Assembly (NCBI GenBank): GCA_020444265.1
Contig: JAHLLH010000002.1
Span: 609,033 to 673,032, forward strand
Reading direction: 5' to 3'
Length of the DNA: 64,000 bases
Origin: a bacterium
GTDB taxonomy: Bacteria > Electryoneota > Electryoneia > Electryoneales > Electryoneaceae
How positions within the stretch are numbered: the first letter of the stretch is position 1; each line of letters begins with the position of its first letter. Below are positions 1 to 64,000 of the stretch, one piece after another. The translations under genes and the position numbers were made by a program. The notes beneath the pieces were generated by a model, which saw only the letters and a list, made by a program, of their open reading frames with translations, did no database searches and was not told where the DNA came from.

Positions 1-237
1 GTCTACGGTCCGGTCAGGATGCCGGGTGGTGGTGCGGGCTTCTTCCAGGTCGCGGATCGTCGCGAGGAAGTCCACCATGCCTACAACGACATCAAGGACC
101 GTGTCGAAGCTGATTACCGTGCCATGATGGGCGATCGTCTCGAACAGGATTTCTGCGCAGCACTTCGCAAAGAGAAAGATGTGGTCATCTACCGGGATCG
201 CTTGCTTAACCGTGATCTGAAGGGGGAGGCGCGATGA
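1..237 (+). CDS. C-terminal fragment of a probable peptidyl-prolyl cis-trans isomerase (5' end outside window)
   Basis: The frame is open from the first base and ends at a TGA that overlaps the next start codon (ATGA at 234-237). The visible 78 residues are charged and helical. They contain a segment like the C-terminus of periplasmic SurA/PpiC-type isomerases: an amphipathic helix ending in valine-acidic-alanine-acidic-tyrosine, then a second helix, then a short strand of the type KDVVIYRD. In those proteins this region packs against the N-terminal chaperone domain. No catalytic parvulin domain is in view, so the call rests on a short resemblance only. Translational coupling to the TonB receptor suggests an outer-membrane biogenesis or export role. 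Confidence 0.45.
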   Translation, partial: VYGPVRMPGGGAGFFQVADRREEVHHAYNDIKDRVEADYRAMMGDRLEQDFCAALRKEKDVVIYRDRLLNRDLKGEAR

Positions 238-3005
238 AGAAGAATTGTGTCTGGTGTCTGCTGTTTCTCCTCCCACTGATGATGCTGCCGACCATCACTC
301 ATGCGCAGACCTTCGGCAAGATTGCTGGCCGTGTCCTCGATTCCGAAAGCGGGGAACCATTACTTGGAGCAGCGGTGGTGGTCGAGGGAACACGTCTCGG
401 AGCCTCCACCGACCTGGACGGCAACTTCATCATTCTCCGTGTCCCGCCGGGCAGCTACACACTGGAAGCTTCCTTCCTTGGCTATTCGACCACACGTGTG
501 CAGGAGGTCGAAGTCAACATCGACCTGACAACCCGTCTGGACGTCATCCTCACTCCCCAGGCCCTGGCGGCGGCGGAGGAGGTGGTCGTTGTCGCGGAAC
601 GTCCATTGGTCAGGCGTGACCAGACCTCGATGGAAAGCCGTGTTGGGTCGAAAGAAATGGATCGTATGCCGGTCCAGAATCTCGCCGATGTGATCGACGT
701 ACAGCCGGGTGTGGTGCGTGGCGGGGATGGCGGGTTGCACATCCGTGGCGGGCGATCTTCGGAAGTCAGCTACCTGATGAACGGCATCAGCATCACGGAT
801 GATTATGACAAAAGCCAGGCGATGGATGTGATGAACGAAGCCGTCGCCGAGTTGCAGATCATCAGCGGGGCGTTTAACGCCGAGTATGGCAACGCGATGT
901 CCGGGGTGATCAATGTGGTTACCAAGGGCGGCTCGAACCAATTTCATGGCAGCGTACAGATGGAGGCGGGCGATTACTACAGCGGTCGTACCGAGCTATT
1001 CCCCCACCTCGATGATGTATCCCCATCCTCCAACAACAACCAGACCTTCACCCTCAGCGGCCCGATCCTGAAGGACAAGCTGACTTTCTTTGCCTCCGGC
1101 CGCCGATCTCAGTCCGAGGGCTGGATGTACGGTGAACGCTGGTACCGTCCGCAGGGACGTGGGACGATCAACGGTGATGGAGAGGTCGTGGCCGCCTATG
1201 GTGACAGTGCCGTGGTGCCGTTGAACGATTGGGAGCATCTGAACGGTCAGGGTGTGTTGCAGTGGACTGTGACCGATCAACTTCTGGTCAAAGCGGACCT
1301 GCTTGCGAACGGTGGGTCGAGCCGTGGCTACAACCACGACAACAAGTATAACCCGGATGGAACCGGCTACACCGATACCTGGGGCAGAACCGGGATACTC
1401 AAACTGACCTGGCTCTTCTCGGAAAACACCTTTGCCGAAGCCTCCTTTGCTGACCGTGAGAACAACTCCTCGTACTCGCTCTATGACAACCCCCACGATG
1501 CACGCTACGCGCACCCCGATTCTGCGATTTATGGCAGCTACAGCTTCGCGCAGGGGGGGACTGATTTGTCTGTCTTTGAAAGGACAACAATCAGCCGGAT
1601 CGGCAAGCTGGACCTGACCAGCCAGGTCAATGACCGTCACCAGGTCAAAACGGGCCTCGAAGTGCAATTGGACCGGGTGGATTATGATGATATCACCCTG
1701 ATTCCAGCGAAGGATGAGAACGGACAGGAGTTGGTGCCCTTCCAAACCAGTATCCCGAAGCCGAGCGAACAGAACCGCAGCAAGTACAGCCGAACGCCCT
1801 ACAAGTTCGCGGCCTACATGCAGGACAAGATTGAGTACAAAAGTGTAGTGATTAATGTCGGCCTGCGTTTCGACCTCTTTGATCCCCAGGGCAAGCTGCC
1901 GGTCGATCCGCAAGACCCGAACATTTACCGTCCGCTGAAGCTCGCCAACCAGTACCACGACAGCAATGGCGACGGAGTGATCGACCTTTCGGAACAGACC
2001 GAGGACAACCAGTTAACGGTGGCGGATCGTCGCAGCTACTGGTACAAGGACACCTCCGTCAAAACCCAGGTCAGCCCTCGCCTCGGTGTTGCCTACCCCA
2101 TTACCGACCGGGGGATCATCCACTTCTCCTACGGCATCTTCCAGCAGATCCCGGAGTACAGCCTGCTGTATGGGGATGATGAGCGCAAGGTGGCGGAATC
2201 GGCGGATGTGTACGGCCCCTTCGGCAACCCGGACCTTGAGCCGCAACGGACCACGATGTACGAGCTGGGTCTGTCGCAGCAGTTGACCGATCAATTCGCG
2301 ATCAACCTGACCGGCTTCTACCGCGATATCCGTGACTGGATCAGCGCAGGAGCGCAGATCCCGACCTCTGTGGCCGGAATATCCTATGTCACCTACACCA
2401 ATCGCGATCTGGCAAATGTCCGTGGCATCACCTTCGGCGTGGAAGGTCGTTTCACCGACCGCATCCAGCTCTTCGGCGATTACACCTACCAGGTGGCGGA
2501 GGGGACCAACTCCTCACCGGAAGATGAATACTGGTCGCAGATCGACGGCGACGAACCGACCAAGCAGCTCACCCCGCTCAACTGGGACCAGCGTCACACG
2601 CTCAACCTGAACGCTTTCTACGGCACAGCTGAATACGGTGTGACGTTGCTGGCCAGCTACAACTCCGGGCAGCCGTATACACCGGAGATTCTGACCGGGG
2701 AACGGACCGGGCGCAGCATTATCGCAGGTTTGTCGGACAACAGTCGCCGTATGCCAAACCGTTTCAATCTCGACCTCTACGCCTTCCGTGCAATTCCAGT
2801 CTGGAGCACCCGAATTCGCTTGTCGCTCGAAGTAAGGAATCTGCTCGACGGGAAGAACCCGACGGCGGTGTTCAACGATACGGGACAGGCGGATTATACG
2901 GTCAACGAAGAACTTGTACAGGATGCAGATGAAGGTTATTTCGTGCGTCCCGACTACTATGCGGAACCTCGTTCCATTCTCTTCGGAGTGCGCTATGAAT
3001 TCTAG
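234..3005 (+). CDS. TonB-dependent outer-membrane receptor with N-terminal carboxypeptidase-regulatory-like domain
   Basis: The 923-residue protein has a cleavable signal peptide (hydrophobic core to about residue 24, ending THAQ). A beta-sandwich carboxypeptidase-D-regulatory-like domain follows at about 27-110 (GRVLDSESGEPLLGAAV). The TonB plug is at about 120-230 (VRGGDGGLHIRGGRSSEVSYLMNG is its core region) and a long 22-strand-type barrel ends in a terminal phenylalanine (FGVRYEF). The domain order is that of SusC-like and other FCB-group nutrient receptors. There is no SusD-like partner next to it; instead a secreted Fn3 protein and a PorV-like protein follow with overlapping stops and starts. 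Uptake of an oligosaccharide is plausible given the galactan genes downstream, but substrate cannot be read from the sequence. Confidence 0.9.
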   Translation: MKKNCVWCLLFLLPLMMLPTITHAQTFGKIAGRVLDSESGEPLLGAAVVVEGTRLGASTDLDGNFIILRVPPGSYTLEASFLGYSTTRVQEVEVNIDLTTRLDVILTPQALAAAEEVVVVAERPLVRRDQTSMESRVGSKEMDRMPVQNLADVIDVQPGVVRGGDGGLHIRGGRSSEVSYLMNGISITDDYDKSQAMDVMNEAVAELQIISGAFNAEYGNAMSGVINVVTKGGSNQFHGSVQMEAGDYYSGRTELFPHLDDVSPSSNNNQTFTLSGPILKDKLTFFASGRRSQSEGWMYGERWYRPQGRGTINGDGEVVAAYGDSAVVPLNDWEHLNGQGVLQWTVTDQLLVKADLLANGGSSRGYNHDNKYNPDGTGYTDTWGRTGILKLTWLFSENTFAEASFADRENNSSYSLYDNPHDARYAHPDSAIYGSYSFAQGGTDLSVFERTTISRIGKLDLTSQVNDRHQVKTGLEVQLDRVDYDDITLIPAKDENGQELVPFQTSIPKPSEQNRSKYSRTPYKFAAYMQDKIEYKSVVINVGLRFDLFDPQGKLPVDPQDPNIYRPLKLANQYHDSNGDGVIDLSEQTEDNQLTVADRRSYWYKDTSVKTQVSPRLGVAYPITDRGIIHFSYGIFQQIPEYSLLYGDDERKVAESADVYGPFGNPDLEPQRTTMYELGLSQQLTDQFAINLTGFYRDIRDWISAGAQIPTSVAGISYVTYTNRDLANVRGITFGVEGRFTDRIQLFGDYTYQVAEGTNSSPEDEYWSQIDGDEPTKQLTPLNWDQRHTLNLNAFYGTAEYGVTLLASYNSGQPYTPEILTGERTGRSIIAGLSDNSRRMPNRFNLDLYAFRAIPVWSTRIRLSLEVRNLLDGKNPTAVFNDTGQADYTVNEELVQDADEGYFVRPDYYAEPRSILFGVRYEF

Positions 3006-6000
3006 GGGAATGGGCAAGAGAGCTATCCTCGCTTGCGCCTTGTTGCTGACGGGCTTCTTCCTCCTTTTGCCCGTCAGCCAGGCGTGGGCACAGCCCTCAG
3101 ACCAGTACGAACCCTCTGATCAGCGCGGTGTGCCGGAACTGAGGCGCTTCACCAACATGGACGGCAACTCGGTACGGGTCAGTGTGTTCAACACCGGCTT
3201 GTCTGGCGCGCCGGCGGAGTGGCCGGAAGCGGTCAACTACGAGTACCCGAAAAATACGGACCGAATCTACATCTCAATCGTTGGCATCTGGCCCGCCGGG
3301 GAGGTGGTAGATGAAAACGGCAACACGATCCAGATGATCGACATGCCGATGTGGCGCACCAGTCCCAGCGGTGATTCCTGGAACATGGAACCGATCCAGG
3401 GCTTCCTGAACCCCTCCCACACCGACCTTGCCCGCAGCGATGATCCGGAGACGTGGCCGCCGCAGTCCGAGGGAGGCTGGCGGGATAAACGTGACGATAT
3501 CGGCGATCCCGGTTGGGTGGGGTCGTGGAACGGCTTCTTCGGTAAAAACATCTTCAACGCCGACCTGGAGCTCTTTTACCGCACGGGCGACGACAACTAC
3601 GACCGTTACAACTATCAGCCGGATGAGACCGATCCGACACGTGCCGGGCTCGGGCTGCTGATGGATGTCCGTACCCTCGCCTGGACACAGATCCTGATCA
3701 ACGATGTCGTCTTCTTTGTCCACGACATCAAGAATGATGGCACGAAACGCATCCCGAAGGCGAGTTTCCTGATCTTCCTCGCGGACTATGTCGGTGGGGA
3801 CGGGACCGATGATGAGCCGTACGTCGACATCCAGACGGACGTCGCTTTCCTTACGGATTATGACCGGATCGGCACCGAGGCCTTCGGCAGCGATCCGGTC
3901 GGTGTGGCGGCGGTCAAGTACCTCGAAACGCCGGGCAACCAGGTGGACGGGATCGACAACGATGGCGATGCCGACCACCCGCAGCATGCAGGCATTCTGA
4001 ACGGCATCCTTCCTGACCCAAGTGTCGTTTGTCCCCTCTTTACCGCGTCCGATTTCGAATCACGGTTCATTGGCCCCGGCCAGCCATTGGTGCTGATCGA
4101 CGACGAAACCTTCAACCGTGTGGTGATCAATTACCCCAGCGGTGGCGGGACGGTGGTGACCCAGGGACGGGAAATTGACTTGCCAGCGGGCGGGATGACA
4201 GTCCGTGAAGACACCCTCGCCAATGCGCTTGATGACGACTTCGATGGTCTGATTGACGAACGCGAAACGATTCACCTGAGCCGTTTCGATGAGATCACGG
4301 GCACCGAAGTCCCGGTTCGTTTCATCAACTACCTCTCCTTCGCTGTGGGCGATACAATCAAGCGTGGTTTCGTGGTGCCGGGCACCGATGCCGTGTGGAA
4401 CTACGAGAACGTTGCGCCGCTGATTGACGAATCCCGTGACGATGGTTTCGATAACGATGGTGATTGGGACCTGGTCAATGATGATGTTGGCCTCGATGGT
4501 GTCAAAGAGACTTTCGACACGGGCGAAGGGGATGGAGTTCCCTCCAGTGGCACCGGCACAGACTTCCCCGGCGAGCCGAACATCGACAAGACCGATGTGA
4601 CCGAAACCGATGTCATCGGTCTGACCGCCGCAAACCAGGTACAGGTGGGGACCGTCTCCTACAATAGTGCCGACCAGTTCCTCTGGAATCGCTTCATGAT
4701 CCCCGGCCAGTTTGTCCTGCCGAGGCCGGTGGGCGAGTACGACACCTTTGTTTCCAGCGGCTTCTTCCCGATTGAACCGGGGGAACGGCAAAGGATGGCC
4801 ATTTCTGTGGCGATCAGTGCTGGTGGGATCAACCGTGACGCTGACATTCAAGGGGTTATCAACAAGCAGGCGCACGCGCTCGATGCCTACTCAGTAGATT
4901 ACCAGTTCGCCCAGGCACCGATCAAACCGAACCTGAAAGCTGTCCCCGGGGACGGCAAGGTGACCCTCTACTGGGATGATGTATCTGAAGCGTCGATCGA
5001 TCGTTACATCGAGTCGGTTGGTGGCGATCCGAACGACTTCGAAGGATACAGGGTTTACCGTGCTACCGACCCGGCGATGGAGGATGCACGGACCATCACC
5101 GATGCTTATGGCAACCCGATCCTGCTCCGGCCCATTGCCCAGTTCGACAAAATCGACGGCATCTACGGTCTCCACCCAGTTGACATTAACGGCATCAAGT
5201 ACAACCTCGGCAACGAGACAGGGTTGCAGCACAGTTGGGTTGATGAAGATGTGACCAACGGACAACGTTATTTCTATGCCGTCGTCGGCTATGATTTCGG
5301 TTTTGAACTGGCGAACATCGCCCCGAGCGAAAGCCCGATCCAGATCGATGTGGATCAGCAGGGGAACATCAGGCATGGCAGCAATGTGGCCGTGGTCCGT
5401 CCCACTGCACCCGCCGCTGGTTATTTGCCGCCTGGAGTGACCTGGTTCGAGCACAGCGAAGGAGGCGCGACCGGGACAGTCGAGGTGCTGCAGATTGTCG
5501 ATCCGGATGCGATCAAGGATGGGCATACCTACGAGATCACCTTCCGGGATACGGTTTACACCGGCACCTCCGGCGACACCTTGACCACACGAGATTACAG
5601 TGTCTTCGATGTGACAGAATCGGGCAGCCGTGACACGTTGTTGGCCAACAGCAGGTTGTTCAACGAAGACGATCGCATCCCGATCCTCGATGGGTTCGAG
5701 CTGGCGATGAGCAACGAACCTTTTGTGATGATCGACGAGGACACATCGGGCTGGAACGATCCGGAAGTACATCGCTACGCCTTCGAGCCGGTTACCTATC
5801 CTGGGGTTAGAGGGGAACGGCGGCCGAAGGATTACCGTCTGATCATCGGTGAGGGGGTGCAGTCCACCTCCTATGACACCACGCTCGGTAGTGGTGCCCT
5901 GGCCTTCGACCTGCCTTCAATTGGTGTCAACTTCAGGCTCGAACATATTCTTACCGGTAACCCTGTCGCGTTCGCCTATGCCGACCTCTATGGTCAGGAT

Positions 6001-6558
6001 GGGCTGTTCAATGTCAACCCCACGAATGGCGACCAGACCGATATCCTCTTCCTTCTCGAGGATGATGGTCAGGGTGGCTTGAGCTACACCTGGCAGATCA
6101 GCCTGCTGTTGACCAACGCGACACGTGATCCGATTGCAGGCGACACCCTCGAGGTGCGTCTGAGTAAACCCTTCCTGAGCAGCGATGTTTACCGTTTCCA
6201 GGTAGAAGCCTCGGAGATCTCGACCAGCAAGGCGAAGGTCGATCTCGACCGGATTCGTGTCGTCCCGAACCCTTATGTGGCAGCGGAATCGTGGGAAGTT
6301 TCCAATCCGTACACCAGCGGACGTGGCCCACGTGAAATCCACTTCATTAATCTCCCGAAAGAGTGCACGATCCGCATCTTCGATGTGAGCGGTACCCTGA
6401 TTGATCAGATTGAGCACAGTTCTCAAAATGAGGATGGCACAGCGATCTGGGATGTGCTCAGCAAAGAAGGGTTGTCCATCTCCTATGGCATTTACCTCTA
6501 CCACGTGAAAGCCAAAGGGATTGGGGAAAAAACCGGAACATTCGGGGTGATCAAATGA
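2995..6558 (+). CDS. Large secreted protein with Fn3-type domain and FlgD-like C-terminal sorting module
   Basis: About 1187 residues. I chose ATG 2995, which overlaps the receptor stop by 11 bases, because GGAG lies six bases upstream; ATG 3010 would have its purine tract one base away. A signal peptide ends near AQAWAQ. The body has several Asp/Asn-rich loops of the type DGIDNDGD and DDDFDGLIDE, which resemble calcium-binding thrombospondin-3-like repeats. A fibronectin-III-like segment occupies about 640-780 (VTLYWDDV ... YRVYRA ... YFYAVVGYD). The last 90 residues (VVPNPYVA ... IRIFDVSG ... GIYLYHVKA) form the FlgD-like module found at the C-terminus of type-IX-secreted proteins. It is probably exported and surface-anchored. 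No enzymatic motif was recognised. Confidence 0.8.
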   Translation: MNSRGMGKRAILACALLLTGFFLLLPVSQAWAQPSDQYEPSDQRGVPELRRFTNMDGNSVRVSVFNTGLSGAPAEWPEAVNYEYPKNTDRIYISIVGIWPAGEVVDENGNTIQMIDMPMWRTSPSGDSWNMEPIQGFLNPSHTDLARSDDPETWPPQSEGGWRDKRDDIGDPGWVGSWNGFFGKNIFNADLELFYRTGDDNYDRYNYQPDETDPTRAGLGLLMDVRTLAWTQILINDVVFFVHDIKNDGTKRIPKASFLIFLADYVGGDGTDDEPYVDIQTDVAFLTDYDRIGTEAFGSDPVGVAAVKYLETPGNQVDGIDNDGDADHPQHAGILNGILPDPSVVCPLFTASDFESRFIGPGQPLVLIDDETFNRVVINYPSGGGTVVTQGREIDLPAGGMTVREDTLANALDDDFDGLIDERETIHLSRFDEITGTEVPVRFINYLSFAVGDTIKRGFVVPGTDAVWNYENVAPLIDESRDDGFDNDGDWDLVNDDVGLDGVKETFDTGEGDGVPSSGTGTDFPGEPNIDKTDVTETDVIGLTAANQVQVGTVSYNSADQFLWNRFMIPGQFVLPRPVGEYDTFVSSGFFPIEPGERQRMAISVAISAGGINRDADIQGVINKQAHALDAYSVDYQFAQAPIKPNLKAVPGDGKVTLYWDDVSEASIDRYIESVGGDPNDFEGYRVYRATDPAMEDARTITDAYGNPILLRPIAQFDKIDGIYGLHPVDINGIKYNLGNETGLQHSWVDEDVTNGQRYFYAVVGYDFGFELANIAPSESPIQIDVDQQGNIRHGSNVAVVRPTAPAAGYLPPGVTWFEHSEGGATGTVEVLQIVDPDAIKDGHTYEITFRDTVYTGTSGDTLTTRDYSVFDVTESGSRDTLLANSRLFNEDDRIPILDGFELAMSNEPFVMIDEDTSGWNDPEVHRYAFEPVTYPGVRGERRPKDYRLIIGEGVQSTSYDTTLGSGALAFDLPSIGVNFRLEHILTGNPVAFAYADLYGQDGLFNVNPTNGDQTDILFLLEDDGQGGLSYTWQISLLLTNATRDPIAGDTLEVRLSKPFLSSDVYRFQVEASEISTSKAKVDLDRIRVVPNPYVAAESWEVSNPYTSGRGPREIHFINLPKECTIRIFDVSGTLIDQIEHSSQNEDGTAIWDVLSKEGLSISYGIYLYHVKAKGIGEKTGTFGVIK

Positions 6559-7595
6559 CAAACCGACACCTCGACAAGACGATACGAAGCTTCGCTGGTG
6601 GCATGGTGCTCGGTTTGCTGATGGCCGGGAGTGTGCTGGCGGAAACGAATAAGGTCGGTACCTCGGCGGCGGCATTTCTCAGGATTCCTGCCGGGGCACG
6701 AGGCAGCGCCCTCGGCAGCGCCTTGACCACTCAGAGTGGCGATGCGACCTCGCTCTTCTGGAATCCGGGAGCATCGGCCCGTCTCGAAGGCACCCAGCTC
6801 AGTTTCGATTACTCGGACTGGCTGCCGGGCCTGAATTACGGTTTCGTTGGCGCGACCATGCCCGCTTCCGGGTCGTTGAACATCGGGGTCCACGCCGTTT
6901 ACCTATCGACGGATGAGATGGACATCACTACTCCTGAATTCCCGATGGGCACCGGGCTTACCTACAACGCCGCCAGTACAGCAGTCGGCGCGACCATCGC
7001 CAGCAACCTGACAGACCGTTTTTCCATTGGTGGCACGATCAAAGTGATCCAGGAACGGATCTACAACTCGACCGCGAACGGCATCGCGTTTGATGCGGGC
7101 ACGCTGTTCAACACCCCCTTCAACAACATCAAGTTCGGCGTCGCGATCACCAATGTTGGCACCAAGCTTCGGATGACTGGCGAAGACTTAAATGTCCGTG
7201 TCGATGTCGCGCCCGACCAGGAAGGCAACAACGAGTCGACGGTCGGCGAACTGAAGACGGATCGTTTCGATCCGCCGCTGCTGCTGCGCCTTGGCCTTAG
7301 CGGTGACCTCTTCCGGTCGAGCAGCTCACGCTTGACCTGGATGGTTGACGGCATCAACCCGAACGATAACGCGCCCAGCATCAACATGGGTGCAGAGCTT
7401 GGACTGATGCAGGAAGTACTGAATCTACGTGTCGGCTACAACGATCTCTTCCTGGTGGACGGGATCCGTGGCTTGACCTTCGGGGTAGGCATTCGCGCCC
7501 TCTCAAAGCCGACGGTCGTTTATGTCGATTACGGCTTCCAGGCGTTTGAATACCTGGGATCGGTGAACCGTTTTACGGTGAGTTTGGTGCTGTAG
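6555..7595 (+). CDS. PorV/PorQ-family outer-membrane beta-barrel protein
   Basis: 346 residues, starting in the ATGA overlap with the preceding gene. A signal peptide (residues 1-29, ending SVLAE) is followed by the family hallmark near residues 34-70: GTSAAAFLRIPAGARGSA then a segment ending ATSLFWNPG. The remaining sequence alternates in beta-strand style and ends in a hydrophobic strand (FTVSLVL), as expected for the FadL-like barrel of PorV. In type IX secretion PorV shuttles cargo with CTD sorting modules from the translocon to the attachment complex. Coupling to a CTD-bearing protein directly upstream suggests a dedicated partner for it rather than the housekeeping PorV; that is inference. 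Confidence 0.85.
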   Translation: MTNRHLDKTIRSFAGGMVLGLLMAGSVLAETNKVGTSAAAFLRIPAGARGSALGSALTTQSGDATSLFWNPGASARLEGTQLSFDYSDWLPGLNYGFVGATMPASGSLNIGVHAVYLSTDEMDITTPEFPMGTGLTYNAASTAVGATIASNLTDRFSIGGTIKVIQERIYNSTANGIAFDAGTLFNTPFNNIKFGVAITNVGTKLRMTGEDLNVRVDVAPDQEGNNESTVGELKTDRFDPPLLLRLGLSGDLFRSSSSRLTWMVDGINPNDNAPSINMGAELGLMQEVLNLRVGYNDLFLVDGIRGLTFGVGIRALSKPTVVYVDYGFQAFEYLGSVNRFTVSLVL

Positions 7596-7624
7596 TGAGG
7601 TCGTGTCAGACGGCCTTGGTGGTT

Positions 7625-7757
7625 CCGTCAGGTCCATAGCGCAGCGGAGACCTGACGGTGTGTAGCACGGGCATCCTGCCCGTGCATCGCGCCCGGAGGG
7701 CGCGAGAGGTGTGTCAGATCTGAGGATCTGACACAACGAGTGGAGGATCTGACACAA
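7625..7757 (+). repeat. Composite palindromic intergenic repeat, copy R1
   Basis: The 264-base gap between the PorV-like gene and the next start is largely made of nested perfect hairpins. They are CCGTCAGGTC with GACCTGACGG (7625-7658), GCACGGGCA with TGCCCGTGC around TCC (7665-7685), TCGCGCCC with GGGCGCGA (7687-7705), and TGTGTCAGATC with GATCTGACACA (7710-7735). A repeated half-site GATCTGACACA follows at 7747-7757. The same module order recurs at 10032-10142 and, inverted, at 21071-21222. No run of T follows the hairpins, so they are not simple intrinsic terminators. Confidence 0.85.
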
Positions 7758-7859
7758 CGGGTCTAGATGAACAAAAGAAAAACGATAGAACTGCAGGGGG
7801 GGAGAAAAACCTCGATTGTGACTGGTTTTGATCCAATTGATTTCCACAAGGAGACAGGT

Positions 7860-9941
7860 ATGAAGAATCACAGCATGAACCGTTTGCTGTTGATCGGCCT
7901 GGTGCTTCTGATCTCGGCATTTCCGCTGTTCGCCCAGATCGATGTAACGGTCCGTTTCAACTCCGCAACGGTCGGAGACACCCTCACCCCGGATCATTTT
8001 GTCCAGATGCGCGGTGAGCTGAATGCCGGAGGCTCGGAGCTTCCTGGCGGCAACTCAATTACCTGGGAAAACACGTCGACCCTCGTGATGGAAAACGTTG
8101 GCGGCGATTACTGGTCGCTGACATTTCAGATGATGCCGGACGACACCCTTTTCTACAAATTCTGGACCGGCTTTGATGAGAACACCGGTACATCTGTGGT
8201 CTGGGATGGTTGGGAAGGTGGCTTGACCAACCCGGATGGTGTCGCAGGCGACAATCGTGTCCTGATCACGGGTGACCAGGATACCACCCTGGCCTTGCAG
8301 TTCTATAACGGTTCCACGTCAGCGGTGGATCAGTATTACCGTCCCTACGTCGAGCACGAAGATTCGACCGCCTTCTATTTCCGGGTCAACATGGCGGCAT
8401 TGCTGCAATCCGAAGAGTTCGATCCGGAAGTCGATGTTCCTGTCGGCCCGCAGGGAAGCGCGCCGCTCGACCCGACTGATAGCTGGGCCGATCCGATTGT
8501 TGAGCTGGAACGTGAAGCAACCGAAGGTGTGGCCGCCGGCTTCTGGAGTGGCTATGTCAATGTCGCCACCGCCGATCTGACAGCCGGTGCAACTCAGAAC
8601 TACAAGTTTGTCTATGCGCCCGATGGAACCGGTGAAGCATGGGAAGACAATATTTCCAACCGTTGGTTTGACATCTCTGCGGACCTCGCCAGTGGCGCGC
8701 ACGACACCACCCTGCACTGGGGCTATTTCGATGGACGTGCCCCCGGTGGTACCCCGATCAATACCACCCTCACCTGGCTGGTCGATCCGGGCGCCTTGCA
8801 GGATCTCGGTTTCTTTGACCGGGCCCTGGGCGATCACCTCTACATCCTCGGTCCCAATGGCTGGACCATCCCCGACAACGCAATCGAAGTTGTCTTCCAA
8901 CCGCTGCTTCAGCAGTGGGTGGCTTCCGAAGACTTCTCCCGTTTCGAGGGGGATGTGTTACAGTACAAGTATGTGGTGGTCTACGACTCCTCTCGTATCG
9001 ACACCTTACATGAGAACTACATCCCAGGTCTGCCAGGTATCGAGTTGTGGGAAGAGCCAAGTGTGACCGAAGGTTCGAACCGTACCTATGCCATCATCGA
9101 TGCCGAAGAGCAGGCCCCGGAAGGGGACTTTGGCTACGATTTCCAGTTCTACTCCAGCATTCCGCCGGAGGGTGTGGTCGACATCGACATGTCGGTAACC
9201 TTTAACATCGATATGGAACCAGCGACCGACCCGGAAGTCAACGACAGCAATCCGTTGTTCCGTCCCGGTGTCGACACCGCCTATCTCTATTTTGAGTCCC
9301 CGATCCTGATGCTCACCCAGGAGCTGCCGGCCTATGAGCATACGGTTGAGCTGTCGGACATCGATGGTGACGGCATCTACAGCGCCACGATGGAGTTCGT
9401 CCAACCCTTCCCCTATCAGATCGGGTACCGTGTTGGGTACACGACCGATGATGTGGATGTGATCAATGGTGGTGGCGTGGAAGCGGGACGTCGCTACTAC
9501 CAGTTCATCCAGCCGCAGTTCCATGTTCCGGGTGGTGAGACAACCTGGTTTGATGAGTTCAATCTGCGGACCATTGCCTGGGTCCCGTTCGAACTGCCAT
9601 CGGAAATTCCGCCGGACTTCTCGCAAGAGCTCGCCGTCGGCGATGACCCGGTTGAAACACCCAATGACTGGTACCTGGCGGAAGGCTACCCGAACCCGTT
9701 CAACCCCTCCGCAACCATCTCTTACAAGGTAGGTGCGCGGTCGAATGTGACGGTGAAGGTCTATTCGGTACTGGGCCAGGAAGTGCGTACGCTGGTCAAT
9801 ACCGCAAAGGCTCCCGGTGTCTACCGGACTGTCTGGAACGGTTTGGACAACAGCGGCAGCCCGGTTGCATCGGGTCTTTATTTCATCAGGCTTTCCAGCC
9901 CGGAATACACGAAGGTGCGCAAGATTACGTTGTTGAGGTAA
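7860..9941 (+). CDS. Secreted carbohydrate-binding-like protein with type-IX sorting domain
   Basis: 693 residues from ATG 7860, which has AAGGAG nine bases upstream and is followed directly by a signal peptide (ending PLFAQ); an in-frame ATG at 7767 is rejected because it would put 31 hydrophilic residues before the signal. The body contains repeated beta-rich modules of about 150 residues with a conserved core: YKFWTGF, then DTTLALQFYNGS, then QYYRPY and EDSTAFYFRVNM. The same module forms the second half of the GH53 enzyme encoded next. The C-terminus (GYPNPFNPSATISY ... VYSVLGQEV ... GLYFIRLSS) is a textbook FlgD-like sorting domain. A role in binding galactan at the cell surface is inferred from the shared module and context; no catalytic motif was seen. 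Confidence 0.75.
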   Translation: MKNHSMNRLLLIGLVLLISAFPLFAQIDVTVRFNSATVGDTLTPDHFVQMRGELNAGGSELPGGNSITWENTSTLVMENVGGDYWSLTFQMMPDDTLFYKFWTGFDENTGTSVVWDGWEGGLTNPDGVAGDNRVLITGDQDTTLALQFYNGSTSAVDQYYRPYVEHEDSTAFYFRVNMAALLQSEEFDPEVDVPVGPQGSAPLDPTDSWADPIVELEREATEGVAAGFWSGYVNVATADLTAGATQNYKFVYAPDGTGEAWEDNISNRWFDISADLASGAHDTTLHWGYFDGRAPGGTPINTTLTWLVDPGALQDLGFFDRALGDHLYILGPNGWTIPDNAIEVVFQPLLQQWVASEDFSRFEGDVLQYKYVVVYDSSRIDTLHENYIPGLPGIELWEEPSVTEGSNRTYAIIDAEEQAPEGDFGYDFQFYSSIPPEGVVDIDMSVTFNIDMEPATDPEVNDSNPLFRPGVDTAYLYFESPILMLTQELPAYEHTVELSDIDGDGIYSATMEFVQPFPYQIGYRVGYTTDDVDVINGGGVEAGRRYYQFIQPQFHVPGGETTWFDEFNLRTIAWVPFELPSEIPPDFSQELAVGDDPVETPNDWYLAEGYPNPFNPSATISYKVGARSNVTVKVYSVLGQEVRTLVNTAKAPGVYRTVWNGLDNSGSPVASGLYFIRLSSPEYTKVRKITLLR

Positions 9942-9950
9942 TGTGGTTGG

Positions 9951-9984
9951 TGACCCTCCCGGTCCGCTCGGATCGGGAGGGTCA
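9951..9984 (+). terminator. Strong hairpin after the binding-protein gene
   Basis: TGACCCTCCCG (9951-9961) pairs perfectly with CGGGAGGGTCA (9974-9984), and the loop itself can pair further (GTCCG with CGGAT). It begins ten bases after the stop codon. Only a short pyrimidine tract follows, so it may act as a terminator or as an mRNA 3'-end stabiliser. Confidence 0.65.
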
Positions 9985-10031
9985 TCCCCTTAGTGGTTCC
10001 GTCAGATCGCCGAGTCTGACGAATGTCGGTT

Positions 10032-10142
10032 CCGTCAGGTCCTAAGTGAAACGGTGACCTGACGGTGTGTAGCACGGGCATCCTGCCCGTGCATCGCACC
10101 CGAAGGGCGCGAAAGGTGTGTCGGATCTAAGGATCCGACACA
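10032..10142 (+). repeat. Composite palindromic intergenic repeat, copy R2
   Basis: Same module order as R1: CCGTCAGGTC with GACCTGACGG (10032-10065), GCACGGGCA with TGCCCGTGC (10072-10092), a TCGC-type stem, and TGTGTCGGATC with GATCCGACACA (10117-10142). The last stem differs from R1 by an A-to-G change on one arm and the matching T-to-C change on the other. This compensatory change argues that the stem itself is maintained. Confidence 0.85.
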
Positions 10143-10201
10143 ACCGAGGATATTCGTTCAAGACCCGACAGAACAGATCGTACCGATCAAGGAGTGACGT
10201 T

Positions 10202-12409
10202 TTGAAACTGGCCGCCATAAAAAAAGTGACCCGACTCGCCTTGTTTTTCCTCTTCCTCGGGATTCTTTGCGGAGCATCTCAAACCTTCGCCCAGGAGTTT
10301 ATGGTCGGGGCGGATGTTTCTTCGCTGCCTTCGGTCGAGGACAATGGTGGCCAGTTTTTTGATGAAGGTGAGGAAGGAGATCTGCTGGAGATCATGCAGG
10401 ATCATGGCTACAACTGGATGCGTCTCAAAATCTGGCACACGCCGGACGAGCCTTACAACGATCTGGAACGGGTCCGTCTTCTGGGTCAGCGGATCAAGAA
10501 CCTCGACCTGAATTTCCTGCTCGACTTCCACTACTCAGACACATGGGCCGACCCGGGTAGTCAGGATATTCCTTCGGCATGGGTCGGTATCCCTTTCGAG
10601 GCGATGGTGGACTCGATGTACAACTACACTTACGTGGTGATGACCACCCTGCGTGACTCGGGTGCCATGCCCGATATGGTTCAGATCGGTAATGAAATCA
10701 ACTGCGGCATGCTCTGGCCCGTGGGTAACATCTGCGGCGGAAACAACACCCCGGAACAGTGGTCCCAGCTTGGGCAGCTTATTGGTGCGGCGATTCAGGC
10801 GGTTGATGATAGCGAAGGGGAGAACGACGACGTACAAATCATGATTCACCACGCCAATGGTCACCCCAATTTCCTCCAAGGCCTGCTGGACGAGGGGCTG
10901 ACCATTGATTACTACGCCCGTTCCTATTACCCGACCTGGCATGGCACGATTGACGAGCTCGAAGACAACCTGACGACCCTCGCCAACCAGTTTGACCAGG
11001 GGATTGTGGTAGTGGAAACCGCCTACCTCTGGACAACAGATTGGGCGGACGGCACGAATAATGTTTTCTGGACCGATGATGTGGTTCCCGGCTACCCGGC
11101 ATCCGTCGCTGGTCAAACCAACCTGATGTATGCAGTTCGCGCAGCCGTGCAGAATCTCCCGGATGACCAGGGCAAGGGTGTTTTCTATTGGGAACCGGCC
11201 TGGATCACGACCGAAACACGTGGCACACCTTGGGAGAACGCCTGCCTGTTTGATTTCGAGGGCAACGCGCTTTCCTCGCTCGACGCCCTCGCGCGTGATA
11301 TTTCCGACTGGCCGACCTCAACTCTGACCATGCGTATCAACACCTCCAGTGTCCTCGACACCTTCCGTTCCAACGACATCCTGCAAATTCGCGGTGAGGT
11401 GTACGGCTTGACCGGGGAACGTCTCATTGACGGTCGCCGCCTTTCCTGGGGCGATGATTCACGTCTCCTGCCCGAGTATGCGGGTGATGAAGTCTGGGAG
11501 ATCGAGATTCCCCTCTATGTCGGCGATACCCTCTCCTACAAGTTCTGGACTGGCTTCACTCTGTGGGATCCCACTCATCAACGTCTCGGATGGGAAGGGC
11601 CAGTCACCCCGCCGGTTGAGTTTGACAACAACACTCGGATGGTGGTCGCGGGGGAGAACGATACCACCATCGCCCTGCAATTTGTCAATGGTTCCGGCGC
11701 GACAGTCGAGCAGTACTGGCGACCCTTTGACGTTGATGAGGACTCGCTGACCGTGATGTATCGAGTCAACCTCGCGCGAGATATGGAACGTGGCACATTC
11801 AACCCTGATGCGGGCGACTTTGTCGCGGTGATGGGTAGCGCCCCCTTGATGATGAACAGCTTGCACGTTATGCAACGTGAAGAGTTCAGCGTCGCAGATG
11901 GTTCCTTCTGGTCGCTCGGCGTCAAAATGGCGCGTGCCGAGATCGAGGGCGACTTGGACATCAGCTTCACCTATGTCGTCATGCACACGGATGGCACGCG
12001 GGAGACAGAAAACCTGACCCGCGAATACACCTTCGCCGAGAATTACCCCGAAGAGATCGCCTCCGTCCCCTGGGTCTTCTTCAACAACGGTTTGGAGGTG
12101 GGGATTGGGGACGCTGGGCAGGATAAACCGCTGACCCCGACCCTGCTGGATGCCTGGCCGAATCCCTTTAACGCGACCGTACGTCTCAGCTATTCCCTCG
12201 ATGTCGCATCGAATGTCAGCCTTGCCGTCTACAACCTGCTCGGGCAGGAAGTCCGTCTGCTGCGCACGGCTCGTCAGACTGCAGGTCAACACCAGGTGGT
12301 CTGGGATGGGGCGGATTATGCGGGCCAAGGTCTGCCCTCGGGTATCTACTTCGTGACCCTGACCACTAATGCCGCCACAGTCAACAAGAAAGTGCTCCTG
12401 CTACGCTAG
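10202..12409 (+). CDS. Secreted arabinogalactan endo-beta-1,4-galactanase (GH53) with binding module and sorting domain
   Basis: 735 residues from a TTG start at 10202, chosen because AAGGAG lies seven bases upstream and a signal peptide (ending QTFAQ) begins at once; the longer frame from 10118 runs through the repeat R2. The GH53 barrel spans about 30-380 with LDFHYSDTWADP, the acid/base Glu165 in QIGNEI, the nucleophile Glu272 in VVETAYLW, and YWEPAW. Residues about 390-600 repeat the binding module of the upstream protein (YKFWTGF, DTTIALQFVNGS, EQYWRPF). The end (AWPNPFNATVRLSY ... VYNLLGQEV ... GIYFVTL) is a FlgD-like sorting domain. The enzyme would cut beta-1,4-galactan outside the cell into galacto-oligosaccharides. 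Confidence 0.93.
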   Translation: MKLAAIKKVTRLALFFLFLGILCGASQTFAQEFMVGADVSSLPSVEDNGGQFFDEGEEGDLLEIMQDHGYNWMRLKIWHTPDEPYNDLERVRLLGQRIKNLDLNFLLDFHYSDTWADPGSQDIPSAWVGIPFEAMVDSMYNYTYVVMTTLRDSGAMPDMVQIGNEINCGMLWPVGNICGGNNTPEQWSQLGQLIGAAIQAVDDSEGENDDVQIMIHHANGHPNFLQGLLDEGLTIDYYARSYYPTWHGTIDELEDNLTTLANQFDQGIVVVETAYLWTTDWADGTNNVFWTDDVVPGYPASVAGQTNLMYAVRAAVQNLPDDQGKGVFYWEPAWITTETRGTPWENACLFDFEGNALSSLDALARDISDWPTSTLTMRINTSSVLDTFRSNDILQIRGEVYGLTGERLIDGRRLSWGDDSRLLPEYAGDEVWEIEIPLYVGDTLSYKFWTGFTLWDPTHQRLGWEGPVTPPVEFDNNTRMVVAGENDTTIALQFVNGSGATVEQYWRPFDVDEDSLTVMYRVNLARDMERGTFNPDAGDFVAVMGSAPLMMNSLHVMQREEFSVADGSFWSLGVKMARAEIEGDLDISFTYVVMHTDGTRETENLTREYTFAENYPEEIASVPWVFFNNGLEVGIGDAGQDKPLTPTLLDAWPNPFNATVRLSYSLDVASNVSLAVYNLLGQEVRLLRTARQTAGQHQVVWDGADYAGQGLPSGIYFVTLTTNAATVNKKVLLLR

Positions 12410-12424
12410 CGGGAGGGAGGATGC

Positions 12425-17280
<4,856 letters not shown>

Positions 17281-17307
17281 TTGTTGAACGAGGAATCGAG
17301 GAAAAAC

Positions 17308-18342
17308 ATGCTGAAACGAGTACCCACCTTGAAGGATCTGGCGGCGGAATGCGGTGTGTCGGTCTCAACCGTCTCGCGCGCCTTGCAGGGGCATGCTTCG
17401 ATCAGCGAGGCGACCATCCACCGCATCCAGACCCTCGCCGCTCAACGTGGATACGTGCCCAATGGTGTTGCACGAGGTCTGCGTCACAAAAACACCCGAA
17501 CCATCGGGGTGCTGGTGCCTGAAATCCGTCACGACTTCTTCTCCTCGGCGATTGACGGCATAGAGGAAGTGGCGTTTGGCAAAGGATATACGGTTCACAT
17601 CGCGAAGTCGGATGAAGAGTACCAGCGTGAGGTGATGAATACCCTCAGCTTCAGCTCTAATCGTGTCGCCGGGGTAATTGCCTCTGTATCCCAGAACACC
17701 AAAGATGGCGAGCACTTCCAGCGTCTGATCGACGCCGGGATTCCCGTTGTCCTGTTCGACCGTATTCTGGACGACTTGAACGTCCACAAGGTGATTATCG
17801 ATGATTATTCTGCCGCTTTCCGTGCGGTGACACATTTGGTGAAGTCAGGCTACACTCGCATCGCCCACCTTGCTGGTCCCGATCATCTCAATATTGCACG
17901 GGAACGTCTCCGTGGCTACACCGAAGCCCTGCTGGCGGCGCATCTGCCGGTGGAATCTGCGATGATCCAACCGTGCGAGTTGTCCGAAGAAGGAGGACAG
18001 GCCGGCATGCAGGAACTTCTCGGCCTGCCGAAACCACCGGACGCGGTTTTTGCGGTCAACGATCCGGTTGCGGTGGGTGCACACATGCAGATTCGTCACT
18101 CCGGCTTATCCATGCCGGATGATATCGGGCTGATGGGCTTTTCCAACAACCCGATTACACAGCTGATCGACCCGCCGTTGACCACGACTGATCAGCACGG
18201 CTATGAGCTGGGACGGAAGGCGGCGAAGATTCTGCTCGGTCTCATCAAGCAGGGAGCGAATGCTGATAAACCGGAGACGCACATTGTGCCAAGTACCTTT
18301 ATTGAGCGGGCTTCCTCGCAACGAACCCCTTTAACGGTGTAG
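17308..18342 (+). CDS. LacI-family transcriptional regulator
   Basis: 344 residues from ATG 17308, with GAGGA five bases upstream; a TTG at 17281 in the same frame is less likely. The helix-turn-helix is at residues 7-27 (TLKDLAAECGVSVSTVSRAL), followed by the hinge helix and a periplasmic-binding-protein-like effector domain (TIGVLVPEI ... AVFAVNDPVAVGA ... IGLMGFSN). It lies inside the galactan operon, between beta-galactosidase and aldose epimerase, so galactose or a galacto-oligosaccharide is the likely effector and the surrounding operon the likely target. I could not identify its operator with confidence. Confidence 0.92.
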   Translation: MLKRVPTLKDLAAECGVSVSTVSRALQGHASISEATIHRIQTLAAQRGYVPNGVARGLRHKNTRTIGVLVPEIRHDFFSSAIDGIEEVAFGKGYTVHIAKSDEEYQREVMNTLSFSSNRVAGVIASVSQNTKDGEHFQRLIDAGIPVVLFDRILDDLNVHKVIIDDYSAAFRAVTHLVKSGYTRIAHLAGPDHLNIARERLRGYTEALLAAHLPVESAMIQPCELSEEGGQAGMQELLGLPKPPDAVFAVNDPVAVGAHMQIRHSGLSMPDDIGLMGFSNNPITQLIDPPLTTTDQHGYELGRKAAKILLGLIKQGANADKPETHIVPSTFIERASSQRTPLTV

Positions 18343-18350
18343 CTTGGCCC

Positions 18351-19466
18351 ATGTCTTTTTTGAACGAACCTGAGAACACATCAGGAACGAAGGGAGTCAC
18401 CATCCAGCGTGGCCTCTTTGGCCGTCTGCCGGATGGTCAGGAGGTCAGCACCTTCCGTCTGGTTGCCGAAAATGGTTCGTCTGTAACGTTCAGCGAGTAT
18501 GGCTCTGCGCTGGTGTCGATCCAGATGCCGGACCGTTCGGGCAATCTTGGCGATGTCATTCTTGGCTACCCCACCCTCGAACAGTATCTCGAGGATCCCT
18601 GGTACATGGGGGCGGTAGTAGGACGATTTGCCAATCGGATTGGTGAGGCATCATTCCAGCTGAACGGCAGCCGGATCGAATTGACGCCCAACCAGCCGCC
18701 ACATCATCTGCACGGTGGCTTGAACGGCTTCAATAAAAAGTTGTGGAAGGGAGAAATACTGAACCACCCCGAGGGGCCGTCCCTGCGCATGACCTGTTTG
18801 AGTCCTCATGGCGAGGAGGGGTATCCGGGGACGATGAAGGTGAGCATGATCGCCACCATGACCAAACCGGGTGAATTGCAGCTTCTGCTCCAGGCCGAGA
18901 GCGATCGTGATACGATTGTCAACCTGACGATGCACCCCTATTTCAATCTTGCTGGGAACGGCGGGAATATCCTCGATCACAAGCTGCAAATCGAATCGTC
19001 ATCTTACCTCGAACTGGATCACGATGGCATCCCCACCGGTGCCAAAAAACCGGCGGAAGGGAGTCCTTTCGATTTTTGCAGCGCTCGCAGGATCGGTGAG
19101 CGGATTGAGGACGACTCTCAGCAGTTGTCCTGGGCTGGTGGGTACGACCACTGCTTTGTCTGGCAAAGCGGGGCACGCGAGCTGAAACGGCTTGCTCGGG
19201 TTGAAGAACATTTATCCGGGCGCAGTCTTGAGTTGTTTTCTACAGCCCTTGGCGTCCAATTTTACAGTGGCAATTTCCTTGGGGTTGACGCACCGTCGCA
19301 GGCTCTCGAACGGTACAAGCCGCGACAGGGTTTCTGCCTGGAACCACAGGCATGGCCTGATGCACCCAACCATAAAGCATTTCCGGATGTGATGCTGCGT
19401 CCTGGTGAATTGTATTCCCACAGAATCGTCTACCGGTTCGGAGCAACGTCAGTCAGCGAAGGTTGA
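18351..19466 (+). CDS. galM: Aldose 1-epimerase (galactose mutarotase)
   Basis: 371 residues. The family landmarks are present: GRFANRIG, the substrate-binding HHLHGG, the catalytic histidine in MHPYFNLAG, and the catalytic glutamate in CLEPQAWPDAPNH. It converts beta-D-galactose, the form released by beta-galactosidase, to the alpha anomer used by galactokinase. There is no signal peptide, so it acts in the cytoplasm. The start is eight bases after the regulator's stop codon and has only a weak ribosome-binding site, suggesting coupled translation. Confidence 0.93.
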   Translation: MSFLNEPENTSGTKGVTIQRGLFGRLPDGQEVSTFRLVAENGSSVTFSEYGSALVSIQMPDRSGNLGDVILGYPTLEQYLEDPWYMGAVVGRFANRIGEASFQLNGSRIELTPNQPPHHLHGGLNGFNKKLWKGEILNHPEGPSLRMTCLSPHGEEGYPGTMKVSMIATMTKPGELQLLLQAESDRDTIVNLTMHPYFNLAGNGGNILDHKLQIESSSYLELDHDGIPTGAKKPAEGSPFDFCSARRIGERIEDDSQQLSWAGGYDHCFVWQSGARELKRLARVEEHLSGRSLELFSTALGVQFYSGNFLGVDAPSQALERYKPRQGFCLEPQAWPDAPNHKAFPDVMLRPGELYSHRIVYRFGATSVSEG

Positions 19467-19501
19467 GCCCACGCGTACCCGCGTAAGCGAAGGAGCACAC
19501 G

Positions 19502-21037
19502 ATGGAACTGAGTTTTGTGGACATTGCCTTTTTCCTCCTCTTCTTTGTCATCGTTGTCGGTGTCAGCATGTACAAGAGCAGGAAGGAAGAGACGGGGGAG
19601 GATTTCTTCCTCGCGGGACGCAGCCTGTTGTGGCCGATGGTCGGCCTTTCGCTGATCGCAGCGAACATCTCGACAGAACAGATTGTTGGGATGGCGGGGC
19701 AGGGCGCGGGCAATGTCGGCATGGCGGTTGCCAGCTATGAGTGGATGGCGGCGATCACCCTGGTTTTTGTTGCCTTCTTCTTCCTTCCGCGTTTCCTGAG
19801 GTCCGGCATCTATACGATGCCTGAGTTCCTCGAGTATCGTTTCAACCCCGCGTCACGAACCTTGATGGCGGTTTACACTCTGATCATTTATGTCGGTGTG
19901 ACCATTGCCTCTGTCATCTACTCCGGCGCCCTGACCATCAATACGATTTTCGGGATGAGCCTGGTTAAAGCGGTCTGGCTGATCGGTGGGATCGCAGCAT
20001 TGTATACGATTTGGGGCGGGTTGAAAGCAGTCGCTTGGGCCGATCTGTTCCAGGGCGGTGCACTCATCATCGGCGGGATTGTGGTGCTGATTGTCGGGAT
20101 GAAAGCGGTCGGTGGCTATGATGCGTTCGTCACCACGAATGCCGACCGGATGCACATGATTCTGCCGAAGGATCATCCGGTCATTCCCTGGACCGCGCTG
20201 GTCATCGGACTCTGGATTCCGAATTTCTATTACTGGGGCCTGAACCAGTACATCACCCAGCGAACCCTCGCTGCTCAGTCGTTGAAGCAGGGCCAGCTCG
20301 GCATCCTCTTCGCTGCAGCACTGAAGCTGTTGATACCCTTTATCGTCATCTTCCCCGGCATCATCGCCTTGCAGCTCTATGGCAACCAGATGGAAACACC
20401 GGATGCGGCCTATCCGCTGCTGATCCGTAACCTGATCCCGATCGGCATCCGTGGTTTCATCTTCGCAGCGATTGCCGGCGCGGTGATCAGTTCGCTGGCC
20501 TCGATGCTCAACTCGGCCTCGACTATCTTCACGATGGACATCTATAAACGGCTCCTCAAAGCGGATGTCAGCCAGCGTGGGCTGGTAACGATGGGTCGTC
20601 TTATAACGGCGGTCCTGGTGGTGCTCGGCTGCCTGATCGCTCCCCACCTCGGCGATCCACGTTTCAAGGGCATCTTTAACTATATCCAGGAGTTTCAGGG
20701 CTTTGTCAGTCCCGGTATCCTCGCTGCCTTCATCTTCGGTCTGGCCGTCAAACGCAGCCCGGCTGCTGCGGGTGTGACCGCCCTGGTTGCCAGCCCGGTG
20801 ATTTACGGCATCCTCTACTTCGCGGTCAACGAAATGGCTTTCCTCAATCGGATGGCGATCACCTTTGGTGTCATCCTGGTACTGATGACCATCATCACGA
20901 TGGTCAAGCCGCTCTCTTCACCAGTGGTCATGCCGGTCCGAAAGGGCTTCGAGGATATCACTCTGCGTCCCGCGGTGAAGTGGTTCGGAATCGGTGTGAT
21001 TATCGCGACGCTTGTGCTGTACGGGATTTACTGGTAA
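19502..21037 (+). CDS. Sodium/solute symporter (SSS family), probable galactose transporter
   Basis: 511 residues with about 13-14 hydrophobic segments. The N-terminal motif DFFLAGRSLLWPMVGLSLIAANIS and the following EQIVGMAGQG match the sugar branch of the SSS family (SglT-like). A central WGLNQYITQRTLAAQSL segment is also typical of that branch. The gene lies between galM and galT, so Na+-coupled galactose uptake across the inner membrane is the likely job. AAGGAG precedes the ATG. Confidence 0.9.
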   Translation: MELSFVDIAFFLLFFVIVVGVSMYKSRKEETGEDFFLAGRSLLWPMVGLSLIAANISTEQIVGMAGQGAGNVGMAVASYEWMAAITLVFVAFFFLPRFLRSGIYTMPEFLEYRFNPASRTLMAVYTLIIYVGVTIASVIYSGALTINTIFGMSLVKAVWLIGGIAALYTIWGGLKAVAWADLFQGGALIIGGIVVLIVGMKAVGGYDAFVTTNADRMHMILPKDHPVIPWTALVIGLWIPNFYYWGLNQYITQRTLAAQSLKQGQLGILFAAALKLLIPFIVIFPGIIALQLYGNQMETPDAAYPLLIRNLIPIGIRGFIFAAIAGAVISSLASMLNSASTIFTMDIYKRLLKADVSQRGLVTMGRLITAVLVVLGCLIAPHLGDPRFKGIFNYIQEFQGFVSPGILAAFIFGLAVKRSPAAAGVTALVASPVIYGILYFAVNEMAFLNRMAITFGVILVLMTIITMVKPLSSPVVMPVRKGFEDITLRPAVKWFGIGVIIATLVLYGIYW

Positions 21038-21070
21038 TCAGGAGGTTCCGCCCGGTCTCCCGACCTGGCG

Positions 21071-21222
21071 GAAATCAGTCAGGTCAGGAGACCTGACTGA
21101 ACGGATACAGAGTTGTGTCAGATCCTCAGATCTGCCACACGATTCGCGCGCTTGGCGCGCGATGCACGGGCAGGATGCCCGTGCTACACACCGTCAGATC
21201 ACCGCTTCGCTAAGGACCTGAC
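21071..21222 (-). repeat. Composite palindromic intergenic repeat, copy R3 (inverted)
   Basis: The gap between the symporter and galT carries the same modules as R1 and R2 in reverse order. They are a GTCAGGTC/GACCTGAC stem (about 21076-21100), TGTGTCAGATC with a one-mismatch partner (21114-21139), TCGCGCGC with GCGCGCGA (21144-21162), GCACGGGCA with TGCCCGTGC (21164-21184), and a CCGTCAGRTC/GACCTGACGG stem (about 21191-21224). The TCGC stem again differs from R1 on both arms in a pair-preserving way. Confidence 0.85.
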
Positions 21223-21296
21223 GGAACAGAGTATGTGTCAGACGTGGGCTTCTGCCACAACAGTTGGAGAGGAGTAAGCAAGAGGTGATCGGCAGC

Positions 21297-22349
21297 ATGC
21301 AGCAAGAGTGGGCAGATCAACCGCATCGACGGACCAATCCGTTGACCGGAGAGACGATTCTCGTCTCCGCACACCGGACCAAGCGTCCCTGGCTGGGTCA
21401 AGTGGAGAAACTGCCGGTGGCTGAACTGCCGGCGCATGATCCGGACTGCTACCTCTGTCCGGGTGGGAAACGTGCCGGCGGCGAGACCAACCCGGAATTT
21501 GAGGGTCCGTTTGTCTTCACAAATGATTTCCCCGCCCTACTGCCGGAGGAGACCTCGATCGGCGTCACAAAGGATGAGCTCTTCCACGCTGAACCGACAC
21601 GTGGCACGGCTCGGGTGATCTGCTTTTCCCCTCGTCACGATCTGACCCTGCCGGAACTACCGCTCGATGCGATTCGTAAGGTGGTCGACACCTGGGTCGA
21701 GCAGGCGCGGGAGCTGGGAAAAGAGTATCGCTGGGTGCAGATCTTCGAAAACAAGGGCGAGATGATGGGCTGCTCGAACCCCCATCCTCACTGCCAGATC
21801 TGGGCCGGGGATGCTTTACCCACCCTTCCTGCGAAAGAGGATGAGCATCAGGCGGATTGGTACGCGAAACACGGTACCGTGCTGCTCGAGCAGGTCCGGG
21901 ACCGAGAGCTTGAGCTACAGGAACGGATTGTGGTCGAGAACGACAACTGGCTCTTTCTTGTCCCTTTCTGGGCGGCTTGGCCTTATGAGGTGTTGCTGCT
22001 GCCCAAGCAGCGGGTCCGTCGCTTTGACGATCTGGACGATGCAATGCGCACCACTCTTGCTGACATTCTGAAACAGATGCTGGCGAAGTACGACAACCTC
22101 TTCGGGATTTCCTTTCCCTACAGCATGGGATGGCATGGGGCACCCTATCCGGTCGATTCGCCATCGGACCATTGGCTCTTCCACGCACATGCCTACCCGC
22201 CGCTCTTGCGTTCGGCCACCGTGCGAAAATTCATGGTTGGCTACGAAATGCTGGCAGAGTCGCAACGAGATCTGACGCCGGAACAGGCCGCGCAACGTCT
22301 CCGTGAACAACCCGTAACCCTCAACCGAACCGGACACTCCGATGACTAG
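21297..22349 (+). CDS. galT: Galactose-1-phosphate uridylyltransferase
   Basis: 350 residues from ATG 21297. That start leaves eight residues before PHRRTNPLTGE, as in E. coli GalT; GTG 21285 and TTG 21264 are in-frame alternatives, and a purine-rich tract (GGAGAGGAG) lies upstream of them. The zinc-site cysteines (CYLCPGG) and the active-site SNPHPHCQIW are present, with Cys where E. coli has Gly after the second His. It exchanges UDP between UDP-glucose and galactose-1-phosphate. The gene overlaps galK by eight bases. Confidence 0.93.
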   Translation: MQQEWADQPHRRTNPLTGETILVSAHRTKRPWLGQVEKLPVAELPAHDPDCYLCPGGKRAGGETNPEFEGPFVFTNDFPALLPEETSIGVTKDELFHAEPTRGTARVICFSPRHDLTLPELPLDAIRKVVDTWVEQARELGKEYRWVQIFENKGEMMGCSNPHPHCQIWAGDALPTLPAKEDEHQADWYAKHGTVLLEQVRDRELELQERIVVENDNWLFLVPFWAAWPYEVLLLPKQRVRRFDDLDDAMRTTLADILKQMLAKYDNLFGISFPYSMGWHGAPYPVDSPSDHWLFHAHAYPPLLRSATVRKFMVGYEMLAESQRDLTPEQAAQRLREQPVTLNRTGHSDD

Positions 22350-23604
22350 CATCGCCAGCCTGGCTGATCTCTACGCCTCCGACATGCAGCCGGAACAGAT
22401 GGCACGATACCAGACCCTCGCGAACAAGCTGATCGAGCGGACCGGCGTGAGAGAGGGTGTCCGTTTCATCTCCACTCCGGGCCGTACCGAGCTTGGCGGT
22501 AACCACACGGATCACAACCAGGGAAAAGTGCTGTGCGCAGCAGTGCAGCAGGATATGGTCGCGGCGGTGCAGGCGCGTGATGATAACCATGTTCGCTTTG
22601 AATCCGTCGGGTTTGGCGAGATGATCGAGATGTCGCTTGATGATTTGACTGCGCAGCCCGGTGAATCAGGGACCACCCAGGCGCTGATCCGCGGTGTTGC
22701 GGAGGGTCTTGTCCAACGAGATGCAAAGGTGGGCGGGTTCGATGCCGTGGTGGACAGCCATGTACCGGTAGGGTCGGGGCTATCTTCCTCGGCCAGCGTC
22801 GAAGTTCTGCTGGGTGGCATCTTGAACGCGCTCTACAATAAGTCCACGCTCGATCCGGTGGCCCTTGCGCAGGTCGGCCAGTATGCAGAAAACGTGCATT
22901 TCGACAAGCCTTGTGGCCTGATGGATCAGCTAGGCTGCGCTGTGGGCGGGATCATTTCCATCGACTTCAAGGAGACAAGCTCGCCTGTAATACGCAGAGT
23001 CAATGTGGATTTCTCTGCCACACCCTACACCCTCGCAGTCGTCGATACCGGAGGGAGCCATGACGATTTGACCGATGCCTATGCCTCCATCCCCAACGAG
23101 ATGAAAGCCGTCGCGAAGCTGTTCGGCAAGGATGTTTTGCGAGAAGTGGACCAGGAAGTGATTCCCGAGAAGATCGCTGAGATTCGCGAAAAACTGGGGG
23201 ATCGTTCCCTGTTGAGGATGCTTCATTTTTACCGTGAGAATCGGCGAGTTGAAGCGATGATGCGTGCACTGGAACGTCTCGATTTCGATGCCTACCTCGA
23301 TCAAGTCGCCTCCAGTGGTGCTTCCTCGACCGGAGCGTTGCAAAATATCATTCCTCCAGGTGAAGATGGCCGTGACCAGCCGACCGCCGTGGCTCTCGGC
23401 TATGCAAATGCCTTTTTTGAGCAGCGTGGACGAGGAGTTGGCCGCATTCACGGAGGCGGGTTTGCAGGCACAATTCAGGTCTTCGTACATCGCGATGATT
23501 ATGATGAGTTTCGTTCGCTTATGGAGTCCATATTCAACCGTGATTGTGTGAGCGAACTGATCGTACGCTCCATCGGGGTGACTGAGGTCCATCTTCCGGC
23601 GTAA
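22342..23604 (+). CDS. galK: Galactokinase
   Basis: 420 residues of the GHMP kinase superfamily. The galactokinase signature is GRTELGGNHTDHNQG (usually GRVNLIGEHTDY), so the usual Glu is Asn here, while His, Thr and Asp are kept. The ATP-binding loop is PVGSGLSSSASVEV and the C-terminal motif GRGVGRIHGGGFAG is present. It phosphorylates alpha-D-galactose for GalT. It is the last gene of the galactan/galactose run; a terminator follows 58 bases later. Confidence 0.92.
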   Translation: MTSIASLADLYASDMQPEQMARYQTLANKLIERTGVREGVRFISTPGRTELGGNHTDHNQGKVLCAAVQQDMVAAVQARDDNHVRFESVGFGEMIEMSLDDLTAQPGESGTTQALIRGVAEGLVQRDAKVGGFDAVVDSHVPVGSGLSSSASVEVLLGGILNALYNKSTLDPVALAQVGQYAENVHFDKPCGLMDQLGCAVGGIISIDFKETSSPVIRRVNVDFSATPYTLAVVDTGGSHDDLTDAYASIPNEMKAVAKLFGKDVLREVDQEVIPEKIAEIREKLGDRSLLRMLHFYRENRRVEAMMRALERLDFDAYLDQVASSGASSTGALQNIIPPGEDGRDQPTAVALGYANAFFEQRGRGVGRIHGGGFAGTIQVFVHRDDYDEFRSLMESIFNRDCVSELIVRSIGVTEVHLPA

Positions 23605-23661
23605 TCCTTCGCCCAGGTCAATCCCTTATTGTCACATATTAATTTCTATGGCATCTTGGAC

Positions 23662-23686
23662 AAAGACCCTGCATTATTGGGTCTTT
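23662..23686 (+). terminator. Rho-independent terminator after galK
   Basis: AAAGACCC (23662-23669) pairs with GGGTCTTT (23679-23686) around a nine-base loop, and a further T follows. It lies 58 bases past the galK stop and separates the sugar locus from the signalling genes. Nothing else was recognised in the remaining 190-base gap. Confidence 0.75.
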
Positions 23687-23794
23687 TCGTGATTGCCCTT
23701 GTCGCAGGTTTCGAGATCGTATTAGGTTACAGGGCATCTATCGCATCGCAAGCTACTGATATCTATTCACCATAATGAGTGGGACAATCGCTGG

Positions 23795-25945
23795 ATGATG
23801 GAAACCGGGGTGGGGATTGAGTTAGGGATCATTGTCGGAAGTCTACTGCTGGTTCTGGTGAACCTGTTCTACTACTTCCGTTCAAAGCATGTTCTGTATG
23901 GGGGGTTCAGCCTCTTCTGGGGGTTGATTCTTCTGCATGGTGTGCTCGTTTTTCTCCTCCCATCAGCAACTCGTTTCCAGTGGTCCCACCTGCTTGATAC
24001 ACTTCCCGGTATCGCTTCCTTTGTTATGCTTGGCACGGCGTTTCTCGTCCGCAAGGGCACCATCCCCATTCGAATCGGATATATCATCGCTGCAATAATC
24101 GTTTTGCAGGTCATCCTGGAAATCGATTCTCCCCAGCTCCTCGTCCTCGATTTACTGCTGCCAATTGTCTCTGCTGGAGCGTTGTTCAGTAGTGGGCTTC
24201 TCCTCACGTCTGAAGGGGGAGAAAACGTGCGAATTGAACCACTTCTGATCCGGGGCGTTATCCTGATCTGGGCAATGCTGCTTTTTGTGAACCTGATTCA
24301 TCTGGGTTCGCCCGACGATCAGCTCTACACACTCTTGCTTGGGCTCTACCCACCCGTCCAGATCGCTGCGGGATTTCTCTTGATGACAGTTGTTATCACT
24401 GGCGAGGCGAACCGTCACGAAATGGGCTTTTCGCCCCGCGCAATGGATGAACTCACCACGGCCATCCTCGTTGTTGTACAGGATGAACTGAGTGGTGATG
24501 GCATCATTCGACACACTAACCAGCTTGCAGCCGACCTCTATGGGTATACGAGAGATGAAATAACAGGGATGCGGTTTGGCCAACTCTGGGGCGACACAGG
24601 TCCGGCTTTGGACATTCGAACAATCCATGGGGGTTTCGAGGCAACCCATCTTCACAAGAACAGACATCTCATCCATGTGCGCATCCACACGTCCAAGCTG
24701 GAACAAGATGGTGAAACTTTTTTCGCTATGATCGTTACGGATGAGACCGCATTGACTCGGTATAAACGAAATCTCATTCATCAGGAAGAACAATATCATC
24801 GCCTTTTTACTTCGATAGATGATGCGATGGTTGTCTCGCAGGGAATGGACTTTCGCCTGGTGAATCCAGCTATGGAACGTCTTGTGGGAGAGCCCGAAGG
24901 GTCGTTGAAGACGTTTGACGACCTGTTTCAATTTGTTGATGAACCAACTCGTGAAGCGATGAAAGGCCGTCTGAAGAAATGGGCGTTGGGCGAAGAGGTG
25001 GATGAATACTTTGAGTTCAAAGCTTCACGAACGGATGGACGGGAAGCAGACCTTGAACTTCAATCGTTCAGGGTTCCCTGGTTCAACAATGAGCCTGCCT
25101 TGGTTACCATCGTACGGGATATCGAGCGTCACAAAAGCCAGGAACGTGAACGGCAGAAGATGTATGAAACCCGTCTCCAGGCCGAACAGCTTCAGTCTCA
25201 ATGGCTCTCGCTGACCCTGGAAACATCCCGTCTCACATCGATCGGAGTCATCGCGGCTGAGATTACCCACGAGATCAACCAGCCGATGAATGCCATTACC
25301 CTGGCAGCTGATGGAATCGGGCACTGGGCAGCACAAAACCCTCACCTCTTCCCGGAATTTGCCCAGAAATTGCTGAGCAACATAGGGTCAGGGACGAAAC
25401 GTGTGTCGGACATCCTCGACCATTTGAATCGACTCTACAAACCACTGGACCAGTACACTATTGAACCACTCGATCTCCGCTCCATCCTAAGGAGTTGTAT
25501 CCGTCTGATTGATGGGCAGGCCAATAGTTTGGATACCACGATCAAGTTTCAGCCTCCTGAGTGGAATTGCATGGTCAATGCGGATGCCGTTCAATTAGAA
25601 CAGCTCTTTGCAAACCTGATGTTGATTTCTGTCAATAAGCTCAGCAAGGCGGATGTGAAGGAACGAAATCTGGTTGTGACTATCCTCGAAGAGGATGGTG
25701 ATTTGAAAATATCTATTGTTGATAATGGAAGTAATCTGTACACTTTAGAAAACACGCTTTCGGTTGAAAGCTACATGCGGTCGGGGGATACCGATCCCGG
25801 TGACAGTGTCCGGCTGACAGTGGTCCGGCATCTGGTGGAACGTTTCAATGGAACTATACACAGCAGACAGAATGAGTTAGGAGGCACTACAATGTCCGTC
25901 CTGTTTCCCTCTACGTTGCCTGATAAGACAGGAGGTCACGCATGA
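23795..25945 (+). CDS. Membrane PAS sensor histidine kinase with degenerate ATPase domain
   Basis: 716 residues. About seven hydrophobic helices occupy residues 5-205. Two PAS-like domains follow (about 215-325 and 335-445), then a coiled linker and an H-box with His492 (ITHEINQPMNAIT). The ATP-binding region looks eroded. The N-box reads NLMLISVNKLS where NLxxNAxxA is expected, the G1 box is DNGSN rather than DxGxG, and no GLGL box is visible before the last strand (GGTTMSVLFP). It may be a weak, atypical or inactive kinase that serves as a scaffold or phosphatase. It overlaps the response-regulator gene by four bases and is its obvious partner. Confidence 0.8.
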   Translation: MMETGVGIELGIIVGSLLLVLVNLFYYFRSKHVLYGGFSLFWGLILLHGVLVFLLPSATRFQWSHLLDTLPGIASFVMLGTAFLVRKGTIPIRIGYIIAAIIVLQVILEIDSPQLLVLDLLLPIVSAGALFSSGLLLTSEGGENVRIEPLLIRGVILIWAMLLFVNLIHLGSPDDQLYTLLLGLYPPVQIAAGFLLMTVVITGEANRHEMGFSPRAMDELTTAILVVVQDELSGDGIIRHTNQLAADLYGYTRDEITGMRFGQLWGDTGPALDIRTIHGGFEATHLHKNRHLIHVRIHTSKLEQDGETFFAMIVTDETALTRYKRNLIHQEEQYHRLFTSIDDAMVVSQGMDFRLVNPAMERLVGEPEGSLKTFDDLFQFVDEPTREAMKGRLKKWALGEEVDEYFEFKASRTDGREADLELQSFRVPWFNNEPALVTIVRDIERHKSQERERQKMYETRLQAEQLQSQWLSLTLETSRLTSIGVIAAEITHEINQPMNAITLAADGIGHWAAQNPHLFPEFAQKLLSNIGSGTKRVSDILDHLNRLYKPLDQYTIEPLDLRSILRSCIRLIDGQANSLDTTIKFQPPEWNCMVNADAVQLEQLFANLMLISVNKLSKADVKERNLVVTILEEDGDLKISIVDNGSNLYTLENTLSVESYMRSGDTDPGDSVRLTVVRHLVERFNGTIHSRQNELGGTTMSVLFPSTLPDKTGGHA

Positions 25946-27375
25946 GAATCCTGCTGGTTGACGATGATGACATGAGCAGAAGTGTCATGAACCAGGTGAT
26001 TACCGGGATCCTCGGCCATTCGATTGTGGAGTGTGCCGATGCTGTAGAAGCTTTGCAGGTGTTGGAAACCGAACGATTTCCCCTGGTGATCACCGATCTG
26101 CGCATGCCGGTAGTGAGCGGACTTGAACTGTTGCAGACAATCAAAGAAAACCCCGAGTGGTCGAAGACGGAAGTGGTGATGATCACAGGGTACGCGGATG
26201 TTGATGTGGCTATTGAAGCGCTGCGACAGGGTGCGGCAGATATGCTACGCAAGCCGATTCAGGCAACTGAACTACTCGAAGTGATCAACCGTTTAACAAG
26301 AAACAGCACCCTGGCCACTTCATCCGCCGGGCAGGAAACCATCTCTTCATTCACTGAAACGAATGATACCAACGAGGTGGTCAATGTACCCTCAATCGAG
26401 GTGGAGGGTGGCTATCGTCTCGGTTTGTTTACCCCAAATTACCGTGCTTTGGCAGAAATGGCGCAACGGTACCATGATGATCGCACCCTCCCTGTGCTGA
26501 TTGAAGGGGAAACGGGAACAGGCAAGGAGCTCTTTGCTCGCCTGATCCATTCGGGGCGTGAGGAGCAGAAATCAAATGCCCCCTTTGTACCCGTTAATTG
26601 CGCTGCCATCAGTGACCAACTCTTCGAAGCGGAGATGTTTGGCCATGCGGGCGGATCCTTCACAGGTGCTGCCAAGGCAGGCAATCCAGGCTTCCTCGAA
26701 GTGGCGGATGGTGGAACCGTATTCCTCGATGAGATCGGTGAAATCCCGATGCAGATACAGGCAAAACTGCTTCGATTCCTCGAAGACCACAAGGTGATGC
26801 GGATTGGGGATCGGAGTGGGAAACAGGTGGACGTCCGTGTGGTCGCCGCAACCAATCGCAGCCTGTCTGATATGGTGCAGGAAGGCAGTTTCCGTCGCGA
26901 TCTGTTTTACCGTTTAAACGTCGCACGTCTTGATTTACCCGCTCTGAGGCACGAAAAAAACGCCATCGCCCCGATGGCACAGATGTTCCTCAGTGAAATC
27001 GCGAAGAGCAAGGGACGGACCTTCAAACGGGTTTCCGACGATGCGGCAACCATCCTGCAAAAACACAGTTGGCCGGGAAACATCCGTGAATTGCGCAACA
27101 CCATCAACCAGGCGCTTACGCTGTTCGACAACGAACTGCTACAGCCGGAGCACCTGTCGGGGCTGCATGGCACCAGGCAGGGAAGTACTACCTCAGGTCG
27201 TCGTATCCGTTACCCCGTCCCCCTCGAACTACCACCTGACAAACTTGACCTCGACGCACTGAACCTCGAGATCGTGCGTGAAGCACTTGCGATGTTCGAT
27301 GGTAACAAGTCGCGTACTGCACGATACCTCGGTTTGAGTCTAAGCGCACTTCGTTCGAGGCTGACAAAGCTGTAG
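25942..27375 (+). CDS. NtrC-type sigma-54-dependent response regulator
   Basis: 477 residues: receiver domain (1-120, acceptor Asp52 in VITDLRMP), AAA+ domain with Walker A GETGTGKE and Walker B GGTVFLDEIGE, and a C-terminal Fis-type helix-turn-helix (GNKSRTARYLGLSLSALRSRL). The sigma-54 contact loop reads GSFTGA (238-243), a single change from the usual GAFTGA. It is translationally coupled to the kinase upstream. Targets are unknown; the chemotaxis genes that follow are candidates only by proximity. Confidence 0.92.
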   Translation: MRILLVDDDDMSRSVMNQVITGILGHSIVECADAVEALQVLETERFPLVITDLRMPVVSGLELLQTIKENPEWSKTEVVMITGYADVDVAIEALRQGAADMLRKPIQATELLEVINRLTRNSTLATSSAGQETISSFTETNDTNEVVNVPSIEVEGGYRLGLFTPNYRALAEMAQRYHDDRTLPVLIEGETGTGKELFARLIHSGREEQKSNAPFVPVNCAAISDQLFEAEMFGHAGGSFTGAAKAGNPGFLEVADGGTVFLDEIGEIPMQIQAKLLRFLEDHKVMRIGDRSGKQVDVRVVAATNRSLSDMVQEGSFRRDLFYRLNVARLDLPALRHEKNAIAPMAQMFLSEIAKSKGRTFKRVSDDAATILQKHSWPGNIRELRNTINQALTLFDNELLQPEHLSGLHGTRQGSTTSGRRIRYPVPLELPPDKLDLDALNLEIVREALAMFDGNKSRTARYLGLSLSALRSRLTKL

Positions 27376-27427
27376 CTCCCAGCAGTTCCCGGCTGTGCGA
27401 AAACAGCAAGTTGACGGAATCCACTAT

Positions 27428-27455
27428 GCGAAAACGCTCGGGTTAGCGTTTTCGC
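27428..27455 (+). terminator. Perfect hairpin after the response-regulator gene
   Basis: GCGAAAACGCT (27428-27438) and AGCGTTTTCGC (27445-27455) form an 11-base-pair perfect stem with a six-base loop, 52 bases after the stop codon. A mixed T-rich tract follows. Confidence 0.6.
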
Positions 27456-27505
27456 TCATTGCATACTTTTTTCTATTTTGACGTAAGACTAGTAAGAACA
27501 GGGTC

Positions 27506-27537
27506 AAAGCCGCGCTGGTGAAAACTGGCGCGGTTTT
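27506..27537 (+). terminator. GC-rich hairpin with T tract upstream of cheW
   Basis: AAAGCCGCGC (27506-27515) pairs with GCGCGGTTTT (27528-27537) through nine Watson-Crick pairs and one G-T pair, followed by TTTTTGTCTTTTT. It is a good intrinsic terminator in the gap before cheW. Together with the hairpin at 27428 it implies that cheW has its own promoter downstream or is attenuated. Confidence 0.7.
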
Positions 27538-27612
27538 TGTCTTTTTGGCGTTCAACGAAACAAATGAAACGCCGGACCTTCCCGGTGAAACGGTTGAGCA
27601 AAAGGAGGAATC

Positions 27613-28110
27613 ATGAATGACGAAGTCATGACCCCCGATGTTGAACAGGAAGACGAGCTGCTCGCGATGAGTGCGAGTAAGTACCTGACCTTCTCGCTGG
27701 GCGATGAAGAATGCGGCATCAACATTCGAAACATTACCGAAATCATCGGCCTGCAGAAAATCACCGAAATGCCGGATGCCCCTCCCTATGTCCGCGGAGT
27801 GATCAACCTGCGTGGGAAAGTGATTCCCATCCTGGATATGCGTCTACGCTTCGGAGTCGAGGAGCGTGAGTACGATGACCGTACCTGCATCATCGTGGTC
27901 ATGGTTGACAACATCAGCGTTGGGCTGATTGTGGATACGGTGGCCGAAGTCCTCGATATCGAACAGGGAAACATCGATCCCCCGCCGAAAATCGTGCATG
28001 ATGGTTCGCACAACTTCATCGAAGGGCTCGGGCGTGTCGAGAAGAACGTCATCATCCTGCTCGATATCGAGAAGGTGCTCTACGATGTCGATCTGGAAGG
28101 GATCGCATGA
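27613..28110 (+). CDS. cheW: CheW chemotaxis coupling protein
   Basis: 165 residues preceded by AAAGGAGG. After about 20 acidic residues comes a single CheW domain: KYLTFSLGDEECGINI, then MPDAPPYVRGVINLRGKVIPI, and GLIVDTVAEVLDI. CheW bridges receptors to the CheA kinase. No cheA, cheY, cheB or cheR is present in this window, so this CheW and the receptor two genes on would have to join a core complex encoded elsewhere. Confidence 0.93.
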   Translation: MNDEVMTPDVEQEDELLAMSASKYLTFSLGDEECGINIRNITEIIGLQKITEMPDAPPYVRGVINLRGKVIPILDMRLRFGVEEREYDDRTCIIVVMVDNISVGLIVDTVAEVLDIEQGNIDPPPKIVHDGSHNFIEGLGRVEKNVIILLDIEKVLYDVDLEGIA

Positions 28111-28256
28111 TCACGGGGGAATTCATCACCCCTGAACCTGGGGAACTGAGCCAGTTCGATCTGGCAGAAATGGGTGACACGGACCATCAGGAGGAACTCA
28201 TGGTCTACAACGCTTATTCAGAATTCCCATTCTCACACAGTGACAAAGCGCAATAG
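28107..28256 (+). CDS. Small hypothetical protein between cheW and the chemoreceptor
   Basis: A 49-codon frame starts in an ATGA overlap with the cheW stop. It encodes an acidic peptide (MITGEFITPEPGELSQFD...). A second in-frame ATG at 28200 has the strongest Shine-Dalgarno sequence in the area (CAGGAGGAACTC) and would give only 18 residues. I do not recognise the product. It could be a translated spacer that couples cheW to the receptor, or simply leader sequence. Confidence 0.35.
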   Translation: MITGEFITPEPGELSQFDLAEMGDTDHQEELMVYNAYSEFPFSHSDKAQ

Positions 28257-28294
28257 TTGTATAACCACCCTCACGCCCGTGAGGAGGAGGAACC

Positions 28295-31180
28295 ATGCTG
28301 AAGAATTTGAATCTCGGAACCAAGATTGGCGGCGGTTTCAGCCTGCTGATCCTGATCGCCCTTATCCTGGGCGGACTTGCTGTTATTAGCATGAACACGG
28401 TGAATAAAGAATCGACAGTCCTTGCAGAACAATATATGCCGGAGGTCGAAATCGCCGGCCATCTCGAACGTAACTCCCTGCTCACCATGTTCAACATGCG
28501 CGGGTATGCCTACACCGAAGAGGAAGGGTATCTCGAAAAGGGAAGGGAATACCTGAGTCGAGTCTATGAGGAGATCGAAGAGGGAGAAACCCTCGCTGCG
28601 GAGGCAGATCACCTTGTCAAACTCAAAGGATCCATCGAGGGCGTGAGGACTGCTGTTGATCGCTATCGTGAGTTGTCTGATCAGACGATTGCCCTGAACA
28701 AGGATATCGCAGATCAAAGAACCATCTTGGATTCGAGTGCGAAGGCATTCATGGACAGTGCCTACGATTTTCTGCAAAGTCAGAACGATCAGTTTGATTG
28801 GGAAGTGGTAAACGGAATTTCCGGTCAGAAACTTGATCAGCGGCACAAAAAGATCACCTTGATCAACGATGTAATCGATATCGGAAATGACATCCGGCTC
28901 CATGTTTGGAAATCACAGGCTATTCGTGATCCAAACACCCTCACTGAGGCTCTTCCGGAATTCGATGTGCTTGATAAAAAATATGCTGAACTGTTGAAGA
29001 TCACAGTTCTTGAAAAAGACCGGAAGGACATCAGGACTATTCAAAGTGCCGGTCACGACTACAAGACCGCCATGGAAAAGATGCTTGAGGATTGGATTGA
29101 GCGCGAACATGTGACCAAGGAACGAGTGGATGTCGCGAATACTGTGCTGAAGAATGCGGAAACCCTCGCGTTGGCAGGTCAGGAGGGTGCAAGCCATATC
29201 GCAACATCGGCTTCATCGTCTCTCAGTGTGGCTTCTACCACCATGATCATCGGCCTGTTGCTGGCTATAGCAATCGGTTCCTTCCTCGCCTGGTACATCA
29301 CTCGTATGATCACCAAGCCGATCAATAAGACTGTGAAGCTTGCAGCGGCTGTCGCACAGGGTGATCTAAGCCAGAGTGTCCATGTCGATTCGAATGATGA
29401 GATCGGCATACTCGTTCGCACGTTCGAAACGATGATGAACAACCTCCGTTCCAAGGCCAATGCGGCACAGGGCATTGCGAATGGTGATCTGTCAGTCGAT
29501 ATCGCTGTGGCCTCCGATGCAGACACCCTCGGCCTTTCGATGGTCCAGATGCGTGAGAACATCAAGGGGCTTGTCAACGAGGTGGGTGGTCTCGCTGATC
29601 AGGCGAAGCAGGGTTTCCTCAACGCACAAGGTGATCTGGACAAGTTTGATGGTGCCTGGGAAGATATGATTTCTGGAGTCAACGAGGTGATCCGCACGAT
29701 GGTTGGTCACCTGGATTCCGTACCTGCGCCAGTGATGATCATCGACAAAGACTTTACCATCCGCTACATGAACAAAGCTGGTGCCGAACTCGGTGGCACA
29801 ACAGGCGAGGAGTTGCAAGGTACCAAATGCTACAACTTCTTCAAGACCTCGCATTGTGGAACCAACGACTGCGCCTGCAAGCAGGCAATGGCGAACAAGA
29901 AGGTTATCGGTGAAGAAACGGATGCCCACCCTGGTAACCTGAACCTGGAAATTGCCTACACCGGTACCCCGCTGATGGGGAAGAACGGTGATGTGATCGG
30001 GGCACTGGAAGTTGTGTCGGATCAGACGGAAGTCAAAACTGCTCAGAAACGTGACCAGAAAATCGCGGCCTACCAGAAGCGCGAAGTGGAAAAACTGGCC
30101 ACCTCACTTTCGGCGATGGCGGATGGCGACCTGACCCTGCGATACAATACGGCCAAAGCGGATAAGGATACGGCCAAGGCGGAAGAGGCATTCAGCAGTA
30201 TAGCCGTAGCTCTGAACCGAACCCTCGATTCGCTCAACGAGATCCTCGGCCAGGTGATCCAGGCGACCAGCCAGGTGACAAGCGGATCCGAACAGGTCAG
30301 CAGTGCCAGCCAAAGTTTGAGCCAGGGCGCGACCGAGCAGGCCAGTTCGCTGGAGGAGGTTTCCAGCACGATGACTGAAATCGGTAGCCAGACTCGTCAG
30401 AACGCTGACAATGCGACCCAGGCCAACCAGCTCTCCGAATCGGCGAAAAAGGCGGCTGAGCAGGGCAACCAGTACATGACGGAACTGTTGACGGCGATGA
30501 CGGACATCAATGACAAGTCCGCCGAAGTGCAGAAAATCGTTAAGGCGATTGACGAGATCGCGTTCCAGACCAACCTGCTCGCGTTGAACGCCGCGGTTGA
30601 AGCGGCACGTGCCGGGGTTCACGGCAAGGGCTTTGCCGTGGTTGCCGAAGAGGTGCGAAACCTGGCTCAGCGCAGCGCGAAAGCAGCGAAGGAGACAACA
30701 GACCTGATCGAAGGTAATGTCTCGGCGGTCACGAACGGCAGTCGTATCTCGGATCAGACGGCCAAGGCGCTGCAGGACATCCTCGAAGGTTCGACCAAGG
30801 TGACCGACCTGGTCAACGAGATCGAGGCGGCCAGCAAAGAGCAGACCTCGGCAGTTGAACAGATCAATGAGTCGCTGGGTCAGATCGATCAGGTGACCCA
30901 GAGCAACACAGCATCCGCCGAAGAATCTGCTGCCGCCGCCGAAGAGCTTTCCGGCCAGGCGATCACGCTCAACGAGATGCTGGATCGCTTCAAACTTTCC
31001 GATGAATACAGCCATGTGCAACGTGAGATGCATCGTGCAAGCCGCGACTTCTCGCATGAGATGAACAACGGCAACGGTCATGGCAACGGCAAGAAGACGG
31101 AGTTGAAACAGCTTGCCGGTGTCGAAGTGAGTCCGGACGAGCTGATTTCCCTCGATTCGGACGATTTCTCGAACTTCTAG
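28295..31180 (+). CDS. Methyl-accepting chemotaxis protein with cysteine-bearing PAS domain
   Basis: 961 residues: membrane helix 1 (about 16-38), a helical periplasmic domain of about 270 residues, helix 2 (about 310-332), a HAMP domain and a second HAMP-like segment. A cytoplasmic PAS domain (about 468-575) and the long helical signalling hairpin follow, with the conserved tip AVEAARAGVHGKGFAVVAEEVRNLA. The PAS domain contains Cys512, Cys521, Cys526 and Cys528 (C-x8-C-x4-C-x-C), a set suited to a metal or Fe-S centre and reminiscent of the cysteine PAS domains of the sigma-54 regulators nearby. The C-terminus is His/Asn/Gly-rich and lacks a canonical CheR-binding pentapeptide. It is paired with cheW upstream. 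Confidence 0.92.
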   Translation: MLKNLNLGTKIGGGFSLLILIALILGGLAVISMNTVNKESTVLAEQYMPEVEIAGHLERNSLLTMFNMRGYAYTEEEGYLEKGREYLSRVYEEIEEGETLAAEADHLVKLKGSIEGVRTAVDRYRELSDQTIALNKDIADQRTILDSSAKAFMDSAYDFLQSQNDQFDWEVVNGISGQKLDQRHKKITLINDVIDIGNDIRLHVWKSQAIRDPNTLTEALPEFDVLDKKYAELLKITVLEKDRKDIRTIQSAGHDYKTAMEKMLEDWIEREHVTKERVDVANTVLKNAETLALAGQEGASHIATSASSSLSVASTTMIIGLLLAIAIGSFLAWYITRMITKPINKTVKLAAAVAQGDLSQSVHVDSNDEIGILVRTFETMMNNLRSKANAAQGIANGDLSVDIAVASDADTLGLSMVQMRENIKGLVNEVGGLADQAKQGFLNAQGDLDKFDGAWEDMISGVNEVIRTMVGHLDSVPAPVMIIDKDFTIRYMNKAGAELGGTTGEELQGTKCYNFFKTSHCGTNDCACKQAMANKKVIGEETDAHPGNLNLEIAYTGTPLMGKNGDVIGALEVVSDQTEVKTAQKRDQKIAAYQKREVEKLATSLSAMADGDLTLRYNTAKADKDTAKAEEAFSSIAVALNRTLDSLNEILGQVIQATSQVTSGSEQVSSASQSLSQGATEQASSLEEVSSTMTEIGSQTRQNADNATQANQLSESAKKAAEQGNQYMTELLTAMTDINDKSAEVQKIVKAIDEIAFQTNLLALNAAVEAARAGVHGKGFAVVAEEVRNLAQRSAKAAKETTDLIEGNVSAVTNGSRISDQTAKALQDILEGSTKVTDLVNEIEAASKEQTSAVEQINESLGQIDQVTQSNTASAEESAAAAEELSGQAITLNEMLDRFKLSDEYSHVQREMHRASRDFSHEMNNGNGHGNGKKTELKQLAGVEVSPDELISLDSDDFSNF

Positions 31181-31190
31181 ATCGAGCAAC

Positions 31191-31225
31191 ACCAGCAGGT
31201 GAGCCTGAACAGCTCACCTGCTGGT
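31191..31225 (+). terminator. Intrinsic terminator after the chemoreceptor gene
   Basis: ACCAGCAGGTGAGC (31191-31204) pairs perfectly with GCTCACCTGCTGGT (31212-31225) over 14 base pairs with a seven-base loop, followed by CATATTCTTTT. It begins 11 bases past the stop. Confidence 0.85.
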
Positions 31226-31277
31226 CATATTCTTTTACCTCACGGGTACTGGACATTCAAACGGGACAGGGGTGACG

Positions 31278-33449
31278 ATGCAGCTGATGACACTGTTGAA
31301 CTGGATCTTGCTGATCACGTTCGCTTCCCTGGCTCATGTGGCGCTGTATCGCTTTTGGATGCATGAGGAACACTCCTTCCGCCGGTGGGGAGTTGGATGG
31401 TTTGTCTCGTTTGCAGCCATTGCTTTCTTCCTGATCCCGGTTCAGCCAGCGAGTTATTTGGTCCCGCAGGTGGCTCTCTACCTTGCTGCTGGGGTGCTCT
31501 TCCTTGATGCGGGGTTGCAGGCAGGCGGGAAACATGTCACCCTGTTACCTCTGGCGGCGACTCTCGGCGCCTGGCTGGTCTCTGCACTGCTGGTCAAGCT
31601 GGAAGCCACGGTCGCAGTGGCGCTTCTGCCTGCGATCATCACCTCAGCTTTTCTCTACTTTCTCGACCGCCGATCTGGGGCTCAGGAATCCCATTTTAAA
31701 GGGATCAATCTGCCCTGGTTACATCGATTCCGTCTCGGTTGGGTGATCTTCCTGGTTCTATTTCCAACCTGGGTTTTGCTGTTCAGTTACAACCTGTTTA
31801 CCAGCACAATGATTCCGTTCGCAGCAGTGGGTGTCGTGGTTTTCTTTCTGCTGTTGGGGACACATCATACGGTCTTTAATCTTCTTCGCAAAATCAAAGA
31901 CGAGGAGCATACCTTCAAGATGTTTATCCAGCACTCATCCGACCTCTTCTATCATGTGTCGTTTCAGCCGGTTCTCCACATCCATTTTCTTAGTCCAGTG
32001 GTAGAAGAACTTGTCGGGATCAATCGCGAGGTGTTTTATCAGCATCCACGCCTCCTGCTGACCATCATCCATCCGGATGATCGAAATTTGCTCGGGAGTT
32101 TTCGAGACCTGGACAATCCCGCCGTTCCCATCGTTCTCAGGTGGCGTGATCGAAACGGTAACACCATCTGGACGGAAGCTTACAACCGGCTGGAACGGAA
32201 TGCGTTGGGAGAGGTGGTCGGCTGTGAGGGAATGCTTCGGGATGTGACCTACGAGCGCGAAGCTCGTGAGAGGCTCGAGGAATCCAATGCAAGACAACAG
32301 CAAATGCTGGAAGATTTTCCCGCCATGATCTGGCGGTCCGATCCCGATTGTGGCCGTGTCTATCTGAACCAGCAGTGGCTGACATTCCGTGGTCGAAGCA
32401 TGGCCGAAGAAGTAGGTCATGGCTGGTTGGATGGGATCCATCCTGAAGATCTGGAACGCAAGCGGCGAATCTGCATCCAGGCGCACGAAACTCACCAGCC
32501 GTTTGAAATGGAGTTCAGGCTTCGTCGCCAGGACGGTCAGTACCGAACCCTGTTGGAACGCGGTGTACCTAGCTTCAATGGGGATGGCACCTTTATCGGG
32601 TTTACCGGCTTCTGTTTTGACATCACAGAACGAAAAGTGATGGAACAACAGCTCCTGCAAGCAAATCGGATGGAAGCAGTCAGCAGAATTTCACGCAATG
32701 TTGCGCACGAGTTCAATAATCTGCTCGCCGTTATAGCGGGGAATGCCGACCTGTTATCCCTGAAAATGCCTGAAACCAACGATCTCAACCAGCACCTGAT
32801 TCCTATCAAGCAGGCTTGCATCGTAGCGCAAAGCTTAACTCGTCAGCTCCAATCCTTCAGCGGATCAATCGAGAGTAAACCATATCTCTTGGATCTAAAC
32901 GAACTGATCGAAGAGATGCTCCCGATGCTGAAACGCGTTGTGGGCAGGGAAGTTGAGCTGGTTCTCGCTCCAGCAGAGGGTCAGGCGATTGTCAAAGCGG
33001 ATGGTCGCCAGGTTGAGATGATTTTACTGAATTTGGTTACCAATGCACGCGATGCTTTGAAAGAAGGCGGCCTGATACGTATCGAGATCGAGAAGACGAA
33101 ACCAAAAGCCCGTTCAATTCATTCGTCCAAACAGACAAAACCGATGGTTCAAGTGCTTGTCACATATACCGGTTCAGGGATATCTCCTGAGCTCGTTCCC
33201 CATTTATTCGAGCCATTCTTCACGACGAAAGAGGGGGACAAGGGTACCGGGCTGGGGTTGCCGACATCGAGAAAGCTGGCCGAGCAGAACGGTGGAACAC
33301 TTCGCCTCCATTCGAAAGAAGGAATTGGGACAACGGTGATACTCGAACTTCAGAATGGCGAAGGGATTAACGAAAACGGGGAAGAGTTCCTGGGTGGTAT
33401 GCCTCACTCCCAGTCATCAGAGGAGTTTCCTGCGATTGCGGTGAATTGA
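31278..33449 (+). CDS. Membrane PAS sensor histidine kinase, G1-box Asp replaced by Tyr
   Basis: 723 residues from ATG 31278 (AGGGG five bases upstream; a GTG two codons earlier is also in frame). Seven hydrophobic segments fill residues 5-195. Two PAS domains follow (about 215-335 and 335-455), then the H-box with His477 (NVAHEFNNLLAVIAGN), an N-box NLVTNARDAL and FEPFFTTKEGDKGTGLGL. In the G1 box, DxGxG reads TYTGSG: residue 630 is Tyr (TAT) where Asp (GAT) normally contacts adenine. All other kinase motifs are intact. No receiver domain is attached and no regulator is adjacent, so the partner is unknown. Confidence 0.85.
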   Translation: MQLMTLLNWILLITFASLAHVALYRFWMHEEHSFRRWGVGWFVSFAAIAFFLIPVQPASYLVPQVALYLAAGVLFLDAGLQAGGKHVTLLPLAATLGAWLVSALLVKLEATVAVALLPAIITSAFLYFLDRRSGAQESHFKGINLPWLHRFRLGWVIFLVLFPTWVLLFSYNLFTSTMIPFAAVGVVVFFLLLGTHHTVFNLLRKIKDEEHTFKMFIQHSSDLFYHVSFQPVLHIHFLSPVVEELVGINREVFYQHPRLLLTIIHPDDRNLLGSFRDLDNPAVPIVLRWRDRNGNTIWTEAYNRLERNALGEVVGCEGMLRDVTYEREARERLEESNARQQQMLEDFPAMIWRSDPDCGRVYLNQQWLTFRGRSMAEEVGHGWLDGIHPEDLERKRRICIQAHETHQPFEMEFRLRRQDGQYRTLLERGVPSFNGDGTFIGFTGFCFDITERKVMEQQLLQANRMEAVSRISRNVAHEFNNLLAVIAGNADLLSLKMPETNDLNQHLIPIKQACIVAQSLTRQLQSFSGSIESKPYLLDLNELIEEMLPMLKRVVGREVELVLAPAEGQAIVKADGRQVEMILLNLVTNARDALKEGGLIRIEIEKTKPKARSIHSSKQTKPMVQVLVTYTGSGISPELVPHLFEPFFTTKEGDKGTGLGLPTSRKLAEQNGGTLRLHSKEGIGTTVILELQNGEGINENGEEFLGGMPHSQSSEEFPAIAVN

Positions 33450-33569
33450 AGTACCACCGCCAACGTTTTCGCTCTAGAGAAGAAATGCCTGGAGAATCTG
33501 CTGTGTCTTAGTGATGGGCGGGTATGCATCCGGGTTTTATCCTAACTTTATCTACATCTACGGGTTGCT

Positions 33570-36500
33570 ATGAAATCGACTATTGAGTACGACAGGGGAG
33601 AAGGCTTGAGCTACGCGTCGAGAGACAAGAAAGATGCAGCTTCGCCGGATAAAAATGCGGTTCCTGGAATCGATCTGGCCGGTGATCTTTATAAGAGTGT
33701 TGTCGATCATGCGCATGATGCCATCTATGTTCTTCAAAACGAACGCTTTTCGTTCGTAAATCCGCGTTTTTGTGAGCTACTGGGCTATTCGTACGAAAAG
33801 CTGACCTCGCCTCATTTTGACCCATACTCCATCCTCTCAGACTTCTCACGTGTGATGACCAAACGGTACATCGAAGCCAGAATAGCTGGGGATCGGAATC
33901 CTTTCCGGTACGAGATCGAGATGATACGTGCGGATGGAGGCCTTGTTCAGGGTGATCTAACGACCGTCGTTGTGCCAAACCAGCCCGGCATTACCGTGCT
34001 CGGTATTATTCGTGACCTGACAGAAAGAAAGCAGTTTGAGCAGAAGTCCGAGATCCGTGTCAAGAAGCTCCAGGATGCGATCGAAGCGGTTGCGGATGGA
34101 GTGTGGGATTGGGATCTGACCTCCAACCAGGTATGGATCAACCCTGCAACCCGTCAACTCTTCGGCCTGCCACCTGACCAGGAGATGGTCGAGGCGGAGC
34201 AGCTCCTTGCTTGTTTGCATCCCGAGGATCAACTCTCGATCCGTAAACAGCTTACAGACCTGATTCAAGGGCGGATTCGTTTTTACTCCTCGGAACTGAG
34301 GATCCTCCAGGAATTCGGTGTTGTCCGCTGGGTCTTGGGACGAGGGAAAATTGTTGATTACGGGGAAGATGGGGCCCCGTTGCGCATTGTCGGCACGAAC
34401 GTCAACATTACCGAACAAAAAGAGGCACAACTTCTCCTTCGTGAATCCGAGGAAAAGTTTATGCGGATTTTTGAAAATGCCCCCCTTTTGATGGCGATCT
34501 CCTCAATGGAGGATGGTCGTTTCATCGAGATCAATTCAGTTTTCGCAAGAGTATTTGGCTATAAACGTCATGAAATCATTGGGCACTCCGTTCAGGAGCT
34601 GGGGATCATCAGCGAGGAAGCCAGAGCGAAAACGTACGATGTCCTTGAACGGGATGGTGTAATCCGAGATCTTGAGATGAGCTATCGCCGGGCGGATGGC
34701 TCTCCTCTCCATTGCCGCTATTATGCGCATAAGGTGGAAATCAATGGAGAGCACTGCCTGCTCTCGATTGCAACGGATATCACTCAAAGCCGGATTGAAG
34801 AGCGGAATGATCGCGCGACCTACCAACTTCTCAAGCTGATTAGTGAGGAGACAGACCTGAAGCCCATGCTCGAGAAGGTCATTCCTCTCTTAAAAGAGTG
34901 GTCGGGCTGCGAGGCGGTCGGGATTCGGATTCGTGATGGAGAGGAGTATCCTTTCTACGCGTCTGAGGGGTATCCAGAGGAGTTTCTGAAAAAAGACAGC
35001 CGTCTTTGTATCCAGAATGAAAATGGTGACATCAGGCGCAACGAGGAAGGTGCCCCTGTTTATGCCTGTATTTGTGGAGAAGTGATCCAACGGAAGCTTG
35101 AGCTGGCCGGTGACTATTTTACGCCTTTCGGAAGTTTCTGGTCTTCAGATTTGAGTAAAATCCAACCGACGCTTCAGAGAGAACTTGAGCTTGAAGGGTT
35201 GCGTGGACGTTGCCTGGATCTTGGATTCAACTGTGCCGCGATTGTACCGCTAAAGACGTCTCGAGGAATTTTGGGCCTCCTCCATTTTCAGGATCGGGAT
35301 GCCTCGAAAATCAACGCGGAGAAGGTAAAGTTCCTCGAGAATTTCTCACTGCACCTCGCCTTGAGTGTCGCTCAGAAGCTGGACGCCATTGCCTTGATGG
35401 AAAGCGAAACCTACTACCGACACCTGGTCGAAGATGCAACGGATTCTATTTTCCTCATGAATATTGATGGTGTAATCCTCGACGTCAATGAAGCCGCCTG
35501 TCAATCGCTCGGTTACTCGCGTGACGAGTTGCTGGCGAAATCCATCGACGATGTTGATCCCCTTTATCCAGCGGATAACTTCAGAGAATTCTGGTCTAGT
35601 CGTGAATTGAATAAGGAGTTGATGTTTGAGACAGAACATCGTCGAAAGGATGGAACCACCTTCCCCGTAGAAGTGAACGCAAAGGTGTTCAGTCTGAATG
35701 GGGAGTTGTTTTTTGTTGGTGCAGCAAGGGATATTTCCGAACGAAAACGGCACGAAGAGGAACGCAATCGTCTCCAGCAGGCCATAGCTCAGACCGGTGA
35801 AACCATTGTGGTGACGGATCCGTCTGGGATAATCACCTATGTCAATCCTGCCTTTGAAAAGATCACAGGCTACACGGCTGAAGAGGTGATCGGGAGGAAC
35901 CCACGTGTACTGCAAAGCGGGGAACATTCTAATGAGTTCTACGAGGAACTATGGGACACCATCTCGTCGGGGAATACCTGGAAGGGACGATTTGTCAACC
36001 GGCATAAGGACGGTAACCACTATGTCGAGGATGCTGTCATCTCCCCGGTGATGAATGATGCCGGTGAGATTGTCAACTACATCGCAATCAGACGGGATAT
36101 TACCAAACAGCAGGAAGCGGCGAGCGAGTTGGCGCATTCGCGGGATCTGATGCAGTACGTAATCGAGCACACTCGCAGTGCAGTAGCGGTACATGATCGT
36201 GATCTGAACTACATCTATGTCAGCCAACGCTATCTCGACGAATACAATGTCAAAGAAAAGGATGTCATCGGTCGTCACCACTACGATGTCTTCCCCGACC
36301 TTCCGCAGAAATGGCGCGATGTACACCAGCGTGCGCTGCGTGGTGAAGTGAGTAGCGCAGAAGATGATCCTTACTACAGGGACGATGGGAGCGTAGAGTG
36401 GACACGTTGGGAATGCCGCCCCTGGTACGAGGCGGATGGGACCATTGGCGGGATCATTGTCTATACAGAAGTTATTACAGAGGCAAGAGAAGCGAAAGAA

Positions 36501-37670
36501 GAACAGAAAAAGCTGACTCAACAATTGTACCAGGCGCAGAAAATGGAATCTGTGGGGCGGCTCGCAGGCGGGATTGCGCACGATTTTAACAATCTGCTGG
36601 GAGTCATTCTCGGGTATGCCGAACTGGGCATTGAGCTGGTGGACAAGGGTCACCCTTCACACAACATTCTTCAGGATATCTTTAAAGCAGCGAAGAAGTC
36701 CTCTGCGTTGACCAAGCAACTTCTCACATTTGCCCGAAAACAGACGGTCAATCAACAGAACCTCAATCTTAATGTGGCGATTGAGGGTACCCTTCGGATG
36801 TTGAGTCGCCTGGTCGGCGAAGAAATCGACTTGTCACTCGATCTTTCGCCTGAGTTGGGACAGGTCCGAATTGATCCGACCCAGGTGGACCAGATCCTGG
36901 CGAACATGGCGATTAATTCACGTGACGCGATCGACGGTGTGGGCACAATCAGCATCTCGACCAGCAACATCACCATCGATGATGCTTTTGCGGCCCAGCA
37001 TCCAGAATCACAGGTAGGGGACTATGTTCTGCTGTCCATCAGTGATGATGGCAGCGGGATGGACGAAGAGACCGTTTCACAGATTTTCGAACCCTTTTAT
37101 ACGACCAAACGTGCCGGGGAAGGGACCGGACTCGGCCTGTCAACGGTTTATGGGATCATCCACCAGAATGGTGGTTTCATCACCTGCTATAGCGAGGAGG
37201 GGGTGGGTACCACATTCAAGCTCTACCTGCCCCGCCAGAGTGATGTCGGGCAGATCAGGGAAGAGTCTTCAAAACCCACTAGCGCTGTACAGGAAGGAAC
37301 TGAAACCGTCCTGATTGTCGAAGACGAAGTCTCGATGCTCAATCTGACCTCACGGATTCTGAAAAAACTGGGGTACCATGTATTGATGGCGAGTACCCCT
37401 CATCAGGCGATCGAACTGGCAGAACAACACGCTGGGCGAATAGACCTGTTGATGACGGATGTCATCATGCCCGAGATGAACGGTCGCGATCTTTCGAGAA
37501 AGCTGGAAGAGAAATACCCGGGAATGAAAAGCCTTTTCATGTCTGGTTACACAGCAGATATTATCGCGCGACATGGAGTCCTCGAAGAGGGGATTTACTT
37601 CCTTCCCAAGCCGTTTTCCGTAAAAGAAATTGCGGCAAAAGTTCGTGACGTGTTCGACAAGGGCGCTTGA
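33570..37670 (+). CDS. Soluble hybrid histidine kinase with multiple PAS domains, a GAF domain and a receiver
   Basis: 1366 residues with no membrane segment. The order is PAS (about 45-160), PAS (165-290), PAS (295-410), a GAF-like domain (about 420-600, with a CIC motif), three more PAS domains (610-985), and a kinase core with His1004 ([12 protein letters not shown]), DDGSG and GTGLGL. A receiver ends the protein, with Asp1297 in [13 protein letters not shown]. This is a cytoplasmic sensor that integrates several signals; the ligands cannot be read. The 120-base gap before it shows no clear promoter, and the ribosome-binding site is poor. Confidence 0.9.
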
Positions 37671-37718
37671 TCTTCCGAACGGCATGAAACCGCAGTGGAT
37701 ACCAGAAAGGCAATTTTG

Positions 37719-40700
37719 ATGGGTGTAGATGTCCTCCATGGGTTGCTCAATAACATTACCAACCTGCTGGCGGTTGGGGTGCTCTATTATCTATTTCCAG
37801 TTCGTTCTGGGCGGTCCCGGTACAGACGACCCATTGCCATGGGAATCGGTATTGGCGTGATTGGTATCATGATCATGCTCTCGCGCTGGGAGATGCTCGA
37901 AGGTCTCTATTTCGATACCCGATCTGTCCTGCTCATCGTATCCGGTCTCTTTTTAGGTGTCCTGCCCACTGCCATTGGCGCATTCATAATGATGGTGTTC
38001 CGGATATGGCAGGGTGGTGTCGGCATGTATGCCGGTATCGGAGTCATCCTTTCAACGGCACTTCTCGGCCAGATCTGGCGCCGAATCCGTCCAAATAGCG
38101 CATCCCCCTATGGTTGGTTGGAACTGTTCGAAATCGGGGTTGTCGGGCACATCATGATGATCGGCTGGATGCTTGCTCTTCCGGCTGGTTTGGACTGGGA
38201 GACGATTCAAAAACTCGCCGGTCCTGTCCTTTTACTCTACCCTCTCGCAACAATGTTACTGGGTAAGCTGCTGGATCTGCAACGGTTCAGACGGATGTCG
38301 CAGGCGGAGGTGCAGCAGAGCGAACGCAGTCTTCAACGGATGCTGGAGAAGTCGTGGGGCATCATCAATATGATCAATCCGGACGGGGTCACGCGTTATG
38401 TCAGCGACTCCGTGCGGACGATTCTAGGGTATGAGCCGAGTGAACTTCTAGGTGGACGTTTTGATGAAATCATCCATCCAGAGGACCGAGAAAAAGCCCT
38501 GCAAAGATTTGGGGAGCTGGTACACAGGCCCGGCCAAAGTGATCAGATGGAGCTGAGACTTCGCCACCGGGATGGTCATTATGTCTGGGTCGAAAGTGTC
38601 GGCACAAATCAGCTCGACGATCCGCATATTCGTTCCATTGTTGTAAACACCCGCGACCTTACCGAACGTATCCAGACACGTCAGACCTACGAAGCCATGC
38701 TCGCTACGTCAATCGAAGGGTTTTGCATCATTGACATGGAACTACGGCTGATTGAGGTCAATGATACCCTTGGTGACATGCTCGGCTACAACCGAGAAGA
38801 TCTGATCGGGGCAGCCATCACAGAAATATATCATTTGACTGAGAGGGAAGTCATTGAGCAATGGCTTAAACAAATCAAGCTCAGCAAGACCGAACGGTAT
38901 GAGACAAAAGTACGCCATAAAGATGGCCACCTGATCGATGTTGAAGTCAGCCTGACCTACCAGGATGCGCGCGGCGGGCTCATTTTCACCTTTGTTCGCG
39001 ACATTTCCGAACGACTTCAGTTCCAGACAGAGCTCGAGGAAAGTGCGCTACGTTTGCGACAGGTCTTCAACACGATGTTGTCCGGATTTGCTCTCCATGA
39101 CATTATTCTGGATGATGAGGGCAAAGCAGTCGACTACAGCTTTATTGAAGTAAACGCTGCGTTTGAAGAGTTGACAGGTCTCAAGGGAGAGGAGCTGATT
39201 GGGAAGACCGTCCTTGAGGTAATGCCGAATACCGAAACCTACTGGATTGAGACCTATGGCAAGGTTGCGCTGGGCGGAGAGCCGCAACAATTTGAAAATT
39301 ATTCCGCAGAATTGGGAAAACACTTTGAAGTGGCCGTTTACTCACCGACCCATGGACGGTTTGCAACCATTTTCGAGGATGTCACTGAGCGAAAACTGAC
39401 ACAGCAGGCGCTTGCACAAGAGAGAAACTTCCTTAGGGGGATCACGGAAAACAGCCCGGTAGGGATTACGCAAGTTGACTCAGAGGGCACCATTCGTTTT
39501 GCCAACCCCAGGGCTGTCGACCTGCTTGGATTGACTGAATCGGAAATTAAGGGGCGCACCTTCGATGCTCCTGAATGGAAAATCACCACCATTGATGGTG
39601 AGCCGATGTCCATTGAGGACCTTCCATTCAGCATCGTTATGCGAACAGGAAAACCAGCCTTTAGAATCGAACATGCGATCCATTGGCCAGATGGTCGTCA
39701 GGTCATACTCTCGGTCAACGCTGCTCCTCTCCTTGATGAAGAAGGAGAAAGCCAGGGTGTGGTGGCGATATTCGAAGATATTACTCAACGATATGTGATG
39801 GAACGTGAACATCAACGTGTCGAAGACGAGCTGCGTCAGGCACAGAAGATGGAAGCGGTCGGTCGTCTCGCGGGCGGGGTCGCACACGACTTCAACAATA
39901 TGCTCGCGGTCATGATGACCACCGCTGAACTCGCCCTCGAGGAACTTGACCCGAGTTCAGAGCTCTACCAGGACTTGACGGAAATCCGACGGGCGGCGCA
40001 GCGTTCAGCGAACCTGACACGGCAATTGCTGGCCTTCTCACGCAAGCAACTGATCAAGCCGCAGGTGATTAACCTTAATGAGATCATTGCCGAACAGGAG
40101 AGGATGCTGAGAAGGCTTGTCGGGGAGGACCTGACGCTGGAATTCCATCAGGGGGATGACCTGTGGCCTGTCTACATCGATCCTGGTCAGGTGGACCAGC
40201 TTCTCGCAAACCTCGTTGTTAACGCTCGCGACGCTATCCCCGGCGTGGGGTCCATTACAATTGAAACATCCAATGTGACGCTGGATGAAGAATTTTTCCA
40301 TGATGACATGCCTGTCCCCATGGGACGATATGTTCTGATGGAGGTTTCCGATTCCGGAGTTGGCATGGAACGTAACGTCCTCGACAATATCTTTGAACCC
40401 TTCTTTACGACCAAAGGTACAGGGGAAGGTACAGGTCTTGGTCTTTCCACGGTGTATGGTATCGTCCGCCAGAATGGGGGCGCGATCCACGCTTACAGCG
40501 AAGTGGGTCATGGAAGCACCTTCAAGATCTATCTCCCGAAAGCGGATATGGACCCCGACGATTTCGAGGAGGTGCTCGAATCGGAGAGTTATGCTGGTAA
40601 GGAGACCATTCTGCTGGTCGAGGATGAACCCGCCCTGCTTGTCATTGCGGAACGTTACCTGAAGTCGCTCGGCTACCAGGTCCTGCCTGCGGCAACACCG

Positions 40701-40985
40701 GGGGAGGCGATTTCGATTGCACGTGAGCAAATGCAAGGAGTTGATCTTCTGCTGACAGATGTCATCATGCCGGAAATGGATGGACGGCAATTGCAGAATA
40801 AATTGGTGGAGTTTTATCCAGAGCTGAAAACCATCTACATGTCCGGTTATACCTCCAATGTGATTGCTAACCGTGGTGTGCTTGATCCGGGGGTCGATTT
40901 TATCCAGAAACCTTACCGGACCAATGAGCTGGGCAAGATTGTGCGGACGGTACTCGATGCCCCGGTCAAGCCGTCCAGTGAGTAG
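37719..40985 (+). CDS. Membrane hybrid histidine kinase with 5TM-type input, PAS domains and receiver
   Basis: 1088 residues from ATG 37719 (AGAAAGG eight bases upstream, giving MGVDVLHGLLNNIT; GTG 37695 is the longer alternative). The N-terminus (about 1-190) has five or six helices resembling the 5TM-5TMR-LYT sensor family. Four PAS domains follow (about 200-310, 320-435, 445-560, 570-695), then a kinase core with His723 (GVAHDFNNMLAV) and [14 protein letters not shown]-terminal receiver has Asp1014 ([12 protein letters not shown]). The kinase-receiver portion is closely related to that of the preceding gene, suggesting tandem duplication with exchange of the sensory half. Confidence 0.9.
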   Translation: MGVDVLHGLLNNITNLLAVGVLYYLFPVRSGRSRYRRPIAMGIGIGVIGIMIMLSRWEMLEGLYFDTRSVLLIVSGLFLGVLPTAIGAFIMMVFRIWQGGVGMYAGIGVILSTALLGQIWRRIRPNSASPYGWLELFEIGVVGHIMMIGWMLALPAGLDWETIQKLAGPVLLLYPLATMLLGKLLDLQRFRRMSQAEVQQSERSLQRMLEKSWGIINMINPDGVTRYVSDSVRTILGYEPSELLGGRFDEIIHPEDREKALQRFGELVHRPGQSDQMELRLRHRDGHYVWVESVGTNQLDDPHIRSIVVNTRDLTERIQTRQTYEAMLATSIEGFCIIDMELRLIEVNDTLGDMLGYNREDLIGAAITEIYHLTEREVIEQWLKQIKLSKTERYETKVRHKDGHLIDVEVSLTYQDARGGLIFTFVRDISERLQFQTELEESALRLRQVFNTMLSGFALHDIILDDEGKAVDYSFIEVNAAFEELTGLKGEELIGKTVLEVMPNTETYWIETYGKVALGGEPQQFENYSAELGKHFEVAVYSPTHGRFATIFEDVTERKLTQQALAQERNFLRGITENSPVGITQVDSEGTIRFANPRAVDLLGLTESEIKGRTFDAPEWKITTIDGEPMSIEDLPFSIVMRTGKPAFRIEHAIHWPDGRQVILSVNAAPLLDEEGESQGVVAIFEDITQRYVMEREHQRVEDELRQAQKMEAVGRLAGGVAHDFNNMLAVMMTTAELALEELDPSSELYQDLTEIRRAAQRSANLTRQLLAFSRKQLIKPQVINLNEIIAEQERMLRRLVGEDLTLEFHQGDDLWPVYIDPGQVDQLLANLVVNARDAIPGVGSITIETSNVTLDEEFFHDDMPVPMGRYVLMEVSDSGVGMERNVLDNIFEPFFTTKGTGEGTGLGLSTVYGIVRQNGGAIHAYSEVGHGSTFKIYLPKADMDPDDFEEVLESESYAGKETILLVEDEPALLVIAERYLKSLGYQVLPAATPGEAISIAREQMQGVDLLLTDVIMPEMDGRQLQNKLVEFYPELKTIYMSGYTSNVIANRGVLDPGVDFIQKPYRTNELGKIVRTVLDAPVKPSSE

Positions 40986-41068
40986 ACAGGTGGCAACCTC
41001 TCCGGAGCGTCCCATTTCTTAGGAGGATAGGCCTATATTACGAGTGACGACCTTCCCCGGGGGGAGCA

Positions 41069-42484
41069 ATGGATGAGCGTCACCAGGACAGCTTGTTTCG
41101 TGTAATTTTAAGCTCGATCGCCGACGGTGTCTTTACTGTCGATGAATCCCGTACGCTTACCTCGTTCAATCCCGCCGCCGAACGGATTACCGGTGTTCCC
41201 TCCAGCCAAGCCGTTGGGAAAAAGTGCTACGAAGTGTTCCACAGCGACATCTGTGAATCTGGCTGCCTGCTCGAAAAAACCCTTCAGACTGGTGTGGAAG
41301 CGATTGATATCCCCGTACGGATTCTCAACTCCGACGGGCGACGGATCCCGGTATCCATCTCGACAGCGGTACTGCAAAATGACAGCGGCGAAGTACTTGG
41401 GGCTGTCGAAACCTTCCGTGACCTCACCGCCATTGAAGATCTGCGCAAGGAGCTCGAACAGCGTTACAGTTTTGAGGACATCATTACCAAGTCGCCGGAG
41501 CTCCTCAAGCTGATCGGGATCCTGCCCGATGTCGCGGAAAGCGGCAGTACGGTTCTGATCCAGGGGCCTTCCGGTAGTGGCAAGGAACTTTTCGCCAAGG
41601 CGGTGCACAATCTCTCGCCACGTCGCGATAAGCCCTATGTCGTGATTAATTGCGGCACCCTGCCACCCCAGCTTTTCGAGTCGGAGCTGTTTGGCTATCT
41701 AAAAGGCGCCTTCACCGATGCCAAGCACGACAAGCCTGGCAAGCTGGCTGGAGCGGAAGGCGGGACAGTTTTCTTCGACGAAATCGGCGAGCTGCCGCTG
41801 CAAACCCAAGTGAAGTTGCTACGCCTGCTGCAGCAACACGAATACGAACCGGTCGGTGGGGTGAAGGTTGTCAAGACCAATATCCGTGTGGTCGCTGCCA
41901 CCAATCGTAACCTGCGAGAACAGGTCACACGGGGCGAATTTCGCGAGGACCTTTACTACCGGCTCGCCGTCATCAAATTTGACTTGCCCGAACTGAAAGA
42001 GCGACGAGAAGACATTCCAATCCTCGTCGACCATTTCATCCGTCGCTTCAACGCGCTCACCGGAAAAAACCTGCTCTCCGTCAGCCCCGACTACATGGAA
42101 ACCCTTTTGAGGCATGATTTTCCCGGCAATGTGCGTGAGCTGGAAAATATCATCGAGTACGGTTATGCGGTGTGCCGTGGACGGACCCTCGAGGTGTCTC
42201 ATCTGCCCCTCGAGCTGAAGGCACTCTGGGCGAGGCTGCAAAAAGAACGGTCTGATCTGCCCGGGAAAAATCCCTGGCCCTCCAGCCTGCCGGGAGATCG
42301 TCCCCCACCCGAGAAACGTGCCCAGTCCCCTGTCCGTGTCGCCCTCGAGGAAGAGGCGACCATCCGTCGCACCCTCGAACAAACGCAGGGCCATCGCGGA
42401 CGTGCCGCCAAACTGCTCGAGATGGACCGCACTACCCTCTGGCGGAAGATGAAGAGGTATGGGATTGAGGTGGAGATTATCTGA
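41069..42484 (+). CDS. PAS-AAA-Fis sigma-54 activator, OrpR-like (copy A)
   Basis: 471 residues preceded by GGGGGGAG. An N-terminal PAS domain carries Cys53, Cys62 and Cys66 (C-x8-C-x3-C in [16 protein letters not shown]). The AAA+ domain has Walker A GPSGSGKE, a sigma-54 loop GAFTDA (213-218) instead of GAFTGA, and Walker B GGTVFFDEIGE. The Fis-type helix-turn-helix ends the protein (GHRGRAAKLLEMDRTTLWRKM). There is no receiver, so activity should be set by the PAS domain. Desulfovibrio OrpR, a PAS sigma-54 activator reported to sense redox through an Fe-S cluster, is the nearest described design. The next gene, a NifX-type protein, has a sigma-54-type promoter and is the likely target. Confidence 0.88.
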   Translation: MDERHQDSLFRVILSSIADGVFTVDESRTLTSFNPAAERITGVPSSQAVGKKCYEVFHSDICESGCLLEKTLQTGVEAIDIPVRILNSDGRRIPVSISTAVLQNDSGEVLGAVETFRDLTAIEDLRKELEQRYSFEDIITKSPELLKLIGILPDVAESGSTVLIQGPSGSGKELFAKAVHNLSPRRDKPYVVINCGTLPPQLFESELFGYLKGAFTDAKHDKPGKLAGAEGGTVFFDEIGELPLQTQVKLLRLLQQHEYEPVGGVKVVKTNIRVVAATNRNLREQVTRGEFREDLYYRLAVIKFDLPELKERREDIPILVDHFIRRFNALTGKNLLSVSPDYMETLLRHDFPGNVRELENIIEYGYAVCRGRTLEVSHLPLELKALWARLQKERSDLPGKNPWPSSLPGDRPPPEKRAQSPVRVALEEEATIRRTLEQTQGHRGRAAKLLEMDRTTLWRKMKRYGIEVEII

Positions 42485-42622
42485 CGTTATGCACGACTGT
42501 GTTGATGAGGTGGTGGCCCAAGCACTCCGTTGCCCAGGTTTCACTCCCCGCTGAGATTGCCTCGCTCTCAATATCGTGGGGGCATTCTGCACGGATGCAA
42601 CCGGATGCACCTACCGCTCCAG

Positions 42623-42657
42623 AGTGTTGCATGCAACGATTGGCAGCTTGCAACACT
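42623..42657. promoter_or_regulatory. Candidate upstream activator site (AGTGTTGCA inverted repeat)
   Basis: AGTGTTGCA at 42623-42631 faces its exact reverse complement TGCAACACT at 42649-42657; the first overlaps the palindrome GTTGCATGCAAC (42626-42637). The pair lies about 110-140 bases upstream of the sigma-54-type promoter at 42764, the usual enhancer distance. The same 9-mer occurs at 61914-61922 in the other divergent region. The rest of the 351-base gap holds no gene I can support. Confidence 0.6.
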
Positions 42658-42763
42658 AGTGCAGCAGAAATATCGCAGAAATTACAACACACACCTGCAA
42701 GCACCCATAGAAACAACGCCAAAACTCCCGTCCTAAACCCGTCTTTACCCCTCCTTGCACTTT

Positions 42764-42780
42764 TTGGCACAAACTTCGCG
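42764..42780 (+). promoter_or_regulatory. Sigma-54-type promoter for the NifX/HdrD operon (A)
   Basis: TTGGCAC and TTCGC are arranged as GG-N10-GC (GG 42766-42767, GC 42778-42779). The -24 element is perfect and the -12 element has one mismatch to TTGC. The predicted transcription start, near 42791, gives a leader of about 45 bases to ATG 42836. Confidence 0.65.
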
Positions 42781-42835
42781 CTGTCTTTCTATCGATTGGA
42801 CCGGGATGCAACAGAGATATGCAACGGGATAGCCG

Positions 42836-43612
42836 ATGGTCAGCGTGGACTCACACCAGCAACGCATTGCTGTTCCCTGCTTCGGGGAAGAGGTGGCGCC
42901 GTTGTTCGGGGTGACCAGACGGTTCCGTGTCTGGGACATCGAGGGGGGACGTGTCGCGCATTACCGTGAGGTGGCGCTCGATGATGGCGGTCCCCTGGCT
43001 CGAACCCGACTCATGCGAAACCTCGAAGTGGATGTGATCCTCGCAAATGGCATTGAATCCCAACTGCGCCAGCTCCTCGAATCGGAAGGACGTCTGGTTA
43101 TCGAAGGAGTGGTGGGGACAGCGACCGATGCTCTCTATGGCTTCCTCGCCGGCAGGATTCAAGGGGTCAAGTTCAAGGGCCACACCTCCCCAAACCGTGC
43201 CCAGACTGCCGATGTCACCAGCTGGACGGAAGAGTTGTTGCGTGAGGGGGGCTGGAGCATCCGAACGGTGCATGAACCAGACATTTTTCCAGTCGATTTT
43301 GTCGGGGAACGTCCCTGCCCCATCTGCAACAAACCGGTCCGTATCGCCGTCTGCTGCGGATCGCATGCCTACCGTGTCGATGAAGAAATCCGTGAGTTTC
43401 AACGTGTCACGTCTGCCAATTACCATGCGCGCCTCTATGTCCACCAGGCACTGCCGTCCGTGGCACGGACCTGCACCGAATATGGCATTGAACTGCTGCC
43501 CCCCGACCGTTTCGCTGAGTTAAAAGAGGGCGGCTGGCATAATTGTGAGCTGCCGCCCCTGCGCGGAACCATCAAGGGACATCCCAGCTTGAACCGTTTT
43601 GCCACGGAGTGA
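42836..43612 (+). CDS. NifX/ORP-domain protein with cysteine-rich C-terminal extension
   Basis: 258 residues. Residues 8-120 resemble the dinitrogenase-cofactor-binding fold shared by NifX, NifB C-terminus and Desulfovibrio orange protein: RIAVPCFGEEVAPLFGV at the start and VDVILANGI later. The extension (about 155-258) begins with CPICNKPVRIAVCCGSHAY and contains a further conserved-looking Cys (RTCTEYGIELL). Such domains bind metal-sulfur clusters; here a cluster or redox-partner role is inferred. No nitrogenase genes are present. It is the first gene of the operon with the HdrD-like protein and follows a sigma-54-type promoter. Confidence 0.75.
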   Translation: MVSVDSHQQRIAVPCFGEEVAPLFGVTRRFRVWDIEGGRVAHYREVALDDGGPLARTRLMRNLEVDVILANGIESQLRQLLESEGRLVIEGVVGTATDALYGFLAGRIQGVKFKGHTSPNRAQTADVTSWTEELLREGGWSIRTVHEPDIFPVDFVGERPCPICNKPVRIAVCCGSHAYRVDEEIREFQRVTSANYHARLYVHQALPSVARTCTEYGIELLPPDRFAELKEGGWHNCELPPLRGTIKGHPSLNRFATE

Positions 43613-43626
43613 GAAAGGACTCGTTC

Positions 43627-45102
43627 ATGAACGCTGTCAGCGAGGAACGTCTGGCCAAAGCTTTTGCCATCCCGAAGAAGCCGGAGGTGGTCGAGGAGCA
43701 GAAACTGCCTGTCCGTTATCATGTCGAGACAGGGCTTGAAACCGAAGACCGTCCGAGAAAATTCCTTGAGGCGATGGCGGCGATTCTCAAACACTCCAAC
43801 TATGGTTTCGCGCTTGACCACTTCTCGCGCGTGTCCGCGAAGTGTTCCCGTTGCACGGTGGCTTGCCCGGTCTACCTCGCCACAGGGAAGACCGAGGATA
43901 TTCCCTGTAAGCGGTCTGCTTTGCTGCTGGATGTCTACAAACGGCATTTCACGGTAGGTGGCAAGCTGAAAGCACGTGTCTTGGGCGATCCGGGGTTGAC
44001 CGATGAGTCCATCCAGGAGATGGCGGATTCCTTCTACAACTGCACCGCCTGTCGAAGGTGTCCCAACGAGTGCCCGATGGGGATCGATCATGGTCTTATC
44101 ACCCATCTCGGTCGATACATCCTTGCCGAAATCGGGATCGCACCGAGAGCGTTGGTGGTCTCAACCCGAGAGCAACTTACGGGCCCGACAAAAAACACGT
44201 CAGCCATTCCCACACCCGCATTGATCGATGGCCTCGAGTTCATGGAAGAGGAAATCGAAGAGACCAAAGGGGTCAAGGTCAAATTCCCGATCGATGTTCA
44301 TGGGGCTGAATACCTCTTTGTCGCCCCGGTTTCTGACTACATGATGGAAGCGGAAACCCTGATGGGCATCGCCTGTGTTATGCACGCGACCGGCGGATCG
44401 TGGACGATTGGCACGGGCGATTACGACGCCATCAACTACGGCCTCTTTTACTCCGACCATGTGCTCGAGCACGTGTTGCAGCAGATGGAGGATGAGGCGG
44501 AACGGCTGGGTGTGAAGAAAATTCTGGTTGGCGAGTGCGGCCATGCCAGCCGGTCAGCGAAGTACTTCTACAACCAGTTTGCAACCCGGATGAAACGTCC
44601 CGTGGTCAACATTCTCGAATACACCCATGACGCATTGAAAGCCGGGAAGCTGAAGTTTGATACCGACATCATCAAGGACAAGGTCACCTACCACGATCCG
44701 TGCAATATCGCACGGCCCGGGTGGATTGTCGAACAGCCGCGTGAAATCATCCGCGCCTTCATCAAGGACTTTGTCGAAATGTCCCCGAATGGCCGGGACA
44801 ACTTCTGCTGCGGTGGTGGAGGCGGGACAGTCTCGATTGATGAAATCCGGCCGTACCGCACGACAGTCGGGGGACGGAAAAAAGCGGAACAAGTCGCGGC
44901 AACCGGGGCCAACTATGTAATCGCACCCTGCGCCAACTGCAAGAAGCAGTTCCGTGAAATCCTCGAGGATAACGAGGTCGACTGTGAATTAACCGGCCTG
45001 CACGATCTGATCTACAAGGCGATCATTCTCTCGGAGGATGGAATCGCCTGGCGTGACCCGATGGGCATGGGGGATGATGACTGGACCCCGCCGGAGGGGT
45101 AA
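43627..45102 (+). CDS. HdrD/DsrK/HmcF-like Fe-S oxidoreductase subunit (complex A)
   Basis: 491 residues from ATG 43627 (AAAGGA eight bases upstream; GTG 43609 is in frame). Two ferredoxin-type motifs occur (CSRCTVACPVY ... CKRS near residue 76 and CTACRRCPNECPMG near 140). A C-terminal CCG-type domain follows with HDPCNIAR, NFCCGGGGG and PCANCKKQF, the signature that binds the special Fe-S centre of heterodisulfide-reductase-type enzymes. There is no signal peptide, so it faces the cytoplasm. In Hmc, Tmc and DsrMKJOP complexes this subunit exchanges electrons with cytoplasmic thiol/disulfide partners and with the NarI-like cytochrome b, whose gene follows after a 322-base repeat-filled gap. 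Confidence 0.9.
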   Translation: MNAVSEERLAKAFAIPKKPEVVEEQKLPVRYHVETGLETEDRPRKFLEAMAAILKHSNYGFALDHFSRVSAKCSRCTVACPVYLATGKTEDIPCKRSALLLDVYKRHFTVGGKLKARVLGDPGLTDESIQEMADSFYNCTACRRCPNECPMGIDHGLITHLGRYILAEIGIAPRALVVSTREQLTGPTKNTSAIPTPALIDGLEFMEEEIEETKGVKVKFPIDVHGAEYLFVAPVSDYMMEAETLMGIACVMHATGGSWTIGTGDYDAINYGLFYSDHVLEHVLQQMEDEAERLGVKKILVGECGHASRSAKYFYNQFATRMKRPVVNILEYTHDALKAGKLKFDTDIIKDKVTYHDPCNIARPGWIVEQPREIIRAFIKDFVEMSPNGRDNFCCGGGGGTVSIDEIRPYRTTVGGRKKAEQVAATGANYVIAPCANCKKQFREILEDNEVDCELTGLHDLIYKAIILSEDGIAWRDPMGMGDDDWTPPEG

Positions 45103-45112
45103 TCCGATGTAG

Positions 45113-45398
45113 GCCGGATTCTCCGAATCCGGCGATGATCGCCCCAGGCGATCGACCTCATCGCGCCGAAGGGCGCGTAGAGGTAGGACCCTCTCGGGTT
45201 GGATGAATAGACCCGACTTGGCGAGCAAGTCGGGCCACCCACCGCGCCGAAGGTGCGAAGAGGTAAAATTAATTAATCGGGCCACCCAGGTGGGTGGCTT
45301 GGGTGCCCCGTCACCCAAGCGTGCATTTCAGCACGGAATGGTGGCCACAAGCACAAGAATGCTGTGAATACAGGATAGACCTTGCCCGCAGGGCAAGG
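45113..45398 (+). repeat. Array of short palindromes inside the complex A operon
   Basis: The 322-base gap between the HdrD-like and NarI-like genes is a string of perfect hairpins. They are GCCGGATTC/GAATCCGGC (45113-45133), GATCGCC/GGCGATC (45137-45153), CCCGACTTG/CAAGTCGGG (45212-45234), GCCACCC/GGGTGGC (45281-45298), CTTGGGTG/CACCCAAG (45298-45319) and CCTTGCCC/GGGCAAGG (45380-45398). GCGCCGAAGG also occurs twice (near 45163 and 45244). No ORF is supported here. The corresponding junction in complex B is only ten bases long, so the block is an insertion. Confidence 0.8.
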
Positions 45399-45424
45399 CC
45401 AGAAGGATAGATGGGGGGAGAGTT

Positions 45425-46132
45425 GTGGATAGCTGGCTGGAGTTTGCAAGCGGACCTTTGTTCCGCCTCAGTTTCACCCTGATGCTGCTCGGCCTGGCAC
45501 GTGTGCTGTTCCTCTCGCTTGCGGGGATCAGCATTGCCTTGCGTCGAAGCGGTGACCGTGTCGTTCCCTGGGGCGATGCCTTTAGAAAAACGGTCAACTG
45601 GTTGTTTCCGGTCAATCGCGTCTGGAGGACACGTCCAATCTACAGCACAATTTCGGTGCTGTTCCATGTCGGGCTGATCCTGGTGCCGCTCTTCTATTCC
45701 GCGCACATCCTGCTGTTCCGTGAGTCGGTCGGTTTCGCCTGGCCGCTCGTCCTGCCACAGGCCTGGGCTCACAACCTGACCCTGTTGACCCTTATTGGGG
45801 CGGGATTGTTGTTCCTGGGAAGAGCCTTCGACAAGCGGGCCCGCGCCTTGTCGCGCCGAGGCGATTATCTCTGGCCGATCCTGCTGGCAGTGCCCTTCCT
45901 TACCGGCTACCTCTGCGCCAATGTCACTCTTTCCGCGCAGGGCTACCAGGTTTCGATGCTGGTCCACCTGCTCAGTGCCAACATAGTGATGCTGCTGATT
46001 CCCTTCACCAAAATCGCCCACTGTGTGCTGATGCCGTTGTCGCAGTATGTCAGCGCGGTGGCGTGGAAATTCCCGAAGGGCACGGGTGATCGTGTTGCTG
46101 CCACCCTCGGCAAGAAGGAGGTGCCGGTATGA
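45425..46132 (+). CDS. NarI/DsrM/HmcE-like membrane cytochrome b subunit (complex A)
   Basis: 235 residues from GTG 45425, preceded by GGGGGGAG. Five to six transmembrane helices are visible. Four histidines sit in two helices as in NarI-type dihaem cytochromes (SVLFHVGLILVPLFYSAHI, and MLVHLLSAN with a later TKIAHCVL). It would carry electrons between the membrane quinone pool and the HdrD-like subunit at the cytoplasmic face. The next gene starts in an overlap (ATGAG at 46129). A clear homologue is encoded at 59538-60236. Confidence 0.88.
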   Translation: MDSWLEFASGPLFRLSFTLMLLGLARVLFLSLAGISIALRRSGDRVVPWGDAFRKTVNWLFPVNRVWRTRPIYSTISVLFHVGLILVPLFYSAHILLFRESVGFAWPLVLPQAWAHNLTLLTLIGAGLLFLGRAFDKRARALSRRGDYLWPILLAVPFLTGYLCANVTLSAQGYQVSMLVHLLSANIVMLLIPFTKIAHCVLMPLSQYVSAVAWKFPKGTGDRVAATLGKKEVPV

Positions 46133-46935
46133 GCCAGCATGTCCAGGGAAACAAGGCGATTCTGACCGACACGACCAAGTGCATCGGCTGCCGTGAATGC
46201 GTGCTTGCCTGCAAGCAACGCAATAAACTCGAGCAGGATAAACCACGTCGCTGGTCGCTCGATGATGGCCTTTCCGCACGCAACTGGACCTCGATTGTTG
46301 AGCGTCCCGGCGGGGATTATGTCCGTAAACAATGTCGTCACTGCTTGGAACCCGCTTGTGTATCCGTCTGTCCGGTCGGTGCTCTCTCGAAGTCCGAAAC
46401 GGGAGCGGTGATCTACGATGGCGACAAATGCATGGGTTGCCGTTACTGCATGATGGCCTGTCCCTACGGCATCCCGCGCTACGATTGGGATTTGGCTGTG
46501 CCGTACGTGCGCAAATGCATTCTCTGCGACGATCAGGTGAAACAGGGCGGTTCCCCAGCCTGCACGGAAGCCTGTCCGACCGGTGCGACCATCTTCGGCA
46601 CACGTGATGAGTTGATCGTTGAAGCACGCCGTCGCATCGAAGCCGACCCGGACCGTTATGTGAACCACATCTGGGGCGAGGATGAGGTAGGCGGAACCTC
46701 CGTAATGATGATCTCGAACATTGACCTCAGCTTCCTCTCTTATGGCACGAAGCTCGACTCAACCCCGCTTCCGGCACGGACCAAAACCGCGATGGGTGCG
46801 GTACCGGCGGTCTTCGCCGGGATGGCCGCGACCATGACAGGCCTCCACTGGATCATCAAACGCCGGATGGAAAATCACGGAGCGGTCCCCACGGTTGAAG
46901 AAGAGGGTGACAACGGGAACGGAGGTGACGCATGA
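46129..46935 (+). CDS. Four-cluster ferredoxin subunit with C-terminal membrane anchor, DsrO/HmcB-like (complex A)
   Basis: 268 residues. Four [4Fe-4S] motifs are present: CIGCRECVLAC, CRHCLEPACVSVCP, CMGCRYCMMACP and CILCDDQ with a later CTEACP. This is the DmsB/PsrB/HybA-type electron-transfer subunit that partners NrfD-like proteins. No Tat or Sec signal is visible at the N-terminus. A single hydrophobic helix near the end (about 223-245) can anchor it. The lack of a signal suggests a cytoplasmic location, unlike DsrO; that is inference. Its gene overlaps the NrfD-like gene by four bases. Confidence 0.9.
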   Translation: MSQHVQGNKAILTDTTKCIGCRECVLACKQRNKLEQDKPRRWSLDDGLSARNWTSIVERPGGDYVRKQCRHCLEPACVSVCPVGALSKSETGAVIYDGDKCMGCRYCMMACPYGIPRYDWDLAVPYVRKCILCDDQVKQGGSPACTEACPTGATIFGTRDELIVEARRRIEADPDRYVNHIWGEDEVGGTSVMMISNIDLSFLSYGTKLDSTPLPARTKTAMGAVPAVFAGMAATMTGLHWIIKRRMENHGAVPTVEEEGDNGNGGDA

Positions 46936-48785
46936 ACCGCGCAAGGACGCTGAAAACCGTTCTCTGGACCATCACCGGCTTCGCGGCTGCGGTCGCTTTG
47001 ACACGGTTCGTGTTTGGTCTCGGGGCGACCACCAATCTGACCGATGGGGTCCCCTGGGGCTTCTGGATCGGCTTTGATGTGATGGGTGGTGTCGCTCTGG
47101 CGGCAGGCGGGTTTGTATTGACTGCGTTTGTCTACATCTTCAAACGCGAAGAGCTGCATCCGATCGTTCGCCCAGCGGTCTTGACCGCCTTCCTCGGCTA
47201 CCTCGCAGTCATTTTCGGCCTGCTGTTTGACCTTGGCCTGCCGTGGAACATCTGGCATATGATTGTCTGGTGGAACCCCCATTCTCCCTTGTTCGAGGTG
47301 GGCTGGTGTGTCATGCTCTACACCTCCGTGCTGGCCCTCGAATTCCTGCCGGTGCCGCTGGAGGATCAACCGCGCTGGCAGTCGATTCACCGTTTCCTGA
47401 GCAAGCTGCGGATTCCGTTGGTCATCACCGGGATCAGCCTCTCGACCCTGCATCAGTCCTCGCTGGGGACGTTGTTCACGATCATGCCGTACCGGGTCCA
47501 TCCCCTCTGGTACTCGCCGATCCTGCCTATCCTCTTCTTCCTTTCGGCGGTGATGCTGGGGTTGTTCATGGTCACGTTTGAATCGGAAACTACCTCCTGG
47601 ATCTACAAGAAGAAGCCGGAAACTCACCTGCTCGCAAAGCTGAACAAGGCGACCCCCTTCATCATCGGCCTTTACATCCTTGTCCGCTTCATTGACCTCG
47701 GAGTACGTGGGCAGTTGGGTGTGCTAGCAGAAGGTGGCTGGCAGGTTGGGATGTTCTGGGTCGAAATCCTCGCCTTCATGGCCTTGCCACTGTTGTTAAT
47801 GGCTATTCCGAAGTCACGAAACAACACCAACCTGCTCTGGACTGCATCCTGGCTGGGAGTTTTCGGGGTAGTGCTCAACCGGATCAACACCGGCGGCCTG
47901 ATGCACCAGGGTCGTGGGGTAGAAGCCTACCTGCCGGGCTGGACCGAAATCGCGATCAGCATCGGGGTGGTCTCTGCGGCGGCGTTGGTCTTCCTCTTTG
48001 TCATCGAGCATTTCAACATCCTCGATGCTCGTCCGGTTGACCCCGAGAAGGCTCCCACCGAGAAACCCCATTTTGAACCGGTGGGGATGGTCTGGCTCGG
48101 ATCGCCGGAAGTTTCAGCGCGGACTGGTTTCTCACTCGCCTTTGTGCTGGCGGCGGGAGTAGGGATGATGCTGCTTTCCGGCAAAACGGTTCGGAGCGAA
48201 GGTCTCGAACCGACCGTTGTAATCGCGGCACGTGGAGGGGATACGCTGTTTGTCGATGGGAACCGGGACGGTTACGGTGTCGCGTTCACCCATCAGCAGC
48301 ATGAACGTCGGATGATGGAAACCGAGGCGAATTGCGCCACCTGTCATCACATGAACCTGCCGGGCGACGAGCAGTCCAATTGTGCATCGTGCCATGCCGA
48401 CCAGTACATGACCACCGATGCTTTCGGGCATGACTGGCACTCCTCGCCTGCTGGTGGAAAACTGAGTTGCACACAGTGTCATGCAGCGGGCGAAGTGCGT
48501 TCTGCGGACAACGCGAAGCAGTGCGATGCCTGCCATACGGACCTGGTTCCCGAATATGCATCCATCGAGATCAACAGCTACGAAGCCCCAGCCTACACCG
48601 ATGCGATGCACAAACTTTGCATCGGTTGTCACCAGGAACAAGCGGTCGCCCTCGAGCAGGAAGGTTTGCCACGCTGCACTCAGTGTCATGGCGAGATGCG
48701 TAACGTGGTCACTGCCGATGCACGCAGTGTGCCGATACGGCCCGCGCCTGGTGTGGTGCTGCCTCCGTCGACGGTGGAGGAGTAA
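46932..48785 (+). CDS. NrfD/HybB-like membrane protein fused to a six-haem cytochrome c (complex A)
   Basis: 617 residues. The first 370 residues carry about ten transmembrane helices of the NrfD/HybB type (FGLGATTNLTDGVPWGFW near the start). An eleventh helix (about 398-418) leads to a C-terminal domain with six CxxCH haem motifs from Cys468 to Cys582 (CATCH, CASCH, CTQCH, CDACH, CIGCH, CTQCH). Eleven helices with a cytoplasmic N-terminus put the cytochrome in the periplasm, where haem attachment occurs. In Dsr and Hmc complexes the NrfD-like subunit and the cytochrome are separate proteins; here one chain does both. It would connect a periplasmic donor or acceptor with quinones. Confidence 0.9.
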   Translation: MNRARTLKTVLWTITGFAAAVALTRFVFGLGATTNLTDGVPWGFWIGFDVMGGVALAAGGFVLTAFVYIFKREELHPIVRPAVLTAFLGYLAVIFGLLFDLGLPWNIWHMIVWWNPHSPLFEVGWCVMLYTSVLALEFLPVPLEDQPRWQSIHRFLSKLRIPLVITGISLSTLHQSSLGTLFTIMPYRVHPLWYSPILPILFFLSAVMLGLFMVTFESETTSWIYKKKPETHLLAKLNKATPFIIGLYILVRFIDLGVRGQLGVLAEGGWQVGMFWVEILAFMALPLLLMAIPKSRNNTNLLWTASWLGVFGVVLNRINTGGLMHQGRGVEAYLPGWTEIAISIGVVSAAALVFLFVIEHFNILDARPVDPEKAPTEKPHFEPVGMVWLGSPEVSARTGFSLAFVLAAGVGMMLLSGKTVRSEGLEPTVVIAARGGDTLFVDGNRDGYGVAFTHQQHERRMMETEANCATCHHMNLPGDEQSNCASCHADQYMTTDAFGHDWHSSPAGGKLSCTQCHAAGEVRSADNAKQCDACHTDLVPEYASIEINSYEAPAYTDAMHKLCIGCHQEQAVALEQEGLPRCTQCHGEMRNVVTADARSVPIRPAPGVVLPPSTVEE

Positions 48786-48788
48786 GCG

Positions 48789-50663
48789 ATGCTCGCAGTC
48801 GATGACATGATGAAGGATGGAACCTTCCATCTTGCCCTTTTCGAAGCCCTCCCGGTCAGTGTGGCCGTGGTGGACCGCGAGTGGCATGTCATCGCCGCGA
48901 ACAAAGCCTTCGAAGAGACCTTTGGCTACTGGAAGGGACGTACCTGCCACGAGGCATTCAAGAGTAACCCGGCGCGCTGCAAGAACTGCGAAGCACGAGC
49001 CGTATTCGAGGATGGACGGATCCGTGTCGGGGACCACCAGGGGTTGGATCGTTTCGGACGGGCTTGCGACTATGCGGTCCATTTTGCGCCGCTACGTGAT
49101 GAGAAGGGTGAGGTTACTCATATCCTCGAAGTTGCGAGCGATGTGACCGAAACCAAACGCTGGAAAGCGGAATACGACCGGCTGTTTGACAACGTTCCCT
49201 GTACGATCTCGATTCTGGATCGTGACCTGCGAGTTGTACGCGCCAACCGCAGCCTGGAAGAGACTTACGGCCGCGCGAAAGGGCATCCCTGCTTCAAGGT
49301 GTACAAGGGACGCACCACGCCCTGCGAGAACTGTCCGGCGATGCAGACTTTCAAGGATGGTCTCGAGCATCTTTCCCGTCAATCGGGACGGACTCCGGAT
49401 GGTGAGGAGACGCATTACATCGTCAGCACCTCACCCTTCACTTGGGACTCCGATGGTGTTGATCAGGTGATCGAGATATCGACCGATGTAACCCAGCTGC
49501 ATGTGCTCGAGGTGGAGCTGCGCGAAGCGCACGAACTCTACCAGAGTCTGATCTCGAACGCACGGGACGGCATCCTTGCTGTGGATACCGAAGGCAGTGT
49601 TCGCATTTTGAACGATGCGGCGAAACGTTTAATCGGCTGGGACCGGCCCGATCCACCCGATCCGATGACGCTTCGCATGATGCTTCCCGGCGACTTTTTC
49701 CTTCCGCGTGGCGAGATGGAGCAACGGCCCGATTATGAGTTTCGCATCCCCGCCCAGGAAGAGGGCGAAGGAGTCGATGCCAGCGGAGAAATCCCGGTCC
49801 TTTTCCGTGCGATCGAATTGGAGGGGGAGCGTCACTCCCTGGGACGAGCCGCCTTTCTTCAAGACCTGAGTGCACTGCGTACGCTGGAACGTGAAAAGCT
49901 CGACAATGAACGTCTCGCAGCGGTTGGGCAGACTGTTGCCGGGTTGGCGCACACGATCAAAAACCTGCTTATGGGCCTTGAAGGTGGCATGTACATGGTC
50001 GACTCAGGTTTGCAACGGGGTGATGCGGACCGCTTGAGCCAGGGTTGGGAAATGCTGCAGCGCAACTTCGAGAAAACCTCCTCGATGGTGCGTGACTTCT
50101 TGTCCTTTGCCAAGGGACGTGTGCCGAAGCTGGTGCACACAGACCCGTTGAAACTGATCCATGAAGTCGTGCAGCTTTACCGTGATACGGCAAAACGGCT
50201 TGGGGTAACCCTGAAGGTGGAAGAGGGGAAAACTCTCTTCGATGCGCCGTTGGATCGAGATGGGATCGAAGCCTGCCTGACCAATTTGATCAGCAATGCG
50301 ATTGATGCAGTTACCCTCGAGCAGGAAGGCGGCGGTGAGGTTTCGGTTCGTGCCTACGATGACGAGAGCAACTCACTCGTATTCGAGGTGCAGGACAACG
50401 GCATCGGGATGGAGAGCGAGGTCGCGAGGCAGGTATTTACCACCTTCTTTACGACCAAGGGTGGTAAGGGAACGGGTCTTGGCTTGCTGACGACACGGAA
50501 AATTGTGCAGGAGCACGGCGGGACGATTGAGCTGGATAGTGAACCGGGGGTGGGCAGCACCTTCCGGATATGCCTTCCACGTGAACGCCTCGAGGCGATA
50601 GCGTCGGAGCAGGCGAAACGTGACAAGAAGGCGGAGACGTACTCGAGTGGGGGGAGAACATAA
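48789..50663 (+). CDS. Soluble PAS histidine kinase with two cysteine-motif PAS domains
   Basis: 624 residues with no membrane helix. Three PAS domains are visible (about 8-125, 125-240, 245-370). The first two each carry C-x10-C-x2-C: Cys53/64/67 and Cys168/179/182. The kinase core has His388 (GLAHTIKNLLMG), NLISNAIDAV, DNGIG and GTGLGL, all intact. It starts three bases after the NrfD-cytochrome gene and is followed by two receiver genes, so it probably reports the redox state of complex A. Cysteine-bound clusters in the PAS domains are inferred from spacing only. Confidence 0.88.
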   Translation: MLAVDDMMKDGTFHLALFEALPVSVAVVDREWHVIAANKAFEETFGYWKGRTCHEAFKSNPARCKNCEARAVFEDGRIRVGDHQGLDRFGRACDYAVHFAPLRDEKGEVTHILEVASDVTETKRWKAEYDRLFDNVPCTISILDRDLRVVRANRSLEETYGRAKGHPCFKVYKGRTTPCENCPAMQTFKDGLEHLSRQSGRTPDGEETHYIVSTSPFTWDSDGVDQVIEISTDVTQLHVLEVELREAHELYQSLISNARDGILAVDTEGSVRILNDAAKRLIGWDRPDPPDPMTLRMMLPGDFFLPRGEMEQRPDYEFRIPAQEEGEGVDASGEIPVLFRAIELEGERHSLGRAAFLQDLSALRTLEREKLDNERLAAVGQTVAGLAHTIKNLLMGLEGGMYMVDSGLQRGDADRLSQGWEMLQRNFEKTSSMVRDFLSFAKGRVPKLVHTDPLKLIHEVVQLYRDTAKRLGVTLKVEEGKTLFDAPLDRDGIEACLTNLISNAIDAVTLEQEGGGEVSVRAYDDESNSLVFEVQDNGIGMESEVARQVFTTFFTTKGGKGTGLGLLTTRKIVQEHGGTIELDSEPGVGSTFRICLPRERLEAIASEQAKRDKKAETYSSGGRT

Positions 50664-51172
50664 TGACAGACCACGACAGCAGGCTGATCCTTGTGGTGGA
50701 TGACGAGGAAGATGTACGCCGTTACCTGACCCTCGCCCTCGAGGATGCTGGGTTCAATGTGGTAACGGCGTCGGATGGCTTCCAGGCGATGGAAGTTCTT
50801 CAGAATTCACAGGTGGACTTGATATCACTTGACCTGGTGATGCCGAAACGGTCCGGGGCTGCATTTTACCGAGATCTGCAACGGGTTCCAGAATTCAAAT
50901 CGATTCCTGTTCTCATTGTGACCGGGCATGCTCGAGATGATGATGGAAAGGCTGATTTTGAAGAGCTGACCATGTCAGGTCCAGGCATTTACCTCGAAAA
51001 ACCAGTTCGTCCGGACAACTATGTCGCCAATGTTCGAAAACTGCTGGGAATCGAAGAGGAGTCAGGCGGAGATGAACAGCCGGAAAATCTGCGTCAACAG
51101 CTTGAAGAGCATTTGAAGACGGCTGACAGCGAAGCGCTGCAACGTGCGCTGGATGCCTTGAAACGTCAATAA
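50663..51172 (+). CDS. Single-domain response regulator with C-terminal tail
   Basis: 169 residues. The receiver domain spans 1-128 with acidic pocket DDEED, acceptor Asp57 (LISLDLVMPK), Thr in VTGHA and Lys in YLEKPV. The remaining 40 residues form a short charged helix and no DNA-binding or enzymatic output. It starts within the stop codon of the kinase gene (TAATG overlap), so the two are surely partners. Confidence 0.9.
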   Translation: MTDHDSRLILVVDDEEDVRRYLTLALEDAGFNVVTASDGFQAMEVLQNSQVDLISLDLVMPKRSGAAFYRDLQRVPEFKSIPVLIVTGHARDDDGKADFEELTMSGPGIYLEKPVRPDNYVANVRKLLGIEEESGGDEQPENLRQQLEEHLKTADSEALQRALDALKRQ

Positions 51173-51201
51173 CCGGGTTCGTCCGAACCCTGGGGGGAAG
51201 T

Positions 51202-51585
51202 ATGAGTGACCAGAAGACAATCCTGATTGTCGAGGATGAGCCGGATGTGAGTGTCTTTCTGAAAACGCTGCTGGAGGATGAGGGCTTCTCGACCCTGACC
51301 GCATCCAATGGGCGCGAAGGATTTGAGCAGGCGAAGGCGCAGCATCCATCCTTGATTACCCTCGACATCACCATGCCGGAGGAATCGGGCATGCGCATGT
51401 TCAGGGATTTGCAGGAAGATAAGGATCTTGCGGGGATTCCGGTGGTGATAATCACAGGCGTGTCACCTGAATTCAAAGGCTTTATCGAATCACGAAACCA
51501 GGTCCGTGCCCCGGATGCCTATTTCGAAAAACCGGTGAACCGCAACGATCTGATCAACAAAGTAAAAGAACTGATCGCCAACTGA
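51202..51585 (+). CDS. Stand-alone receiver domain response regulator
   Basis: 127 residues, a bare receiver: VEDEPD, acceptor Asp55 (ITLDITMPEESG), ITGVS and YFEKPV. It has GGGG at a suitable distance from the ATG and follows the previous regulator by 29 bases. With two receivers and no output domain, this operon resembles a phosphorelay or a CheY-like control by protein contact. It may act on a separate regulator such as the divergent sigma-54 activator next door; that is inference. Confidence 0.9.
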   Translation: MSDQKTILIVEDEPDVSVFLKTLLEDEGFSTLTASNGREGFEQAKAQHPSLITLDITMPEESGMRMFRDLQEDKDLAGIPVVIITGVSPEFKGFIESRNQVRAPDAYFEKPVNRNDLINKVKELIAN

Positions 51586-51680
51586 TCGGTTTAGAAGTTG
51601 GGTGGCAGCAATGCGTACCCCTTCCGGGGTCCACCCTCCAATGCGTCTGGCAGCGCATGGGGCCCCGGTCCCCTTTTCAG

Positions 51681-51715
51681 CCAGCCTCTGCATTCGTGCA
51701 GGGGCTGGTTTGCTT
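51681..51715 (+). terminator. Intrinsic terminator after the receiver genes
   Basis: CCAGCCTCTGC (51681-51691) pairs with GCAGGGGCTGG (51698-51708) with one T-G pair and a six-base loop, followed by TTTGCTTCTT. It separates converging genes. Two smaller palindromes (around 51620 and 51645) lie in the same gap. Confidence 0.75.
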
Positions 51716-51738
51716 CTTCTCAATAGATTGTGTTGCTC

Positions 51739-53097
51739 TCAGGATGATTTGCGACGGCCATCGCCGGGTGGCAGGGTGAGCTGGAGGTTGTGAATTTTCC
51801 GGTAGAGGGTGCTCGGATTGATCTTTAGCAACTCGGCTGCCCTGCCACGGTGGCCCTGGGTCCGATGCAAGGCGTCCTTGATCGCCAACCGTTCCATTTC
51901 TTCCAGGCTCATCTCACCAAGCGGGGAATCGTGATGCGTCTCCTTGTCGTATAGGGGCTGGGGAAGATGGTGTGGTTGAATGGTTTGACCTCGGCCGAGG
52001 ACAAAGGCGTGCTCGAGGATGTTTTCAAGCTCTCGCACGTTTCCCGGGTAGTCATAGCTGACTAGCAGCGCCATGGCAGTGTCCGAAATGTTCGGAACAT
52101 TTTTTTCATTCCTATCAGCAATACGTCCCAATAGGTGGGTCGCGAGCAAGGGGATATCCTCACGCCGTTGACGAAGCGGTGGGATGTCCAGCTGGATAAC
52201 GTGGATCCGGTAGTAAAGATCACTGCGGAAGCTCCCCTGCTCGATGAGGGCGGTCAGGTCCTGGTTGGTGGCGGCAATGACGCGGACATTGACATGCCGG
52301 GTTTGAGTGCTGCCGAGCGGCTCGAACTCGTGCTCCTGCAAGACCCGGAGCAGACGGACCTGCATGGCCGGGGAGATGTCGCCGATCTCATCGAGGAAAA
52401 GAGTGCCGCCGTCCGCGAGGGTAAAACGGCCTTTTTTATCCTGCCGGGCATCGGTGAATGCTCCAGCCACATAACCGAACAGCTCGCTCTCAAGCAATTG
52501 ATCAGGCAAGGCGGCACAGTTCACTGCGACAAAGGGACCATCGGCCCTTTTGGACAAGTGATGGATCGCTCTGGCGAACAGCTCCTTCCCGGTTCCACTC
52601 TCTCCTGCCAGCAGGACGGTACTATCGCTTTCCGCGATCGGGGGCAGTACTCCGAACAGGCTCCGCATTGCGGCGCTTCGCCCAGCAATGTCCTCGAAGG
52701 TGTACCGCTCCTCCAGCTCCTTCTTCATGCGTTCGACACGGCTCAAATCCTGAAAGGTCTCCACACCGCCAACAAAATGGCCGTTATCATCGTTCAGCAC
52801 AGCTGTAGAAATCCGGACTGGAACCAGCTCACCATCAGAATTGACCAGGTTCGCCGATTCATTTTCAAGTGGTTTGCCGCTGCTCAAAGTGCGTCTCAGC
52901 GCGCACGCCGTCTCGCAGATGTCTGAATGAAACACGTCATAACAGATGCGACCAAGCGCCTGCTCACGTGGTACCCCGGTGATTGTTTCCGCTGCACGGT
53001 TAAACGACGTGATACGCCACTCGTGATCGACGGTAAAAACACCTTCGTTGATGGAGTCGAGGATGATCTGTTCTCGTTGAATGGGATTGGACAACAC
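51739..53097 (-). CDS. PAS-AAA-Fis sigma-54 activator, OrpR-like (copy B, divergent from the ORP-like cluster)
   Basis: 452 residues from a GTG start at 53097, chosen because AGGAG lies eight bases upstream and the N-terminus then matches its two paralogues ([19 protein letters not shown]); the longer open frame to 53262 runs through the regulatory region. The PAS domain has Cys52, Cys61 and Cys65 (C-x8-C-x3-C in [16 protein letters not shown]). The AAA+ domain has [14 protein letters not shown] (212-217) and [11 protein letters not shown]. The Fis helix-turn-helix is [20 protein letters not shown]. Its divergent orientation next to NifX and MinD-type genes matches orpR in Desulfovibrio. Confidence 0.88.
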
Positions 53098-53127
53098 AGT
53101 CAACTCTCCTGGGGGGGCGAGGCAAAG

Positions 53128-53169
53128 TTCGTGCAAAAAGCACGAATGTTTCAGGGGGGACTCGTGCAA
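53128..53169. promoter_or_regulatory. Candidate activator site in the divergent region (TTCGTGC palindrome)
   Basis: TTCGTGC (53128-53134) and GCACGAA (53140-53146) form a perfect palindrome around AAAAA. TCGTGCAA occurs twice, at 53129-53136 and 53162-53169. The sites lie in the 196-base gap between the OrpR-like gene and the NifX-like gene, about 100-135 bases from the possible promoter at 53264, as expected for an enhancer. The sequence differs from the AGTGTTGCA motif of the outer loci. Confidence 0.5.
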
Positions 53170-53263
53170 TATACAACAATTGGCAGATGAATCCGAGAGC
53201 CCCCTGGACAGCGACACCCCTTTCACCACAGCATTTCCGCAGATCGACCGACCTCCCGACAAG

Positions 53264-53280
53264 TTGGCATGCCTTTTGAC
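53264..53280 (+). promoter_or_regulatory. Weak sigma-54-like promoter candidate before the ORP-like cluster
   Basis: TTGGCAT and TTTTGA have the GG-N10 spacing (GG 53266-53267) but the -12 element ends GA instead of GC. The predicted start of transcription would be only a few bases before ATG 53294, leaving the AGGAAG ribosome-binding site outside the message. The match may be chance. Confidence 0.25.
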
Positions 53281-53293
53281 CTAGGAAGTAGGT

Positions 53294-53671
53294 ATGAACC
53301 TAGCCATTCCGACATGGAACAACCGTGTGTCGCCGGTGTTTGATGTGGCGGCCACATTCCGGGTCTTCAGCATTGAGGCCTCGGCGGTTCGGGTGTTGCA
53401 GCACATCGTCCTTCACCAGACCTCGATCGAAGCACGTGCCGATGCGCTCAAACGTCTTGAAGTCGATGTGGTGGTCTGCGGTACAATTTCACGTGCAGCA
53501 CGGAGGGCTTTGACCCAACGCAAGATCGAGGTACAGCCGCATATCTGCGGCGACACTGAAGCGGTGGTCGAGTCCTATATCCAGGGGACGTTGGAGGAGG
53601 AAGAACGGTTTGTGATGCCGGGATGCGGATGGGGCGGCAGGTCGCGGTGCCGTCGCAGGGGTCAGAGATGA
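53294..53671 (+). CDS. NifX/orange-protein-like domain protein
   Basis: 125 residues. The start MNLAIPTWNNRVSPVFDVA is the characteristic first strand and loop of the NifX/NifB/ORP fold, and VDVVVCGTIS fits the second half. The tail is Gly/Cys/Arg-rich (PGCGWGGRSRCRRRG). Such proteins bind metal-sulfur clusters (Mo-Cu in Desulfovibrio gigas ORP, Fe-Mo cofactor precursors in NifX); the ligand here is unknown. It opens the right-hand arm of the divergent ORP-like cluster, with AGGAAG before the ATG. Confidence 0.82.
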   Translation: MNLAIPTWNNRVSPVFDVAATFRVFSIEASAVRVLQHIVLHQTSIEARADALKRLEVDVVVCGTISRAARRALTQRKIEVQPHICGDTEAVVESYIQGTLEEEERFVMPGCGWGGRSRCRRRGQR

Positions 53672-53701
53672 TCAGAAGATTGCAACGAAAGGAGTAAAAC
53701 A

Positions 53702-54046
53702 ATGCCAGGTGGAAACAGGAGAGGACCTGCCAATAAGGGCCCGATGACTGGTCGCGGGCTGGGATACTGTGCTGGTGCCGAAGGTCCGGGAAGTCCACGA
53801 CCCGGTAATGGCTGGGGAGGTGGTTTCGGACGTGGTTTCCGTCACGGTTGGAGTGGCGGCGGTCGAGGCCGTGGTTGGGGCTGGGGTGGAGGCTATGGGT
53901 ATGCACCCGATGCCCCGGTTTCACGGGACGAAGAAATTGATTTCCTCAAGCAGGAAGCAGCAGCGATGAAAGAGGCGATGCAGGAGATCGATGCACGTCT
54001 CCAGCAGCTTGCCACTCCGGACGACACGGAGTCATCGACCAGCTAA
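53702..54046 (+). CDS. DUF5320-like glycine-rich protein
   Basis: 114 residues. The N-terminus (MPGGNRRGPANKGPMTGRG followed by LGYC) is the hallmark of DUF5320 proteins, which accompany NifX/Mrp clusters in anaerobes. The middle is very Gly/Arg/Trp-rich and probably disordered; the last 40 residues are a coiled-coil-like helix (EEIDFLKQEAAAMKEAMQ) that could mediate oligomerisation. Function is unknown. AAAGGAG precedes the ATG. Confidence 0.75.
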   Translation: MPGGNRRGPANKGPMTGRGLGYCAGAEGPGSPRPGNGWGGGFGRGFRHGWSGGGRGRGWGWGGGYGYAPDAPVSRDEEIDFLKQEAAAMKEAMQEIDARLQQLATPDDTESSTS

Positions 54047-54076
54047 ACCGCAGAATAGAATGCGGGAAGGAGAAGG

Positions 54077-54484
54077 ATGAGAGGACGAAACAAACAGTCG
54101 TGGGGTGGAGGTGGCGGGCAGGGTAGACGGCATCGTCGCAAGCGAAACGGTGTCTGTCGTGAGTCGAACACGGGTTCAAGCAGCCGATCAATTGATGGCG
54201 GCGCACTGAGCGAGGTGCTGTTGGCCGTTGCAGTTCCAGTGGTCCGATTCGCTGGAAAACTGCTGCGTGAACGTGTTCAGCATCTCCTCGCACCGTCCCG
54301 AACGACAAGCGAGAGACGGGAACTCGAACCTCAAACCGTCCGCAAAGTCAAGGTCCTGTCCAGTGAACCCGTCGAGGATCATCCGACAGCTGAATCCCTT
54401 GAAGAGGGTGACCACGCGGTCCATGTGATTGAAGAATCGAAACAAAACCATCATCCAGATCAGGAGCAGGAGGAAGAACTGTGA
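54077..54484 (+). CDS. Hypothetical protein with Gly/Arg-rich N-terminus and acidic C-terminus
   Basis: 135 residues that I do not assign to a family. The first 25 residues are Gly/Arg/Lys-rich (GGGGGQGRRHRRKRNG). A hydrophobic helix follows (about 45-60, LSEVLLAVAVPVVRFAGKLL), long enough for membrane contact. The last 60 residues are polar and acidic, ending QEQEEEL. It lies between the DUF5320-like and NifX genes, preceded by GGAAGGAGAAGG, and overlaps the next start by four bases, so it is very likely a real operon member. Small Gly-rich proteins of this kind occur in similar clusters. Confidence 0.6.
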   Translation: MRGRNKQSWGGGGGQGRRHRRKRNGVCRESNTGSSSRSIDGGALSEVLLAVAVPVVRFAGKLLRERVQHLLAPSRTTSERRELEPQTVRKVKVLSSEPVEDHPTAESLEEGDHAVHVIEESKQNHHPDQEQEEEL

Positions 54485-54843
54485 AATTGGCCTTTTCAAC
54501 TGGGGGAACGACACCCGATGCGCCCCTCGACCCACGTTTCGGACGTGCATCCGCATTTCTTGTATTGGATCTCGAGACAAAAGAGTTTGACCTCATCGAC
54601 AACGGCCAATCGGTCGGGGCCGCACAGGGGGCGGGAATTCAGGCTGCGCAGCGGTTGGTTCGTGCTGATGTAAAGGGACTAGTCACCGGCCATTGCGGCC
54701 CAAAAGCATTCCAAGTGCTCAACTCTGCCGGGATCGATGTCTACTACTCCAATGCTGGCACCATCCGTGAGGCGCTGGAGGATTTCGAGAACGGCAAGCT
54801 GTCTCTCTCATCCGGCGCGGATGTTCGTGGGCATTGGAGCTGA
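54481..54843 (+). CDS. NifX/orange-protein-like domain protein (second in cluster)
   Basis: 120 residues with the NifX/ORP fold. The start MKLAFSTGGTTPDAPLDPRFGRA carries the loop typical of the ORP/MTH1175 branch, and VKGLVTGHCGPKAFQVLNSAGI is the conserved second half with its Gly-His-Cys-Gly turn. It is closer to the common anaerobe COG1433 proteins than the copy at 53294. Overlap with the preceding gene (ATGA-like, GTGAAATT context) and 38-base spacing to the ATPase gene indicate one transcript. It probably carries or delivers a metal cluster to or from the ATPases. Confidence 0.87.
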   Translation: MKLAFSTGGTTPDAPLDPRFGRASAFLVLDLETKEFDLIDNGQSVGAAQGAGIQAAQRLVRADVKGLVTGHCGPKAFQVLNSAGIDVYYSNAGTIREALEDFENGKLSLSSGADVRGHWS

Positions 54844-54881
54844 CTTCGTGACATCCCTAAACAGTTGATCTGGAGGAGCGC

Positions 54882-55796
54882 GTGGCTACCGGTTCGGGGT
54901 CCGAGGGGACCATCAAGATTGCCATCGCAAGCGGCAAAGGGGGAACAGGCAAAACCCTGATCTCAACCAATCTCGCATGGGTTGCCCGCGAGGATGATCC
55001 GCGCGTGGTGTATCTCGATTGCGACGTTGAGGAACCCAATGGGCACCTCTTCCTGAAGGGGGAGGTGGAGCGGAGCAGGGTCGTAAACAGGTTGGTCCCT
55101 GAGATCAACAACGAACGGTGTGATGGGTGCAGCATCTGCAGCGATTTCTGCGCGTTTAACGCGCTCGCAACGTTGAAGGAGAGTACGCTTGTCTTTCCTG
55201 AACTCTGTCATTCCTGTGGAGGATGCGCCCTCGTCTGTCCAAACGATGCGATCGTTGAGGTCGAACATCCTGTTGGGACGGTGAGGATGAGGAAGGTGGG
55301 CGAGCTTGCCACCATCGACGGGATTGTGAACATCGGTGTCTCCTCCGTCACCCCGGTGATCCAAGCGGTCAAACAATCCATCCCAGCTGGCTCGATTGCC
55401 TTGTTGGATGCCTCACCCGGCACCGCCTGTCCGGCAGTTGAGACACTGAAAGATTGCGATTTCGTCCTGCTCATCACCGAACCGACACCCTTCGGGTTGA
55501 ATGATTTTCAGCTTTCAGTCGAACTCCTTCGCGAGTTGAAGGTGCCTTTCGCAGCGATGATCAACCGTGTCGGGGTTGGGGATAATCGAGTCCACGACTA
55601 CTGCCAATCCGAAGGGATTCAGGTCCTCGCTGAACTTCCCAATGATCGCCGGATTGCAGAAGTCTATTCACGGGGGGAGTTGATCACGGAAGGGCTACCC
55701 GAGTATCGGGCAGTATTCGAACGATTGTATGCGATGCTTCTCGACCGCTGTCCGCAAAATGGGATGGCGATGGAGAAGTCGAACGGAACCATGTGA
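54882..55796 (+). CDS. MinD/Mrp-superfamily ATPase with inserted two-cluster ferredoxin domain (first)
   Basis: 304 residues from GTG 54882, preceded by GGAGGAG. The deviant Walker A GKGGTGKT is at 18-25 with signature Lys19, so dimeric ATPase behaviour is expected. A ferredoxin insert lies at about 80-120 with CDGCSICSDFC and CHSCGGCALVCP. The family (COG1149) occurs as tandem pairs beside ORP-type proteins; in Desulfovibrio the homologues (DVU2103-DVU2104 type) are part of the ORP complex implicated in cell-division positioning. Here the role is inferred as nucleotide-driven and redox-linked. Confidence 0.9.
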   Translation: MATGSGSEGTIKIAIASGKGGTGKTLISTNLAWVAREDDPRVVYLDCDVEEPNGHLFLKGEVERSRVVNRLVPEINNERCDGCSICSDFCAFNALATLKESTLVFPELCHSCGGCALVCPNDAIVEVEHPVGTVRMRKVGELATIDGIVNIGVSSVTPVIQAVKQSIPAGSIALLDASPGTACPAVETLKDCDFVLLITEPTPFGLNDFQLSVELLRELKVPFAAMINRVGVGDNRVHDYCQSEGIQVLAELPNDRRIAEVYSRGELITEGLPEYRAVFERLYAMLLDRCPQNGMAMEKSNGTM

Positions 55797-55840
55797 GCGA
55801 TGCCTGGAACTCAGAAAAGCAAATAGAGGAGAGTTTAGAC

Positions 55841-56746
55841 GTGAAACAGGTGGTCATCATCAGTGGCAAGGGGGGGACGGGGAAGACGAGTCTGACCGCA
55901 TCCTTTGCACGGTTGGCGGAGCATGTGATTTGTGCAGACTGCGATGTGGATGCCTCGGATTTGCACCTGCTGTTAACACCGCAAGAGACAGTTCGTTACC
56001 CCTTTGTAAGTGGGTACCAGGCAGTTGTTGATCCTGATCTGTGTGATGGTTGCGGCATCTGCGAAACCGTCTGTCGTTTCGATGCGATCCACCTTGTTCC
56101 CGGAACCAATGGTGATGGTATCCAGGCAAAGGCGACAACGAGTTGTGAGGGGTGCGGAGTTTGTATCCATCTCTGCCCTCAACAGGCGATTCAGGCAGAT
56201 GATCGAAGGTGTGGTGAGTGGATGGTTTCCACGACACGGATCGGCACAATGGTTCATGCACGCCTGCAGCCCGGGGGAGAAAACTCGGGCAAACTGGTGA
56301 CCACAGTCCGTAACCATGCTTCCAAGCTGGCAGAGGAACAAGGCGTGGAAATGGTGCTGGTGGACGGTCCGCCGGGAGTAGGATGCCCGGTTATTGCGGC
56401 CATCACAGGGACCGATCTGGTTGTTGTGGTCACCGAACCAACCGTCTCCGGTGTTCATGATCTTGAGCGTGTCCTGGCACTCGCCGGGCACTTCGAGGTT
56501 CCGGTAATGGTCTGCACGAATAAATGGGATCTCAACCCAGGGATGACTGAACAAATCGAGAAGGTAGCTATTCACGCAGGAGCGCAGGTCGCGGGCCGTA
56601 TTCGGTATGATGCCGAGGTCACCATCGCCCAGATGGAACAACTTACCGCTATCGAATGGAACAGTCCTTCTTCAGGAGATATTCGCCTGGTCTGGCAGGC
56701 GATCGAGGAACGGGTCAGCGCATTGCCCGTTTCGCCGGGGGGGTGA
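55841..56746 (+). CDS. MinD/Mrp-superfamily ATPase with inserted two-cluster ferredoxin domain (second)
   Basis: 301 residues from GTG 55841, chosen because AGAGGAGAG lies about eight bases upstream and the protein then starts MKQVVIISGKGGTGKT like its homologues; a GTG at 55793 would add 16 residues. Walker A is at 9-16 with signature Lys10. The insert has CDGCGICETVC and CEGCGVCIHLCP. It is a paralogue of the previous gene, and the two probably form a heterodimer. It ends 21 bases before the tail of the leftward complex B operon. Confidence 0.9.
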   Translation: MKQVVIISGKGGTGKTSLTASFARLAEHVICADCDVDASDLHLLLTPQETVRYPFVSGYQAVVDPDLCDGCGICETVCRFDAIHLVPGTNGDGIQAKATTSCEGCGVCIHLCPQQAIQADDRRCGEWMVSTTRIGTMVHARLQPGGENSGKLVTTVRNHASKLAEEQGVEMVLVDGPPGVGCPVIAAITGTDLVVVVTEPTVSGVHDLERVLALAGHFEVPVMVCTNKWDLNPGMTEQIEKVAIHAGAQVAGRIRYDAEVTIAQMEQLTAIEWNSPSSGDIRLVWQAIEERVSALPVSPGG

Positions 56747-56767
56747 GTGGTCTTCTCCTCCTCCCAC

Positions 56768-58759
56768 TCACAACCCCCGTTTTTTGGCAGCCAGCTCCAC
56801 CAGGGATGATGCGGCATCCAGTTTTTCACCCTCCTCGGGGCGAGGTTTGAATCCCGGCATCGGTTGATGGCAGGTGGTGCAACGGTCCAGGTCGGGACGA
56901 CCAGCTGCCTCTTTTTCTTTCCTATGGCACTCGATACAGGTCTGATGCATGGCGGAGTGGTAGCTCGACGCGTGCATCAGGCCATTTGGATCGTCAGGCG
57001 GATCGACGGGATGCATGTCCTCACGGTGACATTCGAGGCACCCTTTCGCTGTCGACGCAGCGTGGTACGCACCCAATGTGTGGCAACAGGCGCAGCTCTG
57101 GTTTTCCGGTTGCAACCCGTGAAATTGCTCCGCCGCTGCGACAGCCGCTGTGTGATGGTCATGGTCGAAAAGGGGGCTGCGCTCCTCCATCGCGACATGG
57201 CAGTGCGAGCAGGGAGTTGCCTGATCCCCCGGCAGGGTCAGGTGATGGCATGAGGTGCAAGAGGTCTCAGTACCAAGCCGTTGCCTGTGTTCGGCATGCG
57301 CAAAGAGCACTTCATACCCGTTCCGGTTGGCATCGATTCGCAGGGTGTCCCGTTCACTATCAAGCGCGAGGGGAGGAGAAACAGGTTCTGGAGTTTCGGG
57401 CCAGTAGGGCGGATAGAGCAGCCACCATGAGATGGGCAGGACAATCAGCGCGATCAGGGTTACTCGTTCGAATCCCGTGAGCAGACGATGGTTCCAGACA
57501 CGGGTCAGTCGATCAAATGAAGAGCCGAGAGCGAGTTGGGTGTCCGAGACGGGTTTCCGATGGTTTGTGAAGATCGAAAACTGTTCGACGATGAAGAAGA
57601 AGGCAAGCCCGGCCATCGCCAGCACACCGACTGTGATCGCCCATTCGATGAGGGATGGGAAATAGACTTCGCCCGCATCACGGAAGTAGCCGAAGATGCC
57701 GACGTTCATACGGTTCAGTGCCAGTCCCGATGCGCCGAGACCGCAGACGAAGGCGAGGCCATTCGCTGAGTGACGGACTCGTTGCGAAAAGATCAGACCA
57801 ATCGGCAGCACGGTCGCGATCAGCATTTCGGAGAGGAAAAGCCAACTCTCCCAAGTGCCCTCAAACAGCGCTGAAGACGCCTCGGGACGAAGGAGCAAAT
57901 CGGCAAGTTTTAAGATCAGATATAGGGTGAGGACAACACTTCCGGCAATCGCAAGCGCACGTACCTCGCGCAAAGGAGAAGCGCTCGCAGGTTCACCGTC
58001 GGTAGCGGACTCTGGGTCAGTGGCGCAAACCATGCTTTGCTTCCTCTGGATTCCAACGATCAGCTCACCTGGAGTGTACCACCAGTGGTAAAGCAGCTTG
58101 ATGAGGCCGAGTAGCATCATTCCGCCACCCATCGCAGAGATGATGAAGAGCAGCGAAATCATCGGGCTGTACCACAGCACATGTAGCCGTTGCGGAGTCA
58201 CCAGGAAGAGGGATCCCAGCGAGGTGTGGTGCAAACTGGATAGGGTAATCCCGATCACCACCAGCCAGGGTGCAGCTTTTTTCAGACTGTGCTGCAAACG
58301 AGTCATCCGAGTCCGTTCCAGCAGGGAGGGGCTCAGTTCGAAGAAGGTGACGAGAAAATAGAAGGAGACACACCAGAAAACTTCGAAGAGGAAACTGTGG
58401 GGATTCCAGAAGACAAACGGGTGCCAGAAACGCCAGGGAAGGCCGATGTCAAAAAGCAGAGCAAAGAGCGATGAGCCATAGCCAAGGAAGGCGACCAGGA
58501 TAGCCGGTTTGACCAGACGGTCAAAGGGTTTGATGTGCAGCACGTGGCCGAGAAAACCGATGGTGAAGCCGCTCGTAGCAAGGGCGGCGCCGCCCACCAT
58601 ATTGAAGATTTTCCACAAACCCCAGGGGACATGGTCATCGAGATTCGTGGTGGCACCGAGCCCGAAGATGAACCGGAAAAGCATGGCCAGCAGGCCAGCA
58701 AACACACACACCCAGAGGATATCCTTCACTCGCCGTGTACGATCCAGCGTCTCCATCAT
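56768..58759 (-). CDS. NrfD/HybB-like membrane protein fused to a six-haem cytochrome c (complex B)
   Basis: 663 residues from ATG 58759, which overlaps the ferredoxin stop (TGATG) and has AGGGAG just upstream; ATG 58756 is an alternative. The NrfD-type helices (FGLGATTNLDDHVPWGLW) are followed by a hydrophobic segment and six CxxCH motifs from Cys501 to about 631 (CTSCH, CSHCH, CACCH, CLECH, CIECH, CTTCH). It has the same architecture as the complex A protein, with a longer soluble loop near residues 225-260. The conserved fusion in both copies shows it is not an assembly artefact. Likely periplasmic cytochrome, quinone-linked membrane part. Confidence 0.9.
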   Translation of the reverse strand: MMETLDRTRRVKDILWVCVFAGLLAMLFRFIFGLGATTNLDDHVPWGLWKIFNMVGGAALATSGFTIGFLGHVLHIKPFDRLVKPAILVAFLGYGSSLFALLFDIGLPWRFWHPFVFWNPHSFLFEVFWCVSFYFLVTFFELSPSLLERTRMTRLQHSLKKAAPWLVVIGITLSSLHHTSLGSLFLVTPQRLHVLWYSPMISLLFIISAMGGGMMLLGLIKLLYHWWYTPGELIVGIQRKQSMVCATDPESATDGEPASASPLREVRALAIAGSVVLTLYLILKLADLLLRPEASSALFEGTWESWLFLSEMLIATVLPIGLIFSQRVRHSANGLAFVCGLGASGLALNRMNVGIFGYFRDAGEVYFPSLIEWAITVGVLAMAGLAFFFIVEQFSIFTNHRKPVSDTQLALGSSFDRLTRVWNHRLLTGFERVTLIALIVLPISWWLLYPPYWPETPEPVSPPLALDSERDTLRIDANRNGYEVLFAHAEHRQRLGTETSCTSCHHLTLPGDQATPCSHCHVAMEERSPLFDHDHHTAAVAAAEQFHGLQPENQSCACCHTLGAYHAASTAKGCLECHREDMHPVDPPDDPNGLMHASSYHSAMHQTCIECHRKEKEAAGRPDLDRCTTCHQPMPGFKPRPEEGEKLDAASSLVELAAKKRGL

Positions 58760-59541
58760 CAACTCCCTGGTTCATCATTCGGCAATTTCGCAGACCCTTC
58801 CGCTCCCTTTGCCTGTTCCATCCTACGCTTGACAATCCAGTTCAATCCGACTACCGCGGTGAGCACACTACCTCCGATCCAGGGGGTGGCATGGAGGACA
58901 GGTGCAACAGTAGCCGGGATGGAATCAGCATTCTGCTCTGGCCATCCGAGCTCGTGCAGGTCCACATCGGAGATGTAGAGCACCCCGGTACCCCCGAATT
59001 CGGACTCACCGTAGATATGGTCCAGATAGCGGTCTGGTTCGGAGGTAATCCGGCGTCGCGCTTCAGCGAGCATTACTTCCCGTGAACCAAAGGTGATCGC
59101 ATTTTCGGGGCAAGCTTCGTAACAGGCGGGTGGTTTCCCTGCTTCAAGACGTGCGAAACACCAGTCGCATTTCCGGACAAGCGGAGTTGTGCTGGACCAC
59201 TCGTATCGTGGAATGTGAAACGGACAGGCGAGCATGCAATAGCGGCAACCAATGCACTTGTCCCCATCATAGACCACAGCACCGAGCTCGTTTCGTGTCA
59301 GCCCGCCGACAAGGCAGGCGGAAACGCAGCTCGGTTCGAGGCAGTGCATGCAAGCCTTTTTCGCAAATCGTGTCCAGCCGATAGTTTCGACGGTGGAGAG
59401 GCGGTTTTCCGATAAGCCATCCAGGGCGGTAGCACGGTCCCGGTCAGCTAAGCGTGGGTCAATGCCATTCTGCTTGACACAGGCAGCAACACACTCCTCA
59501 CAGCCGATGCAACGGGTAACATCGATCAGCATGCCGCTCAT
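58759..59541 (-). CDS. Four-cluster ferredoxin subunit with C-terminal membrane anchor (complex B)
   Basis: 260 residues, homologous to the complex A ferredoxin along its whole length. Cluster motifs are CIGCEECVAAC, CMHCLEPSCVSAC, CIGCRYCMLACP and CDWC with a later CYEACP. The second motif ends ACLVGG rather than the usual CPVGA, so a proline after the last Cys is lost. No signal peptide; one hydrophobic helix near the end (WIGGSVLTAVVGLNWIV). It is coupled to both neighbours by overlapping codons. Confidence 0.9.
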   Translation of the reverse strand: MSGMLIDVTRCIGCEECVAACVKQNGIDPRLADRDRATALDGLSENRLSTVETIGWTRFAKKACMHCLEPSCVSACLVGGLTRNELGAVVYDGDKCIGCRYCMLACPFHIPRYEWSSTTPLVRKCDWCFARLEAGKPPACYEACPENAITFGSREVMLAEARRRITSEPDRYLDHIYGESEFGGTGVLYISDVDLHELGWPEQNADSIPATVAPVLHATPWIGGSVLTAVVGLNWIVKRRMEQAKGAEGSAKLPNDEPGS

Positions 59542-60236
59542 ATTTTCGCCCCCTTCCCGAAGAGTGTTTCTGCTACACGGTCACCCGCTCCAGGCTTGAG
59601 CTGCCAGTGCATCTCCGAAATGCGGTCGAAGAAGAAGAGGACGATGTGCGATAGCTTGGTCAACGGCACCAGGACAAAGAGGAGTTCGGCGCTGAGTAAA
59701 TGCATCAGGAACATCGCCTGCCAGGGCAGCGGATTCATGGTGGGATGCGCTGCAAAAAAACCAGTGAGGAAAGGTAGCAGGACCACGATCAGTACGGCTG
59801 TGTCCGAGGAACGATTAATCGTTCGCAGCTTAGTATTTCCTAGACGGCTTGCCAGCAGAACCAGCAGGGCGAGGATGGTGATGATGGTCAAGGTGTCCGC
59901 GACCGTTGCACTGAGTGCAGGAAGGGAAACAGCGAACAGCTTCTCCCACAAGGCGATATGGCCCGCGTAAAAGAGAGGAACCAGGATCGCCCCAATGTGA
60001 AAAATAAAGGAAGAATTGGAGAAGAGGACGTTGCCGCTGGTCAGGTGACGGATGGGCACAACCCAGCCGAGGGAATCACGTGCCATTTTGCGCCAGGGCA
60101 TGTGCCGCAGCCTGCCCGCTTTTCTGCGAAACAGCGTGTCGAGCTGCTGGATAAGGTGACGTAGCAGTCCGATCAGCATGAAAAGAAAGGTCACGGCGAA
60201 AAGAGGACCCATCGCGAGGTCTATCCAAGTGCGCAT
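59538..60236 (-). CDS. NarI/DsrM/HmcE-like membrane cytochrome b subunit (complex B)
   Basis: 232 residues with five to six transmembrane helices. The four putative haem-ligand histidines are conserved relative to the complex A copy (SFIFHIGAILVPLFYAGHI, and FLMHLLSAE with TKLSHIVL). Start and stop are tightly spaced with the HdrD-like gene (10 bases) and overlap the ferredoxin gene by four bases, so the order K-M-ferredoxin-NrfD is the same as in complex A. Confidence 0.88.
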   Translation of the reverse strand: MRTWIDLAMGPLFAVTFLFMLIGLLRHLIQQLDTLFRRKAGRLRHMPWRKMARDSLGWVVPIRHLTSGNVLFSNSSFIFHIGAILVPLFYAGHIALWEKLFAVSLPALSATVADTLTIITILALLVLLASRLGNTKLRTINRSSDTAVLIVVLLPFLTGFFAAHPTMNPLPWQAMFLMHLLSAELLFVLVPLTKLSHIVLFFFDRISEMHWQLKPGAGDRVAETLFGKGAKI

Positions 60237-60246
60237 CGGTATTTCC

Positions 60247-61677
60247 TCACATCGCGTAGAGTTGAGCTTCTTCGAGACGTTCCTCGGCGCTCTTCCCGCC
60301 GGGGATCTCGATTGCTTTCAGGATGAGGTCGTGCAGCCCCATGATTTCACACGGAATTTCGTAGTGCTCGACCAATTCCTTGAGCTGTTTTTTGCAATTC
60401 GCGCAGGGTGCGATGCAGATATCCGCCCCGGTTGCGATCAGCTGTTCTGCTTTCTTACGTCCCCCAACTTCCATGCGGTAGTCGTGAATCTCATCGATGG
60501 ATACCAACCCACCGCCACCCCCACAGCAATAGTTCAACTTCCCACCGGGAGTCATTTCGACATAATCTTTGACGAAGGATTTCAGGATCTCACGTGGCTG
60601 ATCGACAATCCATCCCCCTCGTGCGATGTTGCACGGGTCATGATAGGTGACCTTCTGGGTGATGATGTTGGGGTTGAGTGTGATCTTGCCTTTGCGCAGG
60701 CAGTCGAGGGTGTACTCGATGAAGCTGACGACGGGGGAGGGTCGTTTCCCGCCGAAGACCGGCACAAAATCGTGCGCGGAACGGGAAGCATGGCCACATT
60801 CACCGATCAGCAGATTTTTACCGTTGAGACGTTCCACTTCTCCAACTAGCTGCTTGATGATGCGTTCGAGATGCCAGTCGCTATAGAAGAGGCCGTAATT
60901 AATGCCATCGTAGTTGCAGGAGCCGATGGTCCAGCGGTCCCAGTCACCGGCGGCGTAGAGTACTGCGAGATTGCCGAGCAGGGTGTCCGGTTCCATCAGG
61001 TAATCGCTGACAGCGCAGAAGAAGACGAAATCACGGTCCTGTTTGTCGACCGGCACCTCCACCTGCAGACCAAACTGGTCCTCCAGCTCTTCCTGCAAAA
61101 ACTCCAGCGTGTTGAGCATGGCAACCTTTGGAATCTTCGAGGTGTTGTGAGTTTCACCCTCAAGCTGCTCGCGTACGCTGACCTGCAGCGCTTTCGATGA
61201 GATGCCCGCAAGGCTGAGGATGTAGCGGCCAAGTCGTGTGATCAGACCATGATCCATCCCCATCGGGCATTCCAGCGTACACCTCCGGCAGGCGGTGCAA
61301 CGATAAAAGACATCCGCCATCTCGAGGATGATCTCCTCGGTCAGTTCGAAGGCGTGTGTGTTGAATTGGGAACGCATCCAGCCACCAAGCGAGAAATAGC
61401 GCTGGTAGACCTGAAGCAGCAGGGTGGTCTTGTAGCAGGGAACATCCCGTGCTTCCCCTGTCACCTGGTAGACCGGGCAGGTGACCGAGCAACGATTGCA
61501 CTTGTTAGTCGTCCGGCAGTAGGAGTCGAGCAGGGGTTTGTAATCGGTATGCTCGAGGATGGCGGCGAAGGCATCCAGAAATCGTTCCACCAACCCAGTT
61601 GCAGGTGGGTTTTCGACATAATAGGGCAGTCGTTCACGCAACATCTGCTGGGAGGCATTTTCGACAGTTTCGGGCAT
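60247..61677 (-). CDS. HdrD/DsrK/HmcF-like Fe-S oxidoreductase subunit (complex B)
   Basis: 476 residues, first gene of the leftward operon. Ferredoxin motifs are CNRCSVTCPVY ... CYKT and CTACRRCTLECPMG; the CCG-type domain has HDPCNIAR, NYCCGGGGG and PCANCKKQL. All key cysteines match the complex A copy. AGAGAG precedes the ATG. A sigma-54-type promoter lies about 40 bases upstream, so complex B should be under sigma-54 control. Confidence 0.9.
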   Translation of the reverse strand: MPETVENASQQMLRERLPYYVENPPATGLVERFLDAFAAILEHTDYKPLLDSYCRTTNKCNRCSVTCPVYQVTGEARDVPCYKTTLLLQVYQRYFSLGGWMRSQFNTHAFELTEEIILEMADVFYRCTACRRCTLECPMGMDHGLITRLGRYILSLAGISSKALQVSVREQLEGETHNTSKIPKVAMLNTLEFLQEELEDQFGLQVEVPVDKQDRDFVFFCAVSDYLMEPDTLLGNLAVLYAAGDWDRWTIGSCNYDGINYGLFYSDWHLERIIKQLVGEVERLNGKNLLIGECGHASRSAHDFVPVFGGKRPSPVVSFIEYTLDCLRKGKITLNPNIITQKVTYHDPCNIARGGWIVDQPREILKSFVKDYVEMTPGGKLNYCCGGGGGLVSIDEIHDYRMEVGGRKKAEQLIATGADICIAPCANCKKQLKELVEHYEIPCEIMGLHDLILKAIEIPGGKSAEERLEEAQLYAM

Positions 61678-61717
61678 GATGATCTCTCTTGGCTATCGAT
61701 CCGACAGCCGTTCCTTG

Positions 61718-61734
61718 CGCAAAGGGTGTACCCG
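61718..61734 (-). promoter_or_regulatory. Sigma-54-type promoter for the complex B operon
   Basis: On the minus strand GGGTACACCCTTTGC has GG-N10-GC spacing (GG 61732-61731, GC 61720-61719). The -12 TTTGC is perfect; the -24 has two mismatches to TGGCAC. The predicted start near 61707 gives a 30-base leader with an AGAGAG site before ATG 61677. Confidence 0.55.
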
Positions 61735-61891
61735 AATGGGTGGCTCCCGAAGCTGTGAGGATGCTGAGTGGTCGGTTTGCGAACCCTCTATCTGGTGTTC
61801 CAGAACGGGGAAGGGTGGAGTGGTGTTCGAGCGGGATAAAGGTGTTAAGGAAGACAGAAGTGTTGAGCCAGGTTGCGTTGGAGGCCGACAA

Positions 61892-61944
61892 AGTGTCGCA
61901 AGTGCTGAAACAAAGTGTTGCACTGCGACAGTCTGTACGACACT
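61892..61944. promoter_or_regulatory. Candidate shared activator site between complex B and the NifX-DUF1847 gene
   Basis: Three copies of one motif cluster here: AGTGTCGCA (61892-61900), AGTGTTGCA (61914-61922) and, inverted, TACGACACT (61936-61944). A further inverted TGCGACA lies at 61924-61930. The spacing is about 22 bases, two helical turns. The cluster is almost exactly midway between the two divergent sigma-54-type promoters (about 190 and 200 bases), and one copy is identical to the site at 42623. The rest of the 478-base gap holds no supported gene. Confidence 0.6.
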
Positions 61945-62111
61945 TCTCCCGGTCCGAGAACACCTGGCGCTTGGGATGAGCCAGAAGCTATTCAATCATT
62001 GGGTCGAAATCCGACAGGGCGTGCATCTCCGTACGAACACGACAGTTTGACACCAGCAGGGAAAAATCGGGTTGCATTTCGCAGGCTGTAAGTGGAGTGC
62101 GCCACGGTGGC

Positions 62112-62128
62112 TCGGCACATGGATTGCC
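62112..62128 (+). promoter_or_regulatory. Sigma-54-type promoter for the NifX-DUF1847 gene
   Basis: TCGGCACATGGATTGCC has GG-N10-GC spacing (GG 62114-62115, GC 62126-62127). The -12 TTGC is perfect and the -24 has one mismatch. The predicted start near 62139 is followed by AAAGGAG and ATG 62156, a compact and convincing layout. Confidence 0.7.
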
Positions 62129-62155
62129 TTGCTCAGTGGTGAAAGGAGCAGGACC

Positions 62156-63160
62156 ATGCGTTTCGGAATACCCCTACATGGTGATCGTGTTGCCCCACGG
62201 TGTACCCATGCGGACGGGATGCTGGTCGTCATTTTACGCCAGGGACGATTGGCTGATGAGTTCAGGATGGATGCCCAGATCGATACGATCGAGGATCTGA
62301 CCGAGATCGTGCGGCAGCTCAATCTCGACGTTCTTATTTGCGGGGGGGTCAACCAGGGGGCACGTTCCGCGCTGGAACCCCTGGTAGGGGCGATCCTGGC
62401 CAACCGTTCGGGAAGCAAAGAAGAAATCCGGTCCTGGCTGATCTCCGGTAAAGTCGTGCCGTCGAGTGAAGATCTCCTTTCCTTTGAGATGGAGGATGGT
62501 GCGGGGGAGCGAGATGTTGATTGCCTTGCCTGCCCCAACCCGGTTTGCCTTGACACAGGCGGTTGTATCCTTACTCCCGTTCAGTCAGTCATTCCAAGTG
62601 AGATTGACCAGGCGATGCTCGATCTGGCACAAGACCTGAACTTTGAAGATGACCGTCGTCTCTGTCGTCTATCCGAATTGGTCTACTTCTGTCTGGAGAT
62701 GGGGTACCACACTCTCGGGGTCGCCTATTGTTCCGATCTGCATCACCCTGCCACGATTCTGACCAGCGTGCTTCGAAGGTTCTTTCATGTCCACCCAGTC
62801 AGTTGCAAACTGCGGGTAGCTGCATCTGAGGATAGGGACAACTCCTCTTCTCCTGCTGAACTGTCAAGGTCCTGCAATCCCCTCGCCCAGGCTGCTGCCC
62901 TCAACCGGAAAGAGACAGACCTCAATATTTTAGTTGGCCTCTGCATCGGTGCTGACTGTGTCTTCTCAAAGGCAAGTCTTGCACCGGTGACCACTTTGTT
63001 CAACAAGGATCGCGCCCTAGCAAACAACCCGATTGGCGCGATCTATTCCGAACGGTATCTGCGCGAAGCGATGGAGTCCGGGGGGGCGGTACGATCCAAT
63101 GAACGTTCCCCCTATTCCATGGCATCTGCCCAGCTTTCCAAAGAAAGGATCGTACGATGA
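62156..63160 (+). CDS. NifX/ORP-like domain fused to a DUF1847 metal-binding-type domain
   Basis: 334 residues from ATG 62156 (AAAGGAG upstream and a sigma-54-type promoter that places the transcript start after the longer in-frame start at 62072). Residues 1-110 have the NifX/ORP fold (MRFGIPLHGDRVAPRC, LDVLICGGVNQGA). A cysteine segment (CLACPNPVCLDTGGC, about 122-137) leads into a domain resembling DUF1847. Its features are LSELVYFCLEMGYHTLGVAYCSDL, the CNPLAQAAALNRKETDLNIL region, and LCIGADCVFSKASLAPVTTL. DUF1847 proteins of anaerobes are uncharacterised and Cys-rich. The fusion suggests both domains act on one metal or sulfur cofactor. Confidence 0.75.
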   Translation: MRFGIPLHGDRVAPRCTHADGMLVVILRQGRLADEFRMDAQIDTIEDLTEIVRQLNLDVLICGGVNQGARSALEPLVGAILANRSGSKEEIRSWLISGKVVPSSEDLLSFEMEDGAGERDVDCLACPNPVCLDTGGCILTPVQSVIPSEIDQAMLDLAQDLNFEDDRRLCRLSELVYFCLEMGYHTLGVAYCSDLHHPATILTSVLRRFFHVHPVSCKLRVAASEDRDNSSSPAELSRSCNPLAQAAALNRKETDLNILVGLCIGADCVFSKASLAPVTTLFNKDRALANNPIGAIYSERYLREAMESGGAVRSNERSPYSMASAQLSKERIVR

Positions 63161-63687
63161 CCATGCCTGCCCTGCAATCCATCGGCTTATGTGTCCACTA
63201 TTCTCCCCAGGGAGATTGGGCGTTCGACTTTGCGCTTCGCCTGGTACGGGAGCGTGACATCCAGTTCAATATCTTTCATTTCCTCGCCGACCCCTTCAAC
63301 CCGAATGATCATCCCCCGCAGAATCTCGGAAAAAAGGAACTGGACGATTTGATTGTTGAACGGGAACGTGAGCTGCGTTTCTACTACGATGATCGGCTCG
63401 GGGACCACCTGAAAGCGGGATTTCGTCTCTGCGAAGACAACGAGTGGAGTGAACTTCACCACTGTCTTCTGCGACGTGAATTCCAACTGCTGGTCATGCC
63501 CTACCCGGAAGCAGGTGCGACCTTCGGTAGACGCAATCTCGAGGAATTCGCATCAAATTTCGTTTCGCCGATCGTTCTGGTTGGCCCCAATCATCCGGAC
63601 GAAATCCATTTGAACACCCAGGCTGTTCTGCTGAATGATATCCATCATGTCTCGGGGGCGTCCGGGTTGGTCCTCAGTGATGGCTAA
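63157..63687 (+). CDS. Hypothetical protein, possibly universal-stress-protein-like
   Basis: 176 residues, starting in an ATGA overlap with the NifX-DUF1847 gene. The alternating strand-helix pattern (SIGLCVHYSPQGDWAFDFA, then FNIFHFLADPF, then FQLLVMPYPE and SPIVLVGP) resembles a Usp/HUP nucleotide-binding fold. The usual G-x2-G-x9-G-S/T loop is not clear, so nucleotide binding is doubtful. Translational coupling implies a function with the upstream protein. The 92-base gap after it shows nothing notable. Confidence 0.5.
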   Translation: MTMPALQSIGLCVHYSPQGDWAFDFALRLVRERDIQFNIFHFLADPFNPNDHPPQNLGKKELDDLIVERERELRFYYDDRLGDHLKAGFRLCEDNEWSELHHCLLRREFQLLVMPYPEAGATFGRRNLEEFASNFVSPIVLVGPNHPDEIHLNTQAVLLNDIHHVSGASGLVLSDG

Positions 63688-63779
63688 AAGTCTGAACGGA
63701 TGAGGCCATCGGTGGGGTTCATCGCTACCTTCCGGTATCCCCCCAACTGTGCCTCCCCAGATTGAAGCTTGGATACGCT

Positions 63780-64000
63780 ATGGATGACGTGATCAGCAGG
63801 ATCATCTTCCAATCCATTCGTGATGGTGTATTCACCGTCAACAAGGATTGCAGGATTACCTCCTTTAATCCCGCCGCGGAAGAGATTACTGGCTTCACTC
63901 GTGACGAGGCTGTTGGGAAGCACTGCTTCGATATATTCCGGACAGAAGTCTGCCATACTCATTGCGCGCTTAAGGATACCTTGAAGAGCAAGGAACCGAT
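63780..64000 (+). CDS. OrpR-like PAS sigma-54 activator, N-terminal part (copy C, runs off the window)
   Basis: The frame from ATG 63780 is open to the last base (73 complete codons). The visible PAS domain matches copies A and B closely (IRDGVFTVNKDCRITSFN, PAAEEITGFTRDEAVG) and has Cys49, Cys58 and Cys62 in the same C-x8-C-x3-C spacing. The AAA+ and helix-turn-helix parts are expected beyond the window but not seen. It is the third such regulator, again next to a NifX-domain gene. Confidence 0.75.
   Translation, partial: MDDVISRIIFQSIRDGVFTVNKDCRITSFNPAAEEITGFTRDEAVGKHCFDIFRTEVCHTHCALKDTLKSKEP

Follow-up and report, generated by a model that had tools for sequence, protein, structure and literature searches.

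Predicted Hmc-like quinone-linked complexes with NifX-fold partner genes flank an ORP-type block in an Electryoneota genome

Why should an ORP-type gene block, known from Desulfovibrio, lie between two sets of genes for membrane-bound electron transfer? The question is raised by a 64-kb stretch of DNA (the window) from Electryoneota, an uncultured phylum (GCA_020444265.1, JAHLLH010000002.1, 609,033-673,032, forward strand). Two paralogous four-gene operons, encoding complexes A and B, stand on either side of the block (Table 1). The subunit order is the same in both: an HdrD-like protein, a NarI-like protein, a four-cluster ferredoxin and a fusion of NrfD with a hexaheme cytochrome c. Operon A is on the + strand and operon B on the - strand. 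The original prediction, made from the DNA letters, had described this arrangement and every gene is where it had been placed. The block itself is composed of a σ54 regulator, two NifX proteins, a DUF5320 protein and two MinD-type ATPases with ferredoxin inserts. PF02579 has four matches in the 4.33 Mb genome and three of them fall within these 20 kb. Because of this concentration, and because the modules recur in relatives, the cluster is not a chance assembly. Rfam and tRNA scans of the window gave no matches.

Table 1 Features of the locus (positions in the window)
Feature	Position	Strand	Evidence
Sigma-54-dependent PAS/AAA+ activator, module A	41069..42484	+	PF00158 E 1.1e-63
NifX/ORP-fold protein NifXa, 258 aa, first gene of operon A	42836..43612	+	PF02579 E 2.8e-7
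HdrD/DsrK/HmcF-like iron-sulfur subunit A	43609..45102	+	CCG + Fer4_8 domains
NarI/HmcE-like di-heme b membrane subunit A	45425..46132	+	PF02665
HmcB/HybA-like four-cluster ferredoxin A, hydrophobic C-tail	46129..46935	+	HmcB 241 bits
NrfD (HmcC/HybB-like) with C-terminal class III-type hexaheme cytochrome c, complex A	46932..48785	+	NrfD E 3.9e-22, Cytochrom_CIII E 1.4e-13
PAS histidine kinase, operon A	48789..50663	+	PF02518/PAS; syntenic in relatives
Response regulator, operon A	50663..51172	+	PF00072 E 2e-22
Second response regulator, single domain, operon A	51202..51585	+	PF00072 E 1.7e-20
OrpR-like sigma-54 activator, divergent from ORP block	51739..53262	-	PF00158 E 1.3e-70
NifX/ORP-fold protein with Cys/Arg tail	53294..53671	+	PF02579 E 3.5e-9
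DUF5320 protein	53702..54046	+	PF17253 E 3.3e-22
NifX/ORP-fold protein	54481..54843	+	PF02579 E 2.5e-22
MinD-type ATPase 1, 2x[4Fe-4S] ferredoxin insert (Orp3/4-like)	54882..55796	+	CbiA + Fer4
MinD-type ATPase 2, 2x[4Fe-4S] ferredoxin insert	55793..56746	+	CbiA + Fer4
NrfD-hexaheme cytochrome c fusion, complex B	56768..58762	-	NrfD E 7.9e-11, Cytochrom_CIII E 4e-8
Four-cluster ferredoxin B, without Tat signal	58759..59541	-	PF13247 E 4.9e-22
NarI/HmcE-like subunit B	59538..60236	-	PF02665 E 1.7e-5
HdrD-like subunit B	60247..61677	-	CCG E 3.8e-11
NifX-fold N-terminus fused to DUF1847, complex B partner	62156..63160	+	DUF1847 E 5.7e-29
Usp-like protein adjoining DUF1847 gene	63157..63687	+	Named by eye from sequence

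The cofactor ligands of the complex subunits are kept in 75-89 homologues. Cluster cysteines of the HdrD subunits are invariant across 75 homologues, four histidines of the NarI subunit are conserved in at least 94% of 85 sequences, and 16 cysteines of the ferredoxin are invariant among homologues. All full-length homologues of the NrfD-cytochrome fusion in the phylum contain six CxxCH motifs, and 12 candidate heme-ligand histidines are conserved. HmcB carries a Tat signal. No credible N-terminal Tat signal was found in the ferredoxin among 90 homologues, and the alignment of ferredoxin A to HmcB begins at model position 35. Since the Tat signal of HmcB/HybA is missing, the side of the membrane that the ferredoxin occupies is uncertain. 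Between A and B, the HdrD subunits share about 55% identity. This value, together with a deep split common to other phyla, rules out a recent duplication.

Class membership was assessed with the curated NCBIfam bit-score cut-offs for each subunit. Both complexes score below the cut-offs for DsrK, HmcF and TmcB. The values for complex A (bits/cut-off) are 197/750 for HmcF, 118/275 for HmcE, 241/420 for HmcB and 305/550 for HmcC; 305/400 for DsrK, 95/200 for DsrO and 39.5/350 for DsrP; 218/735 for TmcB and 109/240 for TmcC. Complex B reaches 216 bits against HmcC (cut-off 550). The predicted Hmc/Dsr-like nature of the complexes holds up. In a quick tree built without an authentic Hmc or Tmc outgroup, the two HdrD subunits form one clade separate from DsrK (SH-aLRT 99). 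No match to HmcF above the cut-off was found in the phylum of genome G082. Complete dsrAB and dsrMKJOP sets are present elsewhere in the host genome. This true DsrMKJOP is located at C1:30989-36136, with 731 bits for DsrK, 307 for DsrO and 453 for DsrP. A small gene after dsrB matches neither Pfam nor NCBIfam, and the direction of Dsr is therefore read only from the DsrA score.

Lineages that carry dsrAB outside Desulfobacterota are mostly uncultured, and their electron routes have been guessed from Desulfovibrio. We found the complex in at least eight phyla. Outside Electryoneota, 44 of the 50 carriers have dsrA; the other six have none over the cut-off, and these genomes may be incomplete. 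Within Electryoneota, the complex is present in 18/20 dsr+ genomes versus at most 3/19 dsr- genomes (p 3e-6 or less, ignoring shared ancestry). The corresponding figures in the Zixibacteria phylum are 30/47 and 7/85 (p 2e-11, again ignoring shared ancestry). No match to the complex was found in 17/47 dsr+ Zixibacteria and 2/20 dsr+ Electryoneota, and thus it is not needed for Dsr metabolism. In a sample of 296 genomes from the phylum of G060, whose locus is titled Bacteroidetes, a single genome has the complex, and no other genome there has a dsrA above 540 bits; the 44 further genomes whose dsrA passes the cut-off (480-522 bits) all lack the complex. Nine loci titled Bacteroidetes or Kryptoniota hold dsrA and the complex within the same ca 20 kb, and true DsrK adjoins the complex in two Acidobacteriota, which gives 11 cases in total of dsr genes sharing its locus.

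Gene content, cross-phylum synteny, conservation of cofactor ligands and co-occurrence with dsrA are what the sequences show. From them we propose that the four-gene operons probably encode Hmc-like quinone-linked complexes of sulfite/sulfate respiration, which the NifX/ORP proteins may serve as cluster sensors or as maturation factors. Of this reading, the part on electron transfer is well supported. Periplasmic electrons, from hydrogenase, formate dehydrogenase or c-type cytochrome pools, would be taken up by the hexaheme cytochrome of the NrfD fusion and would be exchanged with menaquinone, to or from, at NrfD. The NarI-type di-heme b subunit would then pass electrons to the cytoplasmic HdrD-like subunit, whose CCG-type cluster would reduce a thiol/disulfide carrier; DsrC-trisulfide, or a carrier related to it, is a plausible candidate. 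We infer both this direction and the HdrD substrate. The complexes would work in parallel with the true DsrMKJOP of the genome.

Alternatively, the complex could be mainly outward, with the hexaheme cytochrome handing menaquinol electrons to acceptors in the periplasm or outside the cell and with shared anaerobic habitats accounting for the dsrA link. The fused multiheme c domain, periplasmic of necessity for heme attachment, agrees with such a flow. However, a CCG subunit of HdrD type implies a thiol partner in the cytoplasm, the dsrA association persists across phyla as well as within Zixibacteria, and the cases counted above place dsr genes at the locus itself. We consider outward flow unlikely.

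In our reading of respiratory complexes served by NifX/ORP proteins, which genes are the constant partners? The two NifX-fold proteins recognized in the central set are present; they had been undercounted, as a third (NifXa) and a fourth (the NifX-DUF1847 protein) give each complex its own further NifX-fold gene. The predicted model of NifXa (pLDDT 88) has an N-domain that matches D. gigas ORP 2wfb (Z 15.3) and NifX 9ian (Z 11.9). Its C-terminal alpha/beta domain, with invariant cysteines (CPxC..CC..C), resembles AF1548 1y88 (Z 10.1) and restriction-endonuclease-like folds in the model, and we tentatively assign it an endonuclease-like fold. The N-terminus of the DUF1847 protein has a NifX fold (hhalign 99.6%, E 1e-23); its structure model, from two sequences, has a pLDDT of 36, too low to assign a fold from it. 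This gene is divergent from complex B here, and directly upstream on the same strand in an Omnitrophota locus (L137). The adjacent Usp-like gene is syntenic in six relatives.

The sigma-54 activator of module A lies upstream of the same NifX gene in relatives, with 62-69% identity. Sigma-54 -24/-12 sites, scanned with an N4 spacer, lie upstream of the NifX gene at 31% of loci, compared with 1.4% in shuffles. Operon A also includes the histidine kinase and two response regulators (48789-51585). The original prediction had mentioned neither these three genes nor the operon-specific NifX-fold genes or the dsrAB/dsrMKJOP of the host.

Of 60 informative loci, 26 have a NifX gene immediately before HdrD. 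No NifX gene adjoins the complex in Acidobacteriota or in most loci titled Bacteroidetes. The NifX genes and the ORP block might be mere neighbours, brought there as a side effect of regulatory or sulfur-metabolism islands. The 34/60 loci with no NifX gene directly upstream fit this explanation, as does an ORP block that is unlinked in one genome (G013) and often absent. Nevertheless, NifX genes of three architectures precede or face HdrD in several phyla, and the ORP MinD gene is found in 8/8 Electryoneota genomes with complex B versus 7/31 others. Simple neighbourhood has little probability in our view. Among the partners of the complex, a dedicated NifX-fold protein is conserved best, rather than the two MinD ATPases.

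The adjacency is not confined to this assembly: five Electryoneota genera have the ORP block next to a complex, which is complex B in four of them (G000, G017, G006, G020) and complex A in the other (G018). The predicted physical link stands to that extent; the two-sided arrangement is seen in this genome only. MinD-type ATPase 2 is present in 15/39 Electryoneota genomes. The early emphasis on a putative redox-gated, quinone-wired MinD system was misplaced: in most cases the complexes are found in the absence of an ORP/MinD block, and their distribution across phyla tracks dissimilatory sulfite reductase. By analogy with D. vulgaris (PMC6345978), the NifX/ORP/MinD proteins could form a spatial system, with the ATPases placing respiratory complexes or the septum by redox state. 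The ferredoxin-insert ATPases, the divergent sigma-54 regulator and the adjacency in five genera agree with this, but many complex A genomes lack the ORP/MinD block, several ORP-bearing genomes lack the complex and the more widely conserved partner is the NifX protein alone. We consider a spatial system improbable.

We infer a role in sensing or maturation instead. Both the NifX protein before HdrD and the proteins of the ORP block, the two ferredoxin-MinD ATPases among them, would be cytoplasmic metal-cluster binders. They may sense redox or Fe-S (Mo/Cu) status, supply clusters to the cluster-rich complexes, or both, together with the sigma-54 activators and the kinase-regulator set. If so, ORP/NifX proteins would serve respiration, as its regulators or maturation factors, and not cell division. 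More broadly and more tentatively, the unnamed cross-phylum complex (NrfD-hexaheme fusion, HdrD, NarI and signal-less ferredoxin) might be a regular component of reductive Dsr metabolism among many non-Desulfobacterota sulfite/sulfate reducers, with dedicated NifX-fold proteins to serve it, one of them fused to a cysteine-rich endonuclease-like domain.

This complex, which accompanies dsrA in several phyla alongside canonical DsrMKJOP, is a concrete electron-transfer candidate for such lineages. The recurrent NifX partner offers a testable function for the ORP/COG1433 family. In the open-access literature searched, we found no description of an NrfD-cytochrome fusion complex or of a NifX-HdrD linkage, an absence that is not proof. 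A review of NrfD complexes does not use the words fused or fusion (PMC8076601). Additional dsrK or dsrM copies are listed in earlier genome papers on two of the lineages that carry dsrAB (PMC6338057, PMC10439189); some of these copies may be DsrMK-like paralogues of another kind and not this complex.

How does the locus compare with known systems? Tmc shares the pairing of HdrD-like and NarI-like subunits with a multiheme cytochrome c, whereas the complex described here adds NrfD and a four-cluster ferredoxin and is below the TmcB and TmcC cut-offs. DsrMKJOP has the same module types and occurs in the same genomes, and the HdrD-like subunit scores best against DsrK. In contrast, the triheme DsrJ is missing here, the DsrK, DsrO and DsrP cut-offs are not reached and the HdrD clade is separate from DsrK. 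Hmc of Desulfovibrio (HmcABCDEF), which moves electrons between periplasm and cytoplasm with a link to quinones and is also found in dsr-bearing genomes, corresponds in its HmcF-, HmcE-, HmcB- and HmcC-like subunits and in a class III-type multiheme cytochrome. Unlike the separate 16-heme HmcA, the cytochrome here is hexaheme and fused to NrfD; in addition, the ferredoxin lacks a Tat signal, the gene order differs, all subunits fall below the NCBIfam cut-offs and there is a NifX partner. Finally, in the ORP system of Desulfovibrio (Orp3, 4, 5, 8, MrpORP, OrpR), the ORP protein carries a Mo-Cu sulfide cluster. ORP is linked to cell division and MrpORP is polar in D. vulgaris (PMC6345978). The ORP-type identity predicted for the central block is borne out by its paired ATPases, each with two ferredoxin motifs, its NifX-fold proteins and its divergent sigma-54 activator. 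The differences are that no scanned protein of the window passes the model for MrpORP, an Mrp-NifX fusion (NF041136, best 41 bits, cut-off 450), that a DUF5320 protein is present, and that the block here stands next to respiratory complexes with extra NifX proteins.

Every gene named in the original prediction, an ORP-type system flanked by two DsrMKJOP/Hmc-like membrane complexes, is present in the window. The ORP-type block lies between modules A and B, and its end is about 20 bases from that of complex B. A further σ54 activator of module B sits just beyond the window edge (locus L067). The NifX genes of the source genome (G000, 4.33 Mb) seem to be located beside σ54 regulators. A fifth NifX-fold gene, on another contig, is also divergent from a σ54 activator.

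Features of the source genome G000 (window positions unless a contig is given)
Feature	Position	Strand	Content
Window	C11:609033-673032
Module A		+	σ54 activator, NifX protein (258 aa), HdrD, NarI, ferredoxin, NrfD-cytochrome, histidine kinase, two response regulators
NifXa	42836-43612	+	NifX protein of module A
Ferredoxin	46129-46935
Module B		-	HdrD, NarI, ferredoxin, NrfD-cytochrome; plus divergent NifX-DUF1847 gene and Usp-like gene
Ferredoxin	58759-59541
Fifth NifX-fold gene	C16:365551 (L066 7585-9794)
Two ferredoxin-NrfD pairs	C16:197317-198387 and 161006-162094 (L064, L065)
True dsr genes	C1:23060-36136		dsrA, dsrB, dsrM, dsrK, dsrO, dsrP
Small gene after dsrB	C1:25297-25671 (L214 15298-15672)
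HdrD/DsrK-like protein	C8:12925-14253 (L211)

In complex A, the best profile match of HdrD is DsrK and those of the other subunits are HmcE, HmcB and HmcC, every score being below the curated cut-off. The NrfD-cytochrome of complex B behaves in the same way. HdrD retains one complete CCG motif and two ferredoxin-type motifs, NarI four histidines (two b hemes) and the ferredoxin 16 cysteines (four clusters). All full-length NrfD homologues of the phylum have six CxxCH motifs in a C-terminal class III-type cytochrome, and the 12 histidines conserved in the homologue alignment would be enough for six bis-His hemes. In contrast to HmcB and HybA, the ferredoxins of both complexes have no Tat signal. 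They carry a hydrophobic C-tail as in HybA, and no Tat-signal partner protein was seen in their operons. Two more HybAB/HmcBC-like ferredoxin-NrfD pairs of G000 have no fused cytochrome.

In a quick tree, HdrD of A and B form a single clade (SH-aLRT 99) separate from DsrK. HdrD of B clusters with Omnitrophota and Chloroflexota sequences; A and B are thus old paralogues. G000 also has true dsr genes, among which dsrK and dsrO are separated by a DsrJ-like gene with three CxxCH motifs. A small gene directly after dsrB, at the expected place of dsrD, has no Pfam or NCBIfam match. Another HdrD/DsrK-like protein (ca 540-630 residues) forms its own clade; its homologues (L084, L107, L111, L114, L115, L119, L139, L145) share 57-64% identity across phyla, and its gene is often near the fused complex. 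It is possibly the 'dsrK-2' of earlier papers.

Electryoneota is an FCB phylum with dsr operons in some members (PMC10439189). Among its 39 genomes, 18 of the 20 dsr+ genomes have the complex; of the 19 dsr− genomes no more than 3 do, and two of these three are fragments. The corresponding figures are 30/47 and 7/85 in the phylum of G052, to which the Zixibacteria loci belong; p-values for the dsrA association ignore relatedness. Outside Electryoneota, 44 of 50 complex-carrying genomes, a non-random sample picked by complex similarity, have dsrA above the curated cut-off (549-607 bits). In the phylum of G060, dsrA exceeds the cut-off in 45 of 296 sampled genomes. The complex is absent from all 44 with dsrA at 480-522 bits, which we take to be Chlorobia-like oxidative forms; the single higher-scoring genome has it and is itself the centre of the sample. 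dsrA and the complex share one locus in nine cases, titled Bacteroidetes except for one Kryptoniota (L105, L106, L109, L113, L115, L118, L119, L130, L132), and true DsrK stands beside the complex in Acidobacteriota loci L094 and L103.

Module A keeps its order in Electryoneota genomes and in Zixibacteria, Ignavibacteria and Myxococcota records (loci from database contigs). A NifX gene is immediately upstream of HdrD in 26 of the 60 loci with sufficient upstream sequence. The NifX partner has three architectures. That of A joins NifX to a cysteine-rich domain, that of B is NifX-DUF1847 and is shared by Electryoneota with Omnitrophota L137, and Chloroflexota L148 has a double-NifX protein. The adjacent NifX gene is missing in Acidobacteriota and in most loci titled Bacteroidetes. 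In L148, PadR-like and XRE/cupin-like regulators, DUF5320-like and ferredoxin genes also surround the complex.

The structure predicted for NifXa (pLDDT 88) has an N-terminal NifX/ORP fold that matches the orange protein of D. gigas (2wfb, Z 15.3) and NifEN-bound NifX (9ian, Z 11.9). The predicted C-terminal domain is closest to AF1548 (1y88, Z 10.1), then, at lower Z, to restriction-endonuclease-like folds. Asp154, Cys161, Cys164, Cys174, Glu184 and Cys213 are invariant there, and Cys173 nearly so. We hypothesize that NifXa is a metal-cluster sensor on an endonuclease-like scaffold. σ54-type sites (at least 10/12 matches) precede NifXa in 31% of loci, several being duplicates of the same genome, versus 1.4% of shuffles; none was found upstream of HdrD in the same scan. 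The window's own site matches at 9/12.

The ORP block adjoins complex B in G000, G017, G006 and G020 and complex A in G018, and is unlinked in G013; short contigs preclude assignment in G003 and G021. Its MinD gene occurs in 8/8 genomes with B versus 7/31 without (Fisher p = 1e-4, uncorrected for ancestry). The observation behind the original prediction is confirmed, and its interpretation is supported in part. Hmc has been implicated in passing electrons from hydrogen to sulfate, and its loss impairs growth on hydrogen (PMC10924467). By analogy, the complex likely forms a link from a periplasmic cytochrome pool and menaquinone to a thiol carrier in the cytoplasm. We propose that the NifX/ORP proteins may act as sensors or cluster donors. 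MrpORP was not found in the window; cluster traffic is plausible because, in D. vulgaris, MrpORP donates Fe-S clusters to the ORP complex in vitro (PMC6345978). The complexes are a new variant within the Hmc/Tmc/Dsr family, and their repeated connection to NifX proteins is unexpected.

Follow-up and report, generated by a model that had tools for sequence, protein, structure and literature searches.

The window, by which we mean the whole analysed stretch of 64,000 nucleotides, carries an operon of four genes, here called K, M, O and PJ, the last of which encodes an NrfD-type quinone protein and a hexahaem cytochrome c in one polypeptide. We found this fusion at more than 70 loci in about ten phyla, across which the operon is syntenic. 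K-M-O-PJ appears to be a relative, so far undescribed, of the Hmc and DsrMKJOP complexes that sulfate reducers possess. In the open-access papers searched, on NrfD proteins, Hmc, the evolution of DsrMKJOP, cable bacteria, sulfate-reducing Acidobacteriota and Tariuqbacter, no description of an NrfD-hexahaem fusion was found. Many uncultured lineages possess dsrAB, and the link between their periplasm, their quinone pool and DsrC is unclear; K-M-O-PJ is conserved and keeps the same regulatory neighbours, and may bear on this question.

Architecture and topology of the fused protein

The PJ gene (46932..48785, + strand) is a single stop-free reading frame of 617 codons. Two Pfam domains are recognized above cut-off in its product, NrfD over residues 34-318 (E 3.9e-22) and Cytochrom_CIII over residues 495-586 (E 1.4e-13). 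The protein can be divided into an NrfD part of ten transmembrane helices (residues 1-361; 46932..48014, +), an eleventh transmembrane helix (residues 392-414; 48105..48173, +) and a haem domain with six CxxCH motifs and six conserved additional histidines (48240..48782, +). The first-pass annotation of this DNA had proposed that an NrfD-like protein and a six-haem cytochrome form one polypeptide, which the open frame, the two domains and the conservation of the fusion bear out.

An AlphaFold2 model computed from 36 fused sequences and devoid of haem contains ten NrfD helices and the eleventh at residues 392-414, in agreement with the helix count first proposed (about ten plus one). The haem domain, modelled without its haem, has a low pLDDT and is unusable. 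The top Foldseek matches of the NrfD part are ActC proteins of alternative complex III. In the 74 fused proteins tested, a hydrophobic segment separates NrfD from the first haem motif (lowest 19-residue mean hydropathy 1.47). The lysine and arginine charges of the PJ loops alternate in a manner that fits a cytoplasmic N-terminus and a return to the inside after helix 10, and helix 11 therefore sets the haem domain in the periplasm. The earlier deduction from the odd number of helices, that the cytochrome lies outside the membrane, thus agrees with the loop charges.

The six CxxCH motifs span residues 468-586; their number is as first reported but they occupy the last 150 residues and not the last 130. 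The additional histidines are residues 454, 457, 473, 500, 503 and 560. In 72 aligned relatives, the histidines of all six CxxCH motifs and five of the additional ones are invariant, far above chance, and the sixth is present in 66. Six haems and six distal histidines would be compatible with bis-histidine ligation. By its Pfam match, its six CxxCH motifs and these six histidines, the haem part can be assigned to the class III multihaem type, and by its NrfD fold and predicted periplasmic quinone site, PJ can be assigned to the NrfD/PsrC family.

Among all NCBIfam models, HmcC scores best with PJ (305.3 bits), followed by HybB (287), QrcD (117) and DsrP (39.5). The HmcC and DsrP scores are below the respective equivalog cut-offs of 550 and 350 bits. 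The haem part gives weak NCBIfam matches to HmcA and to the nine-haem cytochrome.

The operon and its second copy

The genes are ordered K, M, O, PJ, with four-base overlaps between M and O and between O and PJ, and no separate cytochrome gene is present within the operon. K (43609..45102, +) is a cytoplasmic Fe-S protein with a CCG motif that resembles DsrK, TmcB and HmcF. DsrK is its best family (305.3 bits for a cut-off of 400), HmcF scoring 197.5 bits for a cut-off of 750, and the motif CX30-40CCGX30-40CXXC is found in K at 59 of 61 loci. M (45425..46132, +) is a NarI-type membrane cytochrome b closest to HmcE and TmcC (HmcE 117.8 bits, cut-off 275). O (46129..46935, +) is a ferredoxin subunit with four clusters and a C-terminal anchor, lacking a Tat signal, of the HmcB/HybA type (HybA 215 bits). 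The best families of the four subunits are thus HmcC for PJ, HmcB for O, HmcE/TmcC for M and DsrK/TmcB/HmcF for K.

The surroundings of the operon are conserved as well. A PAS sigma-54 activator (41069..42484, +) has homologues near the operon in 33 loci, and a NifX-like (Nitro_FeMo-Co) protein that overlaps K (42836..43612, +) has homologues upstream of K in 27. Directly downstream of PJ lies a PAS histidine kinase (48789..50663, +; homologues in 53 loci), followed by a response regulator (50663..51172, +; 52 loci). Because these regulatory and NifX-like neighbours recur across phyla, K-M-O-PJ is probably under a conserved regulation of its own.

A diverged second K-M-O-PJ operon (56768-61677, - strand) faces the first one. 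It comprises a PJ protein (56768..58762, -) of the same make-up, NrfD fused to six haems, with 38% identity to the first and belonging to what we call clade B, an O subunit without Tat signal (58759..59541, -), a TmcC-like M (59538..60236, -) and a DsrK/HmcF-like K (60247..61677, -). The region between both operons (53294-56746) encodes a pair of NifX-like proteins, one DUF5320 protein and a pair of MinD-type ATPases that contain ferredoxin domains, a set resembling the orange-protein (Orp) cluster of Desulfovibrio. A third, unfused relative is present elsewhere in the genome of the window, on contig C16 (L043:6416-8836), and consists of a Tat-less Fe-S protein, an NrfD protein and, as a protein of its own, a tetrahaem cytochrome.

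Distribution and history of the fusion

Of 39 genomes from the window's phylum, 21 contain the fusion, whole or in part; three of these cases are doubtful (cut by a contig end in G002, broken in G009 and cut in G012). With the haem part of PJ as query, 65 loci were obtained from 84,980 species genomes, and nearly all of them have the K-M-O-PJ operon wherever the contig extends far enough. The carriers are all metagenome-assembled and belong to Electryoneota/LCP-89 (the group of the window, judging by its relatives), Zixiibacteriota, MAGs labelled Calditrichota, Acidobacteriota, Myxococcota, Gemmatimonadota, Planctomycetota, Chloroflexota, Riflebacteria and Ignavibacteriota.

In a tree of the NrfD part, 71 fused proteins form one group with L120 and with L024, whose sequence ends at a contig end (support 99). 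The HmcC/HybB proteins that have Tat-type partners fall outside this group. L120 (4818-6708) is a natural split: its NrfD protein ends at about 5964 and is followed, from about 5972, by a membrane-anchored hexahaem cytochrome, the start of which matches the linker and helix 11 of the fused proteins. Because of this correspondence, helix 11 can be equated with the N-terminal membrane anchor of a separate cytochrome. L120 as an ancestral unfused state is unsupported, as it sits inside the fused clade (support 99), albeit on a long branch, and a later split appears likelier from its position.

The existence of a split homologue could also be taken to mean that two genes were joined artificially in the window, by frameshift, misassembly or read-through. 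However, the fusion, its linker and helix 11 are identical in plan in over 70 loci and occur twice in the window, which makes such an artefact a practically negligible possibility. A frameshift or misjoin, named at the outset as one of the things that would overturn the fusion, is rejected on these grounds. Two other NrfD-haem fusions, L134:1249-3312 with six haems and L141:1399-3012 with three, lie outside the fused group and their C-terminal haem domains do not match that of PJ, which points to a second, independent joining of NrfD and haem domains.

Relation to known complexes

In its subunit families, K-M-O-PJ resembles the Hmc complex of Desulfovibrio (HmcABCDEF), in which subunits of HmcB, HmcC and HmcE type are combined with a cytoplasmic subunit of HdrD type and a multihaem cytochrome of class III (PMC10924467). 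In contrast to Hmc, K-M-O-PJ has no separate 16-haem HmcA but a hexahaem domain joined to the HmcC part, its O subunit is tail-anchored like HmcB yet has no Tat signal, its K is nearer to DsrK than to HmcF, and all its scores are under the Hmc equivalog cut-offs.

DsrMKJOP shares the module types K, M, O and P and a periplasmic cytochrome, K matching DsrK with 305 bits, and K-M-O-PJ is mostly found in genomes that have dsrA. The fusion had been described as DsrP plus DsrJ in effect. This description is only partly borne out: the P part is not DsrP (39.5 of the 350 bits needed, versus 305 for HmcC), and six fused haems of class III type stand in place of the separate trihaem DsrJ. In addition, K-M-O-PJ lies on another contig (C11) than dsrA, its paralogue dsrB and DsrC (C1) in the genome of the window, which also encodes a true DsrP (C1:34964-36103). 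Canonical DsrP was detected in 58 of the 69 genomes examined, a few of which are not carriers. A DsrP-DsrJ fusion that replaces DsrMKJOP is therefore rejected as a general reading. Because of the class III-type hexahaem part and of the canonical DsrP in most hosts, K-M-O-PJ is, as judged from its sequence, an extra Hmc-like complex and not a fused DsrMKJOP. Hmc likewise stands beside DsrMKJOP in Desulfovibrio.

The menaquinone reductase QrcABCD also resembles K-M-O-PJ, with an NrfD protein that bears the QrcD quinone and proton residues, an Fe-S partner and a cytochrome of hexahaem type, QrcA being a hexahaem cytochrome. It differs in that K-M-O-PJ lacks QrcB, has its cytochrome fused and reaches the cytoplasm through the additional M and K. 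The likeness to Tmc (TmcABCD) lies in the TmcC-like cytochrome b and the TmcB-like K; the cytochrome TmcA is a separate subunit, and to our knowledge Tmc as described contains no NrfD fusion. Finally, O and the P part are of the types of HybA (215 bits) and HybB (287 bits) of Escherichia coli hydrogenase-2, although the K-M-O-PJ operon has no hydrogenase and no Tat signal and its haem domain is fused.

Association with dsrA

Carriers of the fusion are strongly enriched in dsrA in three samples. Outside the sample of the window's phylum, 37 of 46 carrier genomes have dsrA above the curated cut-off and three more have only dsrA fragments or DsrB-like matches. Among the 39 genomes of the window's phylum, 18 have both the fusion and dsrA, three the fusion only, two dsrA only and 16 neither, that is dsrA in 18 of 21 carriers versus 2 of 18 others (p 3e-6, a value that ignores kinship). 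For 140 genomes drawn evenly from the phylum of G076 (Myxococcota, NCBI lineage), the corresponding numbers are three, four, two and 131, that is dsrA in 3 of 7 carriers versus 2 of 133 others (p 7e-4, kinship again being ignored).

Carriers without dsrA include four genomes in the L135-L138 group, G037, which is 77% complete, and, in other phyla, a few MAGs; DsrC therefore cannot be the sole partner. In one genome without dsrA and DsrC (G009, L149:2952-5685), O has a frame break and PJ an internal deletion. Since most hosts have a canonical DsrP as well, sulfite reduction as such does not require K-M-O-PJ, which is an additional complex.

A respiratory or extracellular electron conduit unrelated to sulfur may be considered here, in which menaquinol would be oxidized at NrfD, electrons would exit by way of the hexahaem domain towards cytochromes of the periplasm or the outer membrane, and K-M would be a cytoplasmic entry for thiols or lactate-like donors. 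The carriers without dsrA and the distant similarity of K to GlpC, LdhH and TfrB type proteins are consistent with this view, but the enrichment of dsrA in all three samples and the ranking of DsrK as the best family of K argue against it, and we regard it as quite unlikely.

In three genomes with dsrA, namely those of Tariuqbacter (G038), G067 and G016, DsrP was not detected, and a replacement of DsrMKJOP of the DsrP-DsrJ type may have taken place in these cases. Tariuqbacter is reported to lack recognizable DsrO and DsrP in its dsr operon and to possess two divergent dsrK genes (PMC10439189). As the Tariuqbacter genome carries the K-M-O-PJ operon, the latter may bear on this gap; our guess is that one of the two dsrK genes is the K of K-M-O-PJ.

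Quinone site and proposed mechanism

Mutation of D70, Y110, S138 or Y150 in QrcD abolishes Qrc function (PMC13059093). These residues and R358 of QrcD align with D49, Y90, S118, Y130 and R317 of PJ. Y90, S118 and Y130 are kept in every aligned fused relative that has sequence at these positions. Aspartate at the position of D49 is found in 53 of 65 clade A proteins, about a fifth of this clade lacking it, and all eight clade B proteins, the second copy of the window included, have asparagine instead. For clade A, the alignment, together with the conserved tyrosine by the proximal cluster of O (the position of QrcC Y113, 84 of 84 subunits), is evidence that quinone binds close to the periplasmic face and that its protons are taken up from the cytoplasm; the mechanism of clade B may differ.

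With moderate confidence, we favor the reading of K-M-O-PJ as a complex of the Hmc/Tmc/DsrMKJOP kind that, in lineages reducing sulfite or sulfate, connects cytochrome c of the periplasm with menaquinone and with a disulfide site in the cytoplasm, its own cytochrome being tethered. Its redox partners, direction, substrate and energetics are those that we infer as follows. PJ would be the membrane and periplasmic subunit of the four-subunit complex and its hexahaem domain would exchange electrons with periplasmic c-type cytochromes. Electrons would pass from this domain, through or beside O, to menaquinone near the periplasmic face of NrfD, and the protons of the quinone would be taken from the cytoplasm, making the step electrogenic as in QrcD. 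Electron transfer between the quinone and a cytoplasmic disulfide substrate, most likely the DsrC trisulfide, would be the task of M and K. The cytochrome that is separate in Hmc and Qrc would here be tethered to the quinone site. It is plausible, as first suggested, that the covalent attachment removes a docking step, and the tethered cytochrome provides a single-chain system in which electron access to an NrfD quinone site can be tested.

The Fe-S subunit without Tat signal

A Tat signal is absent from O in every fused operon, O starting almost at its first cluster motif, unlike the O partners of separate HmcC/HybB proteins, which mostly bear RRxFL signals. Both HmcB and HybA are described as Tat proteins with a tail anchor (PMC10924467). 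A signal missed through a wrong start codon is rejected, since at many loci the open frame starts only a few codons away from the first cluster motif. Two options follow: a cytoplasmic O, with the quinone served by the tethered cytochrome alone, or an O that is exported without a signal of its own.

The first option would amount to a rearranged topology, with O in the cytoplasm beside K and M and the fused hexahaem domain replacing the Fe-S partner at the periplasmic quinone site. The systematic lack of a Tat signal, in comparison with most HmcC/HybB partners and with HmcB, agrees with it, as does the orientation of NrfD itself: an NrfD protein inverted to suit a cytoplasmic O is rejected, the loop charges being equal to those of Tat-type relatives. 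On the other hand, a positive RR motif after the tail anchor of O predicts a cytoplasmic tail and a periplasmic head, and the tyrosine by the proximal cluster, at the position of the quinone-covering Y113 of QrcC, is kept in all 84 O subunits. Moreover, the two traits are not strictly coupled, Tat-less O subunits also occurring with unfused NrfD. We consider the rearrangement somewhat unlikely. The periplasmic O at the quinone site that the favored linking complex implies is nevertheless hard to reconcile with the missing signal. It is doubtful, albeit conceivable, that K-M-O-PJ constitutes a distinct class of respiratory complex with an Fe-S subunit on the cytoplasmic side and an attached hexahaem cytochrome at the periplasmic quinone site of NrfD, forming a direct wire from periplasm to quinone to cytoplasm in sulfur-reducing bacteria other than the classical sulfate reducers.

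Tat-less O subunits stand beside unfused NrfD proteins at L026, L028, L030, L043, L062 and L120. At L043 and L062, the Tat-less O and the unfused NrfD are accompanied by a separate tetrahaem cytochrome, and the loss of the Tat signal may for this reason precede the fusion.
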